Origin: Rhodocyclales bacterium
GTDB taxonomy: Bacteria; Pseudomonadota; Gammaproteobacteria; Burkholderiales; Rhodocyclaceae
Direction: 5' to 3'
NCBI GenBank assembly: GCA_016192435.1
Contig: JACPUD010000114.1
Coordinates: 1 to 45,364 of the forward strand
Length of the DNA: 45,364 nucleotides
This document shows positions 1-45,364 of this stretch, piece after piece. Every line of letters starts with the position of its first letter. Positions within the stretch are counted from its first letter, which is position 1. The position numbers and the translations under genes were made by a program. Under the pieces are notes generated by a model. The model ran no database searches. It was not told the DNA's origin and worked only from the letters and a program-made list of their open reading frames with translations.

Positions 1-542
1 ACTTCGGCGCCGATCAGATCGTGGTTGGCATAGATGCGCAGGTTGCCGCCGTGCAGGCGCTGCGCGGTGGTCTCGGCAAAGGCGGCGTCGCTCGATGCGA
101 GGGTGATGGCGGTGGGCAGGCCGCGCGCCACTTCAAGGGCGAAACTCGGCCCGGTGAGCACGCCGCAGGCCGCATCTCCCATCACGTCGGCCACCACCTG
201 ATGCGGCAGCAATCCGCTGCCGGCTTCGAGCCCCTTGCACACCCAGAGAAATGGCAGGGCCGGTGCGCCGGCCTTGAGTTGTTCGAGCAGGAAACGCAGA
301 CCGGCCAGCGGTGCGGCGAGGATCGCCAGATCGGCGGCGGCCAGGGCAGCCCTGAAATCGGCTGTAAGCCGCAGGTTGCTGGGAAATGGGCAGTCCGGAA
401 GATAGCGCCGGTTTTCGCGACGATGGGCCATGTCCTCGACGCGCTGCGCATCGCGCGCCCAGAGGATCACTTGATGCCGCGCGGCAAAGGCGATGGCCAG
501 CGCCGTACCCCAGGCACCGGCGCCCAGTACCGCTATGCGCAT
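1..542 (-). CDS. gpsA: Glycerol-3-phosphate dehydrogenase [NAD(P)+], N-terminal part
   Basis: Cytosolic enzyme that reduces dihydroxyacetone phosphate to sn-glycerol 3-phosphate for phospholipid synthesis. The window holds about 180 residues of a family usually near 330; the rest lies beyond the left edge. The ATG at 542 gives MRIAVLGAGAWGTALA, with the Rossmann GxGxxG at residues 7-12. It is followed by the family's WVCKGLE and LTGPSFA segments, so the identification is secure. It is the last visible gene of a leftward run (ArsR, rhodanese, grxC, secB, SH3 protein, gpsA), an order familiar from betaproteobacteria. A 37-base gap separates it from the SH3 gene, so co-transcription is likely. 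Confidence 0.95.
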   Translation of the reverse strand, partial: MRIAVLGAGAWGTALAIAFAARHQVILWARDAQRVEDMAHRRENRRYLPDCPFPSNLRLTADFRAALAAADLAILAAPLAGLRFLLEQLKAGAPALPFLWVCKGLEAGSGLLPHQVVADVMGDAACGVLTGPSFALEVARGLPTAITLASSDAAFAETTAQRLHGGNLRIYANHDLIGAE

Positions 543-579
543 CGCGGATCCCGCTTGTGCAGGAAGCCGGTTGCCGAGT

Positions 580-1029
580 TCACAGGCCCCAGACTTGCAG
601 CATTTTTAGAAAGCCGCTTTGCCCGTCGCGATGCCTGACCTTGACCCAGCCACCCGGAATTGCTTCGACGAATTCCAGCACCACGTCGCGTTCGGCCTCG
701 AACACCAGCGCGGCCTGGTCTTCGGCGGCGGTGCGAATCTGCGCCCGATCCACGCGCACGATCACATTGCGCTTGTCCGTCAGGTGTTTCTTCTCGATCC
801 AGATCAGTTCACCCCGGCTGTCGCGCACCTTGGACCACCCGTCGAGCCCGACCACAAGTTCCACCGGAGTCCCGGCGAGCACCACGAACAGGGGCTTGGC
901 CTTGGCCGAGGGCGCGTCGTAGGCCGGCGCCGCCTCGGCCAGCGACAGGTAATCCAGCGCATGCGCCGCGGATGCGGCGGCCCAGGCCACCAGACCGAAC
1001 GCAAGCACTGAAAATCGGCGTGTCGCCAT
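580..1029 (-). CDS. Exported SH3-domain protein
   Basis: A 149-residue protein with an N-terminal signal peptide. Residues 4-24 are basic then hydrophobic and end in AHA, a good signal peptidase I site. The mature part resembles bacterial SH3 (SH3b) domains. It contains a GxPVELVVGLDGWSKVRD segment and a second WVKVRHRDGQSGF segment, each with the W-x-K-V-R pattern of these folds. Such proteins are usually periplasmic and may touch the cell wall; the specific role is unknown. I chose the ATG at 1029. An in-frame TTG at 1035 would abut the secB stop codon. It lies between secB and gpsA in one orientation and is probably in their operon. Confidence 0.75.
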   Translation of the reverse strand: MATRRFSVLAFGLVAWAAASAAHALDYLSLAEAAPAYDAPSAKAKPLFVVLAGTPVELVVGLDGWSKVRDSRGELIWIEKKHLTDKRNVIVRVDRAQIRTAAEDQAALVFEAERDVVLEFVEAIPGGWVKVRHRDGQSGFLKMLQVWGL

Positions 1030-1035
1030 CGTCAA

Positions 1036-1491
1036 CTATTGCAACTGAATCTTGCTCTCGGCCTGCTGCTGTTCCATCAGGCGCTGCTGATAAAGCGACT
1101 CGAAGTTCACCGGGGCGAGGATCACCGGCGGAAAGCCCGCGCGGTTGATCGCATCGGAAACCGTTTCGCGGGCATAGGGGAACAGGATGTTGGGGCAGGC
1201 CACGGCGAGTATCGGCTCCATGTCCTGCTCGGGCACGTTGCGGATCTGGAAAATGCCGGCCTTCACCACCTCGACCAGGAAGAAGGCCTTCTCGCCTTCC
1301 TTTGCATTCACGGTGACCGTCAGCGCCACTTCGAACATGCCTTCGCCGATGGCGGTCGCCGCGCTCTGGATCTGCACCTCGATGCCCGGCGTCTCGCGCT
1401 CCAGAAAGATCTGCGGCGCATTGGGCACTTCGATGGACAGATCCTTGACGTAAATCTTTTCAATGCTGAAAACCGGCTGCTGGTCGCTCAT
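1036..1491 (-). CDS. secB: Protein-export chaperone SecB
   Basis: A 151-residue tetrameric cytosolic chaperone that keeps preproteins unfolded and delivers them to SecA. The full family pattern is present: FSIEKIYVKDLSIEVPNAP near the N-terminus, then FFLVEVVKAGIF, the ACPNILFPYARE segment and FPPVILAPVNFESLY. Length matches the family (about 150-160). The acidic/glutamine-rich C-terminal tail (QQQAESKIQLQ) is variable in this family. It sits 33 bases after grxC; the glutaredoxin-secB-gpsA order is conserved in many proteobacteria. Regulation may come from the promoter in front of the ArsR gene, since no clear promoter was seen between the genes. Confidence 0.97.
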   Translation of the reverse strand: MSDQQPVFSIEKIYVKDLSIEVPNAPQIFLERETPGIEVQIQSAATAIGEGMFEVALTVTVNAKEGEKAFFLVEVVKAGIFQIRNVPEQDMEPILAVACPNILFPYARETVSDAINRAGFPPVILAPVNFESLYQQRLMEQQQAESKIQLQ

Positions 1492-1524
1492 GATGAATTG
1501 GATAGTGAGGGAAAGGGTCGAATT

Positions 1525-1782
1525 CTACGCGGCCAGCAGCGAATCAAGCTTGCCTTGGTGCTCCAGCTCATACAGGTCGTCGCATCCGCCGACGTGGGTC
1601 GCGCCGATGTAGATCTGCGGCACGGTGCGGCGGCCGGTTTTCTGCATCATTTCTTCACGCCGCGCGGGATCGAGGTCGACGCGCACCTTCTCGATCTCAG
1701 TGACGCCCTTGCGCGTCAGCAGCTGCTCGGCGCGCACGCAATAAGGACAGACGGCGGTGGAATACATCAGGACTTTGGCCAT
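1525..1782 (-). CDS. grxC: Glutaredoxin 3
   Basis: An 85-residue dithiol glutaredoxin that uses glutathione to reduce protein disulfides and mixed disulfides in the cytosol. The active site C-P-Y-C is at residues 12-15. The TVPQIYI segment supplies the cis-proline, and GGCDDLYEL binds glutathione, so all expected elements are present. Length is normal for GrxC. It lies between the rhodanese gene (14 bases away) and secB and is probably co-transcribed with both. With a rhodanese and a thiol-rich ArsR regulator upstream, a link to sulfur or persulfide handling is plausible but inferred. Confidence 0.95.
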   Translation of the reverse strand: MAKVLMYSTAVCPYCVRAEQLLTRKGVTEIEKVRVDLDPARREEMMQKTGRRTVPQIYIGATHVGGCDDLYELEHQGKLDSLLAA

Positions 1783-1796
1783 TTGGGTTTCCCGGT

Positions 1797-2207
1797 TCAG
1801 GGCTTGGTGGTCAGGGGCAGGCTCGAATCGCGCCAGCTGGCTATGCCGCCGGCAAGGCTGAATACCTTGGCAAAGCCGCTTTTCTTCAATTGGCCGCAGG
1901 CCGACGAGGAGCGGTTGCCCGAGGCGCAGATGACGATGATCGGCTTGTCCTTGAACTTCTCCAGCTCGGACATGCGTTTCTCAAGCTGGCCGAGAGTGAT
2001 GTGGCGCGCCCCGGTGATGTGGCCGGAACTCCACTCCGCGGCTTCACGTACATCCAGCACCAGTGCATCTTCGCGGTTCATCAGCAGGGTCGCCTGCGCC
2101 GGCGTCAAATTGTCGACACTGCCGCCTGCCACCATCGGCCACAACAGCATGCCGCCGCTGACGATGGCGAGACCAACCCAAATCAAGTTCGCTTGCAAAA
2201 ATTCCAT
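1797..2207 (-). CDS. Membrane-anchored rhodanese-like sulfurtransferase
   Basis: A 136-residue single-domain rhodanese with an N-terminal membrane segment (about residues 8-27). The domain starts at about residue 32 and has the LDVREAAEWSSGHI motif and a full active-site loop CASGNRS at 94-100. Cys94 can therefore carry a persulfide. The topology (in or out) cannot be settled from sequence. It sits 6 bases from the ArsR-type regulator, so the two are surely co-transcribed. Rhodaneses next to BigR/SqrR-type regulators often take part in sulfide or persulfide detoxification, which fits but is not proved here. Confidence 0.88.
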   Translation of the reverse strand: MEFLQANLIWVGLAIVSGGMLLWPMVAGGSVDNLTPAQATLLMNREDALVLDVREAAEWSSGHITGARHITLGQLEKRMSELEKFKDKPIIVICASGNRSSSACGQLKKSGFAKVFSLAGGIASWRDSSLPLTTKP

Positions 2208-2213
2208 TGTCGT

Positions 2214-2540
2214 CTATTCCCTGTGTGCCGAAACGCCGCAGAACACCTCACGCATCATGGCGATGAGCTGAAGGGTGCGTTGGTCGGCAATACGATAAAA
2301 AACCCGGTTGGCGTCCTTGCGGGTTTGCAGGACGCCCTTGTCGCGCAAAATGGCGAGGTGTTGCGAAATATTGCTCTGTGAAGTGCCGACGGCCTCGACG
2401 ATATCCTGCACGCAGGTTTCCTGGTCGCCCACCACGCAGAGGATTTTCAGGCGCAGCGGATGCGAAATCGCCTTCAGCGCCCTTGCTGCCGTTTCTATGT
2501 GCTCCTGCTTACCTATCAATTCGTTGATCGCTGTATTCAT
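2214..2540 (-). CDS. ArsR-family regulator, BigR/SqrR-like
   Basis: A 108-residue winged-helix repressor. The recognition helix region reads GTSQSNISQHLAILRDKGVL, followed by the wing RKDANRVFYRI. It has cysteines at 35, 43 and 101. Cys35 lies in helix 2 and Cys101 in the last helix. Their separation of 66 residues equals that of the redox pair described in SqrR (Cys41/Cys107) and BigR. That suggests a persulfide or sulfide sensor rather than an arsenic or metal sensor, and no ELCVCDL-type metal box is seen. It heads the operon with the rhodanese and glutaredoxin and probably autoregulates it. Start is the ATG at 2540. Confidence 0.85.
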   Translation of the reverse strand: MNTAINELIGKQEHIETAARALKAISHPLRLKILCVVGDQETCVQDIVEAVGTSQSNISQHLAILRDKGVLQTRKDANRVFYRIADQRTLQLIAMMREVFCGVSAHRE

Positions 2541-2595
2541 GCCGTGCTACCCCTAGTTGTGATTTATCCAGCTTTTTGTCGCGGCAATTTTGAAT

Positions 2596-2624
2596 ATTAT
2601 AGATTACTGTTGGAAGCGTGTCGG
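2596..2624 (-). promoter_or_regulatory. Candidate sigma-70 promoter of the ArsR-rhodanese-grxC operon
   Basis: Read leftward, CCGACA (-35) and a perfect TATAAT (-10) are separated by 17 bases. The predicted start lies about 50 bases before the ArsR ATG. The surrounding A/T-rich stretch could hold the repressor's operator. The same bases could also serve a weak rightward promoter for gpmA. Confidence 0.5.
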
Positions 2625-2706
2625 ATCGTCATTTCGGCGCGGCAGCCACCGGATTGGTGCTGTTGCGGACGGTAGAATGGCGCTTTTGTGCGCTGAGGCT
2701 TACCCC

Positions 2707-3456
2707 ATGTACAAGATCGTTCTGCTTCGCCACGGCGAATCGACCTGGAACCAGGAAAACCGCTTCACCGGCTGGACCGACGTCGGCCTCACGGAAAAAG
2801 GCCAGGCAGAAGCCGTGGCCGCCGGCCAGTTGCTGAAAAAGGAAGGCTACGCCTTCGACATCGCCTATACCTCGGTGCTGCGCCGCGCGATCAAGACGCT
2901 GTGGACGGTGCTGGAGGAAATGGACCGGATGTGGATTCCGGTGCAGCATTCCTGGCGCCTCAACGAACGCCATTACGGCGCCCTGCAGGGGCTCAACAAG
3001 GCCGAGACCGCGGCCAAGTTCGGCGACCAGCAGGTGCTGGTCTGGCGCCGCGCCTACGACACGCCGCCGCCGCCGCTGGCCGAGGACGATCCGCGCCTGG
3101 AGACCGCCAATCCGCGCTACGCGGACCTTCCCGCCGCCCAGTTTCCGCGCACCGAATGTCTCAAGGACACCGTCGAGCGCTTCCTGCCCTACTGGCATGA
3201 AACCATCGCGCCGATGGTGAAGTCGGGCAAGAAGGTGATCATCGCCGCCCACGGCAACAGCCTTCGCGCGCTGATCAAGTATCTGGACAATGTCTCTGAC
3301 GCCGACATCGTCGGCCTCAACATCCCGACCGCGCAGCCGCTGGTCTATGAACTCGACGCCGACCTGAAACCGATCCGCAACTACTATCTGGGCGACCAGG
3401 AAGCCATCAAGGCGGCCATGCAGGCCGTGGCGAACCAGGGCAAAGCAAAGGCGTGA
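2707..3456 (+). CDS. gpmA: 2,3-bisphosphoglycerate-dependent phosphoglycerate mutase
   Basis: A glycolytic enzyme that interconverts 3- and 2-phosphoglycerate through a phosphohistidine. It has 249 residues, as expected. The start at 2707 gives [13 protein letters not shown], with the phosphorylated His at 9 in the RHGE motif. The [16 protein letters not shown] segment and the second catalytic His at 182 ([13 protein letters not shown]) are present, along with [11 protein letters not shown] typical of dPGM. An earlier in-frame ATG at 2590 would add residues unlike the family, so it is rejected. Its stop codon overlaps the GTG start of the EnvC-like gene. Confidence 0.97.
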
Positions 3457-4673
3457 TTCCCGGACGCGGGCTTTGCCGCAATGCGCTTTGCCTTGTCGCA
3501 TTTCTCGCCTCCACCTCATTTGCCGCCAGCGTTGATTCGAAGAAGGGCGAGCTGCAGGATCTGAAAGGCCGCATCGAGGCCTTGCAGCGCGAGATGGCGG
3601 CCGCCGAGGAATCGAAGACCTCCGCCGCCGACCAGTTGCGCGAGACCGAATCGGCGATCTCGAACACCAACCGGCACCTGCATGAACTGGCTGCCGAACG
3701 CGCCACGCTGAAAGCCCAGCTCGACGAGCTCCTGGCACAGAGCCAGCGGCTCGACCGTCAGACCGGCGCGCAGCAGAACCAGCTGGTGCGCCTGCTCAAT
3801 CGCCAGTTTGTCGGCGGCGACGCCGACGCGCTGAAGCTGCTGTTGTCGGGCCGCGACCCCAACCAGTCGGCCCGCGACAAATATTTCCTGACCCAGCTCT
3901 CGCGCGCCGAGGCCGATCTGATCCAGCAATTGCGTGCGGTCGCCGCCGAAAAAAAGCGCCTCGCAGATGCAGCTCAGGCGCGGCAGCAGCAGTTGGCCGA
4001 AATCGAACGCCGGCAGCAGGAAAGCCGCGCCCAGTTGCTTGACCGCAAAAAGCAGCGGCTGACCAAGCTGATCGCGATCGCCGACCGGCTCAAGGCGCAG
4101 CGCCGTGAAATCAACACCCTGAAGCGCGATGAGCAGCGGCTGGCGAAGCTGATCGACGGTCTGGCCCGCATCGCGGCATCGAAGCGCGCCAGGCCGAAAG
4201 TTGGCGCTGGCGGTACGGCGGTGGCCAAGGCGCCTAAGCTGCTCAAGAACCATGACCCGGGCAATGTCGGCGGCGCCTTCGCCGCGCTGCGCGGCCAGTT
4301 ACGCCTGCCGGTCAAGGGGGTCATCGACGGCCGCTTCGGCAGCCCGCGCCCGGAAGGCGGCGCCGCCTGGAAAGGCATTTTCATCCGTGCCGCCGAGGGC
4401 GTCGAAGTCAGGGCCGTGGCCAGCGGCGCCGTGGTTTTCTCGGACTGGTTGCGCGGCTTCGGCAACCTCTTGATCATCGATCACGGCGACGATTTTCTGT
4501 CGGTCTATGGCAACAACGAATCCCTGCTGGCGGCAGCGGGTGCCAGCGTCAAGGGTGGCGAAGCGGTCGCCACCGTGGGAAACAGCGGCGGCAACCCCGA
4601 CTCGGGTTTATACTTTGAACTCAGGCATCGGGGCCAGCCGTTCGATCCCCTGAAATGGGCCGGCAAGCGCTAG
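3453..4673 (+). CDS. envC: EnvC-like murein hydrolase activator (degenerate LytM/M23)
   Basis: A 406-residue exported divisome protein. A GTG start at 3453 overlaps the gpmA stop (GTGA) and gives a signal peptide of about 25 residues. A long Gln/Glu/Lys-rich coiled coil (about residues 27-245) follows, then a C-terminal LytM domain from about residue 290. The metal ligands of active M23 peptidases are missing. The usual H-x-G-x-D region reads AWKGIFIRA, and the H-x-H site reads VYGNN as in EnvC (LYGYN). It should therefore activate the amidases AmiA/AmiB rather than cut peptidoglycan. Location before ctpA is the usual one. One copy of the 22-bp dispersed repeat (4200-4221) lies in the linker between the two domains. 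Confidence 0.92.
4200..4221 (-). repeat. Dispersed 22-bp repeat, copy 1 (one mismatch in the core)
   Basis: Complement carries GTACCGCCAGCGCCAACT against the core GTAGCGCCAGCGCCAACT. It lies inside envC, where it is read as VGAGGTA. Confidence 0.75.
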
Positions 4674-4726
4674 TGTGCTTCAAAGCAGTGGCCCTTGATT
4701 TTCGAGCGTAGCGCGCCAACCAGTAG

Positions 4727-4758
4727 CCCCCGCCCGGGCGGGGGATGGGCGGTGGGGG
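4727..4758 (+). other. Palindrome and G-quadruplex motif in the ctpA leader
   Basis: An 18-bp perfect palindrome, CCCCCGCCCGGGCGGGGG, runs from 4727 to 4744. Its right half begins a G-rich stretch with four G-runs (4736-4738, 4740-4744, 4747-4749, 4754-4758) separated by 1, 2 and 4 bases. That fits the canonical G-quadruplex pattern on the sense strand. No T-tract follows, so it is a poor intrinsic terminator. It lies about 35 bases before the ctpA start. Confidence 0.7.
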
Positions 4759-4792
4759 TGTTCAAATTGCCTTTGTGTCCTTCGGAGTTCCT

Positions 4793-6199
4793 ATGAGCAG
4801 CAAGCTGCAACAAGTGGGTCTGGTAGTCACCGGTCTGATTGCCGGCGTATTGGTCAGTCTGAATTTTTCCGCCAGCGCCGGCAAGGACGCCGCCACGTCG
4901 GCCCTGCCAATCGAAGAGCTGCGCAGTTTCGCCGATGTCTACAACGCGATCAAGCAGGGCTATGTCGAGCCGGTCGATGACAAGAAGCTGATCACCCACG
5001 CCATCAGCGGCATGCTGGCCAATCTCGATCCGCATTCGGCCTACCTGGACGCCGACTCGTTCAAGGACCTGCAGGTCAGCACCCAGGGCGAATTCGGCGG
5101 ACTCGGCATCGAGGTCGGCATGGAAGACGGGTTCGTCAAGGTGGTGGCGCCGATCGAGGACACGCCGGCGCACAAGGCCGGGCTCAAGCCCGGTGACCTG
5201 ATCATCAAGATCGACGACACTCCGGTCAAGGGGCTGTCGCTCAACGACGCCGTGAAGAAGATGCGCGGCAAGCCGAAGACCCAGATCCGGCTCAGCATCG
5301 TGCGCAAGGGCGAGATGAAGCCTTTCGAAGTCACGCTGACGCGCGAGAAGATCAAGGTGCAGAGCGTCAAGTCGAAACTGCTCGAAGGCGGCTACGGTTA
5401 TCTGCGGGTCACCCAGTTCCAGGAAGAGACCGCGCCGGACGTGGTCAAGCACCTGGAAAAGCTGGCGAAGGCGGACCAGGAAGCCAAGGGCAGCGGCATC
5501 AGGGGCCTGGTACTCGATCTGCGCAACGATCCCGGCGGTCTGCTCAACGGGGCGGTAGGCGTTTCCGCCGCCTTCCTGCCGCCGCAGACCCTGGTCACCT
5601 CGACCGACGGCCGTACCGAGGATGCCAAACGGCGCTATCTGGCGAGCCCAGAAGACTACCAGCGCGGCCACAAGGACGACTTCATGAAGAGCCTGCCGGC
5701 TTACGCCAAAACCACGCCGATGGTGGTGCTGGTCAACGGCGGTTCGGCCTCCGCCTCGGAAATCGTCGCAGGCGCGCTGCAGGACCACAAGCGCGCCGTC
5801 GTGATGGGCACCCAGACTTTCGGCAAAGGCTCGGTGCAAACCGTGCTGCCGCTGTCCAACAACGCCGCGATCAAGCTCACCACGGCGCGCTATTTCACAC
5901 CCTCGGGCCGCTCGATCCAGGCCAAGGGCATCACGCCGGACATCATCGTCGAGGAAAGCGCCAACGGCGGATCGCGCGAGCGCATTCGCGAGGCCGACCT
6001 GGAACGGCATCTCGGTGGCGACAAGGAAAAGGCCGCCGAGCCGGCAGCGCCGAAGCCGGCGACCAGGAACGACAAGAAGGGCAAGGCCGACGAGGCTGAA
6101 GAATCGCCGCACGCGCCGATGGAATTCGCCTCGCCGAAGGACTACCAGTTGGGGCAAGCCGTGAATCTGCTCAAGGCCTGGCAGATCATCAAGCGCTGA
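4793..6199 (+). CDS. ctpA: Carboxyl-terminal processing protease (S41 family)
   Basis: A 468-residue periplasmic, membrane-tethered serine protease that trims C-termini of envelope proteins and cell-wall hydrolases. The ATG at 4793 follows GGAG with good spacing and gives an N-terminal hydrophobic segment (about residues 7-28). An upstream in-frame ATG would place the G-rich leader in the protein and is rejected. A PDZ domain (about residues 100-180, EFGGLGIEVG) precedes the S41 core. The catalytic Ser is 320 in GGSASASEI and Lys is 345 in FGKGSVQT, 25 residues apart as in E. coli Prc. A charged Lys/Glu/Ala tail near residues 395-435 is variable in the family. It lies next to envC, which suggests shared control of cell-wall remodelling. 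Confidence 0.95.
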   Translation: MSSKLQQVGLVVTGLIAGVLVSLNFSASAGKDAATSALPIEELRSFADVYNAIKQGYVEPVDDKKLITHAISGMLANLDPHSAYLDADSFKDLQVSTQGEFGGLGIEVGMEDGFVKVVAPIEDTPAHKAGLKPGDLIIKIDDTPVKGLSLNDAVKKMRGKPKTQIRLSIVRKGEMKPFEVTLTREKIKVQSVKSKLLEGGYGYLRVTQFQEETAPDVVKHLEKLAKADQEAKGSGIRGLVLDLRNDPGGLLNGAVGVSAAFLPPQTLVTSTDGRTEDAKRRYLASPEDYQRGHKDDFMKSLPAYAKTTPMVVLVNGGSASASEIVAGALQDHKRAVVMGTQTFGKGSVQTVLPLSNNAAIKLTTARYFTPSGRSIQAKGITPDIIVEESANGGSRERIREADLERHLGGDKEKAAEPAAPKPATRNDKKGKADEAEESPHAPMEFASPKDYQLGQAVNLLKAWQIIKR

Positions 6200-6214
6200 G
6201 GCGGGAGGCGCGCG

Positions 6215-6697
6215 ATGAGCCGGATGACTCCCGAAAAGGCCCGCGAGTTGCGCGATGAAAAGCGCGACGGCAAGCCGCGCCGGCGTCCTGCCGCCTTCGT
6301 TCCGCAACCCGGCACGCGCAAGCACCGCGAACTGCGCTTCGACCATCAGCATCCGGAGCATGTCGAGGAGGCGCGCGAGCTGCTGGCCGGACTCGACGGC
6401 ATGGAAATCGATACCGGGCTGGCGCCCTACAGCCTGTCGATCTGGTACGAGATCAGCGATTACTCGCTCGAAGGCCTCGAAGCTGCGCTGACGCGCCAGG
6501 GCTTTCATCTCGACAACAGCATGTACAGCAAGCTGATGCGCACCGTGGTGTACTTCTGCGAAGAAACCCAGATGCGCAACATGCGCGTGCCGGAGCGCCT
6601 GATCAAGAAATCGCACGAAATCTATTCCAAGGCCTGGGAGCATCACCCGCACGGCGACCACGACGAAACGCCGCCCGAGTTGCGACAGGAACGCTAG
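6215..6697 (+). CDS. Conserved-looking protein of unknown function
   Basis: I do not recognise this 160-residue protein. The start ATG at 6215 has a strong GGGAGG site seven bases ahead, so translation is credible. The first 35 residues are very basic (ELRDEKRDGKPRRRP). A compact mixed alpha/beta core follows, with an IDTGLAPYSLSIWYEISDYSLE segment and CEETQMRNMRVPERLIKKS. The tail is His-rich (HHPHGDHDET) and could bind metal. No signal peptide or membrane segment is visible, so it is likely cytosolic. It is packed between ctpA (15 bases) and the MoeB-like gene (8 bases), suggesting one operon. A role cannot be assigned. Confidence 0.75.
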   Translation: MSRMTPEKARELRDEKRDGKPRRRPAAFVPQPGTRKHRELRFDHQHPEHVEEARELLAGLDGMEIDTGLAPYSLSIWYEISDYSLEGLEAALTRQGFHLDNSMYSKLMRTVVYFCEETQMRNMRVPERLIKKSHEIYSKAWEHHPHGDHDETPPELRQER

Positions 6698-6705
6698 GCA
6701 CTGCC

Positions 6706-7467
6706 GTGACCGACGAGCAACTGCTGCGTTACAGCCGCCACATCCTGCTGCCGCAGATCGGCATCGAAGGCCAGGAGAACATCGTCAAGGCACGTGCCCT
6801 GGTGATCGGCGCCGGCGGCCTGGGCTCACCGGCCGCCTATTATCTGGCCTCGGCCGGCATCGGCAGCCTGGTGCTGGCGGACGGCGACACGGTCGATCTG
6901 ACCAATTTGCAGCGCCAGATCCTGCATCGCACCGACGCCATCGGCATGGCCAAGACCGCCTCGGCCAAACGCACCCTGGGCGAGATCAATCCTGAATGCC
7001 ATGTCGTCGAACTCTCCGAGCGACTTGCCGGCCAGCGGCTGGACGATGAAGTCGCGCTGGCCGATGTCGTGCTCGACTGTTGCGACAACTTCGCCACACG
7101 CCATGCGGTCAATCGCGCCTGCGTCAAATTCCGCAAGCCGCTGGTTTCAGGCGCCGCGATCCGTTTCGACGGGCAGGTCGCGGTGTTCGACTCGCGCCAG
7201 GCGGACGCGCCCTGCTACCACTGCCTGTTTCCCGAGGGACAGGAGGTCGAGGAAGTGCGCTGCGCCGTGATGGGCGTGTTCGCGCCGCTGACCGGCATCA
7301 TCGGCACAGTGCAGGCCGCGGAAGCCCTCAAGCTGCTGATCGGCTGCGGCACCAGCCTGGCCGGGCGCCTGCTGCTGCTCGATGGCCTGGGCATGGAATG
7401 GCGCGAGATCCGCGTGCCGCGCGATCCGGGCTGCGCGGTATGCGGGACTGCCGCAACCGCCGCATAG
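6706..7467 (+). CDS. moeB: HesA/MoeB/ThiF family adenylyltransferase
   Basis: A 253-residue E1-like enzyme that adenylates the C-terminal Gly-Gly of a sulfur-carrier protein such as MoaD or ThiS. It has the nucleotide-binding VIGAGGLGSPAA, the RQILHRTDAIG motif with its Arg finger, VLDCCDNFATR, and two zinc Cys pairs (CYHC near 170 and CAVC near 245). The GTG at 6706 fits the family's start (TDEQLLRYSRHILLP). No sulfur carrier lies nearby, so MoeB and ThiF cannot be told apart by context. The length and lack of a C-terminal rhodanese favour MoeB. It is the last gene of the rightward run. Confidence 0.9.
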   Translation: MTDEQLLRYSRHILLPQIGIEGQENIVKARALVIGAGGLGSPAAYYLASAGIGSLVLADGDTVDLTNLQRQILHRTDAIGMAKTASAKRTLGEINPECHVVELSERLAGQRLDDEVALADVVLDCCDNFATRHAVNRACVKFRKPLVSGAAIRFDGQVAVFDSRQADAPCYHCLFPEGQEVEEVRCAVMGVFAPLTGIIGTVQAAEALKLLIGCGTSLAGRLLLLDGLGMEWREIRVPRDPGCAVCGTAATAA

Positions 7468-7477
7468 ACTTGGAAGT

Positions 7478-7840
7478 TCAGAACAGCTGCCGGTGCCGGT
7501 AGCGTCCCGGCGCGTGACTGAGCGCGACCGAGAAGGCCAGCACGAACCAGAACAAGGGCAGGCGTCCAGGCTCCCAGAGCACCAGCAAGCCGACCAGCGC
7601 GATCTTCAACAGGGTGCCCAGGCCCTTGGCCTGGCGGAAGTAGGCCGGATTGGCCCAGGCGTCGAGGGCGACGATGCCGAGCCCCGAGACCAGCATCAGC
7701 GCGCCCCATCGCTCCGCACTCCCTGCGTCTGCCAGCACCACCGCCGAAATCCCGGCCAGCCCGGCGATATGGAATACGCGCAGGACGTTGATCAGCAGTC
7801 CGCGGCCGGGAAAATCGCGATGGCCGTCGTCTTTAGGCAA
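7478..7840 (-). CDS. Small four-helix membrane protein, unknown function
   Basis: A 120-residue hydrophobic protein with about four transmembrane segments: NVLRVFHIAGLAGISAVVL, WGALMLVSGLGIVALDAWA, LGTLLKIALVGLLVLWEP and LPLFWFVLAFSVALSH. I chose a TTG start at 7840 that overlaps the ribD stop codon. A longer reading would run through ribD in another frame and is unlikely. The Pro/His/Tyr-rich tail (SHAPGRYRHRQLF) is predicted to face the cytosol. It is convergent with the MoeB-like gene, with only 10 bases between stops. I recognise no function; translational coupling to ribD is inferred from the overlap. Confidence 0.65.
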   Translation of the reverse strand: MPKDDGHRDFPGRGLLINVLRVFHIAGLAGISAVVLADAGSAERWGALMLVSGLGIVALDAWANPAYFRQAKGLGTLLKIALVGLLVLWEPGRLPLFWFVLAFSVALSHAPGRYRHRQLF

Positions 7841-8930
7841 GGCGCGCCCGGATGCGCAAGTCGGCGCCGACGACGCGGCGCTCGATGATGTTGAGCCGCC
7901 GGACGCCGGCCAGGTCGCTGAGTTCCGCCAGGCCGAACATGCCGCGCGCTGCATCGCCGATCAGAATCGGCGCCTGGTAGATCAGCAGTTCATCGACACA
8001 GCCTTCGCGCAGCAGCGAGCCGTTGAGCCGGGTGCCGGCTTCGGCCAGCACTTCGTTGATGCCGCGCCGACCCAGTTCCTGCAGCAGCGCGGCAAGATCG
8101 ACCTTGCCCTGGGAGTTGGGCAGGATCACGATTTCCGCGCCGCGCGCCTGCAAGGCCGCACTGCGCACCGGATTGTCCTGGGCCGCGGCGATCAGCACAT
8201 TGCCGCCGTCGAGCACGGCCGCATCGGGCGGCGTTTCGAGCCGGCTGTCGATCACCACGCGCAGCGGCTGGCGGGTGGTCGCCACCTCGCGCACGGTGAG
8301 CCGCGGATTGTCGTCCTTGACCGTGCCGATGCCGGTCAGCACCGCGCAGGAGCGCGCGCGCCAGGCGTGGGCATCGCGCCGCGCATCCGGGCCGGTGATC
8401 CATTGCGAAACACCGTTGTTGAGCGCGGTCTTGCCGTCGAGGCTGGCCGCCACTTTGAGGCGCAACCAGGGCCGGCCGCGCGTCATGCGCGAGACGAAGC
8501 CGATGTTGAGTTCGGTGGCCTCGGCGGCCAGCAGTCCGCTGGCAACGTCGATCCCCGCCGCCGCCAGCTTCGCCAGCCCCTGTCCGGCCACCAGCGGATT
8601 CGGATCCTGCATCGCCGCGACCACGCGCGCAACGCCGGCCTCGATCAGCGCGTCGGCGCAAGGCGGCGTGCGGCCGTAATGGCTGCAGGGCTCCAGCGTG
8701 ACGTAGGCCGTGGCGCGCAGCGCCGTAGCGCCAGCGCCAACTATTGCGGCGATCGCCGCAGCTTCGGCATGCGGCTGCCCGGCCTGTTCGTGCCAGCCTT
8801 CGCCGATGATGCGGCCATCGCGCACCATGACGCAACCAACACGGGGATTGGGCGTGGTGCTGTAAAGCCCGCGCTGCGCCAGTTGCAGCGCGCGCGCCAT
8901 GAAGCCGTGGTCGGCCGCCGAAAAACTCAT
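7833..8930 (-). CDS. ribD: Bifunctional riboflavin deaminase/reductase RibD
   Basis: A 365-residue enzyme for two steps of riboflavin synthesis: deamination of the pyrimidine and reduction of the ribose side chain. The N-terminal deaminase has the zinc site HAE at residues 54-56 and Cys82/Cys91 in PCSHYGRTPPC. The reductase domain begins near residue 148 with PWLRLKVAASLDGKTAL and includes the GIGTVKDDNPRL motif. Length matches the family. Residues 64-70 (VGAGATA) are encoded by an exact copy of the dispersed 22-bp repeat, in a loop before the conserved ATAYVTLEP strand. It follows nrdR, a common pairing. Confidence 0.96.
   Translation of the reverse strand: MSFSAADHGFMARALQLAQRGLYSTTPNPRVGCVMVRDGRIIGEGWHEQAGQPHAEAAAIAAIVGAGATALRATAYVTLEPCSHYGRTPPCADALIEAGVARVVAAMQDPNPLVAGQGLAKLAAAGIDVASGLLAAEATELNIGFVSRMTRGRPWLRLKVAASLDGKTALNNGVSQWITGPDARRDAHAWRARSCAVLTGIGTVKDDNPRLTVREVATTRQPLRVVIDSRLETPPDAAVLDGGNVLIAAAQDNPVRSAALQARGAEIVILPNSQGKVDLAALLQELGRRGINEVLAEAGTRLNGSLLREGCVDELLIYQAPILIGDAARGMFGLAELSDLAGVRRLNIIERRVVGADLRIRARLA
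8721..8742 (+). repeat. Dispersed 22-bp repeat, copy 2 (exact)
   Basis: CGCC followed by the exact core GTAGCGCCAGCGCCAACT. It lies inside ribD, on the strand opposite to the gene, and is read as VGAGATA. Confidence 0.85.
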
Positions 8931-8954
8931 GCGGCGCTCATCTGCCGCTGCCCA

Positions 8955-9428
8955 TCACGCCTTGGCCCGGGGCTGGCGCGGCTTCTTGATTTCGCGGATC
9001 GCATCGGAAAACTCGTCGACGTCCTCGAAATTGCGATACACGGAAGCGAAGCGGATGTAGGCCACCTTGTCGAGCTTCTTCAGCTCGCGCATCACCAGCT
9101 CGCCGATGCGGTCCGAGGCGACTTCGCGCAGCGCCAGCTGCACCAGCTTTTCCTCGATGCGATCGAGTGCCAGGTCGATGCTTTCGGTGGTGACGGGGCG
9201 CTTCCTCATCGCCAGCATCATGCTGGCCTTGAGCTTGTCGCGGTCGTAGTCGGTGCGGCTGCCGTTCTTCTTCACCACCTGCGGCAGTTGCAGTTCCACG
9301 CGCTCGTAGGTGGTGAAGCGCTTGTCGCAGGACAGGCAGCGACGGCGACGGCGCACGGTGTCGCCGTCCTCGTTCTCGCGGGTGTCCACCACCTGCGTAT
9401 TCTCGTCATTGCAGTATGGACACTTCAT
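8955..9428 (-). CDS. nrdR: Transcriptional repressor NrdR
   Basis: A 157-residue regulator that binds NrdR boxes in front of ribonucleotide reductase genes and senses ATP/dATP. The zinc ribbon uses Cys3, Cys6, Cys31 and Cys34, with the RRRRRC basic DNA-binding stretch between. The ATP-cone follows from about residue 46 ([18 protein letters not shown]). Length is typical. It lies between glyA (21 bases) and ribD (24 bases) in the same direction, an arrangement widely seen in proteobacteria. Confidence 0.97.
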
Positions 9429-9449
9429 AACCTGCTCCGCTAGTGGCGA

Positions 9450-10694
9450 TCAGCCATATACCGGAAACTTCTTGCACAGCGCCGCCACTTCGCCGCGCAC
9501 GCGCTGCAGCATGGCTTCGTCATGCGGCGCGTCGAGCACGTCGGCGATCAGGTTCGCCACCTGTTCCGCCTCGATCTCGGTGAAGCCGCGCGTGGTCATG
9601 GCCGGCGTGCCGATGCGGACACCGCTGGTGACGAAGGGCTTTTGCGGGTCGTTGGGAATCGCGTTCTTGTTCACCGTGATGTGGGCGCGGCCCAGCGCAG
9701 CTTCGGCATCCTTGCCGGTGATGTTCTTGGCCTGCAGGTCGACCAGAAAGACATGCGACTCGGTGCGGCCGGAGACGATGCGCAGGCCGCGGCTCTTGAG
9801 GACCTTGGCCATCACCTGGGCGTTGTCGATCACCTGCTCCTGATAGTTGCGGAACTCGGAGGTCATCGCCTCCTTGAAGGCCACGGCCTTGGCGGCGATC
9901 ACGTGCATCAGCGGGCCACCCTGGAGGCCGGGGAAGATCGCCGAGTTGATCGCCTTTTCGTGTTCGGCGCGCATCAGGATCAGGCCGCCGCGCGGGCCGC
10001 GCAGGGTCTTGTGGGTGGTCGAGGTGACGACGTCGGCGTGCGGCACCGGGTTGGGGTAGAAGCCCGCGGCGACCAGGCCGGCATAGTGCGCCATGTCCAC
10101 CATGAAGATGGCGCCGACCGCCTTGGCCACCTTGGCGAAGCGCTCGAAGTCGATTTTCAGCGCATAGGCCGAGGCGCCGGCGATGATCAGCTTGGGCTTA
10201 TGCTCGTGAGCCAGCCTCTCCATCTCCGCGTAGTCGATTTCCTCGTTCTCGTCGAGACCGTAGGGCACGACATTGAACCACTTGCCGGACATGTTGAGCG
10301 TCATGCCATGCGTCAGGTGGCCGCCGGCGGCGAGGTTCATGCCGAGCACGGTGTCGCCGGGCTTGAGAAAGGCGAAGAACACCGCCTGGTTGGCCTGCGA
10401 GCCGGAATTCGGCTGGACGTTGGCGGCTTCCGCGCCGAACAGTTTCTTGGCGCGGTCGATGGCCAGTTGCTCGGCGACGTCGACATATTCGCAGCCGCCG
10501 TAATAGCGCTTGCCAGGGTAGCCTTCGGCATACTTGTTGGTTAGTTGCGAACCCTGGGCTTCCATGACCGGCCAGGAAACGTAATTCTCCGAGGCGATCA
10601 GCTCGATGTGATCTTCCTGACGATGGTTTTCGTTCTGAACCGCGCTCCAGAGTTCGGGGTCGCTCTTGGCAAGGGTGTTTTGCTTGGAGAACAT
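9450..10694 (-). CDS. glyA: Serine hydroxymethyltransferase
   Basis: A PLP enzyme that converts serine and tetrahydrofolate to glycine and methylene-THF, the main source of one-carbon units. It has 414 residues from the ATG at 10694, which gives the family-like [17 protein letters not shown] longer reading to 10760 adds non-homologous residues. Motifs include [27 protein letters not shown] and the PLP lysine, Lys229, in [13 protein letters not shown]. Seen order is glyA-nrdR-ribD, probably one transcript. The 145-base gap to the histidine phosphatase gene should hold its promoter, but no convincing boxes were found. Confidence 0.98.
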
Positions 10695-10839
10695 TTTTTG
10701 GCTTTCAACAGAACGTTTCAGTGCAGGCCAACGCGTAGCGTCATGCCGAAACCAAAACATGGCGGAATCCGTGGATGGATGGGAGCGGGCGATTTTAGCA
10801 TCGGCCCGGATCGATCCAAAATCCGGCCGCGGTGCTTCC

Positions 10840-11487
10840 CTATTCGAGGACTTCGTCGAGCGCCCGGGTCAAATGACTGCAGTCGCCCCAGGAAACCAGC
10901 CGCCAGCCGCGATCGTCGCGTTCCAGCCAGTTGAAGGCGGCGTTCGCCACCGGGAAATCGCGCGGAGCATCGAGCGCCCGGCCGGTGGCGGCGCGATAGG
11001 CGATATCCAGCACGCCGCCGTGGGTGAAAGCCAGCACCTTCTGTCCGGCATGGCGCGCGGCGAGCGCATCGAGCCCGCTCATTACACGGGCCGCGAACAC
11101 CACCAGGGATTCGCCGGTCTCGTAGTCATGGTCCGGCGTCCGTGCCAGATGATGGCGATGCACCTCCGGGTGCTGCAGACTGGCTTCGTGCAAGGTGGCG
11201 CCCTGCAGCACGCCGAAATGCCGTTCGCGCAGAGTTGGCGCTGGCGCCACGGCGGGGCCGAGACCTGCTGTGGCAATCTGCGCCGTGTGCCAGGCGCGCA
11301 GCAAGTCGCTGCTGTAGATTGCGGCGAAGCTGTGCTGCGCCAGGCCGGGCCGCAAGGCCCGGGCCTGGGCTGCGCCGGTCGCGTTGAGATCGATGTCGAT
11401 CTGCCCCTGAATCCGTCGCTCGCCATTCCAGTCGGTCTCGCCATGACGAACGAGACAGAGGCGCGTGACAGAAGGTGAATTGGGCAT
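10840..11487 (-). CDS. Histidine phosphatase family protein
   Basis: A 215-residue phosphoglycerate-mutase-fold phosphatase. The start at 11487 gives [21 protein letters not shown], with the phospho-accepting His at 15. The second catalytic His lies in [14 protein letters not shown], and the acid in [11 protein letters not shown]. These features match the GpmB/CobC/broad-specificity subfamily, so the substrate cannot be named. An alternative ATG lies at 11496. The stretch AVAPAPT is encoded by a one-mismatch copy of the dispersed 22-bp repeat (11233-11254), just before the conserved LRERHFG. It is transcribed away from the sigma-54 regulator gene. Confidence 0.9.
11233..11254 (-). repeat. Dispersed 22-bp repeat, copy 3 (one mismatch)
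   Basis: Complement carries GTGGCGCCAGCGCCAACT. It lies in the histidine phosphatase gene and is read as AVAPAPT. In this copy TGGCGC-TG-GCGCCA is a perfect dyad. Confidence 0.75.
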
Positions 11488-11600
11488 GCGCGGCATTTTA
11501 CCCGCGGCCCGGCAAAGTCCTGGATTTCGCATTTAGTGTGACAATGCCTGGCGATTCCGGACCGGCCCGGAACCTGGCTCGACGAAAGGAAGCTTGCGCG

Positions 11601-13031
11601 ATGTCCCTGCCCTCCGCGGCAACACCCTCGGCCACGCCGCTGCAGGCCGGTGAGGCCAGGCAGCTGCTGAAGGTCGCCACCGAATCGCTGCTCGGCCATT
11701 TCGCCGAGATCTGCGAAGGCGCGGTGATCGTCGATCGGCAGGCGCGCATCGTCTGGATGAACGAGCGCTACCCCAAGCGACTCGGCGTCGCCGACCCCGC
11801 CGCGGCGATTGGCCAGCCGGTGGAAAGCATCCTGCCCAACAGCCTAATGCGCGAGGTGGTGGACACCGGCCGCCCGATCATGCTCGACATCATGGACTTC
11901 GGCGAGGAATCCTTCGTCGTGGTGCGCCTGCCGCTGCGCGACAAGAGCGGCACGGTGATCGGCGGCATCGGCCTGATGCTGCTCGACGATGCGCGCAGCC
12001 TGGCGCCGCTGGTCTCGCGCTTCAACCGCCTCAAGCTCGACTACGCCGATTCGCAGCGCCGCCTGGCTGAGGCCCGGCGCGCCAAGTACACCCTGTCGTC
12101 CATCATCGGCGCTTCGGAGGCCTGCGTCGCCTACAAGCAGCAGGCGCGCCGCGCCGCGCGCACCCGAGCGCCGGTGCTGATCTTGGGCGAAACCGGGACC
12201 GGCAAAGAATTGCTGGCGCAGGCCATCCACAATGCCAGCTTGCGCGCCGACAAACCCTTCGTCGCGGTGAACCTGGCGGCGATCCCCGAGACCCTGCTCG
12301 AATCGGAGTTCTTCGGCACCGCGCCGGGTGCCTTTACCGGCGCCGAGCGCAAGGGCCGCGAGGGAAAGTTCAAGCTCGCCGACGGCGGCACGCTATTCCT
12401 CGACGAAATCGGCGACATGTGCGCGGCGCTCCAGGCCAAGCTGCTGCGCGTGCTGCAGGAAGGCGAATTCGAGGCGCTCGGCTCCAACCGGCTGGTCCCG
12501 GTCGATGTGCGCATCGTTGCCGCCACCAGCCGCGACCTCCAGGCCGAGGTCGAGGCCGGGCGTTTTCGTGCCGATCTCTACTACCGGCTCAACGTCGTCA
12601 CCTTGTCGATGCCGCCGCTGCGGGAGCGGCTGGCCGACTTGCCGCTGCTCTGCGAGCACATGCTGGAAGCGCTGTGCCGCAAGCTCGGCCTTCCCCCGCG
12701 CGACATCGCGGCGGAGGCATTGCAGCGACTGCATCGGCACCATTGGCCGGGCAACATCCGCGAGTTGCAGAACGTGCTGGAGCGCGCGCTGATGATGAGC
12801 GACGGCGAACTCCTCACGGCGGCCGACATCGACGCCGTGCTACCCGCGGCCAAGCCCGCAGCGCCCGCGCCGGCCGGGCTTACGCTGGCCGAGGCCATCG
12901 CCGAGGCCGAGCGCAGCAGCATCCGCAAGGCACTGGCCGCCTGCGGCGGCAACAAGGCCCGCGCCGCGGCCGAACTAGGCATCTCGCGCACCTCGCTCTA
13001 CGAAAAAATCGCCCTGCTCGGCCTGGGCTGA
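11601..13031 (+). CDS. Sigma-54-dependent regulator, PAS-AAA+-Fis
   Basis: A 476-residue enhancer-binding protein. A PAS sensor domain (about residues 25-140, [19 protein letters not shown]) is followed by a linker coil and the AAA+ domain. Walker A is GETGTGKE at 196-203, the sigma-54 contact loop GAFTGA is at 243-248, and Walker B is [12 protein letters not shown] Fis-type helix-turn-helix ends the protein ([19 protein letters not shown]). No receiver domain is present, so the signal is probably a ligand or redox state read by PAS. The ATG at 11601 has AAGGAAG eight bases ahead. A sigma-54 promoter lies about 120 bases past its stop, before the CoA-transferase gene, which is its likely target. 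Confidence 0.92.
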
Positions 13032-13067
13032 AGCCGCGGGGCGGCAAGTGTCCGCCGTGCCGCACTC

Positions 13068-13109
13068 GCTGTGCGCCCGGGCGTACAGCGCCCGTCCGAC
13101 GGCCGGACG
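13068..13109. promoter_or_regulatory. Two dyads, candidate enhancer sites of the sigma-54 regulator
   Basis: The first dyad, 13068-13089, has 11-base arms with one mismatched pair; its central 20 bases are CTGTGCGCCCGGGCGTACAG. The second, 13093-13109, has 6-base arms CGTCCG and CGGACG around 5 bases. They are centred about 23 bases apart. They lie 40-80 bases upstream of a -24/-12 promoter, a normal place for enhancer-binding proteins. Assignment to the adjacent regulator is inferred. Confidence 0.55.
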
Positions 13110-13149
13110 ATGCCTCGCAAAATCAGGCAGTTCCGCATCTCGTCCTGGA

Positions 13150-13165
13150 TGGCCCGGTCCTTGCT
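13150..13165 (+). promoter_or_regulatory. Sigma-54 (-24/-12) promoter of the CoA-transferase gene
   Basis: TGGCCCGGTCCTTGCT matches the consensus TGGCACGN4TTGCW at every defined base except one (C for A). The spacing between the GG and GC elements is exact. The expected start of transcription is near 13177, giving a 5' leader of about 70 bases before the GTG at 13250. The gene just upstream encodes a sigma-54 activator. Confidence 0.8.
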
Positions 13166-13249
13166 GAAGGGTATCCACGCCTTCCGCTCGATGCCGTGTT
13201 GGAAGCGCAGCGTGCCGCCGCAGGCGCCGACCATGACGAGGAGACCACT

Positions 13250-15283
13250 GTGACCCAGCACGCGCTGACTGCCGCCTTCCGCGCTGGCGAAACCGGCAAG
13301 GTCGTCACCGCCCGCCAGGCCGTGCAGTTGATTCGTGACGGCGATACCGTCGCCACCAGCGGCTTTGTCGGCATCGGCTTCGCCGAGAACATCGCCGTCG
13401 CGCTCGAAGCGCTGTTCCTGGAAGGCGAGGCCGCCGAGCTGCAAAGCCTCGGCCGGCCGCGCAACCTGACGCTGGTATATGCCGCCGGCCAGGGCGACGG
13501 CAGCGCGCGCGGCCTCAACCACCTGGGCCACGACGGCCTGGTCAGCCGCGTGATCGGCGGCCACTGGGGCCTGGTGCCGACGCTGCAGCAGCTCGCCGTG
13601 GCCAACCGCATCGAGGCCTGGAACCTTCCGCAGGGCGTGATCTGCCACCTGTTCCGCGACATCGCCGCAGGCAAGCCCGGCACGCTGACCCGCGTCGGCC
13701 TCGGCACCTTCGTCGATCCGCGCCATGGCGGCGGCAAGCTCAACGAAAAGACCCTCGCCTGCGCTACCGAGCTGGTGCGCGTGATGGACATCGACGGCGA
13801 GGAATACCTGTTCTACAAGGCCTTCCCGATCAATGTCGGCATCATCCGCGGCACCACGGCCGACCCCGAGGGCAACATCAGCATGGAGAAGGAAGCACTG
13901 ACGCTGGAAGCCCTGGCCATCGCCATGGCCGCGCACAATTCCGGCGGCATCGTGATCGCCCAGGTCGAGCGTCTCGCCGAGCGCAATTCCCTGAATCCGC
14001 GCCAGGTCAAGATTCCCGGCGTGCTGGTGGATTGCGTGGTGGTGGCGGAACAACCCGCGTACCACATGCAGACCTTCATCGAGCCCTACAGCCCGGCCTT
14101 TGCCGGCGAAATCCGGGTGCCGCTGTCCACCGAATTTGGCAACAGCGCGCCGATGGCGCTCGACGCGCGCAAGGTCATCGCCCGCCGCGCGGCGCTGGAA
14201 CTCGGCGCCAACGACGTCGTGAATCTTGGCATCGGCATGCCGGAAGGCGTCGCTTCGGTCGCCGCGGAGGAGAAGATCATCGACCTCATCACGCTCACCG
14301 CCGAGCCCGGCGTGATCGGCGGCGTGCCCGCCGGCGGCCTCAACTTCGGCGCCGCCACCAATCCCCAGGCCATCCTCGACCAGCCCAGCCAGTTCGATTT
14401 CTACGATGGCGGCGGGCTCGACATCGCCTTCCTCGGCCTGGCCCAGGCCGACCGCGAGGGCAACCTCAACGTCTCCCGCTTCGGCCCCAAGCTGGCCGGC
14501 GCCGGCGGCTTCATCAACATCAGCCAGAACGCGCGGAAAGTGGTGTTCGTCGGCACCTTCACGGCCGGCGCGATGGAAATCGAACTGGGTGCCGGCGGCC
14601 TCAAAATCCTCGTCGACGGCAAGGCCAGGAAGTTCGTGCAGGAGGTCGAGCACCGCACCTTCAGCGGCCCGGTCGCGGCCAGGAGCGGCAAGACCGTGCT
14701 CTACGTCACCGAACGCTGCGTCTTCCGCCTCTGCGCCGACGGCCTGGAACTGATGGAGATCGCCCCCGGCGCCGACCTGCAGCGCGACATCCTCGATCGC
14801 ATGGAGTTCGCGCCGATACTGCGGCAGCCGCCGGCACTGATGGATGCGCGCATCTTCCTGCCGGAACCGATGGGCCTGCGCCCGCGACTGCTGGAGATGC
14901 CGCTCGAACAGCGCCTCGGCTACGACCCGGAGCAGAACATCTTTTTCGTCGATTTCGAGGGGCTGTCGGTGCGCAGCGCAGAAGACATCGACCGCATCCT
15001 GCGTGCCGTCGAGGCGCGCCTGGCGCCGATCGGGCACAAAGTTGCAGCGGTGGTCAATTACGAGCGCTTCAGCATCGCGCCGGAACTGATCGACGACTAC
15101 ACCGGCATGGTCAAGGGCCTGATGGAACGCCACTACAGCGACGTCACGCGCTATACCGCGAGTACCTTCCTGCGCGCCCGGCTCGGTGAATCCTTCGGCA
15201 AGCGGGTCGCCGATCCGCATCTCTTCGCGACTCTCGACGAAGCCCATAGACACCTGCGGCGCAAGGCATCCGCGGCGCCATGA
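13250..15283 (+). CDS. Fused acyl-CoA:carboxylate CoA-transferase with extra C-terminal domain
   Basis: A 677-residue family I CoA-transferase with alpha and beta halves fused, as in propionate CoA-transferase (Pct) and YdiF. The alpha half has [13 protein letters not shown] and [10 protein letters not shown]; the beta half has [13 protein letters not shown]. The presumed catalytic Glu352 is in [14 protein letters not shown]. Pct and YdiF are about 520 residues; here some 140 more follow (about residues 540-677, beginning [19 protein letters not shown]), a domain I cannot name. The GTG at 13250 follows GAGGAG. It moves CoA between short or branched acyl groups and acetate-like acids; the substrate is unknown. 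It has a sigma-54 promoter and lies beside a TRAP transporter for organic acids. Confidence 0.88.
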
Positions 15284-15333
15284 GGCACGCCGTCAAACCG
15301 CCGTTCCGGCGCCGACCCGGCGCGAGCCCGGAT

Positions 15334-16053
15334 TCAGGGCTCGCGCCGCGCGTCGCTGCGCAGCATGCGCGTCAGGTGCTGCCGCACATAGCCGATGTGA
15401 TTCGCGGCGGCGGCCAGTGCCTGTGCCGCATCGCCCTTCTCGATGGCGCGCCACACCGCGCGATGCTGGGCGAGCAATTGCTCCCGGGCGGCCTGCACCT
15501 GCATCAGCTCGCTGAGATTGCGCCGCAGGTTGTCGCGCATCAGGCGCAGCAGGCTCGCCGTCAGGTGGCCGACGATGACGTTGTGCGAAGCTTCGGCGAT
15601 GGCCTGGTGAAAAGCCAGGTCGGTATCGACCTGGGCGTCGAGATCACTGCCGGCAAGCGCGGCCTCAAGTCGCTCCAGGCATTGCCGGACCCGTTCGCGG
15701 TCGGCCGCGGTGGCCCGCAGCGCGGCGCACTCGGCCGCACGGCCCTCCAGCATGTGGCGAAATTCCAGCATGTCCTCATGCACTGCGGGATGGTCGCGCA
15801 GGATTTCCTCCCACGGATTGCCAAAGCCCGTATCGAGCCGGGCGGTGACGAAGGTGCCGCCGCCCTGCCGGCTTTCGAGCAGGCCGCGCGCCGCCAACTT
15901 CTGAATCGCTTCGCGCAACGAAGCGCGGGATACGCCCAATTGCACCGACAACTCACGTTCCGAGGGCAAACGATCACCCGGCTTGAGCCGCCCCTCAAGC
16001 ATGCGCTGTTCAATCTCCCGTGCAACGACATCGGCCAGTCGCGGCGCGAACAT
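15334..16053 (-). CDS. GntR-family regulator, FadR/FCD subfamily
   Basis: A 239-residue repressor with an N-terminal winged helix (GDRLPSERELSVQLGVSRAS, then LREAIQKLAARGLL) and a C-terminal all-helical FCD ligand domain (about residues 90-215). The FCD domain carries the metal-binding Asp/His pattern (DTDLAFHQAIAEASHN and LLAQHRAVWRAI). These regulators commonly answer to lactate, pyruvate or other short acids. I chose the ATG at 16053 because GGAAG lies five bases ahead. Another in-frame ATG is at 16065. It is divergent from the TRAP operon, and two TGGTCTGACCA sites lie between them, one 29 bases from its own start. That points to autoregulation and control of the transporter. Confidence 0.9.
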   Translation of the reverse strand: MFAPRLADVVAREIEQRMLEGRLKPGDRLPSERELSVQLGVSRASLREAIQKLAARGLLESRQGGGTFVTARLDTGFGNPWEEILRDHPAVHEDMLEFRHMLEGRAAECAALRATAADRERVRQCLERLEAALAGSDLDAQVDTDLAFHQAIAEASHNVIVGHLTASLLRLMRDNLRRNLSELMQVQAAREQLLAQHRAVWRAIEKGDAAQALAAAANHIGYVRQHLTRMLRSDARREP

Positions 16054-16081
16054 TTTTGCTTCCATGAACAAAATATAACAT

Positions 16082-16092
16082 TGGTCTGACCA
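16082..16092. promoter_or_regulatory. FadR-type operator 1, TGGTCTGACCA
   Basis: A perfect TGGT-N3-ACCA dyad, the typical half-sites of FadR-subfamily GntR regulators. It lies 29 bases in front of the regulator's own start codon. Confidence 0.75.
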
Positions 16093-16117
16093 TAATATCC
16101 AGATGGACGGCTTCCAT

Positions 16118-16135
16118 TTTGAGTTTTTGCTCAAA
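16118..16135. repeat. Inverted repeat between the operators
   Basis: TTTGAG-TTTTTG-CTCAAA, a perfect 6-base dyad with a 6-base spacer. It sits between operator 1 and the TRAP promoter. It could be a further protein-binding site; nothing identifies the protein. Confidence 0.4.
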
Positions 16136-16139
16136 CCTA

Positions 16140-16168
16140 TTGACAGTGCAAGTCGTGGTCATTACCAT
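16140..16168 (+). promoter_or_regulatory. Sigma-70 promoter of the TRAP operon with an overlapping dyad
   Basis: A perfect TTGACA (16140-16145) is followed after 17 bases by TACCAT (16163-16168). A TGGT-CATT-ACCA dyad (16156-16167) overlaps the -10 element; its half-sites match the operators but the spacer has 4 bases instead of 3. Operator 2 starts 11 bases downstream, over the expected start of transcription. The leader to dctQ would be about 260 bases. Confidence 0.65.
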
Positions 16169-16179
16169 TTCGTCACTTT

Positions 16180-16190
16180 TGGTCTGACCA
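16180..16190. promoter_or_regulatory. FadR-type operator 2, TGGTCTGACCA
   Basis: Identical in all 11 bases to the site at 16082. The two centres are 98 bases apart. It lies just downstream of the TTGACA promoter, a position that suits repression of the transporter operon. From here to 16423 I see no further site or gene. Confidence 0.75.
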
Positions 16191-16434
16191 TTGATCCATC
16201 AATAGCAGCTGGCGGATCGATTGCGACTTCCAGGCATTTCGATCACCTGCGGCAAAACGCGGCTGACATCAGGGAGCGGTTCTTGAATCAACGAATGTTG
16301 AAGGCACGGGTTAATATAGCCGCGGGCGGTAACAGGACGCGATCCGAAAAAGAACAGCCGCCCACCGCGCTTGAACCACCCCATGACCTGCGCCAATGCG
16401 GTCCGTCATCGCCCCAGCGCCCCGAGGAGACGCC

Positions 16435-17034
16435 ATGCAAGGCCTGCTGAAACTGTCACGCCTGATCGACTGGTTGAACGATAGGCTCGGGCGCGGCCTG
16501 AAGTGGCTGATCCTGGCCGCGGTGCTGATTTCGGCCGGCAACGCCATCGTGCGCAAGACGCTGGACATGAGTTCGAACTCCCTGCTCGAAATCCAGTGGT
16601 ACCTGTTCGCCACGGTATTCATGCTGGGTTCGGGCTTTGCCTTCCTGAAAAACGCCCACGTCCGCATCGACTTCATTTCCAACCACCTCTCGGCACGCAC
16701 ACGCAACCTGATCGACATCGTCGGCATCGTCGTCTTTTTGCTGCCGCTGTGTTACATGATCATCACCCTGTCCTGGCCGCTCTTCATGAACGCCTGGAAC
16801 AGCGGCGAAATGTCGCAGAATGCCGGCGGCCTGATCCGCTGGCCGATGTACGGCCTGATCCCGCTCGGCTTCGCCGTCCTCGCGCTGCAGGGCCTGTCCG
16901 AACTCATCAAGCGCGCCGCCTTCGTCAGCGGTACCGGTCCGGACGTCATCAGTCACGTCGAAACCGCAGCCACCGATGAAATCGGCCACGAGATCGAGGA
17001 ACACGCGGCACACGTACGAGAGGAAGTCCGTTGA
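16435..17034 (+). CDS. dctQ: TRAP transporter small membrane subunit (DctQ)
   Basis: A 199-residue inner-membrane protein with about four transmembrane helices (about residues 21-36, 50-65, 92-112 and 135-155). It pairs with DctM and helps dock the binding protein. The SSNSLLEIQWYLFATVFMLGSGF and AHVRIDFI segments are typical of the family. The ATG at 16435 follows GAGGAG; an earlier in-frame start at 16396 lacks such a site. The stop overlaps the dctM start (TGATG), so translation is coupled. The gene order dctQ-dctM-dctP is complete. Confidence 0.92.
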   Translation: MQGLLKLSRLIDWLNDRLGRGLKWLILAAVLISAGNAIVRKTLDMSSNSLLEIQWYLFATVFMLGSGFAFLKNAHVRIDFISNHLSARTRNLIDIVGIVVFLLPLCYMIITLSWPLFMNAWNSGEMSQNAGGLIRWPMYGLIPLGFAVLALQGLSELIKRAAFVSGTGPDVISHVETAATDEIGHEIEEHAAHVREEVR

Positions 17035-18857
17035 TGGAATTCATAGTCCAGAACTTCGTGCCGCTGATGTTCGGCGGCCTGCTGCTGTTCCTCCTGACCG
17101 GCTTTCCGGTCGCTTTCGCGCTGGCCGCCACCGGCCTGTTCTTCGGCTTCATCGGCATGGAAGCCGGCATGTTCCCGCCCTCGCTGTTCCAGGCGCTGCC
17201 GCTGCGCATCTTCGGCATCATGCAGAACGACACGCTGCTGGCGATTCCCTTCTTCACCTTCATGGGCATCATCCTGGAGAAGAGCGGCATGGCCGAGGAT
17301 CTGCTGGAAACCATCGGTCAGGTGTTCGGCCCGGTGCGCGGCGGCCTGGCGCTGGCCGTGATCTTCGTCGGCGCGCTGCTCGCCGCCACCACCGGCGTGG
17401 TCGCCGCCGCGGTGATTTCGATGGGGCTGATCTCGCTGCCCATCATGCTGCGCAACGGCTACAACCGTACCATCGCCACCGGCGTGATCACCGCCTCGGG
17501 CACCCTGGCGCAAGCCATCCCGCCTTCGCTGGTGCTGATCGTGATGGCCGATCAACTCGGCCGTTCGGTCGGCGACATGTATGCCGGCGCGCTGGTTCCC
17601 GGCCTGCTGCTGGTGGCCTGCTACGCCGCCTTCGTGATCGTCGTCGCCATCGTCAAGCCGGCCTGGGTGCCGGCCCTGCCGCCCGAGGCGCGCATATACA
17701 AAGAGGCCAACGGCGCCTCCGGCCACAAGTCGCTGCTGCTGCTGATGCTGCTTGCAGCCGCGGCGGGCTACGGCTGGAGCCATGTGCATGATTCGATAAT
17801 CGGTGCCTGGACCGGTCGTGAGGATCCCGCGCCGGCCGATGAAGTGCTGATCCTGTCGATGACGATATCCTCGTTCGTCGCGCTCGGCCTGGCGATGCTG
17901 AACCATCTGTTCAAGTTCGGTCTGCTCTCGAAGCTCTCGGAGCGCGTGACCTTCGTGCTGATACCGCCGCTGGTGCTGATTTTCCTGGTGCTCGGCACCA
18001 TCTTTCTGGGCCTCGCCACCCCGACCGAGGGCGGCGCCATGGGTGCGCTCGGCGCCTTCATCATGGCGTTGGCACGACGCAAACTGGAGCTGAGACTGCT
18101 CAAGGAGGCGCTCGAAAACACCTCCAAGCTGGCCATTTTCGTGCTCTTCATCCTGATCGGTTCGACGGTGTTTTCCTTCACCTTCAATGCCGCCGATGGC
18201 CACATCTTCGTCGAACACCTGTTCAGCAAGCTGCCGGGCGGTGCCATGGGCTTCCTGATCGTCGTCAACCTGCTGGTTTTCGTGCTCGGCATGTTCATCG
18301 ACTTCTTCGAGATCGCCTTCATCGTCGTGCCGCTGATCGCCCCGGTGGCGGAGAAGATTCTGCCGGCCCTGTTGCCGGCGGGCAGCGATGCGCTGATCTG
18401 GTTCGGCGTGGTCATCGCCATGAACCTGCAGACCTCCTTCCTCACGCCGCCCTTCGGCTTCGCGCTGTTCTACCTGCGCAGCGTCGCCGCCAAGAGCGAT
18501 TACAACGACCGCGTCACGGGCAAGCGCATCCCGGCGGTCACCACCAACCAGATCTACAGCGGCGCGATTGCCTTCATCGTGCTGCAAGTGATCATGATCG
18601 CCGTCGTGGTGATCTACCCTAAGCTGGTACTCGGCAGTCTCGACCAGGCGCCGGCGGCCAACGTGCAGGACATCCAGCTCGAAATGCCGCCGCCGGTGGA
18701 CCTGGAGACGACGGCGGAAGAAGGTGAACAGCCTGAGTCGGGCGAGGCGGAGAAAGAGACGGATGAGGCGGAGCAAGAAGCGGCTGACGCGCAGGAACAG
18801 GCGGCAGACGACGATGCTTCCAAGGCCTTGCAGCAGTCCATCGACAAGGGCAAGTAG
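17034..18857 (+). CDS. dctM: TRAP transporter large permease (DctM), long form
   Basis: A 607-residue sodium-coupled permease with at least 12 hydrophobic segments. Conserved DctM segments are present: NDTLLAIPFFTFMGIILEKSG, ASGTLAQAIPPSLVLIVMAD, LATPTEGGAMGALGAF and NLQTSFLTPPFGFALFYLR. Ordinary DctM proteins have about 430 residues. This one has an extra central region (about residues 215-330) and belongs to the longer group found with 2-oxoacid-type binding proteins. The last 50 residues or so form an acidic Glu/Ala/Gln tail predicted to be cytosolic. Translation is coupled to dctQ, with AGAGGAAG before the ATG. Confidence 0.9.
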   Translation: MEFIVQNFVPLMFGGLLLFLLTGFPVAFALAATGLFFGFIGMEAGMFPPSLFQALPLRIFGIMQNDTLLAIPFFTFMGIILEKSGMAEDLLETIGQVFGPVRGGLALAVIFVGALLAATTGVVAAAVISMGLISLPIMLRNGYNRTIATGVITASGTLAQAIPPSLVLIVMADQLGRSVGDMYAGALVPGLLLVACYAAFVIVVAIVKPAWVPALPPEARIYKEANGASGHKSLLLLMLLAAAAGYGWSHVHDSIIGAWTGREDPAPADEVLILSMTISSFVALGLAMLNHLFKFGLLSKLSERVTFVLIPPLVLIFLVLGTIFLGLATPTEGGAMGALGAFIMALARRKLELRLLKEALENTSKLAIFVLFILIGSTVFSFTFNAADGHIFVEHLFSKLPGGAMGFLIVVNLLVFVLGMFIDFFEIAFIVVPLIAPVAEKILPALLPAGSDALIWFGVVIAMNLQTSFLTPPFGFALFYLRSVAAKSDYNDRVTGKRIPAVTTNQIYSGAIAFIVLQVIMIAVVVIYPKLVLGSLDQAPAANVQDIQLEMPPPVDLETTAEEGEQPESGEAEKETDEAEQEAADAQEQAADDDASKALQQSIDKGK

Positions 18858-18942
18858 TTCTTGAAGCGTAGTGTTGTAGTATCCGGCGACGGACCAGTCC
18901 GGCCCAGTCGTCATGTTTGAACCACATCGAGGAGATCAATAC
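18858..18942 (+). other. dctM-dctP spacer with a small dyad
   Basis: An 85-base gap in which CGGAC-CA-GTCCG (18890-18901) could form a hairpin. GAGGAG precedes the dctP start. Such a hairpin could protect a processed dctP message, which would give more binding protein than permease. That is a guess; no promoter was found here. Confidence 0.3.
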
Positions 18943-20055
18943 ATGGAACGTCGCAAGTTTCTGCAAAACGCCGGCATCGCCGGCATCCTGGCAGCCGGAG
19001 TCGCGCCGGCGGTGCGTGCGCAGACCCCTACCATCCGCTGGCGTCTGGCGTCAAGCTTCCCCAAGGCGCTCGACACCATCTTCGGCGCTGCCGACACCTT
19101 CTCGAAGGCGGTCAGTGATGCCACGGGCGGCAAGTTCACCATCTCGGTTCATGCCGGTGGCGAATTGATGCCTGCCTTCGGCGTGGTGGACGGCGTGCAG
19201 CAGGGCACCGTCGAGTGCGCGCACACCGCCCCGTATTATTTCTTCGGCAAGGACGACACCTTCGCCATCGACTGTGCGATTCCCTTCGGCCTCAACAGCC
19301 GCCAGATGACGGCCTGGATGTACGAAGGCAACGGCTTGACCTTGCTGCGCGAGTTCTACAAGAACTACAACATCGTCAATTTCCCGATGGGTAACACCGG
19401 CGCCCAGATGGGCGGCTGGTACCGCAAGGAAATCAAGTCGCTGGCGGACATCAAGGGTCTCAAGATGCGCATCGGCGGCTTCGGCGGCAAGGTGCTGTCG
19501 GCCATCGGCGGTGTGCCGCAGAACATTCCCGGCGGCGAGATCTACCAGGCACTGGAAAAGGGCACCATCGACGCCACCGAGTGGGTCGGCCCCTACGACG
19601 ACGAAAAGCTCGGCTTCCAGAAAGTCGCCAAGCACTACTACTACCCGGGTTGGTGGGAAGGCGGTCCGCAGCTCTCGCTCTACGTCAACCAGAAGGCCTA
19701 CGACGCGCTGCCCGCCGACTACAAGGCAATCGTCGCCGCTGCGGCGTCGCATGCCCACGTCGTGATGCAGGCCAAGTACGACGCCAAGAACCCGGCTGCA
19801 TTGAAGCGCCTGGTCGCCAACGGTGCCAAGCTGCATGTGTTCAACAAGACCATCCTCAAGGCTGCCCACGATGCGGCGATGTCCCTGTACTCGGACCTGT
19901 CGGCCAAGAATCCGGCCTGGAAGAAGGTCTATACGGACTATGCCGCGTTCCGCGACGAGCAGCATCTGTGGTTCCGCTTCGCCGAAGCCGGGTTCGACAA
20001 CTTCATGCAGACCGGCCGCGGCGCCCCCGCCAAGGCGGCACCGAAGAAGAAGTAA
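18943..20055 (+). CDS. dctP: TRAP transporter substrate-binding protein, TakP-like
   Basis: A 370-residue periplasmic binding protein. The N-terminus MERRKFLQNAGIAGILAAG is a twin-arginine signal, with likely cleavage after VRA. The body matches the 2-oxoacid/lactate branch of DctP proteins: FPMGNTGAQMGGWYRKEI, EKGTIDATEWVGPYDDEKL and HYYYPGWWEGGPQLSLYVN. Closely similar segments occur in Rhodobacter TakP. The ligand is therefore probably a small 2-oxo or 2-hydroxy acid, possibly as a calcium or sodium complex; this is inferred. The ATG at 18943 follows GAGGAG. A strong terminator ends the operon. Confidence 0.9.
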   Translation: MERRKFLQNAGIAGILAAGVAPAVRAQTPTIRWRLASSFPKALDTIFGAADTFSKAVSDATGGKFTISVHAGGELMPAFGVVDGVQQGTVECAHTAPYYFFGKDDTFAIDCAIPFGLNSRQMTAWMYEGNGLTLLREFYKNYNIVNFPMGNTGAQMGGWYRKEIKSLADIKGLKMRIGGFGGKVLSAIGGVPQNIPGGEIYQALEKGTIDATEWVGPYDDEKLGFQKVAKHYYYPGWWEGGPQLSLYVNQKAYDALPADYKAIVAAAASHAHVVMQAKYDAKNPAALKRLVANGAKLHVFNKTILKAAHDAAMSLYSDLSAKNPAWKKVYTDYAAFRDEQHLWFRFAEAGFDNFMQTGRGAPAKAAPKKK

Positions 20056-20095
20056 GCCCGCATCGCTCCGGCCGGCAACGGCCGGCGTCAAGGAC

Positions 20096-20118
20096 AACCC
20101 CGCTGCGGCGGGGTTTTT
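20096..20118 (+). terminator. Rho-independent terminator of the TRAP operon
   Basis: Stem CCCCGC/GCGGGG with loop TGCG, extended by AA/TT pairs and ending in TTTTT. It lies 41 bases after the dctP stop. Confidence 0.9.
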
Positions 20119-20120
20119 CT

Positions 20121-20147
20121 TATGTCCGCGCCGGAAGCGCGGACATA
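20121..20147. repeat. Perfect 11-bp inverted repeat
   Basis: Arms TATGTCCGCGC and GCGCGGACATA around the 5-base loop CGGAA. It starts three bases after the T-tract of the terminator. There is no T-tract of its own on either side. Confidence 0.8.
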
Positions 20148-20162
20148 TCCCCTGGCGGGATT

Positions 20163-20200
20163 GCCGCGCTCCGCGTCTGCCCCGGCACGCGGAGCGCGGC
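20163..20200. repeat. Perfect 14-bp inverted repeat
   Basis: Arms GCCGCGCTCCGCGT and ACGCGGAGCGCGGC around a 10-base loop. It ends five bases from the stop codon of the leftward methyltransferase gene. It could mark the 3' end of that message, but no U-tract follows. Confidence 0.75.
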
Positions 20201-20205
20201 GCCCG

Positions 20206-21354
20206 TCAGCGCCGCGCGAGACGCCAGAGCGAGGTCAACTCCGCGGCACGCGCGGCGTGCAGCGGGTCGCTGCGATCTGCGCTGCGCGGATGGCTCGGCT
20301 TGGCATCGAGCCGTCCCACCAATTCCAGCCCGGCGGCTGCGATCGTCGCCAGCAGTTCCTCGCGACTGCGCAGGCCCAGATGTTCGGCAAGATCGGAGAG
20401 CACCAGCCAGCCCTCTCCGCCCGGTTCCAGATGTGCCGCCAGGCCGCCGATCCATCCCATCAGCATGCGACTGTCCGGATCATAGACCGCGCGCTCCAGC
20501 GGCGACGCGGCGCGGGCCGGCAGCCAGGGCGGATTGCACACGATCAGCGACGCGCGCCCCGGCGGAAACAGATCGGCAGCCATCACCTCGACCCGCGCCG
20601 CCAGACCCAGTCGCTCCAGGTTCTCGGCGGCGCAGGCCAGGGCGCGCGGATCCTGGTCGGTGGCGACGACGCGGGCCACACCGCGCTGCGCCAGCAGTGC
20701 GGCCAGCACGCCGGTACCGGTGCCGATGTCGAACGCCAGGTCGCAACCGGCGGGCAGCGGCGCGGCGGCGACCAGGTCGACATACTCGCCGCGCACCGGG
20801 GCGAACACGCCGTAATGCGGATGAATGCGCGCGCCGAGCGCCGGCACCGCGACACCCTTCTTGCGCCACTCGTGGGCGCCGATCAGGCCCAGCAGTTCGC
20901 GCAATGAAGCGACGAAGGGCCCGGAGGCGGGGCCATAGGCGGCGGCACACGCCTCGCGCACGTCGGGTGCCCGGCGCAGCGGCAGATGGTAATCGTCGTC
21001 GAAGGGCAGCAGCAGCATGCCCAGCGTGCGCGCCCGTTGCGACTGGGCCAGCCGGTAGCGGTGAAAGGCCTCGGCGGCGGTTGCCGGCGCCGCCGGCGCC
21101 CGGCGCGGCTTGCGCTCGATGCGCCGGGCCATGGCCTGCAGCAGTTGCCGCGCGTTCTGGAAATCGCCGCGCCACAGCAGCGCGGTGCCCTCGCAAGCGA
21201 GACGATAGGCCGCATCGGCGGTGATGCGGTCATCGGCGGGCACCACCTTGCCCGGCGGCGCTGCGCCGCCCTCCGAGTGCCAGCGGGCGCAGTGCACTGC
21301 GCCGTGCTCGGTCCACGAAATCACCGCGACTGGACTTGCAGCACTGACTGTCAC
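20206..21354 (-). CDS. Class I SAM-dependent methyltransferase
   Basis: A 382-residue protein. The C-terminal half is a SAM-binding Rossmann domain: motif I DIGTGTGVLAALLA, then VVATDQDPRAL and the catalytic-type NPPW in SLIVCNPPWLPA. The NPP[YFW] motif is found in enzymes that methylate N5 of glutamine or exocyclic amines of adenine/guanine, so the substrate is protein or nucleic acid. The N-terminal 190 residues include a SEGGAAPPGKVVPADDRI start and an Arg-rich helix region that I cannot name. The start is the ATG at 21354. Three 10-bp direct repeats lie 37-66 bases upstream. The gene is convergent with the TRAP operon. Confidence 0.85.
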   Translation of the reverse strand: MTVSAASPVAVISWTEHGAVHCARWHSEGGAAPPGKVVPADDRITADAAYRLACEGTALLWRGDFQNARQLLQAMARRIERKPRRAPAAPATAAEAFHRYRLAQSQRARTLGMLLLPFDDDYHLPLRRAPDVREACAAAYGPASGPFVASLRELLGLIGAHEWRKKGVAVPALGARIHPHYGVFAPVRGEYVDLVAAAPLPAGCDLAFDIGTGTGVLAALLAQRGVARVVATDQDPRALACAAENLERLGLAARVEVMAADLFPPGRASLIVCNPPWLPARAASPLERAVYDPDSRMLMGWIGGLAAHLEPGGEGWLVLSDLAEHLGLRSREELLATIAAAGLELVGRLDAKPSHPRSADRSDPLHAARAAELTSLWRLARR

Positions 21355-21390
21355 GTGCGGGGCCTGACTCGAAACGACACGGTGATTACC

Positions 21391-21420
21391 TCGACGGAGC
21401 TCGACGTAGCTCGACGTATA
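21391..21420. repeat. Three tandem 10-bp repeats upstream of the methyltransferase gene
   Basis: TCGACGGAGC, TCGACGTAGC and TCGACGTATA follow each other without gaps. The 10-base period equals about one helical turn. The location, 37-66 bases before the methyltransferase start codon, suits a regulator-binding site. No known regulator is recognised. Confidence 0.6.
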
Positions 21421-21444
21421 GGGGTGGGGCGCGTGCCAGGTCGC

Positions 21445-21466
21445 CGCCGTAGCGCCAGCGCCAACT
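21445..21466 (+). repeat. Dispersed 22-bp repeat, copy 4 (exact, intergenic)
   Basis: CGCC followed by the exact core GTAGCGCCAGCGCCAACT. It lies between the methyltransferase start and the pmbA stop, 10 bases beyond the latter. Confidence 0.85.
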
Positions 21467-21476
21467 CTTGCCGGCG

Positions 21477-22814
21477 TCAGTTGCCGGCGATCGTCATGCG
21501 CTCGACCAGCATCGAGCCGACCTGTTTCGAGCCGCGCACCTCGATGTCGTTGCCGATGGCGGCGATGCCGCGCAGCATCTCGCGCAGATTGCCGGCGATG
21601 GTGATCTCCTCCACCGGATAGGCGATTTCGCCGTGTTCCACCCAGTAGCCCGCGGCGCCGCGCGAATAGTCGCCGGTCACGTAATTCACGCCCTGGCCGA
21701 GCAGCTCGGTCACCAGCAGGCCGCTGCCCATTTCGCGCAGCAGTCCCTGGAGGTCGTGGCGTCCCGGCTGCACCAGCAGGTTGTGCGAGCCGCCGGCATT
21801 GCCGGTGGTGGCCATGCCCAGCTTGCGCGCCGAGTAGGTGGACAGGAAGTAGCCTTGCAGCACGCCGTTCTTCACCACCTCGCGGTCGTGCGTGGCGACG
21901 CCATCGTCATCGAAGGGCGAGGAGGCGAAGGCGCCGCGGATGTGCGGGCGTTCGCTGATCTGGACGAAGTCGGGGAAGATCTGCTGGCCCAGGCTGTCGA
22001 GCAGGAAGGAGGTCTTGCGATACAGCGAACCGCCGGAGATGGCATGGACGAAGCTGCCTATCAGTCCGGCCGCCAGCGGCGCTTCGAAAATCACCGGGCA
22101 CTTGCGCGTCTTCAGTTTGCGCGCACCGAGCCGGGCCAGCGCACGCCGCGCCGCGTAGTCGCCGATGCGGGCGGCATCGGGAAACTCGTCCGCATTGCGC
22201 CGCGTCGCGTACCAGTCATCGCGCTGCATGTCCTCGCCTTCGCCGGCGATCACCGAGCAGGAGACATAGTGGCGCGAGGTGGCGAAGCCTCCCATGAAGC
22301 CCAGGCTGTTGGCCGACACGAATTGCGACTGTTGCGCCGACACGGTGGCACCTTCGGAGTTCTTCACCATCGGGCTGACATCGAAGGCGGCCTGTTCGCA
22401 GCGGCGCGCAAGCTGCATGGCGTCCTCCACCGAAATATCCCAGGGATGGAACAGATCGAGGTCCATGCCTTGCGTCGCCAGCAGCTTCGCCTCGGGCAGG
22501 CCGGCGCAATCGTCCTCGGCGGTGAAGCGGGCGATCGACAGCGCCGCCTCGACCGAGGCCCTGACCGCCGCCGGCGAAAAGTCGGAACTGCTGGCATGGC
22601 CACGTCGCTGGCCGAGGTACACCGAGACGCCGAGCCCCTTGTCGCGGTTGTACTCGATGGTTTCGACCTCCTGCCGGCGCACGCTGACCGACTGGCCGAA
22701 ACCCTCCGAAACATCGACCTCGCAAGCGGTCGCGCCCTTGCTGGCCGCGTGGTCGAGAACGGACTGCGCCAATGCGCGCAACGCCTCTTGAGAATGAGCG
22801 AAACCTTGGGACAT
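21477..22814 (-). CDS. pmbA: Metalloprotease PmbA/TldE
   Basis: A 445-residue TldD/PmbA family protein. With TldD it forms a protease that degrades unfolded peptides and matures small modified peptides. In E. coli the metal site lies in TldD and TldE/PmbA lacks it. Family segments present include VETIEYNRDKGLGVSVYLG, CPVIFEAPLAAGLIGSFV, GVLQGYFLSTYSARKLGM and GNAGGSHNLLV. The length matches PmbA. No HExxxH motif is visible, as expected for this subunit. It is divergent from darP, and the two start codons are 76 bases apart. This pairing is common in beta- and gammaproteobacteria. Confidence 0.95.
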   Translation of the reverse strand: MSQGFAHSQEALRALAQSVLDHAASKGATACEVDVSEGFGQSVSVRRQEVETIEYNRDKGLGVSVYLGQRRGHASSSDFSPAAVRASVEAALSIARFTAEDDCAGLPEAKLLATQGMDLDLFHPWDISVEDAMQLARRCEQAAFDVSPMVKNSEGATVSAQQSQFVSANSLGFMGGFATSRHYVSCSVIAGEGEDMQRDDWYATRRNADEFPDAARIGDYAARRALARLGARKLKTRKCPVIFEAPLAAGLIGSFVHAISGGSLYRKTSFLLDSLGQQIFPDFVQISERPHIRGAFASSPFDDDGVATHDREVVKNGVLQGYFLSTYSARKLGMATTGNAGGSHNLLVQPGRHDLQGLLREMGSGLLVTELLGQGVNYVTGDYSRGAAGYWVEHGEIAYPVEEITIAGNLREMLRGIAAIGNDIEVRGSKQVGSMLVERMTIAGN

Positions 22815-22839
22815 GCGGGAACCCTTCGATTGGCGAAGC

Positions 22840-22845
22840 TATAAT
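22840..22845 (+). promoter_or_regulatory. Candidate -10 element (TATAAT) for darP
   Basis: A perfect TATAAT lies 46 bases before the darP start. No good -35 element was found at 16-18 bases upstream, so the promoter is only tentative. Confidence 0.35.
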
Positions 22846-22890
22846 CATATCCCACCGGGGGATACCGTCCCCCTCGCAAACTCCGGGGAC

Positions 22891-23451
22891 ATGACCGTGG
22901 ACGATATCGATAACGACGCGGACGAATATTCCGGCCCCAGCAAGTCGCAACTGAAGCGCGAAATGACCGCCTTGCAGGATCTCGGTGCGGAACTGGTGGC
23001 GCTGTCGAAGGAGCGCCTGGCGAAGATAGACATTCCGGAACGCTTGCGCGACGCCTTGCTCGAAGCACAGCGCATCACCAAGCACGAAGCCAGGCGGCGC
23101 CAGATGCAATACATCGGCAAGATCATGCGCACGGTCGATGCGGCGCCCCTGCGTGTGGCGATGGACGAAATCAATGGCGTGTCGAAAGCCGCCACGATTC
23201 GCCAGCACCAGTTGGAAAGATTGCGTACGCGGCTGATGGAAGACGAGGCGGTGTTCAGCGAAGTGGCCCGCGACTACCCCGGTGCCGACATGCAGCATCT
23301 GCGCCAGTTACGGCGCAATGCGCTGAAGGAAGCCCAGCAGGGCAAGCCGCCACGCGCCTACCGCGAATTGTTCCGCGAACTGCGCGCCCTCGAAGGCAGT
23401 GCCGCGGCGGACGACACGGCGAACGGCGCGGCGGACGACGACGCCGGCTAG
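22891..23451 (+). CDS. darP: Ribosome biogenesis factor DarP (YjgA, DUF615)
   Basis: A 186-residue acidic/basic helical protein that associates with late 50S ribosome precursors. The family core is present: PSKSQLKREMTALQDLGAEL, LREALL-like DIPERLRDALLEAQRI, RRRQMQYIGKIMR and LRQLRRNALKE. The start at 22891 (GGGGA ahead) gives the expected acidic head (TVDDIDNDADEY). A longer reading to 22813 overlaps pmbA and is not supported. The Ala/Asp-rich tail is variable. Confidence 0.93.
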   Translation: MTVDDIDNDADEYSGPSKSQLKREMTALQDLGAELVALSKERLAKIDIPERLRDALLEAQRITKHEARRRQMQYIGKIMRTVDAAPLRVAMDEINGVSKAATIRQHQLERLRTRLMEDEAVFSEVARDYPGADMQHLRQLRRNALKEAQQGKPPRAYRELFRELRALEGSAAADDTANGAADDDAG

Positions 23452-23457
23452 CGGCGC

Positions 23458-23730
23458 CTAGGCAAAATCCTTTTGCGGCGCGGGCGCCGGACTGCTGCTC
23501 GAGGTCAGGATGGTCAGCACCGCCTGCGCGTGTTCCGCCGCATCGCGCCCGAGGCCCGTCAGATAACCGCCGTCGACCAGGGTCAGCAGACCCTTGGCAT
23601 GCAGGCGCTGCGTCGCGGCGATGACTGCCGGATCGGCGGTCTTGTGCACCTTGATGCCATGCTGGCTGGTCTCCAGGTCGAAGCGGATCAGGGTATTCAG
23701 TTCATGGATCAGATCGGGCGTGTAGGGCAT
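23458..23730 (-). CDS. TIGR02647 family protein
   Basis: A 90-residue protein with the pattern of the TIGR02647 family, small proteins of unknown function in beta- and gammaproteobacteria: MPYTPDLIHELNTL, RFDLETSQHGIKVH, RLHAKGLLTLVDGGYLT and GRDAAEHAQ. The start at 23730 follows GAGG at seven bases. A longer form starting at 23766 lacks similarity to the family. The fold looks like a small winged-helix-type domain, but DNA binding is not established. It is convergent with darP, with six bases between the stops. Confidence 0.85.
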   Translation of the reverse strand: MPYTPDLIHELNTLIRFDLETSQHGIKVHKTADPAVIAATQRLHAKGLLTLVDGGYLTGLGRDAAEHAQAVLTILTSSSSPAPAPQKDFA

Positions 23731-23829
23731 GTCAAACCTCGCTCTTGAATGTACGGCAATGGACACATTCTAGCTTCCGGAGCCGCGAGCGCAGGCTTTT
23801 GCCCGAAGGAAATCTCCGCGGCCGGTGCT

Positions 23830-24771
23830 TCAAAGGCCGGGATCGGCGCCTTCGCCCTTCAACGTAGCCTCGACCATGCGCCGCGTCAACTGCGGGGCCA
23901 GCAGTTCCATGAAGTCGTATTCGTAGCCGCGCAGCCAGATGTCGCGGCGAAAGGCGATCCGCGTGGTGTTGCCCTCGAACAAGTGGGTGGCCGGCAGGGC
24001 GGCCAGCGCGGCGTCGCGCAGCGGGTCGAAGGCCATTTCGGCGATGATGCCAACGCCCAAACCGAGTTCGACATAGGTCTTGATCACATCGGAATCGATC
24101 GCGGTCAGCATCACATTGGGCCGCAGGCTCTGCCGCTCGAAGGCGCGATCGATGCGCGAACGCCCGGTGAAGGTCGCGTCGTAGGTGATCAGCGGATGGT
24201 CGGCCAGCGCCGCCAGCGTCAGCGGCTGGCGTTCCAGCAGCGGGTGCCCCCTGGGCGTCACCACCAGATGCGCCCACTGGAAACAGGGCAAGGTCAGCAA
24301 CTCGGCATGCCGGTCGAGTGCCTCGGTGGCAATGCCCAGATCGGCGCTGCCGTCCAGCACCCAGTCCGCGACCTGCAATGGGCTGCCCTGCTGGATGTGC
24401 AGGCGTATCTGCGGGTAGCGCTGGACGAAGCGCTGGATCACCGGCGGCAAGGTGTAGCGCGCCTGGGTGTGGGTGGTCGCGATCGACAGCATGCCGCTGC
24501 TTTCCGCGGCGTAGTCCTCGCCCACCCGCTTCATGTTCTGCGCCTCGGTCAAGATGCGCCGCGCCATCGCCAGCACGATCGATCCGGGAGCGCTCACGGC
24601 GATGAGGCGCTTGCCGCTGCGCTCGAAAATCGTCACGCCGAGTTCTTCCTCGAGCATGCCGATCTGCTTGGAGACCCCCGGCTGCGACGTAAACAAGGCC
24701 TCCGCGGCGGCTGACACGCTGAGTCCGCGCCGCTCGACTTCCACCAGGTAACGCAGTTGCTGGAGTTTCAT
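23830..24771 (-). CDS. cysB: LysR-type regulator of sulfur assimilation, CysB
   Basis: A 313-residue LysR regulator. The N-terminal helix-turn-helix reads VSAAAEALFTSQPGVSKQIG, close to CysB (MKLQQLRYLVEV start). The co-inducer domain keeps CysB landmarks: SIATTHTQARYTLP, LHIQQGSPLQVADWV, LTYDATFTGRSRID-like and DSDVIKTYVELGLGVGIIAEM. In CysB, N-acetylserine or O-acetylserine is the inducer and sulfide antagonises it. It is divergent from the sulfate assimilation operon, which is its expected target. The end of the protein is near the usual length. Confidence 0.95.
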   Translation of the reverse strand: MKLQQLRYLVEVERRGLSVSAAAEALFTSQPGVSKQIGMLEEELGVTIFERSGKRLIAVSAPGSIVLAMARRILTEAQNMKRVGEDYAAESSGMLSIATTHTQARYTLPPVIQRFVQRYPQIRLHIQQGSPLQVADWVLDGSADLGIATEALDRHAELLTLPCFQWAHLVVTPRGHPLLERQPLTLAALADHPLITYDATFTGRSRIDRAFERQSLRPNVMLTAIDSDVIKTYVELGLGVGIIAEMAFDPLRDAALAALPATHLFEGNTTRIAFRRDIWLRGYEYDFMELLAPQLTRRMVEATLKGEGADPGL

Positions 24772-24801
24772 GATTTGATTATATACCCGCTTCTTCTATC
24801 T

Positions 24802-24820
24802 AAATACATATTAAGTATTT
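24802..24820. promoter_or_regulatory. A/T-rich dyad between cysB and the cys operon
   Basis: AAATAC-N7-GTATTT lies midway in the 74-base divergent spacer, which is much more A/T-rich than its surroundings. CysB sites are A/T-rich and poorly conserved, so this is a candidate site for CysB, by position. It is 25 bases before the permease start. Confidence 0.5.
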
Positions 24821-24845
24821 TTCAGGCCTATATGAACTCGCTACG

Positions 24846-25649
24846 ATGGCTTCCATCATGGAATTCATCTTCAACCCCGCCCTGTCGATTTCCGGCTTCG
24901 CCGTCGGCCTGCTGGTCGGCCTGACCGGCGTCGGCGGCGGCTCGCTGATGACGCCCTTGCTGGTACTGCTGTTCGGCTTCAAGCCGGCGACCGCAGTGGG
25001 CACTGACTTGCTATATGCGGCGATCACCAAAAGCGGCGGTTCCTGGGTGCATCACCGGCATGGCAACATCGAATGGCGCATCACCGGACGCCTCGCCCTC
25101 GGCAGCGTCCCGGCCGCCGGCTTGACCCTGTTGGCGCTCGCGCAACTCGGCATAAAAGGCCACGGCGCGACGGGATTGATCTCCGTGGTGCTCGGCTTTT
25201 CCCTGCTGCTGACTGCGCTTTCCCTGTTCTTCCGCCAGCGCCTGCTGGACTTGGCCAAGCGCCGTAGCGCCAGCGCCAACTTTGCCCAGCGTCATGTCGC
25301 CGGCCTGACGGTTGCCGTGGGCGCCATCGTCGGCGCATTGGTGACGATTTCCTCGGTCGGCGCCGGCGCGCTCGGCGTCACCGCGCTCGCCTTCCTCTAT
25401 CCGCAACTGGCCGCGCGCCGCATCGTCGGCTCGGACATCGCCCATGCCGTGCCGCTGACCCTGGTCGCCGGCCTCGGCCACTGGTGGCTGGGCACGGTCG
25501 ATGTGGTGCTGCTGGTCTCGCTCTTGATCGGTTCGCTGCCCGGCATCGCGCTCGGTGCCCACTTCGCCGCGAGGGTGCCGGAACGGGCGCTGCGCGGCCT
25601 GCTCGCCTCCGTACTGCTGCTGGTCGGCGGCAAGCTGATCTTCGTCTAA
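24846..25649 (+). CDS. TSUP (TauE/SafE) family anion permease
   Basis: A 267-residue inner-membrane protein with about eight hydrophobic segments in two repeats. The first repeat has the family motif GLLVGLTGVGGGSLMTPLLV; the second begins near residue 150 with AVGAIVGALVTISSVGAGALG. As the first gene of the sulfate assimilation operon it probably moves sulfate, sulfite or another sulfur anion. No cysUWA-type sulfate ABC importer is present here. Both ATGs at 24846 and 24858 are possible starts. Residues RRSASAN (near 139-145), in the hydrophilic loop between the two halves, come from an exact copy of the 22-bp repeat. Confidence 0.9.
   Translation: MASIMEFIFNPALSISGFAVGLLVGLTGVGGGSLMTPLLVLLFGFKPATAVGTDLLYAAITKSGGSWVHHRHGNIEWRITGRLALGSVPAAGLTLLALAQLGIKGHGATGLISVVLGFSLLLTALSLFFRQRLLDLAKRRSASANFAQRHVAGLTVAVGAIVGALVTISSVGAGALGVTALAFLYPQLAARRIVGSDIAHAVPLTLVAGLGHWWLGTVDVVLLVSLLIGSLPGIALGAHFAARVPERALRGLLASVLLLVGGKLIFV
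25260..25281 (+). repeat. Dispersed 22-bp repeat, copy 5 (exact)
   Basis: CGCC followed by the exact core. It lies inside the TSUP permease gene and is read as RRSASAN, in a loop between two membrane segments. Confidence 0.85.
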
Positions 25650-25668
25650 CCCCAGGGAAATACGCGCC

Positions 25669-27351
25669 ATGTACAAATACGACGACTACGACCACGCCAT
25701 TGTCCAGGCCCGCGTTGCCCAGTTCCGTGGCCAGACCGAGCGCTATCTTGCCGGCGTATTGAGCGACGACGAGTTCCGTCCGCTGCGCCTGCAAAACGGC
25801 CTCTACATCCAGCGCCACGGCCCCATGCTGCGTTTGGCCGTGCCCTACGGCCTGCTCTCGGCCGCGCAACTGCGCCGCTTTGCCGACATCGCCCGCCGCT
25901 ACGACCGCGGCTACGGCCACTTCACCACGCGCCACAACCTGCAACTGAACTGGGTCAAGCTGCCCGAGGTGCCCGCCATCCTCGCCGAACTGGCGCAGGA
26001 CGAACTGCACGCGATCCAGACCTCGGGCAACTGCATCCGCAACGTGACCACCGATCATTTCGCCGGCGTCGCCGCCGACGAGATTGCCGACCCGCGACCC
26101 TGGGCCGAGATCCTGCGCCAGTGGTCAACCTTCAACCCCGAGTTCGCCTACCTGCCGCGCAAGTTCAAGGTCGCGATCTCGGGCGCCGCCGAGGACCGCG
26201 CCGCGATCCAGGTGCACGACCTCGGCTTGCAGGTAGCCAGGAGCGATGCGGGCGAGATCGGCTTCAAGGTCTATGCCGGCGGCGGCCTCGGCCGCACCCC
26301 GCTGTTGGGCCAGGTGGTGCGCGAGTTCCTGCCCTGGCAGCACCTGCTGAGCTATACCGAAGCGCTGCTGCGCGTGTTCAACCGCCACGGCCGCCGCGAC
26401 AACGCATTCAAGGCACGCATCAAGATCCTGGTCAAGGCGCTCGGTCGCGAGGAGTTCGCGCGGCAGGTCGAGGAGGAATGGGCGCATTTGCAGAGTGGCC
26501 CTTCCACCCTGACGCAAGCCGAAGTCGACCGCGTCTCCAGGCAGTTCGCCGCGCCAGCCTACGAAACCCTGGCCGCGGACGACCTCTGCCACCTCGCCCA
26601 CCTGCGCGAGGACAAGGCCTTCGCGCGCTGGGTCGAACGCAACGTGCAGACGCATAGAGTGGCCGGTTACGCCGCCGTCACGCTTTCGCTGAAGAAGCCC
26701 GGCGCCGCTCCCGGGGACGCCAGCAGCGAACAGATGGAAGCCGCCGCCGACCTGGCCGAGCGTTACAGCTTCGGCGAGATCCGCGTCTCCCACGAACAGA
26801 ACCTGATCCTCGCCGACGTACCGCAGCGCGAGCTTTACACCGTCTGGCACCGCGCCAAGGCCGCATGCCTGGCCGCGCCCACGGTCGGCCTGATCCAGGA
26901 CCTGATCACCTGCCCCGGCGGCGACTTCTGCGGCCTGGCCAATGCCCGTTCGCTGCCGATCGCAGCGGCGATCCAGGAGCGCTTCGAGGATCTGGATTAC
27001 CAGCACGACATCGGCGAATTCGAACTCAACATTTCCGGCTGCATGAATTCCTGCGGCCACCATCACCTCGGAGCGATCGGCATTCTCGGCGTCGACAAAA
27101 ACGGCGAGGAATGGTACCAGGTCACCCTCGGCGGCCGCCAGGGCAATGATGCACGCATCGGCGAGGTGATCGGCCGCTCCTTTGCCGCCGCCGAAGTGCC
27201 GGATGCCATCGAGCGCCTGATCGGCGTCTACCTCGCGCACCGTCATGCCGACGAGCGTTTCATCGATACCTTCGACCGCATCGGCGAAGAGCCCTTCCGC
27301 AATGCCGCGTACCCGCAACCCCATCAATCGAGGAGAGTCGCAAATGGCTAA
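25669..27351 (+). CDS. cysI: Nitrite/sulfite reductase (siroheme, 4Fe-4S), CysI-type
   Basis: A 560-residue enzyme that reduces sulfite to sulfide with six electrons. Siroheme and cluster cysteines are all present: Cys415 and Cys421 in TCPGGDFCGLA, and Cys458 and Cys462 in SGCMNSCGHHH. The N-terminal half has GLYIQRHGPMLRLAVPYG and YGHFTTRHNLQLNWV, the latter with the substrate-site Arg residues. No flavoprotein cysJ lies in the operon, so the electron donor must be different, perhaps ferredoxin or the DUF934 partner. The stop overlaps the DUF934 start by eight bases. Context (cysHDN) favours sulfite over nitrite. Confidence 0.93.
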   Translation: MYKYDDYDHAIVQARVAQFRGQTERYLAGVLSDDEFRPLRLQNGLYIQRHGPMLRLAVPYGLLSAAQLRRFADIARRYDRGYGHFTTRHNLQLNWVKLPEVPAILAELAQDELHAIQTSGNCIRNVTTDHFAGVAADEIADPRPWAEILRQWSTFNPEFAYLPRKFKVAISGAAEDRAAIQVHDLGLQVARSDAGEIGFKVYAGGGLGRTPLLGQVVREFLPWQHLLSYTEALLRVFNRHGRRDNAFKARIKILVKALGREEFARQVEEEWAHLQSGPSTLTQAEVDRVSRQFAAPAYETLAADDLCHLAHLREDKAFARWVERNVQTHRVAGYAAVTLSLKKPGAAPGDASSEQMEAAADLAERYSFGEIRVSHEQNLILADVPQRELYTVWHRAKAACLAAPTVGLIQDLITCPGGDFCGLANARSLPIAAAIQERFEDLDYQHDIGEFELNISGCMNSCGHHHLGAIGILGVDKNGEEWYQVTLGGRQGNDARIGEVIGRSFAAAEVPDAIERLIGVYLAHRHADERFIDTFDRIGEEPFRNAAYPQPHQSRRVANG

Positions 27352-27871
27352 GAAACAGATCATCAAGGAGCGTCGCCTGCAGGATGACGCGTGGAAAGTC
27401 GTGACCCTGGTCGACGGCGCAGCGCCGTTCGACGTCTGCCTGCCGGTCGGCCCGCTGCTGGTGCCGGTTGCGGTCTGGAAAGCGAAGAAGGCCTGCCTGA
27501 TCCACCGCGAGTATGAGCACGGCACGCCGCTGGGGATCTGGCTGGCGCCCGAGGATGATCTCGCCGAGATTGCCGCCGACCTCGACGACTTCACGGTGAT
27601 CGCCGTGCATTTTCCGAAATTCACCGACGGCCGCGGCTACTCGACCGCGCGCCTGCTACGCGAACGTTACGGCTATGACGGCGAGTTGCGCGCCTTCGGC
27701 GACATCGGCCGTGACCAGATTTTCTTCCTGAATCGCGTCGGCTTCGACGCCTTCGTGATCGGCGAAGGCAAGAGCGCCGAGGATGCATTGGCCGCCTTTG
27801 ACGATTTCCCCGAGAGCTACCAGGGCAACGCGGTCCAGCCGCTGCCCCTGTTCCGCCGACGGGTCGCCTGA
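27344..27871 (+). CDS. DUF934 protein
   Basis: A 175-residue soluble protein of the DUF934 family, found almost only beside cysI-type reductases in beta-, alpha- and some gammaproteobacteria. Recognisable parts are VDGAAPFDVCLPVGPLLVP, GIWLAPEDDLAEI, VHFPKFTDGRGYSTARLLRE and LRAFGDIGRDQIFFL-NRVGFDAF. There are few cysteines and no cluster-binding pattern, so a simple ferredoxin role is not supported. It may help assemble the reductase or pass electrons to it. The start at 27344 follows GAGGAG and overlaps cysI, so the two are translationally coupled. Confidence 0.88.
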   Translation: MAKKQIIKERRLQDDAWKVVTLVDGAAPFDVCLPVGPLLVPVAVWKAKKACLIHREYEHGTPLGIWLAPEDDLAEIAADLDDFTVIAVHFPKFTDGRGYSTARLLRERYGYDGELRAFGDIGRDQIFFLNRVGFDAFVIGEGKSAEDALAAFDDFPESYQGNAVQPLPLFRRRVA

Positions 27872-27894
27872 ACTAAAACTGGAAGGAGCCTGCC

Positions 27895-28668
27895 ATGCTG
27901 CGTGAAAATCTGCCCGCCATACCGGATCTGGCCGACCTCGAACTGGTCGCCGCCGTCGCCGAAAAGGCCGTCGGCGTCAAGCAACTGCTGCGCGACGTCG
28001 CGCGCGACTACGCGCCTGCCGTGTTCGCCAACAGCCTCGGCGCCGAAGACATGGTGCTGACCGACATGATCTGGAGCGAGGGAACGCAGATCGGCATCTT
28101 CTCGCTCGACACGGGGCGCCTGCCGACCGAGACCTACGAGCTGATGGCGCGTGCCGAGCGTCACTACGGTCGCCGCCTGGAGGTGTTTGCACCACGCCAC
28201 GATACGGTGCAGGACTTCGTCACCGGCTTCGGCATCAACGGCTTCTACGACTCGGTCGAGGCACGCAAGGCCTGCTGCCATGCGCGCAAGGTCGAGCCGC
28301 TGCAACGCGCCCTGGCCGGCAAACAGGCCTGGATCACCGGCCTGCGCGCCGCGCAGTCGCAGACCCGCGAAAAGCTCAAGACCGTGAGCTTCGACAGTAT
28401 CAACAACCTGGTCAAGATCAGCCCGCTGACGGACTGGAGCGAGCGCGAGATATGGGTTTACCTGCGCGCCAACAAGGTGCCCTACAACGCGCTGCATGAT
28501 CGCAACTATCCCAGCATCGGTTGCGCGCCCTGCACCCGCGCCATCCAGCCCGGCGAAGACGTGCGCGCCGGCCGCTGGTGGTGGGAAGCCCCGGAGACCA
28601 AGGAATGCGGCCTGCACCTGGTCGATGGCCGCCTGCAACGAATCGAGAAGCAAGGGACCGCGGCATGA
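27895..28668 (+). CDS. cysH: Adenylylsulfate (APS) reductase, iron-sulfur type
   Basis: A 257-residue thioredoxin-dependent enzyme that reduces APS to sulfite and AMP. Cys127-Cys128 (KACCHARK) and Cys210/Cys213 (CAPC) form the 4Fe-4S site that marks APS reductases as opposed to PAPS-only enzymes. The catalytic Cys238 lies in the ECGLH motif near the C-terminus. SLGAEDMVL and FSLDTGRLPTETY line the nucleotide site. No APS kinase gene (cysC) is found here, in line with the direct APS route. It overlaps cysD (ATGA). Confidence 0.94.
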   Translation: MLRENLPAIPDLADLELVAAVAEKAVGVKQLLRDVARDYAPAVFANSLGAEDMVLTDMIWSEGTQIGIFSLDTGRLPTETYELMARAERHYGRRLEVFAPRHDTVQDFVTGFGINGFYDSVEARKACCHARKVEPLQRALAGKQAWITGLRAAQSQTREKLKTVSFDSINNLVKISPLTDWSEREIWVYLRANKVPYNALHDRNYPSIGCAPCTRAIQPGEDVRAGRWWWEAPETKECGLHLVDGRLQRIEKQGTAA

Positions 28669-29588
28669 GCACGCTGGCGCTGCAGCAACACGCAACGCTG
28701 TCGCACCTGGACTGGCTGGAATCCGAATCCATCCATATCCTGCGCGAAGTCGCCGGCCAATGCGCCAATCCGGCGCTGCTATTCTCCGGCGGCAAGGACT
28801 CGCTGGTGCTGCTGCGTCTGGCGGAAAAGGCCTTCCGCCCGGGACGCTTCCCGTTTCCCCTGCTCAACATCGATACCGGCCACAACTATCCGGAGGTGAT
28901 CGACTTCCGCGACTTTCGCGCCTGCCAGTTGAACGAACGCCTGATCGTGCGCTCGGTCGAGGATTCGATGCGGCGCGGCACCGTGGTGCTGAAGACTCCC
29001 GGCGAGTCGCGCAACAAGCACCAGTCGGTGACGCTGCTCGAAGCCATCGAGGAGTTCGGCTTCGACTGCTGCATCGGCGGCGCGCGGCGCGACGAGGAAA
29101 AGGCGCGGGCCAAGGAGCGCATTTTCTCCTTCCGTGACGAGTTCGGTCAGTGGGACCCGAAAAACCAGCGCCCCGAGTTGTGGGACCTGTTCAACGCGCG
29201 GGTGCACAAAGGCGAGAACATCCGCGCCTTTCCGATCTCGAACTGGACCGAACTCGACGTCTGGCAGTACATCGAACGCGAGGAACTGCAACTGCCCTCG
29301 ATCTACTTCGCCCACAGGCGCGAGGTGATCCGCAGGAGCGGACTGCTGCAACCGGTCACCGAGCTGACGCCGGCGCGCGCCGGCGACGTGGTCGAAGAAA
29401 TCACCGTGCGCTTTCGCACGGTCGGCGACATCACCTGCACCGCGCCGGTCGAATCCAATGCCGACACGGTCGCCCGCATCATCGAGGAGACCGCGACGAC
29501 CACGATCACCGAACGCGGCGAGACGCGGCTGGACGACCAGACTTCGGAAGCCTCGATGGAACAACGCAAGAAGGAAGGATACTTTTGA
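28665..29588 (+). CDS. cysD: Sulfate adenylyltransferase subunit 2
   Basis: A 307-residue ATP sulfurylase catalytic subunit that makes APS from ATP and sulfate, driven by GTP hydrolysis in CysN. The pyrophosphatase loop LLFSGGKDSLVLLRLA is present, followed by LLNIDTGHNYPE, GGARRDEEKARAKERIFSF and WTELDVWQYIERE. The C-terminus RKKEGYF is diagnostic. The ATG at 28665 overlaps the cysH stop, and the cysD stop overlaps the cysN start (TGATG), so the three are tightly coupled. Confidence 0.97.
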   Translation: MSTLALQQHATLSHLDWLESESIHILREVAGQCANPALLFSGGKDSLVLLRLAEKAFRPGRFPFPLLNIDTGHNYPEVIDFRDFRACQLNERLIVRSVEDSMRRGTVVLKTPGESRNKHQSVTLLEAIEEFGFDCCIGGARRDEEKARAKERIFSFRDEFGQWDPKNQRPELWDLFNARVHKGENIRAFPISNWTELDVWQYIEREELQLPSIYFAHRREVIRRSGLLQPVTELTPARAGDVVEEITVRFRTVGDITCTAPVESNADTVARIIEETATTTITERGETRLDDQTSEASMEQRKKEGYF

Positions 29589-30868
29589 TGAGCGCGATCG
29601 AACACCTGCCCGGCATCGACAACGGCCTGCTGCGCTTTCTCACCTGCGGCAGCGTCGACGACGGCAAGAGCACCCTGATCGGCCGACTGCTCTACGACAC
29701 CAAGACCATCCTTGCCGACACGCTGCACGCCATCGCGCGCACCTCGGAACGGCGCGGACTGGAAGCTGTGGACCTGTCTCTGATCACCGATGGCCTCAGC
29801 GCCGAGCGCGAGCAGGGCATCACGATCGACGTGGCCTATCGCTACTTCACCACCGGTCGGCGCAAATACATCATCGCCGACGCGCCGGGCCACGAACAGT
29901 ACACGCGCAACATGGTCACCGCCGCCTCGACGGCCAACCTCGCGATCATCCTGGTCGACGCGCGCAAGGGCCTGCTGACCCAGACCCGACGCCATTCCTA
30001 CCTGGCGCACTTGGTCGGCATTCCGCACATCGTGGTGGCGATCAACAAGATGGATCTGGTCGACTACGATCAGGCCGTCTTTGATCGCATCCGCGACGAG
30101 TACCTCGAATTTGCCGCGACGCTGGGCATCGGCGACGTCGGCTTCATTCCACTGTCGGCGCTCAACGGCGACATGATCGTCGATCGCGGCGAACGCCTGG
30201 ACTGGTATTCGGGCCCGACGCTGCTCGATATCCTGGAAGACGCGCCTACCGCGCACTCCGAGCGCGACGAACGCTTCCGCTTTCCCGTGCAATACGTCTG
30301 CCGCCCGCAAAAATCGGGCGACCCGAAACTGCACGATTACCGAGGTTTCATGGGCCGTGTCGAGTCCGGCGAGATTGCCGTGGGCGACGAGGTACTGGTC
30401 CTGCCGTCGGAGCAGCGGACCCGCATCAAGGCGATCGAGATTTACGGCAGCTCGCTGCCGCGTGCGATAGCCGAGCAGTCGGTGACGCTGCTGCTCGATG
30501 ATGAAGTCGACGTCTCGCGCGGCGACATGATTGTTCGTGCGCAAGAGTTGGCGCTGGTGACACGGCGCATCGAAGCCATGCTCTGCTGGCTGGGCGACAC
30601 GGCACTCGATCCGCAGCGCAAATACCTGATCCGCCAAACCACGCGCGAGACCAAGGCCATGATCGAGGCCATCGACTACCGGCTCGACATCAATACCCTG
30701 CAGCAACTGCCCGCCGACCGCCTGGGCATGAACGACATCGCGCGCGTGACGTTTAAACTGGCGCAGCCGCTATGCGTCGATGCCTATGGCGAAAATCGCT
30801 CGACCGGCGCCTTCATCGTGATCGACGAATCGAGCAACTGCACCGTCGGCGCCGGCATGATTCTCTGA
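29588..30868 (+). CDS. cysN: Sulfate adenylyltransferase subunit 1 (GTPase)
   Basis: A 426-residue EF-Tu-like GTPase partner of CysD. G motifs are intact: FLTCGSVDDGKST (P-loop), DAPGHEQYTRNM (switch II) and NKMDLVD. Beta-barrel domains follow. No C-terminal APS kinase is fused, as the length is that of CysN alone, not NodQ-type CysNC. The start ATG at 29588 has AAGGA upstream inside cysD. It is the last gene of the operon. A stretch near 30546-30567 resembles a decayed 22-bp repeat. Confidence 0.96.
   Translation: MSAIEHLPGIDNGLLRFLTCGSVDDGKSTLIGRLLYDTKTILADTLHAIARTSERRGLEAVDLSLITDGLSAEREQGITIDVAYRYFTTGRRKYIIADAPGHEQYTRNMVTAASTANLAIILVDARKGLLTQTRRHSYLAHLVGIPHIVVAINKMDLVDYDQAVFDRIRDEYLEFAATLGIGDVGFIPLSALNGDMIVDRGERLDWYSGPTLLDILEDAPTAHSERDERFRFPVQYVCRPQKSGDPKLHDYRGFMGRVESGEIAVGDEVLVLPSEQRTRIKAIEIYGSSLPRAIAEQSVTLLLDDEVDVSRGDMIVRAQELALVTRRIEAMLCWLGDTALDPQRKYLIRQTTRETKAMIEAIDYRLDINTLQQLPADRLGMNDIARVTFKLAQPLCVDAYGENRSTGAFIVIDESSNCTVGAGMIL
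30546..30567 (-). repeat. Possible decayed copy of the 22-bp repeat in cysN
   Basis: Complement carries GTGTCACCAGCGCCAACT, three mismatches from the core. It is read as ELALVTR in cysN, a fourth frame. It may be chance. Confidence 0.35.
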
Positions 30869-30971
30869 TTGCGGAAAGACACCCCGACTGCCGCACCGAG
30901 CCGCCGCAGCGAGGGAATCCGGCGAATGCCGATCCCGGCGGGAAATACAGTCAGCGGTGGGCGCCGCAGAC

Positions 30972-31006
30972 AAAAAGAAAGCGCGTGCTGAGAACAGCAC
31001 GCGCTT
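30972..31006 (-). terminator. Rho-independent terminator of the histone H1-like gene
   Basis: Read leftward, a 12-base stem begins AAGCGCGTGCTG, with the loop TTCT, followed by TCTTTTT. It lies 60 bases past the stop codon. On the other strand it lacks a good T-tract, so it serves cysN poorly. Confidence 0.88.
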
Positions 31007-31065
31007 GCTAATCCACTTGGCGCCGCGATCAGTCCGGTAGGACCGTACGCAGGCCGATGCTACCG

Positions 31066-31599
31066 TCAGGGACGGGAACCGGTGGGGAACGGCCAAGCAG
31101 CGGCCGGATTCAGCGACGACTTGATGCCGGGTGCAGCAGCAGTTGAAGGCGCTGCGGCAGCGGCAGGCTTTGGTGCAGCCTTCTTCGCAGCAGGCTTGGC
31201 AGCAGGCTTTGCAGCAGGCTTCTTCGCAGCGGGCTTGGCAGCCGCCTTCTTCGGCGCGGCCTTCTTCGCAGCGGGCTTGGCAGCAGCCTTCTTCGGCGCA
31301 GCCTTCTTCGCAGCGGGCTTGGCAGCAGCCTTCTTCGGCGCGGCCTTCTTCGCAGCGGGCTTGGCAGCAGCCTTCTTCGGCGCGGCCTTCTTCGCAGCGG
31401 GCTTGGCAGCAGCCTTCTTCGGCGCGGCCTTCTTCGCGGCGGGCTTGGCAGCAGCCTTCTTCGCAGCGGGCTTGGCAGCAGCCTTCTTTACAGCCGGCTT
31501 TTTGGCAGCTGGCTTCTTCGGGGCCGCAGACTTCTTAGCGGCGGGCTTAGCCGCAGCCTTCTTTGCGGCCGGCTTCTTGGCTTTCTTGGTATCAGCCAT
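31066..31599 (-). CDS. Histone H1-like, Lys/Ala/Pro-rich DNA-binding protein
   Basis: A 177-residue, highly basic low-complexity protein made almost wholly of Ala, Lys and Pro, like the C-terminal tail of eukaryotic H1 and Pseudomonas AlgP. The core is a tandem 14-residue unit AAAKPAAKKAAPKK. The head MADTKKAKK and the tail NPAAAWPFPTGSRP are unique; the tail matches a betaproteobacterial group of such proteins. It should coat DNA without sequence preference. The ATG at 31599 has a perfect AAGGAGG site, so strong expression is expected. Repeat number is likely to vary between strains. Confidence 0.85.
   Translation of the reverse strand: MADTKKAKKPAAKKAAAKPAAKKSAAPKKPAAKKPAVKKAAAKPAAKKAAAKPAAKKAAPKKAAAKPAAKKAAPKKAAAKPAAKKAAPKKAAAKPAAKKAAPKKAAAKPAAKKAAPKKAAAKPAAKKPAAKPAAKPAAKKAAPKPAAAAAPSTAAAPGIKSSLNPAAAWPFPTGSRP
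31226..31477 (-). repeat. Six 42-bp tandem repeats in the histone H1-like gene
   Basis: Units begin at 31226, 31268, 31310, 31352, 31394 and 31436, each with the same CGCAGCGGGCTTGG-like start. Units differ by only one or two bases, except the last, which diverges after about 27 bases. The period is a multiple of three, so changes in copy number keep the frame. Confidence 0.9.
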
Positions 31600-32096
31600 G
31601 TTGAACCTCCTTAACAAATTAACAGGAAAGAACCACCACTACTTTTTACTGCAACCCGTCTGGGCTAGCACGGATTATCCAACGCTCCGATGCAATCGAA
31701 AGCGACGAATTCCTCACGTTTATCCGCCTATCACTGCGTTTTGAAACGTCCGATGACAAACGCACGCGTATGCGTTAATCATATTGCGGCAACTCCGTTG
31801 CGAGGCGAACCTCCCGCAGACACTGGCGCGGACGCGTGCCCGCCGCGAAAATTGCCGGTCGGCAAATCCGCACTGCAAACGAATGCCTGGATCAGGGGAT
31901 TGAATTCGATGCAGGGGAAGGAATGCAGGCGCCGATCCGTATCAAGATCGGCAGAAGATTGCTGGGCGGACCGGTGCAAATCGGTTTGGTCGGTGCCCGC
32001 GGCTTCCTGCATTCAGATCTCCCGTCTTGGCGTAATGAAGCCGGTGATGATCGGGACGCTGCGGTGAACAACCGGCATCGCCCCTTCTGCACGGCA

Positions 32097-32116
32097 ACCT
32101 ACTATATCTAGTAGGT
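32097..32116. promoter_or_regulatory. 20-bp palindrome ACCTACTATATCTAGTAGGT
   Basis: Perfect 8-base arms around TATC. The length and ACCT/AGGT ends are those of lux-box operators of LuxR-type regulators, but the inner bases differ from known boxes. Read leftward it contains TATAGT, a good -10 element, so a repressor could act here. Confidence 0.6.
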
Positions 32117-32129
32117 CATCGACGATTTG

Positions 32130-32145
32130 CTACTAATTGTAGTGT
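32130..32145. promoter_or_regulatory. Second dyad CTACTA-ATTG-TAGTGT
   Basis: Shares the CTACTA-N4-TAGT core with the palindrome at 32097. Its centre is 31 bases away, close to three helical turns, which suits cooperative binding on one DNA face. Confidence 0.5.
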
Positions 32146-32212
32146 TTGATTTTTTTGACTGCAAGAGTTTTCTGCTGTCGATTCGGCAGCACGCGTTGCA
32201 GCCTTGCGACAG

Positions 32213-32760
32213 TCAGACACCGATGCCGCGTACTCGATTCCAGTCGAAGCACGGACCCGGATCGGTCTTGCGCCCCGGTGCGATGTCGCTGTGCCCGACC
32301 ACCGCATCGACTCCGTAGCGATCGTGCAGTTGCGCGAGGAGTTGGTTCAGGATCCGGTACTGAACATCTTCGAACGGAAGCTGGTCGCAACCCTCGAGTT
32401 CAATGCCGACGGAAAAGTCGTTGCAGTTCTCGCGACCCCGCCAGGCCGAAACGCCCGCATGCCAAGCACGCCGGGCGCAGGGAACGAACTGGATCAATTC
32501 GCCGTCGCGGCGAATCAGGAAGTGGGCCGAGACCCGCAGATGCTGGATTTCGCGGTAATAGGCATGCTCCTGCGGATCGAGCGCATTGGTGAACAGCTGG
32601 ATGATTCCCTCGCCGCCGAATTCGTCAGGCGGCAGGCTGATGGCGTGGATGACGATCAAATCGATCGGCGCGTGCTGCGGACGTTCATCGAAATTCGGCG
32701 ACGGCACGCGCCGCGCCAGGGGCCACCATTCGGCATCATCTGCCGCCGGCAACGTCTGGA

Positions 32761-32764
<4 letters not shown>
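32213..32764 (-). CDS. ampD: 1,6-anhydro-N-acetylmuramyl-L-alanine amidase AmpD
   Basis: A 183-residue cytosolic zinc amidase that recycles cell-wall anhydromuropeptides and so keeps beta-lactamase induction low. Zinc ligands His40, His158 and Asp168 and the catalytic Glu122 are at spacings close to Citrobacter AmpD (34, 154, 164, 116). VSAHFLIRRDGELIQFVP and WHAGVSAWRGRENCNDFSVGIELEG are typical. A GTG start at 32764 overlaps the pilR stop (GTGA). The order pilS-pilR-ampD is conserved in betaproteobacteria. Confidence 0.95.
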
Positions 32765-34118
<1,354 letters not shown>

Positions 34119-34128
<10 letters not shown>

Positions 34129-35699
34129 GCAGACCCCTCGGCGTAAATACAGAAATGGGCGCCAGGCCCGTCGTCCAGCAGCTCAAGGCGGGCTGCGTTG
34201 GCCTCGCACAGTTCCCGCGCGATGTAGAGCCCGAGCCCGGTGCCGGCGCCATGCGTGGTGAAGAAGGGCTCGAACACCTGGCCGCGCTGCGCTTCTTCCA
34301 CACCCGGACCGTCGTCAATGATATGCAATTCGATGGAACGCGTGGCGGTCGCCGCCCGCGCCTCGAGGCGAACCGAGCCGTCCGCCGTGCTGGCATGGCG
34401 CAAGGCGTTGCCCAACAAGTTCCACAAGATGCGGTAGAGATGCCCGCGATCGAAACGCAGTTCGAAATCGCCTTCGCCGACCTGGATCCGCCTGCCGGCC
34501 GAAGGATCGTGCAAATTCAGTTCCTCGATAAATCCGCCTAGGAAAACCTGCCAGCGCAGCGCCTCGGGCTGCGCGCGGTCGCGACGGCCGAGTTCCAGGA
34601 CCTCCGTCACGAGCCGGTTGAGGCGCCGCGTGTTGTCGTGAATGATGCGGGCCAGGCGCTGATGCAGGGGGTCGCTGTCCTCCTCGGCCAGCAGTTCGGC
34701 GGCATGGCTGATGGCCGCCAGCGGGTTGCGGATTTCGTGCGCCATATTGGCCGTGAGCCGCCCCAGCGCGGCAAGCTTCAACTGCTGCGCCTGGGACTGA
34801 ACCCGCTCCATGTCTTCCAGATAGATGAGCGCATGCCCTCCTGTCTCGGAGGAAGGCAGAAAACGCACACGCAACAGGCGGCCGTTGTCCTGTCGCAGCA
34901 TTTCTACCATTTCGACCGGCTGCGCGCTCCACGCCCGATAGCGATCGGCCAGTCCGCGCGACAAGGACGCAAGATCGGCGCCGTCGGCCGCCTGCACGCC
35001 CAGCAAGGACTCGGCGCGTGGGTTCAGCAGTCGTACCCGGCCCTCGCCATCGACCACCAGCGCACCGTCCTCCATATCGCGAATGATCCGTTCGCTGATC
35101 CGCAACTGCTCGTTGAGTTCCCGCCCGCGTTGGCGAGCCAGGGTTTCGTTGGCGACGACCCGCCGCGCCAGCAACCGGGCGATGATCGCCGTCCCGAAAA
35201 AGGCGATGCAGATGATCCCGGTGCGAACGAAGTCCGCCGGATCGGCCTCACGGGTCAATGCACGCCAACTCTCCTCGAGCAGCATCGCCAATGACGCCAG
35301 CGCTGCATAGAACAGGGTCATGCGCCCTTGCCCGACCAGACCGGCCCCCGCGACGACAACCAGCAGAAGTACGGCGATGCCGCTCTTCTGCCCGCCACTG
35401 GCGAACATCATCAGCGTCAAGGCCGCAATATCGACCGCCACTTGCACCGACAACTGCAGATTGAAGCGCAGCGGCCGACGCAGCAAGGCAACAAGAAATG
35501 CCGCGGCAAGCAGCAGATAGACGGCGGCAGCCCTGCCAAACAGTTGCGGGTCCTGGGTGCCAAGGCTCACCGAATCGCCTAAGACAACGGCGGCAACCAG
35601 GAAAAGCAGTGCTATCGAGAGACGATAGATCGAGAAGAATCGCAGCGAGCGCCAGAATGATTCGATTGCGTCGCTGCCCTCCAACGCCGCAGGCTGCAC
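34119..35699 (-). CDS. pilS: Membrane sensor histidine kinase, PilS-like
   Basis: About 526 residues with six transmembrane helices in the first 190, a PAS-like domain (LRQDNGRLLRVRF region) and a kinase core. The H-box is NMAHEIRNPLAAISHA, the N-box LLGNALRHA, and the G-boxes DDGPGVEE and GAGTGLGLYIA. Six helices without a large periplasmic domain are typical of PilS. The start is uncertain: I chose GTG at 35699, with AAGG upstream. TTG at 35705 or 35741 would overlap the PP0621 gene. Confidence 0.88.
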
Positions 35700-35701
35700 A
35701 C

Positions 35702-35920
35702 TCAAGGCCTTGATCCCAAACGGCGATGGTCCTCGCAGCAATAGTCCCGGCCGTCTTGGCTGTGTGCCTCGCTACGGGGAAAATGGACTCCGCAATGAGC
35801 GCACTGCGTCATTGCCTCTGGCTTGGGCGCCGCGGGTGGCGTCTTGCTGCGTCGATTCGATGCGCGTACCAGCATGATAATCGCGACGATCACGGCGACG
35901 AAAAGAAGAAACTTCGCCAC
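35702..35920 (-). CDS. PP0621 family protein
   Basis: A 72-residue protein with an N-terminal membrane helix ([18 protein letters not shown]) and a C-terminal cytosolic zinc-ribbon-like motif ([13 protein letters not shown] then CCEDH). This pattern defines the PP0621 family, unknown in function and usually found beside pilS. GTG start at 35920. The stop nearly abuts the pilS start. Four Cys plus a His at the C-terminus could bind one zinc. Confidence 0.85.
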
Positions 35921-35943
35921 GGCGTCAATCCCGCAAAATAAGC

Positions 35944-36020
<77 letters not shown>

Positions 36021-36106
36021 ATGGCAAGTTGGTGGCAAGGAAGAACATTGCGGGAACAGGCCAAAAATATCGGCCCGAGGGGTCATCCTTGCAAACATCG
36101 CGGCGG

Positions 36107-37075
36107 TCAGAAACTTCGTTGCACCGCAAAGTCCGCTAATTGTAGCAGCGTTTGCCGAAACTTTGAATCCGGCAATGGAGCCAATGCCGCCTTGGCCATC
36201 TCGGCCTCCTCCACGCCATGGCGACGCGCGGCATCCAACGCCCCGCTGGTGCGCACCGCCGCCAGCACTTCGGCAAAGCTGTCGCCGCTGGCATTCTCGA
36301 TTGCGCTGCGCACCAGGGCCGCCTGCGGCGCGCTGCCATGCTGAATGACGTGGATCAGGGGCAAGGTCGGCTTGCCTTCGGCCAGATCGTCGCCAAGGTG
36401 CTTGCCGGTTTCCGCTTCCTGCCCGGAGTAGTCCAGCACATCGTCGATCAACTGGAATGCGGTGCCGATATGCGTGCCATAGGCGGCCATCGCTTCCTCG
36501 ATCTCCGGACTCACGTCGCCGAGAATCGCGCCAAGCCGCCCGGCCGCCTCGAACAGCTTGGCGGTCTTGTAGCGGATCACCTGCAGGTAGGCGTCGACCC
36601 CGATATCGGCATTGCGGCAGTTCATCAACTGCAGCACTTCGCCTTCGGCAATGATGTTGGTCGCATCGGCCAGTACCTGCATCACCCGCATGCTACCGAC
36701 GCCGACCATGATCTGGAAGGCGCGCGAATAGAGGAAGTCGCCAACCAGTACGCTGGCCGGGTTGCCGAACACCGCATTGGCGGTGTCGCGGCCGCGGCGC
36801 AGCGAAGACTCGTCGACCACGTCGTCGTGCAGCAGCGTCGCGGTATGAATGAACTCGACCACGGCGGCAAGTTCATGATGGCGGGTTCCCGAATAGCCGC
36901 AGGCACCGGCCGACAGCAGCAACAGCGCCGGACGCATGCGCTTGCCGCCGGCCGAAATGATGTACTCGGCAACCTGGCGCACCAGTACCACTTCCGAATG
37001 AAGTCGGGTCCGAACCACGGCGTCTACCGCGCGCATATCGGCGTCAATGGGGGCGTACAAACTGGCAATGTCCAC
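36107..37075 (-). CDS. ispB: Polyprenyl (octaprenyl) diphosphate synthase
   Basis: About 322 residues, matching E. coli IspB, which makes the ubiquinone side chain. The first aspartate-rich motif is LLHDDVVDES and the second is LIDDVLDYSG. GGKRMRPALLLL and GNPASVLVGDFLYSRAFQ are typical of long-chain synthases. The start is not certain: GTG at 37075 gives the family length, with TTG at 37087 or 37099 also possible. A longer reading to 37255 would begin upstream of the predicted promoter. Product chain length is inferred from the family. Confidence 0.93.
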   Translation of the reverse strand: MDIASLYAPIDADMRAVDAVVRTRLHSEVVLVRQVAEYIISAGGKRMRPALLLLSAGACGYSGTRHHELAAVVEFIHTATLLHDDVVDESSLRRGRDTANAVFGNPASVLVGDFLYSRAFQIMVGVGSMRVMQVLADATNIIAEGEVLQLMNCRNADIGVDAYLQVIRYKTAKLFEAAGRLGAILGDVSPEIEEAMAAYGTHIGTAFQLIDDVLDYSGQEAETGKHLGDDLAEGKPTLPLIHVIQHGSAPQAALVRSAIENASGDSFAEVLAAVRTSGALDAARRHGVEEAEMAKAALAPLPDSKFRQTLLQLADFAVQRSF

Positions 37076-37106
37076 GGCGGATATCAAGGGCCCAAGCAAA
37101 GGCGCG

Positions 37107-37135
37107 ATGTTAGGCGGCGCATCAGTCGGCGTCAA
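37107..37135 (-). promoter_or_regulatory. Candidate promoter of ispB
   Basis: Leftward TTGACG and TAACAT are 17 bases apart; transcription would start near 37100. That argues against translation starts further upstream. Confidence 0.5.
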
Positions 37136-37360
37136 CGCGCAATCGTTGGCCGGCACTTCCCGGTGTCGCCTTCGCCGGATAATTTCCCGACACCGGCAAA
37201 GGGCACGCGGTCCCGCCACGCCGATGACATTCAGCATTGCGCCATGCGTCGGCATGGTTGGGGTTTTCCCTTATACTTCGGGCTTGACTCAATTGCCCGT
37301 CACCGTTGATTTTCCAGTGATTTTACGGAACGTACTGATACCAGACGCGCCCGCCTGATT

Positions 37361-38764
37361 ATGACCGAACCAAAACTTTCAAATTCTCCGGCAAACCAGA
37401 CCGCCTGGTCGGGCCGCTTTTCCGAACCGGTTTCGGATCTCGTCAAACGCTACACGGCTTCGGTGTTCTTCGATCGCCGCATGTGGCGGCAAGACATACG
37501 CGCTTCCCTGGCCCATGCGCGCATGCTGGCACGCCAGGGCATCATCGGCAGCGCCGATCTGGCGGCCATAGAACAGGGCATGGCAAGCATCACCGGCGAG
37601 ATCGAGGCTGGCAGTTTCAACTGGAATCTCGACGACGAGGACGTGCACCTCAACATCGAGAAACGCCTCACGGCGCTGGTCGGCGATGCCGGCAAGCGCC
37701 TGCACACCGGGCGTTCGCGCAATGACCAGGTGGCCACCGACATCCGGCTCTGGCTGCGCGACACCATCGACGACATCGACGCCCTGCTGCGCAACTTCCA
37801 GGCGGCGTTGCTCGACACGGCCGAGGCGCACGCCGCCACGCCGTTGCCCGGCTTCACCCATCTCCAGGTGGCCCAGCCGGTGACTTTCGGCCACCACCTG
37901 CTGGCCTATTTCGAGATGCTGCGGCGCGACCGCGAGCGCTTTGCCGACTGCCGCCGCCGGACCAATCGACTGCCGCTGGGCGCCGCCGCGCTGGCTGGAA
38001 CGACATTTCCGATCGACCGCGAAGCCGTGGCGCGCGAGCTTGGCTTCGAATCGGTCTGCGAAAACTCGCTGGACGCCGTATCCGATCGCGACTTCGCCAT
38101 CGAATTCTGTGCCGCCGCCGCGCTGGTGATGACCCACATCTCCCGCTTCTCGGAAGAACTGATCCTGTGGATGAGCCCGCGCGTCGGCTTCATTGATCTG
38201 GCGGACCGCTTCTGCACCGGCTCGTCGATCATGCCGCAGAAGAAGAACCCGGACGTGCCGGAACTCGCACGGGGCAAGACCGGGCGCGTCTTCGGCCACC
38301 TCATGGGCCTGCTGACGCTGATGAAAGGCCAGCCCCTGGCCTACAACAAGGACAACCAGGAAGACAAGGAACCCCTGTTCGACACGGCCGACACCTTGCT
38401 CGATACCTTGCGCATCTTTGCCGACCTGGTCCCGGGCATCCGGGTCAAGCCCGAGGCCATGGCGGCGGCATTGCGCCAGGGCTATGCCACGGCGACGGAC
38501 CTCGCCGACTACCTGGTGAAGAAGGGCTTGCCTTTCCGCGACGCCCATGAAGCGGTCGCGCGCGCCGTGCGTACCTGCGAAGCGCGCGGCTGCGACCTGC
38601 CGGACCTGACGCTGGAAGAACTGCGCTCTTTCTCGCCGCTGGTGACCGAGGACGCATACGCCGTGCTGACCGTGGCCGGCTCGCTTGCCGCGCGCGACCA
38701 CCTTGGCGGTACCGCGCCGGCCCAGGTGAGGGCCGCCATCGCACGTTCGCGCACGCGGCTCTAA
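37361..38764 (+). CDS. argH: Argininosuccinate lyase
   Basis: A 467-residue tetrameric enzyme that splits argininosuccinate into arginine and fumarate, the last step of arginine synthesis. The superfamily signature [20 protein letters not shown] is complete, as are [18 protein letters not shown] and [14 protein letters not shown] with the catalytic His. Length matches the family. ATG at 37361. It is divergent from ispB and is followed, 10 bases on, by the kinase gene. Confidence 0.98.
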
Positions 38765-38774
38765 ACGCGAATCG

Positions 38775-40088
38775 ATGGCAATTCCCGAGCGCGTCGGCAA
38801 GTACGAGGTTCGCCGCAAGCTCGGTGAGGGCGCCACTTCCATCGTCTATCTCGGCTATGACCCCTTTGCCGAACGCGAAGTGGCGGTCAAGGCGATCTTC
38901 CCCGAGGTGCTGCGCGACAAGGAAAGGGGCAGGGTCTACCGCAACCTGCTGATGACCGAGGCTTCCTTGGCCGGCAAGCTCAACCATCCGCACATCGTGC
39001 AGATATTCGATGCCGTGGTGGACCAGGAGCAGAGCTACATCGTCATGGAGTATGTCAAGGGCGGCACGCTGGAACCCTTCTGCACGCCCAGCACCCTGCT
39101 GCCGGTGGATCGCCTGGTGGAGATGATTTTCAAGTGCACCCGCGCACTCGACTACGCGTTTCGCGCCGGCATCACCCATCGCGACATCAAGCCGGCCAAC
39201 ATCCTGCTGGTCAATCCCAGCGACAGCCCGGAGCAGGCCGGCGGCGACATCAAGATCTCCGATTTCGGCGCGGCGATGATGAGCAGCGGGGAACAAACCC
39301 GCACCCAGGTATCGGGCGTCGGCTCGCCGGCCTACATGTCGCCGCAGCAGGTGCGCGACATGACGCTCAATCACCAGACCGACATCTATTCGCTGGGTGT
39401 GGTGATGTATCAGTTGCTGACCGGCCGGCTGCCGTTCCAGTCGACATCCAATTACGGCATGATCTACCAGATCTGCAACACCGATCCACCACCGCCGTCG
39501 ACCTTCCGCGCCGACATGCCGGTGAGCCTGGATGCGGTGGTGGCGCGCGCCATGCAGAAGGAAATCGCAGCGCGATACCAGAGCTGGGAGGAGTTTTCCC
39601 ACGATCTGGCCCAGTCCTTCCGCAACAAGCTGCTGGTTTCACAGCGCCAGGCATTTCCCGACAGCGAGAAATTCGAGGCCCTGCGCGCGCTGAAATTCTT
39701 CGGCGAGTTTTCCGACGTCGACCTTTGGGAAGTGGTGCGTTTCTCGCGTTGGGACGAGGTGGCCGCCGGCACGGTGATCATGCGCGACGGCGAGCGTGGC
39801 GACTTTTTTGCATTCCTGCTCGATGGCGAACTGACGGTCTCGAAAAGCGGCCATGCGCTGGGAATCCTGGCGGCCGGCGAATGCTTCGGTGAAATGGCCA
39901 TCATCCGCCGCGGCGAACACACGCGCGGGGCCGATGTCGTGGCACAGACCGCCACCCGCGTCGTCACCATCTCGGCGCAGGCGCTGCAGCATGCCTCGGA
40001 TGCATGCCGGATGCACTTTTATCAGGGCTTCCTCGACGTCATCGCCGGTCGCCTGGCCGATGCGAATGCCCGCCTGGCTTCGCTTTGA
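38775..40088 (+). CDS. Ser/Thr protein kinase fused to a cyclic-nucleotide-binding domain
   Basis: A 437-residue soluble protein. The kinase domain (about 8-275) has the Gly loop GEGATS, Lys39 (VAVKAI), Asp137 in HRDIKPAN and the DFG Asp163, so it should be active. The C-terminal domain (about 300-430) is a CRP/PKA-type cNMP domain. Its phosphate-binding cassette keeps Glu373 (FGEMAI) and Arg384 (HTRGADV), the residues that hold the cyclic phosphate. The layout, kinase first and then the cNMP domain, suggests regulation by cAMP or cGMP. A class III adenylate cyclase lies about 2 kb downstream. It may be co-transcribed with argH and the fructosamine-kinase homologue. Confidence 0.9.
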   Translation: MAIPERVGKYEVRRKLGEGATSIVYLGYDPFAEREVAVKAIFPEVLRDKERGRVYRNLLMTEASLAGKLNHPHIVQIFDAVVDQEQSYIVMEYVKGGTLEPFCTPSTLLPVDRLVEMIFKCTRALDYAFRAGITHRDIKPANILLVNPSDSPEQAGGDIKISDFGAAMMSSGEQTRTQVSGVGSPAYMSPQQVRDMTLNHQTDIYSLGVVMYQLLTGRLPFQSTSNYGMIYQICNTDPPPPSTFRADMPVSLDAVVARAMQKEIAARYQSWEEFSHDLAQSFRNKLLVSQRQAFPDSEKFEALRALKFFGEFSDVDLWEVVRFSRWDEVAAGTVIMRDGERGDFFAFLLDGELTVSKSGHALGILAAGECFGEMAIIRRGEHTRGADVVAQTATRVVTISAQALQHASDACRMHFYQGFLDVIAGRLADANARLASL

Positions 40089-40975
40089 CACCCGGCTTCG
40101 ACGCCATTGCAGCGGCGATCGGCGAGCGCACGGGCACTCGCTTCACGCCATGCACCGTCAGTCCGGTCAGCGGCGGCTCGATTCATCGCGCCTGGCGCCT
40201 CGATGACGGACATCGCCGCTATTTCGTCAAGACCGGCGGCATTGCCGCGGCAGCGATGTTCGCCGCGGAAGCCCTGGGCTTGCAGGCGCTGTGCGCTGCC
40301 GCCGCTGTGCCAACGCCAACTTTCATCACCCTGGGCCAGGCCGAAGCCGAGGCCTTCCTGGTGCTCGACTATCTTGACCTGAAGCCGCTGGATCAGACCG
40401 GCGGTGCCCGGCTCGGCACGGCGCTGGCTCGGCTGCATCGCGTGGCCGGCGAGACTTTCGGCTGGCAGGCAGACAATTTCATCGGCGCGACGCCGCAACA
40501 GAATGCGCCGCATCCGAGCTGGCCGCATTTCTTCGGCGAACGCCGGCTGCGGCCGCAGTTACACCTCGCACTGCAAAACGGCATGGACAAAGCTCTGGTG
40601 GCAAAGGGCCACGGCGTCATCGAGCGCATCGGCGGTCTTTTCATAGACTACCGGCCGGCGCCGAGCCTGCTGCATGGTGACCTATGGTCGGGCAACGCCG
40701 CGCAAACCAGCGACGGAATGCCGGTGATCTTCGACCCGGCCTGCTACAACGGCGATCGTGAAACCGATCTCGCCATGGCGGAACTGTTCGGCGGCTTCCC
40801 CGCCAGCTTCTATGCCGCCTACCGCGCCGCCTGGCCGCTGGACCCGGGTTACGAGCTGCGCAAGCCGCTCTACAACCTGTACCACATCCTCAACCACTTC
40901 AACCTGTTCGGCGGTGCCTATCTGGGCCAGGCGCAGCGCATGATCGAGCGACTGCTGACGGAACTCCGGCGCTGA
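40085..40975 (+). CDS. Fructosamine/ketosamine-3-kinase family protein
   Basis: A 296-residue kinase-fold protein. Family members phosphorylate sugars attached to protein amino groups, starting deglycation. Seen motifs are VSGGSIHRAWRL (nucleotide loop), YFVKT (lysine), LLHGDLWSGN (catalytic loop) and FDPACYNGDRETDLAMAELFGG (metal site), all diagnostic for FN3K. The TTG start at 40085 overlaps the kinase stop codon (TTGA) and gives the family length; an upstream ATG lies deep in the kinase gene. The substrate is probably a glycated protein or small ketosamine. Confidence 0.9.
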   Translation: MTPGFDAIAAAIGERTGTRFTPCTVSPVSGGSIHRAWRLDDGHRRYFVKTGGIAAAAMFAAEALGLQALCAAAAVPTPTFITLGQAEAEAFLVLDYLDLKPLDQTGGARLGTALARLHRVAGETFGWQADNFIGATPQQNAPHPSWPHFFGERRLRPQLHLALQNGMDKALVAKGHGVIERIGGLFIDYRPAPSLLHGDLWSGNAAQTSDGMPVIFDPACYNGDRETDLAMAELFGGFPASFYAAYRAAWPLDPGYELRKPLYNLYHILNHFNLFGGAYLGQAQRMIERLLTELRR

Positions 40976-41030
40976 TTCATCCGTAGCGGCGAGGTCAGCG
41001 TGCTGGCCCGTCCGCTATGCAGGGGCTTCA

Positions 41031-41351
41031 TCAGGCGTTGACGATCGGTTCCAGCTGCTTCTGCAGTTCGCCCGACTGATACATCTCGGTCATGATGTCG
41101 CTGCCGCCGACGAATTCGCCGTTGATGTAAAGCTGCGGCACGGTCGGCCAGTTGGCGTAGTCCTTGACGCCCTGGCGCACGTCCGGGTCGGCCAGCACAT
41201 CCACGGTGACCAGGTTCTTGACGCCGCAGGCCTGCAGAATCTGGATTGCACGCGCGGAAAAGCCGCACTGCGGAAATTGCTGGGTTCCCTTCATGTAGAG
41301 CACCACCGGGTTGCCGGTAACGGTATCGTGAATCTTCTGCTTGATGTCCAT
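41031..41351 (-). CDS. grxD: Monothiol glutaredoxin (Grx4/GrxD)
   Basis: A 106-residue CGFS-type glutaredoxin that binds a 2Fe-2S cluster between two monomers with glutathione and passes it to target proteins. The active site is QCGFSARAI, with WPTVPQLYINGEFVGGSDI for glutathione. KGTQQFPQ is typical of the family. The ATG at 41351 gives MDIKQKIHDTV; a longer reading to 41405 is not needed. It is convergent with the fructosamine-kinase gene. Confidence 0.96.
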   Translation of the reverse strand: MDIKQKIHDTVTGNPVVLYMKGTQQFPQCGFSARAIQILQACGVKNLVTVDVLADPDVRQGVKDYANWPTVPQLYINGEFVGGSDIMTEMYQSGELQKQLEPIVNA

Positions 41352-41459
41352 GGTATTTTGTTTAATAGTTGAGTAAATAAGTCGGGATATTCTAACGGTG
41401 CCCATGCCCCGCGGTCAACTGATGGCTTGGCTGCGGCCGGCGCGCAGCTGTTCCCAGGC

Positions 41460-41843
41460 TCAATGCAGGATGCGCGGCATGGACAGGACGAACTCGGCGA
41501 TCGGCGCTGCGAACTGCACGCCGTCTTCCGCGGTCATCTGGTAACTGCCCTTCATGGTGCCCACGGCTGTCGCCAGCTGGCAGCCGCTGGTGTATTCGAA
41601 GCTCTGCCCCGGCTCCAGCAGAGGCTGATGGCCAACCACACCCAGACCACGCACTTCCTGCACATGGCCCTCGGCGTCGGTGATGATCCAATGCCGCGAA
41701 ATCAACTGCGCCGGCACGTTGCCGGTGTTGCTGATGGTGACGGTATAGGAGAAGACGTGACGATTGATCGCCGGATCGGATTGCTCCGCAATATAGTGGG
41801 TCGCCACGGCAACCCCGATCTCGTATTTCTTTGACTCCGCCAT
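41460..41843 (-). CDS. apaG: ApaG protein
   Basis: A 127-residue immunoglobulin-fold protein with family sequence: YEIGVAVATHYIAEQSDP, FSYTVTISNTGN, LISRHWIITDAEGHVQEVRG and GSYQMTAEDG. ApaG has been linked to Co2+ resistance and Mg2+ efflux; a biochemical activity is not settled. Length is standard. ATG at 41843. The 164-base region to the cyclase gene holds a set of tandem repeats. Confidence 0.95.
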   Translation of the reverse strand: MAESKKYEIGVAVATHYIAEQSDPAINRHVFSYTVTISNTGNVPAQLISRHWIITDAEGHVQEVRGLGVVGHQPLLEPGQSFEYTSGCQLATAVGTMKGSYQMTAEDGVQFAAPIAEFVLSMPRILH

Positions 41844-41900
41844 GGGCGGCCATTGAACACCAATTCGCGCCGCGGAGCAAGAATCGATTTGGCCGATGCA

Positions 41901-41932
41901 TCATTCACTGATCATTCACTGATCATTCTTGA
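41901..41932. repeat. Tandem 11-bp repeats between apaG and the cyclase gene
   Basis: TCATTCACTGA twice in direct succession, then TCATTCTTGA. The repeats lie 58-89 bases from the apaG start and 76-107 from the cyclase start. A period near one helical turn points to a protein-binding array. No known regulator is recognised. Confidence 0.6.
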
Positions 41933-42007
41933 CCATTGCGATCGATTCCGCGACACTTCAAGTATGCGAACCAATTGACGGTCGACCAACCGGCCTAAAG
42001 CCGTTTC

Positions 42008-43318
42008 ATGACACCTCCCGAATCAAGCGCCACGCCGCCGCATTTTCTGGAACGGCTGCAGAACGCCGGCATAGAGCCGGGCGACAGTGAAGAACTGCGG
42101 CTGAACAAGTCGCTGTTGATGTTCGCCACCGGCCTGGTAAGCCTGGCGACGATAATCTGGGTCGGGATCTACTCGTTACTCGGACCGCAGTTTTCGGTCA
42201 CCCTGCCCTTCTTTCTGCAGTTGCTGCTCGCCGGCAACATGCTGGCCTACATCAAGTCGAAGAATTTCGAATTCTTTCGCGTCACCCAGTTGGGGCTGTT
42301 CCTGTTCTGGCCCTTTGTCGCGCAATGGACCGCCGGCACCATCGTGTCCACCAGCGGCGTGGTGTTGTGGGCCCTGCTGGCCCCGGTTGGCGCCATTCTT
42401 TGCATCGGCGTCCGGCAATCCATGGGCTGGTTCGCAGCCTGGGTCATGCTGACTTTCGTGTCGGCCGCCACCGACTGGTACCTGGCCGACACGGGGATTT
42501 CGCTGCGCGCCGACGTACCGATCCGCACCACCGTGGTGTTCTTTGCCCTCAACTTCGTTGCCGTGGCGACCATCATCTATCTGCTGCTACGCATGTCGAT
42601 CGAGGAAAAGCGCAGGATGCAGAAGGGCCTCGAAGACGCCCACCGGCAAATCCAGATCGAACAGGAGCGCTCCGAAAAGCTGCTGCTGAACATCCTCCCC
42701 GGCGCGATCGCGCAACGCCTGAAGAACTCCGACAAGACCATCGCCGACGGCTTTGCCGATGTCACGGTGATGTTCGCCGACATCGTGAACTTCACCCAGG
42801 TGGCGGCCAACATGTCGCCATCCCAGGTGTTCGCCATGTTGAACCGGATTTTTTCCGCCTTTGATGAACTGGCGGAGAGCCACGGCCTGGAAAAAATCAA
42901 GACCATCGGCGATGCCTACATGGTCGCCGGTGGCCTTAACGAGGATCTGAGCGATTATTCGGCGGCCGTCGCCGACATGGCGGTGGCGATGCGCGACCTG
43001 CTAAGGCGCGACTTCGCAATCAATGCCTCCCATCTCGAAGTCCGCATCGGCATCGGCACCGGACCGATCGTCGCCGGCGTTCTGGGCAAGAAGAAATTCA
43101 TCTACGACCTGTGGGGCGACACCGTGAACATCGCCAGCCGGATCACCTCTGAAGGCGTGCCCGGCATGATCCAGTGCGACACCATGACTTATCACCGCCT
43201 GTCCGCAAGTTTCGATTTTCACGAGCCGCAAACCATCTACCTCAAGGGCAAGGGCAACATGACGGTGTATCGACTGATCGGCCGCAAGGGCGCGACCGAT
43301 CCCGCAGACGACTACTGA
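42008..43318 (+). CDS. Membrane class III adenylate cyclase
   Basis: A 436-residue protein with about six membrane helices (residues 36-195), a short coil, and a C-terminal class III cyclase domain. Metal aspartates are Asp258 (FADIVNF) and Asp302 (TIGDAYM). Lys298 and Asp367 (YDLWGDTVN) are the pair that selects ATP over GTP. Asn374 and Arg378 hold the transition state. All catalytic residues lie in one domain, so it works as a homodimer making cAMP. Start ATG at 42008, no good ribosome site seen. Its 3' end overlaps the leftward histidine kinase gene by seven bases. Confidence 0.92.
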   Translation: MTPPESSATPPHFLERLQNAGIEPGDSEELRLNKSLLMFATGLVSLATIIWVGIYSLLGPQFSVTLPFFLQLLLAGNMLAYIKSKNFEFFRVTQLGLFLFWPFVAQWTAGTIVSTSGVVLWALLAPVGAILCIGVRQSMGWFAAWVMLTFVSAATDWYLADTGISLRADVPIRTTVVFFALNFVAVATIIYLLLRMSIEEKRRMQKGLEDAHRQIQIEQERSEKLLLNILPGAIAQRLKNSDKTIADGFADVTVMFADIVNFTQVAANMSPSQVFAMLNRIFSAFDELAESHGLEKIKTIGDAYMVAGGLNEDLSDYSAAVADMAVAMRDLLRRDFAINASHLEVRIGIGTGPIVAGVLGKKKFIYDLWGDTVNIASRITSEGVPGMIQCDTMTYHRLSASFDFHEPQTIYLKGKGNMTVYRLIGRKGATDPADDY

Positions 43319-45027
43319 GTCGCCCGAGCCAACCGGAAGCAAACCCGGCCGGGTCGATTTTCGGCCAGGCCAAGCTGGTATCCAGCGACCTGGGCGTAAC
43401 GCGCTGCGTGATAGAGCCCGATGCCATAGCCGCCCGCCGAAGCCACGGGGCCGCTGAATAGCCTGGGCGCAATGTCGTCCGCCACCGCCGCGCCGTTGTC
43501 GCAGACCAGCAGTTCGAAACCGGCGTCAGTGCTCTTCAGCTCGACTCGCGCGCGAATGGCCGGCTCCCGCAGGTGTTTCTCCGCGGCATTGCTGATCAGG
43601 TTATCGACCACGCCGGAAAAGACCTCGGCGGGAAGTTCGCCAGGCGCCACCCTGTCGGCCTCGAAACTCAACCAGGTGAGCGCCGCCATGCGCTGTTGCA
43701 GGGCCTGCCACCACTCCGCGGCGACGACCTGACGGGCAGCGGATCGGCTTTGCGGCGCGTTGAGCCGGGCCAGGGTGTCTGCCAGTCGGTCCGTTATCGC
43801 CGGCAACTGGCGCCGCAACAATGCCTGATAGTCGCGCGACGACTCGGCACCGGGCTCGGTGCCGGCGGAGCAAAGCGCATTCAACGATTGCAGCAGATTC
43901 TTGACGTCATGCGTGAGCCGCGCCCCGGTCTCGTGGATCGCCTGCATGTAGGACAAATGCTTGAGCGCCAGCGCGCGCTGCTTGTCGGCGTAAAACTGCG
44001 CCAGCAATTGGGCCAGCAGGTTGTAGTGCCAGATCAGCGTCGGCGACGGTGCGTGCAGGGTGTAGAACACCAGCACCATGCCGCCGTGGCTGAATTCCCA
44101 GCGGCGCCCGTCGGTCACGCCGAATCGCCCGCTACCGCCGCCGGCAATCCATTCTCCGCCCCTGACCCACGGCAGGCGCTGGACGATTTCGGCGCAGGCC
44201 TGCCGCAGAAAGTCTTGCGGATCGTCTTCGCGCAAGGCCAGGTTGGACAGGGCCTGCAACCACTGTTCGACGGGCAGGCCGATCGACATCAGGTAACGGG
44301 AAATCAGCCCCCCGATCCCGGAAAAGCCCGAACGCGGATTCGACACCAAGCCCAGCAGCATCAGCATCAAGCCGGTCACCAGCAGGGTTTGCAGCAACGC
44401 CTCGACATAGCCGCTGCCCAGCAACAGCATGGCGGCCAGGCTGCCCAGCATCAGCACGGCCAACAACAGGAAGACGAACAGGCTATAGACGAAATCGACC
44501 ACTTCGCGCCGGTTGTCGTTCTCCTGTCCGCTGGGCAACAAGACCATCACTCCCAGCACCACGGGCAGGCCCGCACGGCCCAGCCAGAGAATCTCCGCCG
44601 GCGGTTTTGCCTGCGGCACCGCCAGCGGCGCCGCCATCAGCATCAGCGCCACAACCAGGAAGCCCAGCGCCAGCAGATAGAACAGCCGCGACGCGCGTGC
44701 ACCGAAGAGCAACACCTTGCCGCCCACGATGCCCGCCAACATCATGATCCACAGCGCGATCATCCAGCCCTGGAGGAATGCCGCGGCCACCAGAACCACG
44801 GCTCCCACCACCAGCAGCCAATGCGGCGACAGGCGCTGTTCGGCCTGCACGAAGGGCTGCCAGAGCATGAACAGGCCGAGATGGACGACGAACAGCGTCC
44901 TGCCGAGCAGCGTATCCGGCCCCTGCCAGAGCACCAGGTACAGGGCCACCAGCAGCGCCAGCAACAAGCCGCGGCGCAAGGTGACCAGCCGCGCCGACAA
45001 GGTCGAAGAAAGGGGAGAAATCACCAC
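43312..45027 (-). CDS. Membrane sensor histidine kinase with about ten helices
   Basis: A 571-residue protein. The first 245 residues carry about eight to ten hydrophobic segments. A short soluble linker (LSNLALREDDPQDFLRQACA, then VLVFYTLHAPSP, GAF-like) leads to the kinase core. The H-box is GARLTHDVKNLLQSLNAL, the N-box DNLISNAAEKH, with CDNGAAVADDI and GGYGIGLYHAARYA as G-boxes. The His-Asp-Val-Lys-Asn H-box is like that of PrsK-type kinases, which pair with the sigma-54 regulator PrsR; no partner regulator lies beside it. GTG start at 45027 (or 45024). Confidence 0.82.
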   Translation of the reverse strand: MVISPLSSTLSARLVTLRRGLLLALLVALYLVLWQGPDTLLGRTLFVVHLGLFMLWQPFVQAEQRLSPHWLLVVGAVVLVAAAFLQGWMIALWIMMLAGIVGGKVLLFGARASRLFYLLALGFLVVALMLMAAPLAVPQAKPPAEILWLGRAGLPVVLGVMVLLPSGQENDNRREVVDFVYSLFVFLLLAVLMLGSLAAMLLLGSGYVEALLQTLLVTGLMLMLLGLVSNPRSGFSGIGGLISRYLMSIGLPVEQWLQALSNLALREDDPQDFLRQACAEIVQRLPWVRGGEWIAGGGSGRFGVTDGRRWEFSHGGMVLVFYTLHAPSPTLIWHYNLLAQLLAQFYADKQRALALKHLSYMQAIHETGARLTHDVKNLLQSLNALCSAGTEPGAESSRDYQALLRRQLPAITDRLADTLARLNAPQSRSAARQVVAAEWWQALQQRMAALTWLSFEADRVAPGELPAEVFSGVVDNLISNAAEKHLREPAIRARVELKSTDAGFELLVCDNGAAVADDIAPRLFSGPVASAGGYGIGLYHAARYAQVAGYQLGLAENRPGRVCFRLARATQ

Positions 45028-45113
45028 GGCATCGGATCGGCGGTCAGTCCGGAGGGAACGGAGGATAGGCCGATTCTAGCCGGCACGGACCGCCGGAAAT
45101 CCGCCAGATAACT

Positions 45114-45138
45114 GACAGGCCTGTCGAAATTTCGACAG
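45114..45138. promoter_or_regulatory. Two overlapping perfect palindromes
   Basis: GACAGGCCTGTC (45114-45125) shares CTGTC with CTGTCGAAATTTCGACAG (45121-45138). The second resembles a LexA box but has 10 bases between CTGT and ACAG instead of 8. They lie 87 bases before the kinase start and 120 bases before the pilin start. Confidence 0.6.
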
Positions 45139-45158
45139 ATGCCGTTCGAATTGAATTT

Positions 45159-45175
45159 AGGTTAAACTTGAACCT
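45159..45175. repeat. Inverted repeat AGGTT-N7-AACCT
   Basis: A perfect 5-base dyad in the A/T-rich part of the pilin upstream region. Function unknown. Confidence 0.4.
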
Positions 45176-45202
45176 GTTGAATTAAATGCATTAAGGTGGC
45201 GG

Positions 45203-45215
45203 GCACAAGTTGTGC
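45203..45215. promoter_or_regulatory. Inverted repeat GCACAAGTTGTGC
   Basis: A perfect 6-base dyad with one central base, 42 bases before the pilin start. It may be an operator or a hairpin in the leader. Confidence 0.45.
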
Positions 45216-45238
45216 TTCACATGGGCTATCCATAACCA

Positions 45239-45249
45239 CCCCATAGGGG
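45239..45249 (+). other. Possible Shine-Dalgarno hairpin
   Basis: CCCC-ATA-GGGG overlaps the ribosome site GGGGAG (45246-45251) of the pilin gene. If the stem forms in RNA it would hide that site. Confidence 0.4.
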
Positions 45250-45257
45250 AGATGATC

Positions 45258-45364
45258 ATGAAAAGCAGACAATCCGGTTTTACCCTGGTCGAGATCGCCA
45301 TCGTGCTGGTCATCATCGGCCTGCTGCTGGGCGGCGTACTCAAGGGTCAGGAGTTGATCAACAG
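45258..45364 (+). CDS. Type IV pilin-like or pseudopilin, N-terminal part
   Basis: The first 35 residues of a prepilin: leader MKSRQSG, cleavage before Phe, then FTLVEIAIVLVIIGLLLGG. Glu lies at +5, as needed for methylation and assembly. It could be a type IVa pilin, a type II secretion pseudopilin or a minor pilin; the cut-off prevents a choice. GGGGAG lies six bases ahead. An in-frame ATG at 45252 is an alternative start. It continues past the right edge. Confidence 0.88.
   Translation, partial: MKSRQSGFTLVEIAIVLVIIGLLLGGVLKGQELIN

Follow-up and report, generated by a model that had tools for sequence, protein, structure and literature searches.

Results

Copies of the word in the window

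The stretch of DNA analysed here (the window, 45,364 nt) comes from a Sulfuritalea genome (G000, 83% complete) and contains repeated copies of an asymmetric 24-base word, CGCCGTNNCGCCAGCGCC(A/G)ACTNT. Eight matches with at most three mismatches were found, compared with 0.05 expected from shuffled sequences. These and one more degenerate copy are listed below.

1016..1039 (+), weak motif, 3 mismatches: secB 3' end (1036-1491 -)
4197..4220 (-), full motif, 0 mismatches: antisense inside an EnvC-like M23 peptidase gene (3453-4673 +)
7857..7880 (-), degenerate motif, 4 mismatches: C-terminus of ribD
8721..8744 (+), full motif, 0 mismatches: antisense inside ribD (7833-8930 -), peptide IVGAGATA
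11231..11254 (-), full motif, 0 mismatches: sense, histidine phosphatase gene (10840-11532 -), peptide PAVAPAPTL
21445..21468 (+), full motif, 0 mismatches: between genes, 8 bases past the PmbA/TldD stop codon (gene 21477-22814 -)
25260..25283 (+), full motif, 0 mismatches: sense, TauE/TSUP permease gene (24846-25649 +), peptide RRSASANF
30544..30567 (-), motif, 1 mismatch: EF-Tu-type GTPase gene (29585-30868 +), CysN-like in our reading
40300..40323 (+), weak motif, 3 mismatches: fructosamine-kinase-family gene (40085-40975 +)

An initial annotation of this DNA had described a 22-bp dispersed repeat. We recovered all of its cores, both the exact ones at 8725-8742, 21449-21466 and 25264-25281 (all +) and those with one mismatch at 4199-4216 and 11233-11250 (both -); the four coding hosts that it named are backed by Pfam (M23 peptidase, RibD, histidine phosphatase and TauE/TSUP), and one of the five copies is indeed intergenic, just past the PmbA/TldD gene stop. 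The unit, however, is not 22 bp but 24-25 bases long, with sharp edges and flanking sequence that lacks conservation. The perfect dyad reported for one copy is not a conserved feature, because it requires G at a free position that is G in 46% of copies, and the word contains no conserved palindrome. Across orthologous sites, the fixed bases are 0.904 identical, the flanks 0.803 and the free bases 0.523; conservation is thus above the flanks at fixed positions and below them at free ones.

In ribD, the place of the site at 8721..8744 is also occupied in most of the named Sulfuritalea loci, as well as in L099 and L123, two genomes of related Rhodocyclaceae. The annotation had proposed checking host proteins for a clean insertion, which for 24 bases would mean 8 added residues; relative to most other Rhodocyclaceae, we found 1 to 5 extra residues at this site (3 in the gene of the window). 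At the positions orthologous to the C-terminal copy (7857..7880), most of the named Sulfuritalea loci carry copies with 2-3 mismatches, and the orthologues show a conserved peptide without an indel.

Abundance and dialects

The full-genome scan that the annotation had suggested revealed 352 matches with at most two mismatches in G000 (reversed control, 1) and 609 with at most three (reversed control, 2). The word was present in all 31 Sulfuritalea genomes searched, with 75-795 copies each and 0-11 in the controls. In a second genome, G001, of which 800 kb sampled across the genome were analysed, we found 135 sites with at most two mismatches and none in the reversed control; the numbers of sites with 0, 1, 2 and 3 mismatches (51, 53, 31 and 11, respectively) describe a cloud of near-copies. 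The density of the word is ~0.2/kb, and its distribution along the G001 chromosome is near-Poisson (mean 3.65 and variance 3.36 per 20 kb).

The word is also enriched in eight further genera of the family, and the five sampled among these show dialects, which were seen over nine genome sets with a GC content of 0.55-0.65 and 0-2 control sites. In the RibD tree, the 17 carrier rows form one clade (support 99/99). Among the other families of the order, 386 genomes were at the control level; two Sulfuricellaceae genomes held 19 and 21 copies against 0 and 2 in their controls. The Sulfuritalea genome with few copies (G016; 75) possesses ComEC and 16 prepilins nonetheless; 103 kb of it contained neither a site with at most three mismatches nor a new dialect.

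Placement relative to strands, genes and frames

Copies occur on both strands genome-wide, in agreement with the two orientations described initially. In G001, 11 successive GTAG variants on one strand had suggested replication polarity; the wider sample of this genome showed no bias of strand with respect to replichore (45/38 versus 30/33, p 0.50).

About two thirds of the sites in the G001 sample (98/146) lie inside genes, where they use five of the six orientation-frames. The frames chosen yield bland peptides, with VGAG.TA (46), AVPPAPT (27) and KSALA (15) favoured among the 98 gene sites. Antisense copies prevail in G001 (61/98, p 0.02), and no orientation bias is seen in G000 (25/45, p 0.55). 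The annotation had placed selection on the DNA rather than on one peptide, and named a count no higher than in codon-matched shuffles as evidence to the contrary. With five synonymous-codon shuffles per sample, gene counts exceeded the shuffled ones in both G001 (98 observed versus 13-19) and G000 (45 versus 3-9), which upholds selection at the DNA level.

The intergenic density is 3.8 times the coding density, and convergent intergenic regions (2.8/kb) are richer than divergent ones (0.54/kb). Intergenic copies concentrate directly behind stop codons: of those that adjoin a gene 3' end, 26/34 in G001 and 15/25 in G000 are no more than 40 bases from the stop. Inverted pairs that could serve as terminators are rare: of 11 close pairs, one is in terminator order.

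Scarcity in foreign-looking DNA

Low-GC windows contained 1 site in 90 kb versus 17.4 expected, about half of this total being one island; the low-GC part of G000 is mostly a single ~56 kb island encoding BREX functions and a phage-type integrase. In this small sample, the word is sparse in recently acquired DNA, as an uptake sequence should be. At least 120 IMG/VR stretches contained an exact copy, although these stretches may be host DNA.

Transformation machinery

ComEC was detected in all 17 genomes tested and several prepilins were found in carriers, neither being specific to carriers. A pilin above the ComP_DUS cut-off was found in 19/20 carriers and also in 27/28 non-carriers, so it does not qualify as a discriminating receptor; the carrier without it (G098) has 2 prepilins. 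GspH/FimT pilins do not separate carriers from non-carriers either, and no clear receptor candidate emerged when pilins were compared among carriers, two non-carriers and G016. ComEA was not found in G000 (83% complete), where the sole HHH_3 match proved on inspection to be a Tex-like protein, and a strict ComEA-like pattern had no match in the stretches examined.

Discussion

These data raise a key question: what maintains a long asymmetric word at hundreds of places in a genome? We propose, with a probability of roughly 70% as judged from comparative sequence analysis, that it is a putative DNA uptake sequence marking DNA as own for natural transformation. Several properties of such sequences are found here: a copy number far above chance, both strands without polarity, lineage dialects, and a mostly genic location combined with enrichment in intergenic regions and near gene 3' ends and with a frame bias (an orientation bias in G001 only). 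At the cell surface, a DNA receptor (probably one of the minor type IV pilins) would bind the word on free DNA, and word-bearing DNA would be preferentially taken in, cross the inner membrane via ComEC and recombine into the chromosome. Point mutation would remove copies, and alleles matching the word would be imported more often than non-matching ones; such import would favour matching alleles, and the word would therefore build up wherever homologous recombination reaches. If the preference of the receptor drifted, the whole genome would follow, which could give rise to dialects.

The initial annotation had offered two explanations, a small mobile element that inserts into genes or a protein-binding mark. 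Our results fit the latter, as a mark spread over the genome that a protein reads, and lend no support to the former. The many dispersed copies in both orientations and the extra residues accompanying the ribD site are what a REP- or MITE-like repeat inserting into genes and gaps might leave, but copies are mostly intragenic with a strong choice of frame, their flanks lack conservation, and within Sulfuritalea 261/314 orthologous site pairs align gap-free across the motif, sites inside the genus differing chiefly by substitution. Neither unit insertion nor a hairpin nor an extragenic location characterizes the word. We reject mobile insertion on the basis of the within-genus alignments, the cross-genus ones being mostly gapped and not decisive, and overall we consider it very improbable.

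An origin of the word as a side effect of GC-rich codon usage or of Ala/Gly/Pro linkers would agree with the bland favoured peptides and with the 13-19 sites that survive synonymous shuffling, against 98 observed; near-zero counts of the reversed word, the use of several frames, the intergenic enrichment and the presence of copies in genomes with a GC content of 55% leave it practically no probability, and we regard it as excluded by the controls. A more probable alternative is a binding site, selected copy by copy, for a cytoplasmic protein with a role in organising, marking or protecting the chromosome. The length and asymmetry of the word, its constrained fixed positions, the near-Poisson density along the G001 chromosome and the failure to find ComEA in G000 would all suit such a protein. 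Replichore polarity and a conserved palindrome are missing, however, while dialect change is concerted over many sites, single-mismatch copies are numerous and low-GC DNA is nearly devoid of sites, and we therefore hold this explanation to be rather unlikely.

REPs are extragenic hairpins; like REP/RAYT repeats, the word is short, dispersed and present in many copies, but it is mostly intragenic and its dyad is not conserved. HIP1, Chi and KOPS are over-represented words inside genes, the first an 8-base palindrome and the other two strand-polar words of 8 bases, whereas our word has 24 bases and is neither palindromic nor polar. Known uptake-sequence systems have a density of about 1/kb, so the word is sparser. 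The DUS of Neisseriaceae occurs on both strands and is mostly intragenic, and inverted DUS pairs acting as terminators are common in Neisseria, though not strictly defining; the core of the Pasteurellaceae USS is flanked by AT tracts, which the T-rich end of our word recalls. With the DUS (receptor ComP) the word shares the abundance of a short sequence and lineage dialects, but it is unrelated in sequence, 24 bases long, less dense and of a different lineage, has few terminator-like inverted pairs, and its uptake role is putative. With the USS (proposed receptor ComN/PpdA) it has in common a copy number in the hundreds at least, a biased orientation in the reading frame, and dialects, and it differs in sequence, near-fixed core length and class. 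The neisserial DUS has about 9-12 bases (PMC12616744) and dialects that track the core phylogeny, five genomes of the family being without an obvious DUS (PMC3630211), and the USS shows an orientation bias in reading frame (PMC2346458) and dialects (PMC12616744).

The Neisseriaceae and Pasteurellaceae are largely animal-associated. Searches of the open-access literature found no paper on a DNA uptake sequence in Rhodocyclaceae, nothing on natural transformation in Sulfuritalea and none of four 14-letter forms of the word; for uptake signal sequences together with Betaproteobacteria, a single review came up. According to a 2025 paper, these two families are the only ones known to prefer their own DNA at the binding step (PMC12616744). 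The comparative analysis suggests, a little less firmly than the uptake role itself, that a third lineage, environmental Betaproteobacteria of the Sulfuritalea/Rugosibacter type, probably evolved self-specific DNA uptake independently, using a word in which ~20 bases are near-fixed and three CGCC blocks form the framework, exceeding in length the known cores of 9-12 bases, in about six dialects across genera. If environmental bacteria do provide a third, independent case, its several dialects and word-free related genera would make origin, drift, loss and receptors directly comparable. In that event, word-tagged DNA may aid laboratory transformation of these bacteria, and site-free stretches would mark recently acquired islands.

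The repeat in the window and its genome

The dispersed core reported in the initial annotation was recovered in the window as three exact copies and two copies with one mismatch, and eight matches were found at up to three mismatches versus 0.05 expected. The four coding hosts (an EnvC-like M23 peptidase, RibD, a histidine phosphatase and a TauE/TSUP permease) were confirmed, as was the intergenic copy, which lies 8 bases past the stop of a PmbA/TldD gene. A scan of the window's own genome (G000; 3.52 Mb, 148 contigs, 83% complete) revealed 352 core matches at up to two mismatches, with a single match for the reversed word used as a control. The consensus of the copies in 429 kb of G000, window included, is CGCCGTR.CGCCAGCGCCAACTCTTG; its boundary is sharp, and the flanks carry no signal. 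The dyad noted previously is not a conserved feature and requires G at one of the free positions. The repeat itself is genuine and goes far beyond a local curiosity.

Distribution and dialects

Comparison of ribD with named loci placed the window in Sulfuritalea. At up to three mismatches, CGCCGTNNCGCCAGCGCCNACTNT was present in all 31 genomes of the genus, with 75 copies in G016, 202 in G021, 277 in G025 and 385 to 795 in the remaining 28 (reversed control, 0 to 11). In the family (121 genomes, 68 genera; reversed controls up to 10), nine genera, Sulfuritalea included, had at least 60 copies in at least one genome (g1, g32, g38, g43, g47, g62, g69, g70 and g88), g47 being split between 66 copies in one genome and 2 in the other. 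Eleven more genera had 10-35 copies in at least one genome, and the rest had fewer than 10. Outside the family, none of the 386 genomes (of 399 in the order; controls up to 11) had more than 9 copies. Among 44 genomes reached via named loci, the Sulfuritalea group (12 genomes) had 202-795 copies, Rugosibacter 447, two "Rhodocyclaceae bacterium" genomes 622 and 746, and the genome of locus L098 127, while 0-11 were found in Azonexus, Dechloromonas, Zoogloea, Thauera, Aromatoleum, Propionivibrio, Accumulibacter and Sterolibacterium.

A RibD tree was built from the window and 53 hand-picked loci out of 80 (54 rows); in it, the 17 rows from carriers, that is, genomes rich in the word, formed one side of a branch with 99/99 support, nine of the non-carrier rows being labelled from the ribD locus alone, without a whole-genome count. 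Two Sulfuricellaceae genomes outside the carrier clade, G201 (L127, Sulfurimicrobium) and G214 (L163), had 19 and 21 degenerate-word matches (reversed controls, 0 and 2). These counts argue against a simple restriction to the family and could reflect transfer, contamination or a related dialect. Several perfect copies per contig were seen in low-count genomes (G195, contig C148; G109, contigs C104 and C557), as expected for transferred fragments or binning errors. In the copy-poor G016, the commonest 12-mers of stretches L442-L446 were of the AAGAAGGCTGCT type, perhaps from a Lys/Ala-rich histone-like protein. L134, L124, L158 and L160 come from records with the title Bordetella parapertussis, which looks wrong for L134 given its position among environmental Betaproteobacteria in the tree.

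The word was refined in nine genome sets of 46-429 kb each (reversed controls, 0-2 sites), covering the enriched genera except g38, g47 and g62; the G025 set yielded just 10 sites (control, 2).

Dialects of the word
G000: ...GCGCCAACTCTTG
G001: tCGCCGTa.CGCCAGCGCCGACTcty
G061 (g32): CGCCGTCcCGCCAGCaCCGACTTTT
G117 (g88): CGCCGT.tCaCCAGCGCCGACTTTt
G132 (g43): gtGCCGTCcCGCCAGCGCCGACTTTt
G153 (g70): CGCCGTgcCGCCagCGCCGACTTTttc
Rugosibacter: CGCCGTnTcaCCAGCGCCGACTTTt
G098 (g69): cgCCGT.tCnCCAGCGTCGACTTTT

Since G117 and Rugosibacter read the same, about six dialects are distinct. The dialect genomes range in GC from 0.55 to 0.65. An A form is common to G000, G015 and G027; in the core search, the latter two had 132 and 141 matches at up to one mismatch, versus 0-32 in other genomes of the genus.

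Placement in genes and along the chromosome

An 800-kb sample of genome G001 (40 stretches across the chromosome, excluding 20 picked earlier around matches) contained 146 sites at up to three mismatches (51, 53, 31 and 11 at 0, 1, 2 and 3; reversed control 0, 0, 0 and 1). With genes called by an in-house heuristic that used no annotation, 98 sites lay within genes (130 expected), 46 were intergenic and 2 crossed gene ends; in G000 (429 kb), 45 of 77 were within genes (66 expected). Antisense frames 0, 1 and 2 held 46, 0 and 15 sites in G001 and 21, 0 and 4 in G000, and the sense frames held 9, 1 and 27, and 6, 1 and 13, respectively. Synonymous-codon shuffling gave 13-19 sites versus 98 observed (G001) and 3-9 versus 45 (G000); thus, bland peptides alone account for a small part, and the earlier proposal that selection acts on the DNA holds.

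Site density in intergenic DNA was 2.8/kb (G001) and 0.90/kb (G000) between convergent genes, versus 0.54/kb and 0.14/kb between divergent ones. Intergenic copies adjoining a gene 3' end were within 40 bases of the stop in 26 of 34 cases (G001) and 15 of 25 (G000). Of 11 close pairs of sites, one had terminator order. In G001, counts per 20 kb were near Poisson, and no strand-replichore bias was found (45/38 and 30/33, p 0.50; limits drawn by eye from GC skew).

Conservation and mode of origin

Alignment of orthologues for 33 sites at up to two mismatches (Sulfuritalea loci and the window; sites near ends skipped) gave 314 within-genus pairs, which are non-independent, as ribD sites recur many times. 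Over the motif, 53 were gapped and 261 ungapped, the latter with 0, 1, 2 and 3 or more mismatches in 62, 88, 38 and 73 pairs. In a second run (314 pairs), identity was 0.904 at fixed positions, 0.803 in the flanks and 0.523 at free positions, with gaps in 1-2% per motif column; the fixed A at the thirteenth base reached just 0.60, mainly through A/G differences in the sites seen. Most cross-genus pairs were gapped (714 of 810), so they are not informative on how the sites arose. Where ribD carries the site, the protein has 1 to 5 residues more than in most other Rhodocyclaceae, and the other site in ribD, a weaker one at the C-terminal end, lies on a conserved peptide without an indel; small loop indels therefore contribute. 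With most within-genus pairs ungapped and no clean 24-base insertion, the suggestion of a mobile element is unsupported. In ribD of L101 (Sulfuritalea, locus 10001-11110), the site is interrupted by ~36 extra bases adding ~12 residues (SLCVPGNPLRGQ); a further small element may have landed there.

Foreign-looking DNA

Low-GC windows (5 kb, more than 5 GC points below the mean), 90 kb in total (55 kb of G000, 35 kb of G001), contained a single site versus 17.4 predicted from other windows (P about 5e-7, assuming a window independence that fails within an island). Most of the G000 part is an island at ~39-95 kb (39000-95000; L017-L020) of contig C5, with one 3-mismatch match and a GC of 0.54-0.62 versus ~0.65-0.71 in its flanks; the other 15 kb of low-GC windows in G000 had no site. 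Close to its left end, the island encodes a tyrosine recombinase (Arm-DNA-bind_2, Phage_integrase), and it also carries BREX-type genes (BrxC, PglX and PglW matches). The scarcity is not explained by low GC alone, since genomes of 55-58% GC have 0.21-0.33 sites/kb. At least 120 IMG/VR viral-collection stretches (L222-L301) carry an exact motif copy, host flanks and true phage DNA being pooled.

Transformation machinery and interpretation

All 17 genomes examined, whether carriers or not, encode ComEC (PF03772). Six genomes had 10-21 prepilins each, and the carrier G098 (a MAG of 330 contigs) only 2. A G001 pilin adjoining a GspH/FimT-type pilin matched ComP_DUS at 44 bits (cut-off 27.3). This family was present in 46 of 48 genomes, including 19 of 20 carriers (G016 counted as one) and 27 of 28 non-carriers, and hence does not single out a receptor. 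ComEA was not found in G000 (83% complete, the sole genome searched), where one HHH_3 match is part of a Tex-like protein, and a strict pattern detected no ComEA-like motif in the examined stretches of nine groups. Very short pilins, two in tandem in G000, were seen at L062 (G000, C62), L063 (G001) and L057 (G117); they resemble the truncated major pilins of Geobacter.

In most genomic respects tested, the word is like the uptake sequences of Neisseriaceae and Pasteurellaceae. Published reports state that the Neisseriaceae DUS has eight dialects tracking the core phylogeny (PMC3630211), Pasteurellaceae copies lean to gene ends, with one orientation commoner in reading frame (PMC2346458, 2008), and DUS distribution has been used to find integrative elements (PMC7371117, 2020). 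The word departs from known uptake sequences in the scarcity of its inverted pairs and the lack of a detected ComEA. Of the readings in the initial annotation, that of a bound mark, rather than a mobile element, is supported, the binding protein itself being putative. On genomic evidence, the word is uptake-sequence-like, and it would best be explained, with a probability of roughly 0.7, as the Sulfuritalea-Rugosibacter clade's uptake sequence, with no sequence relation to those known.
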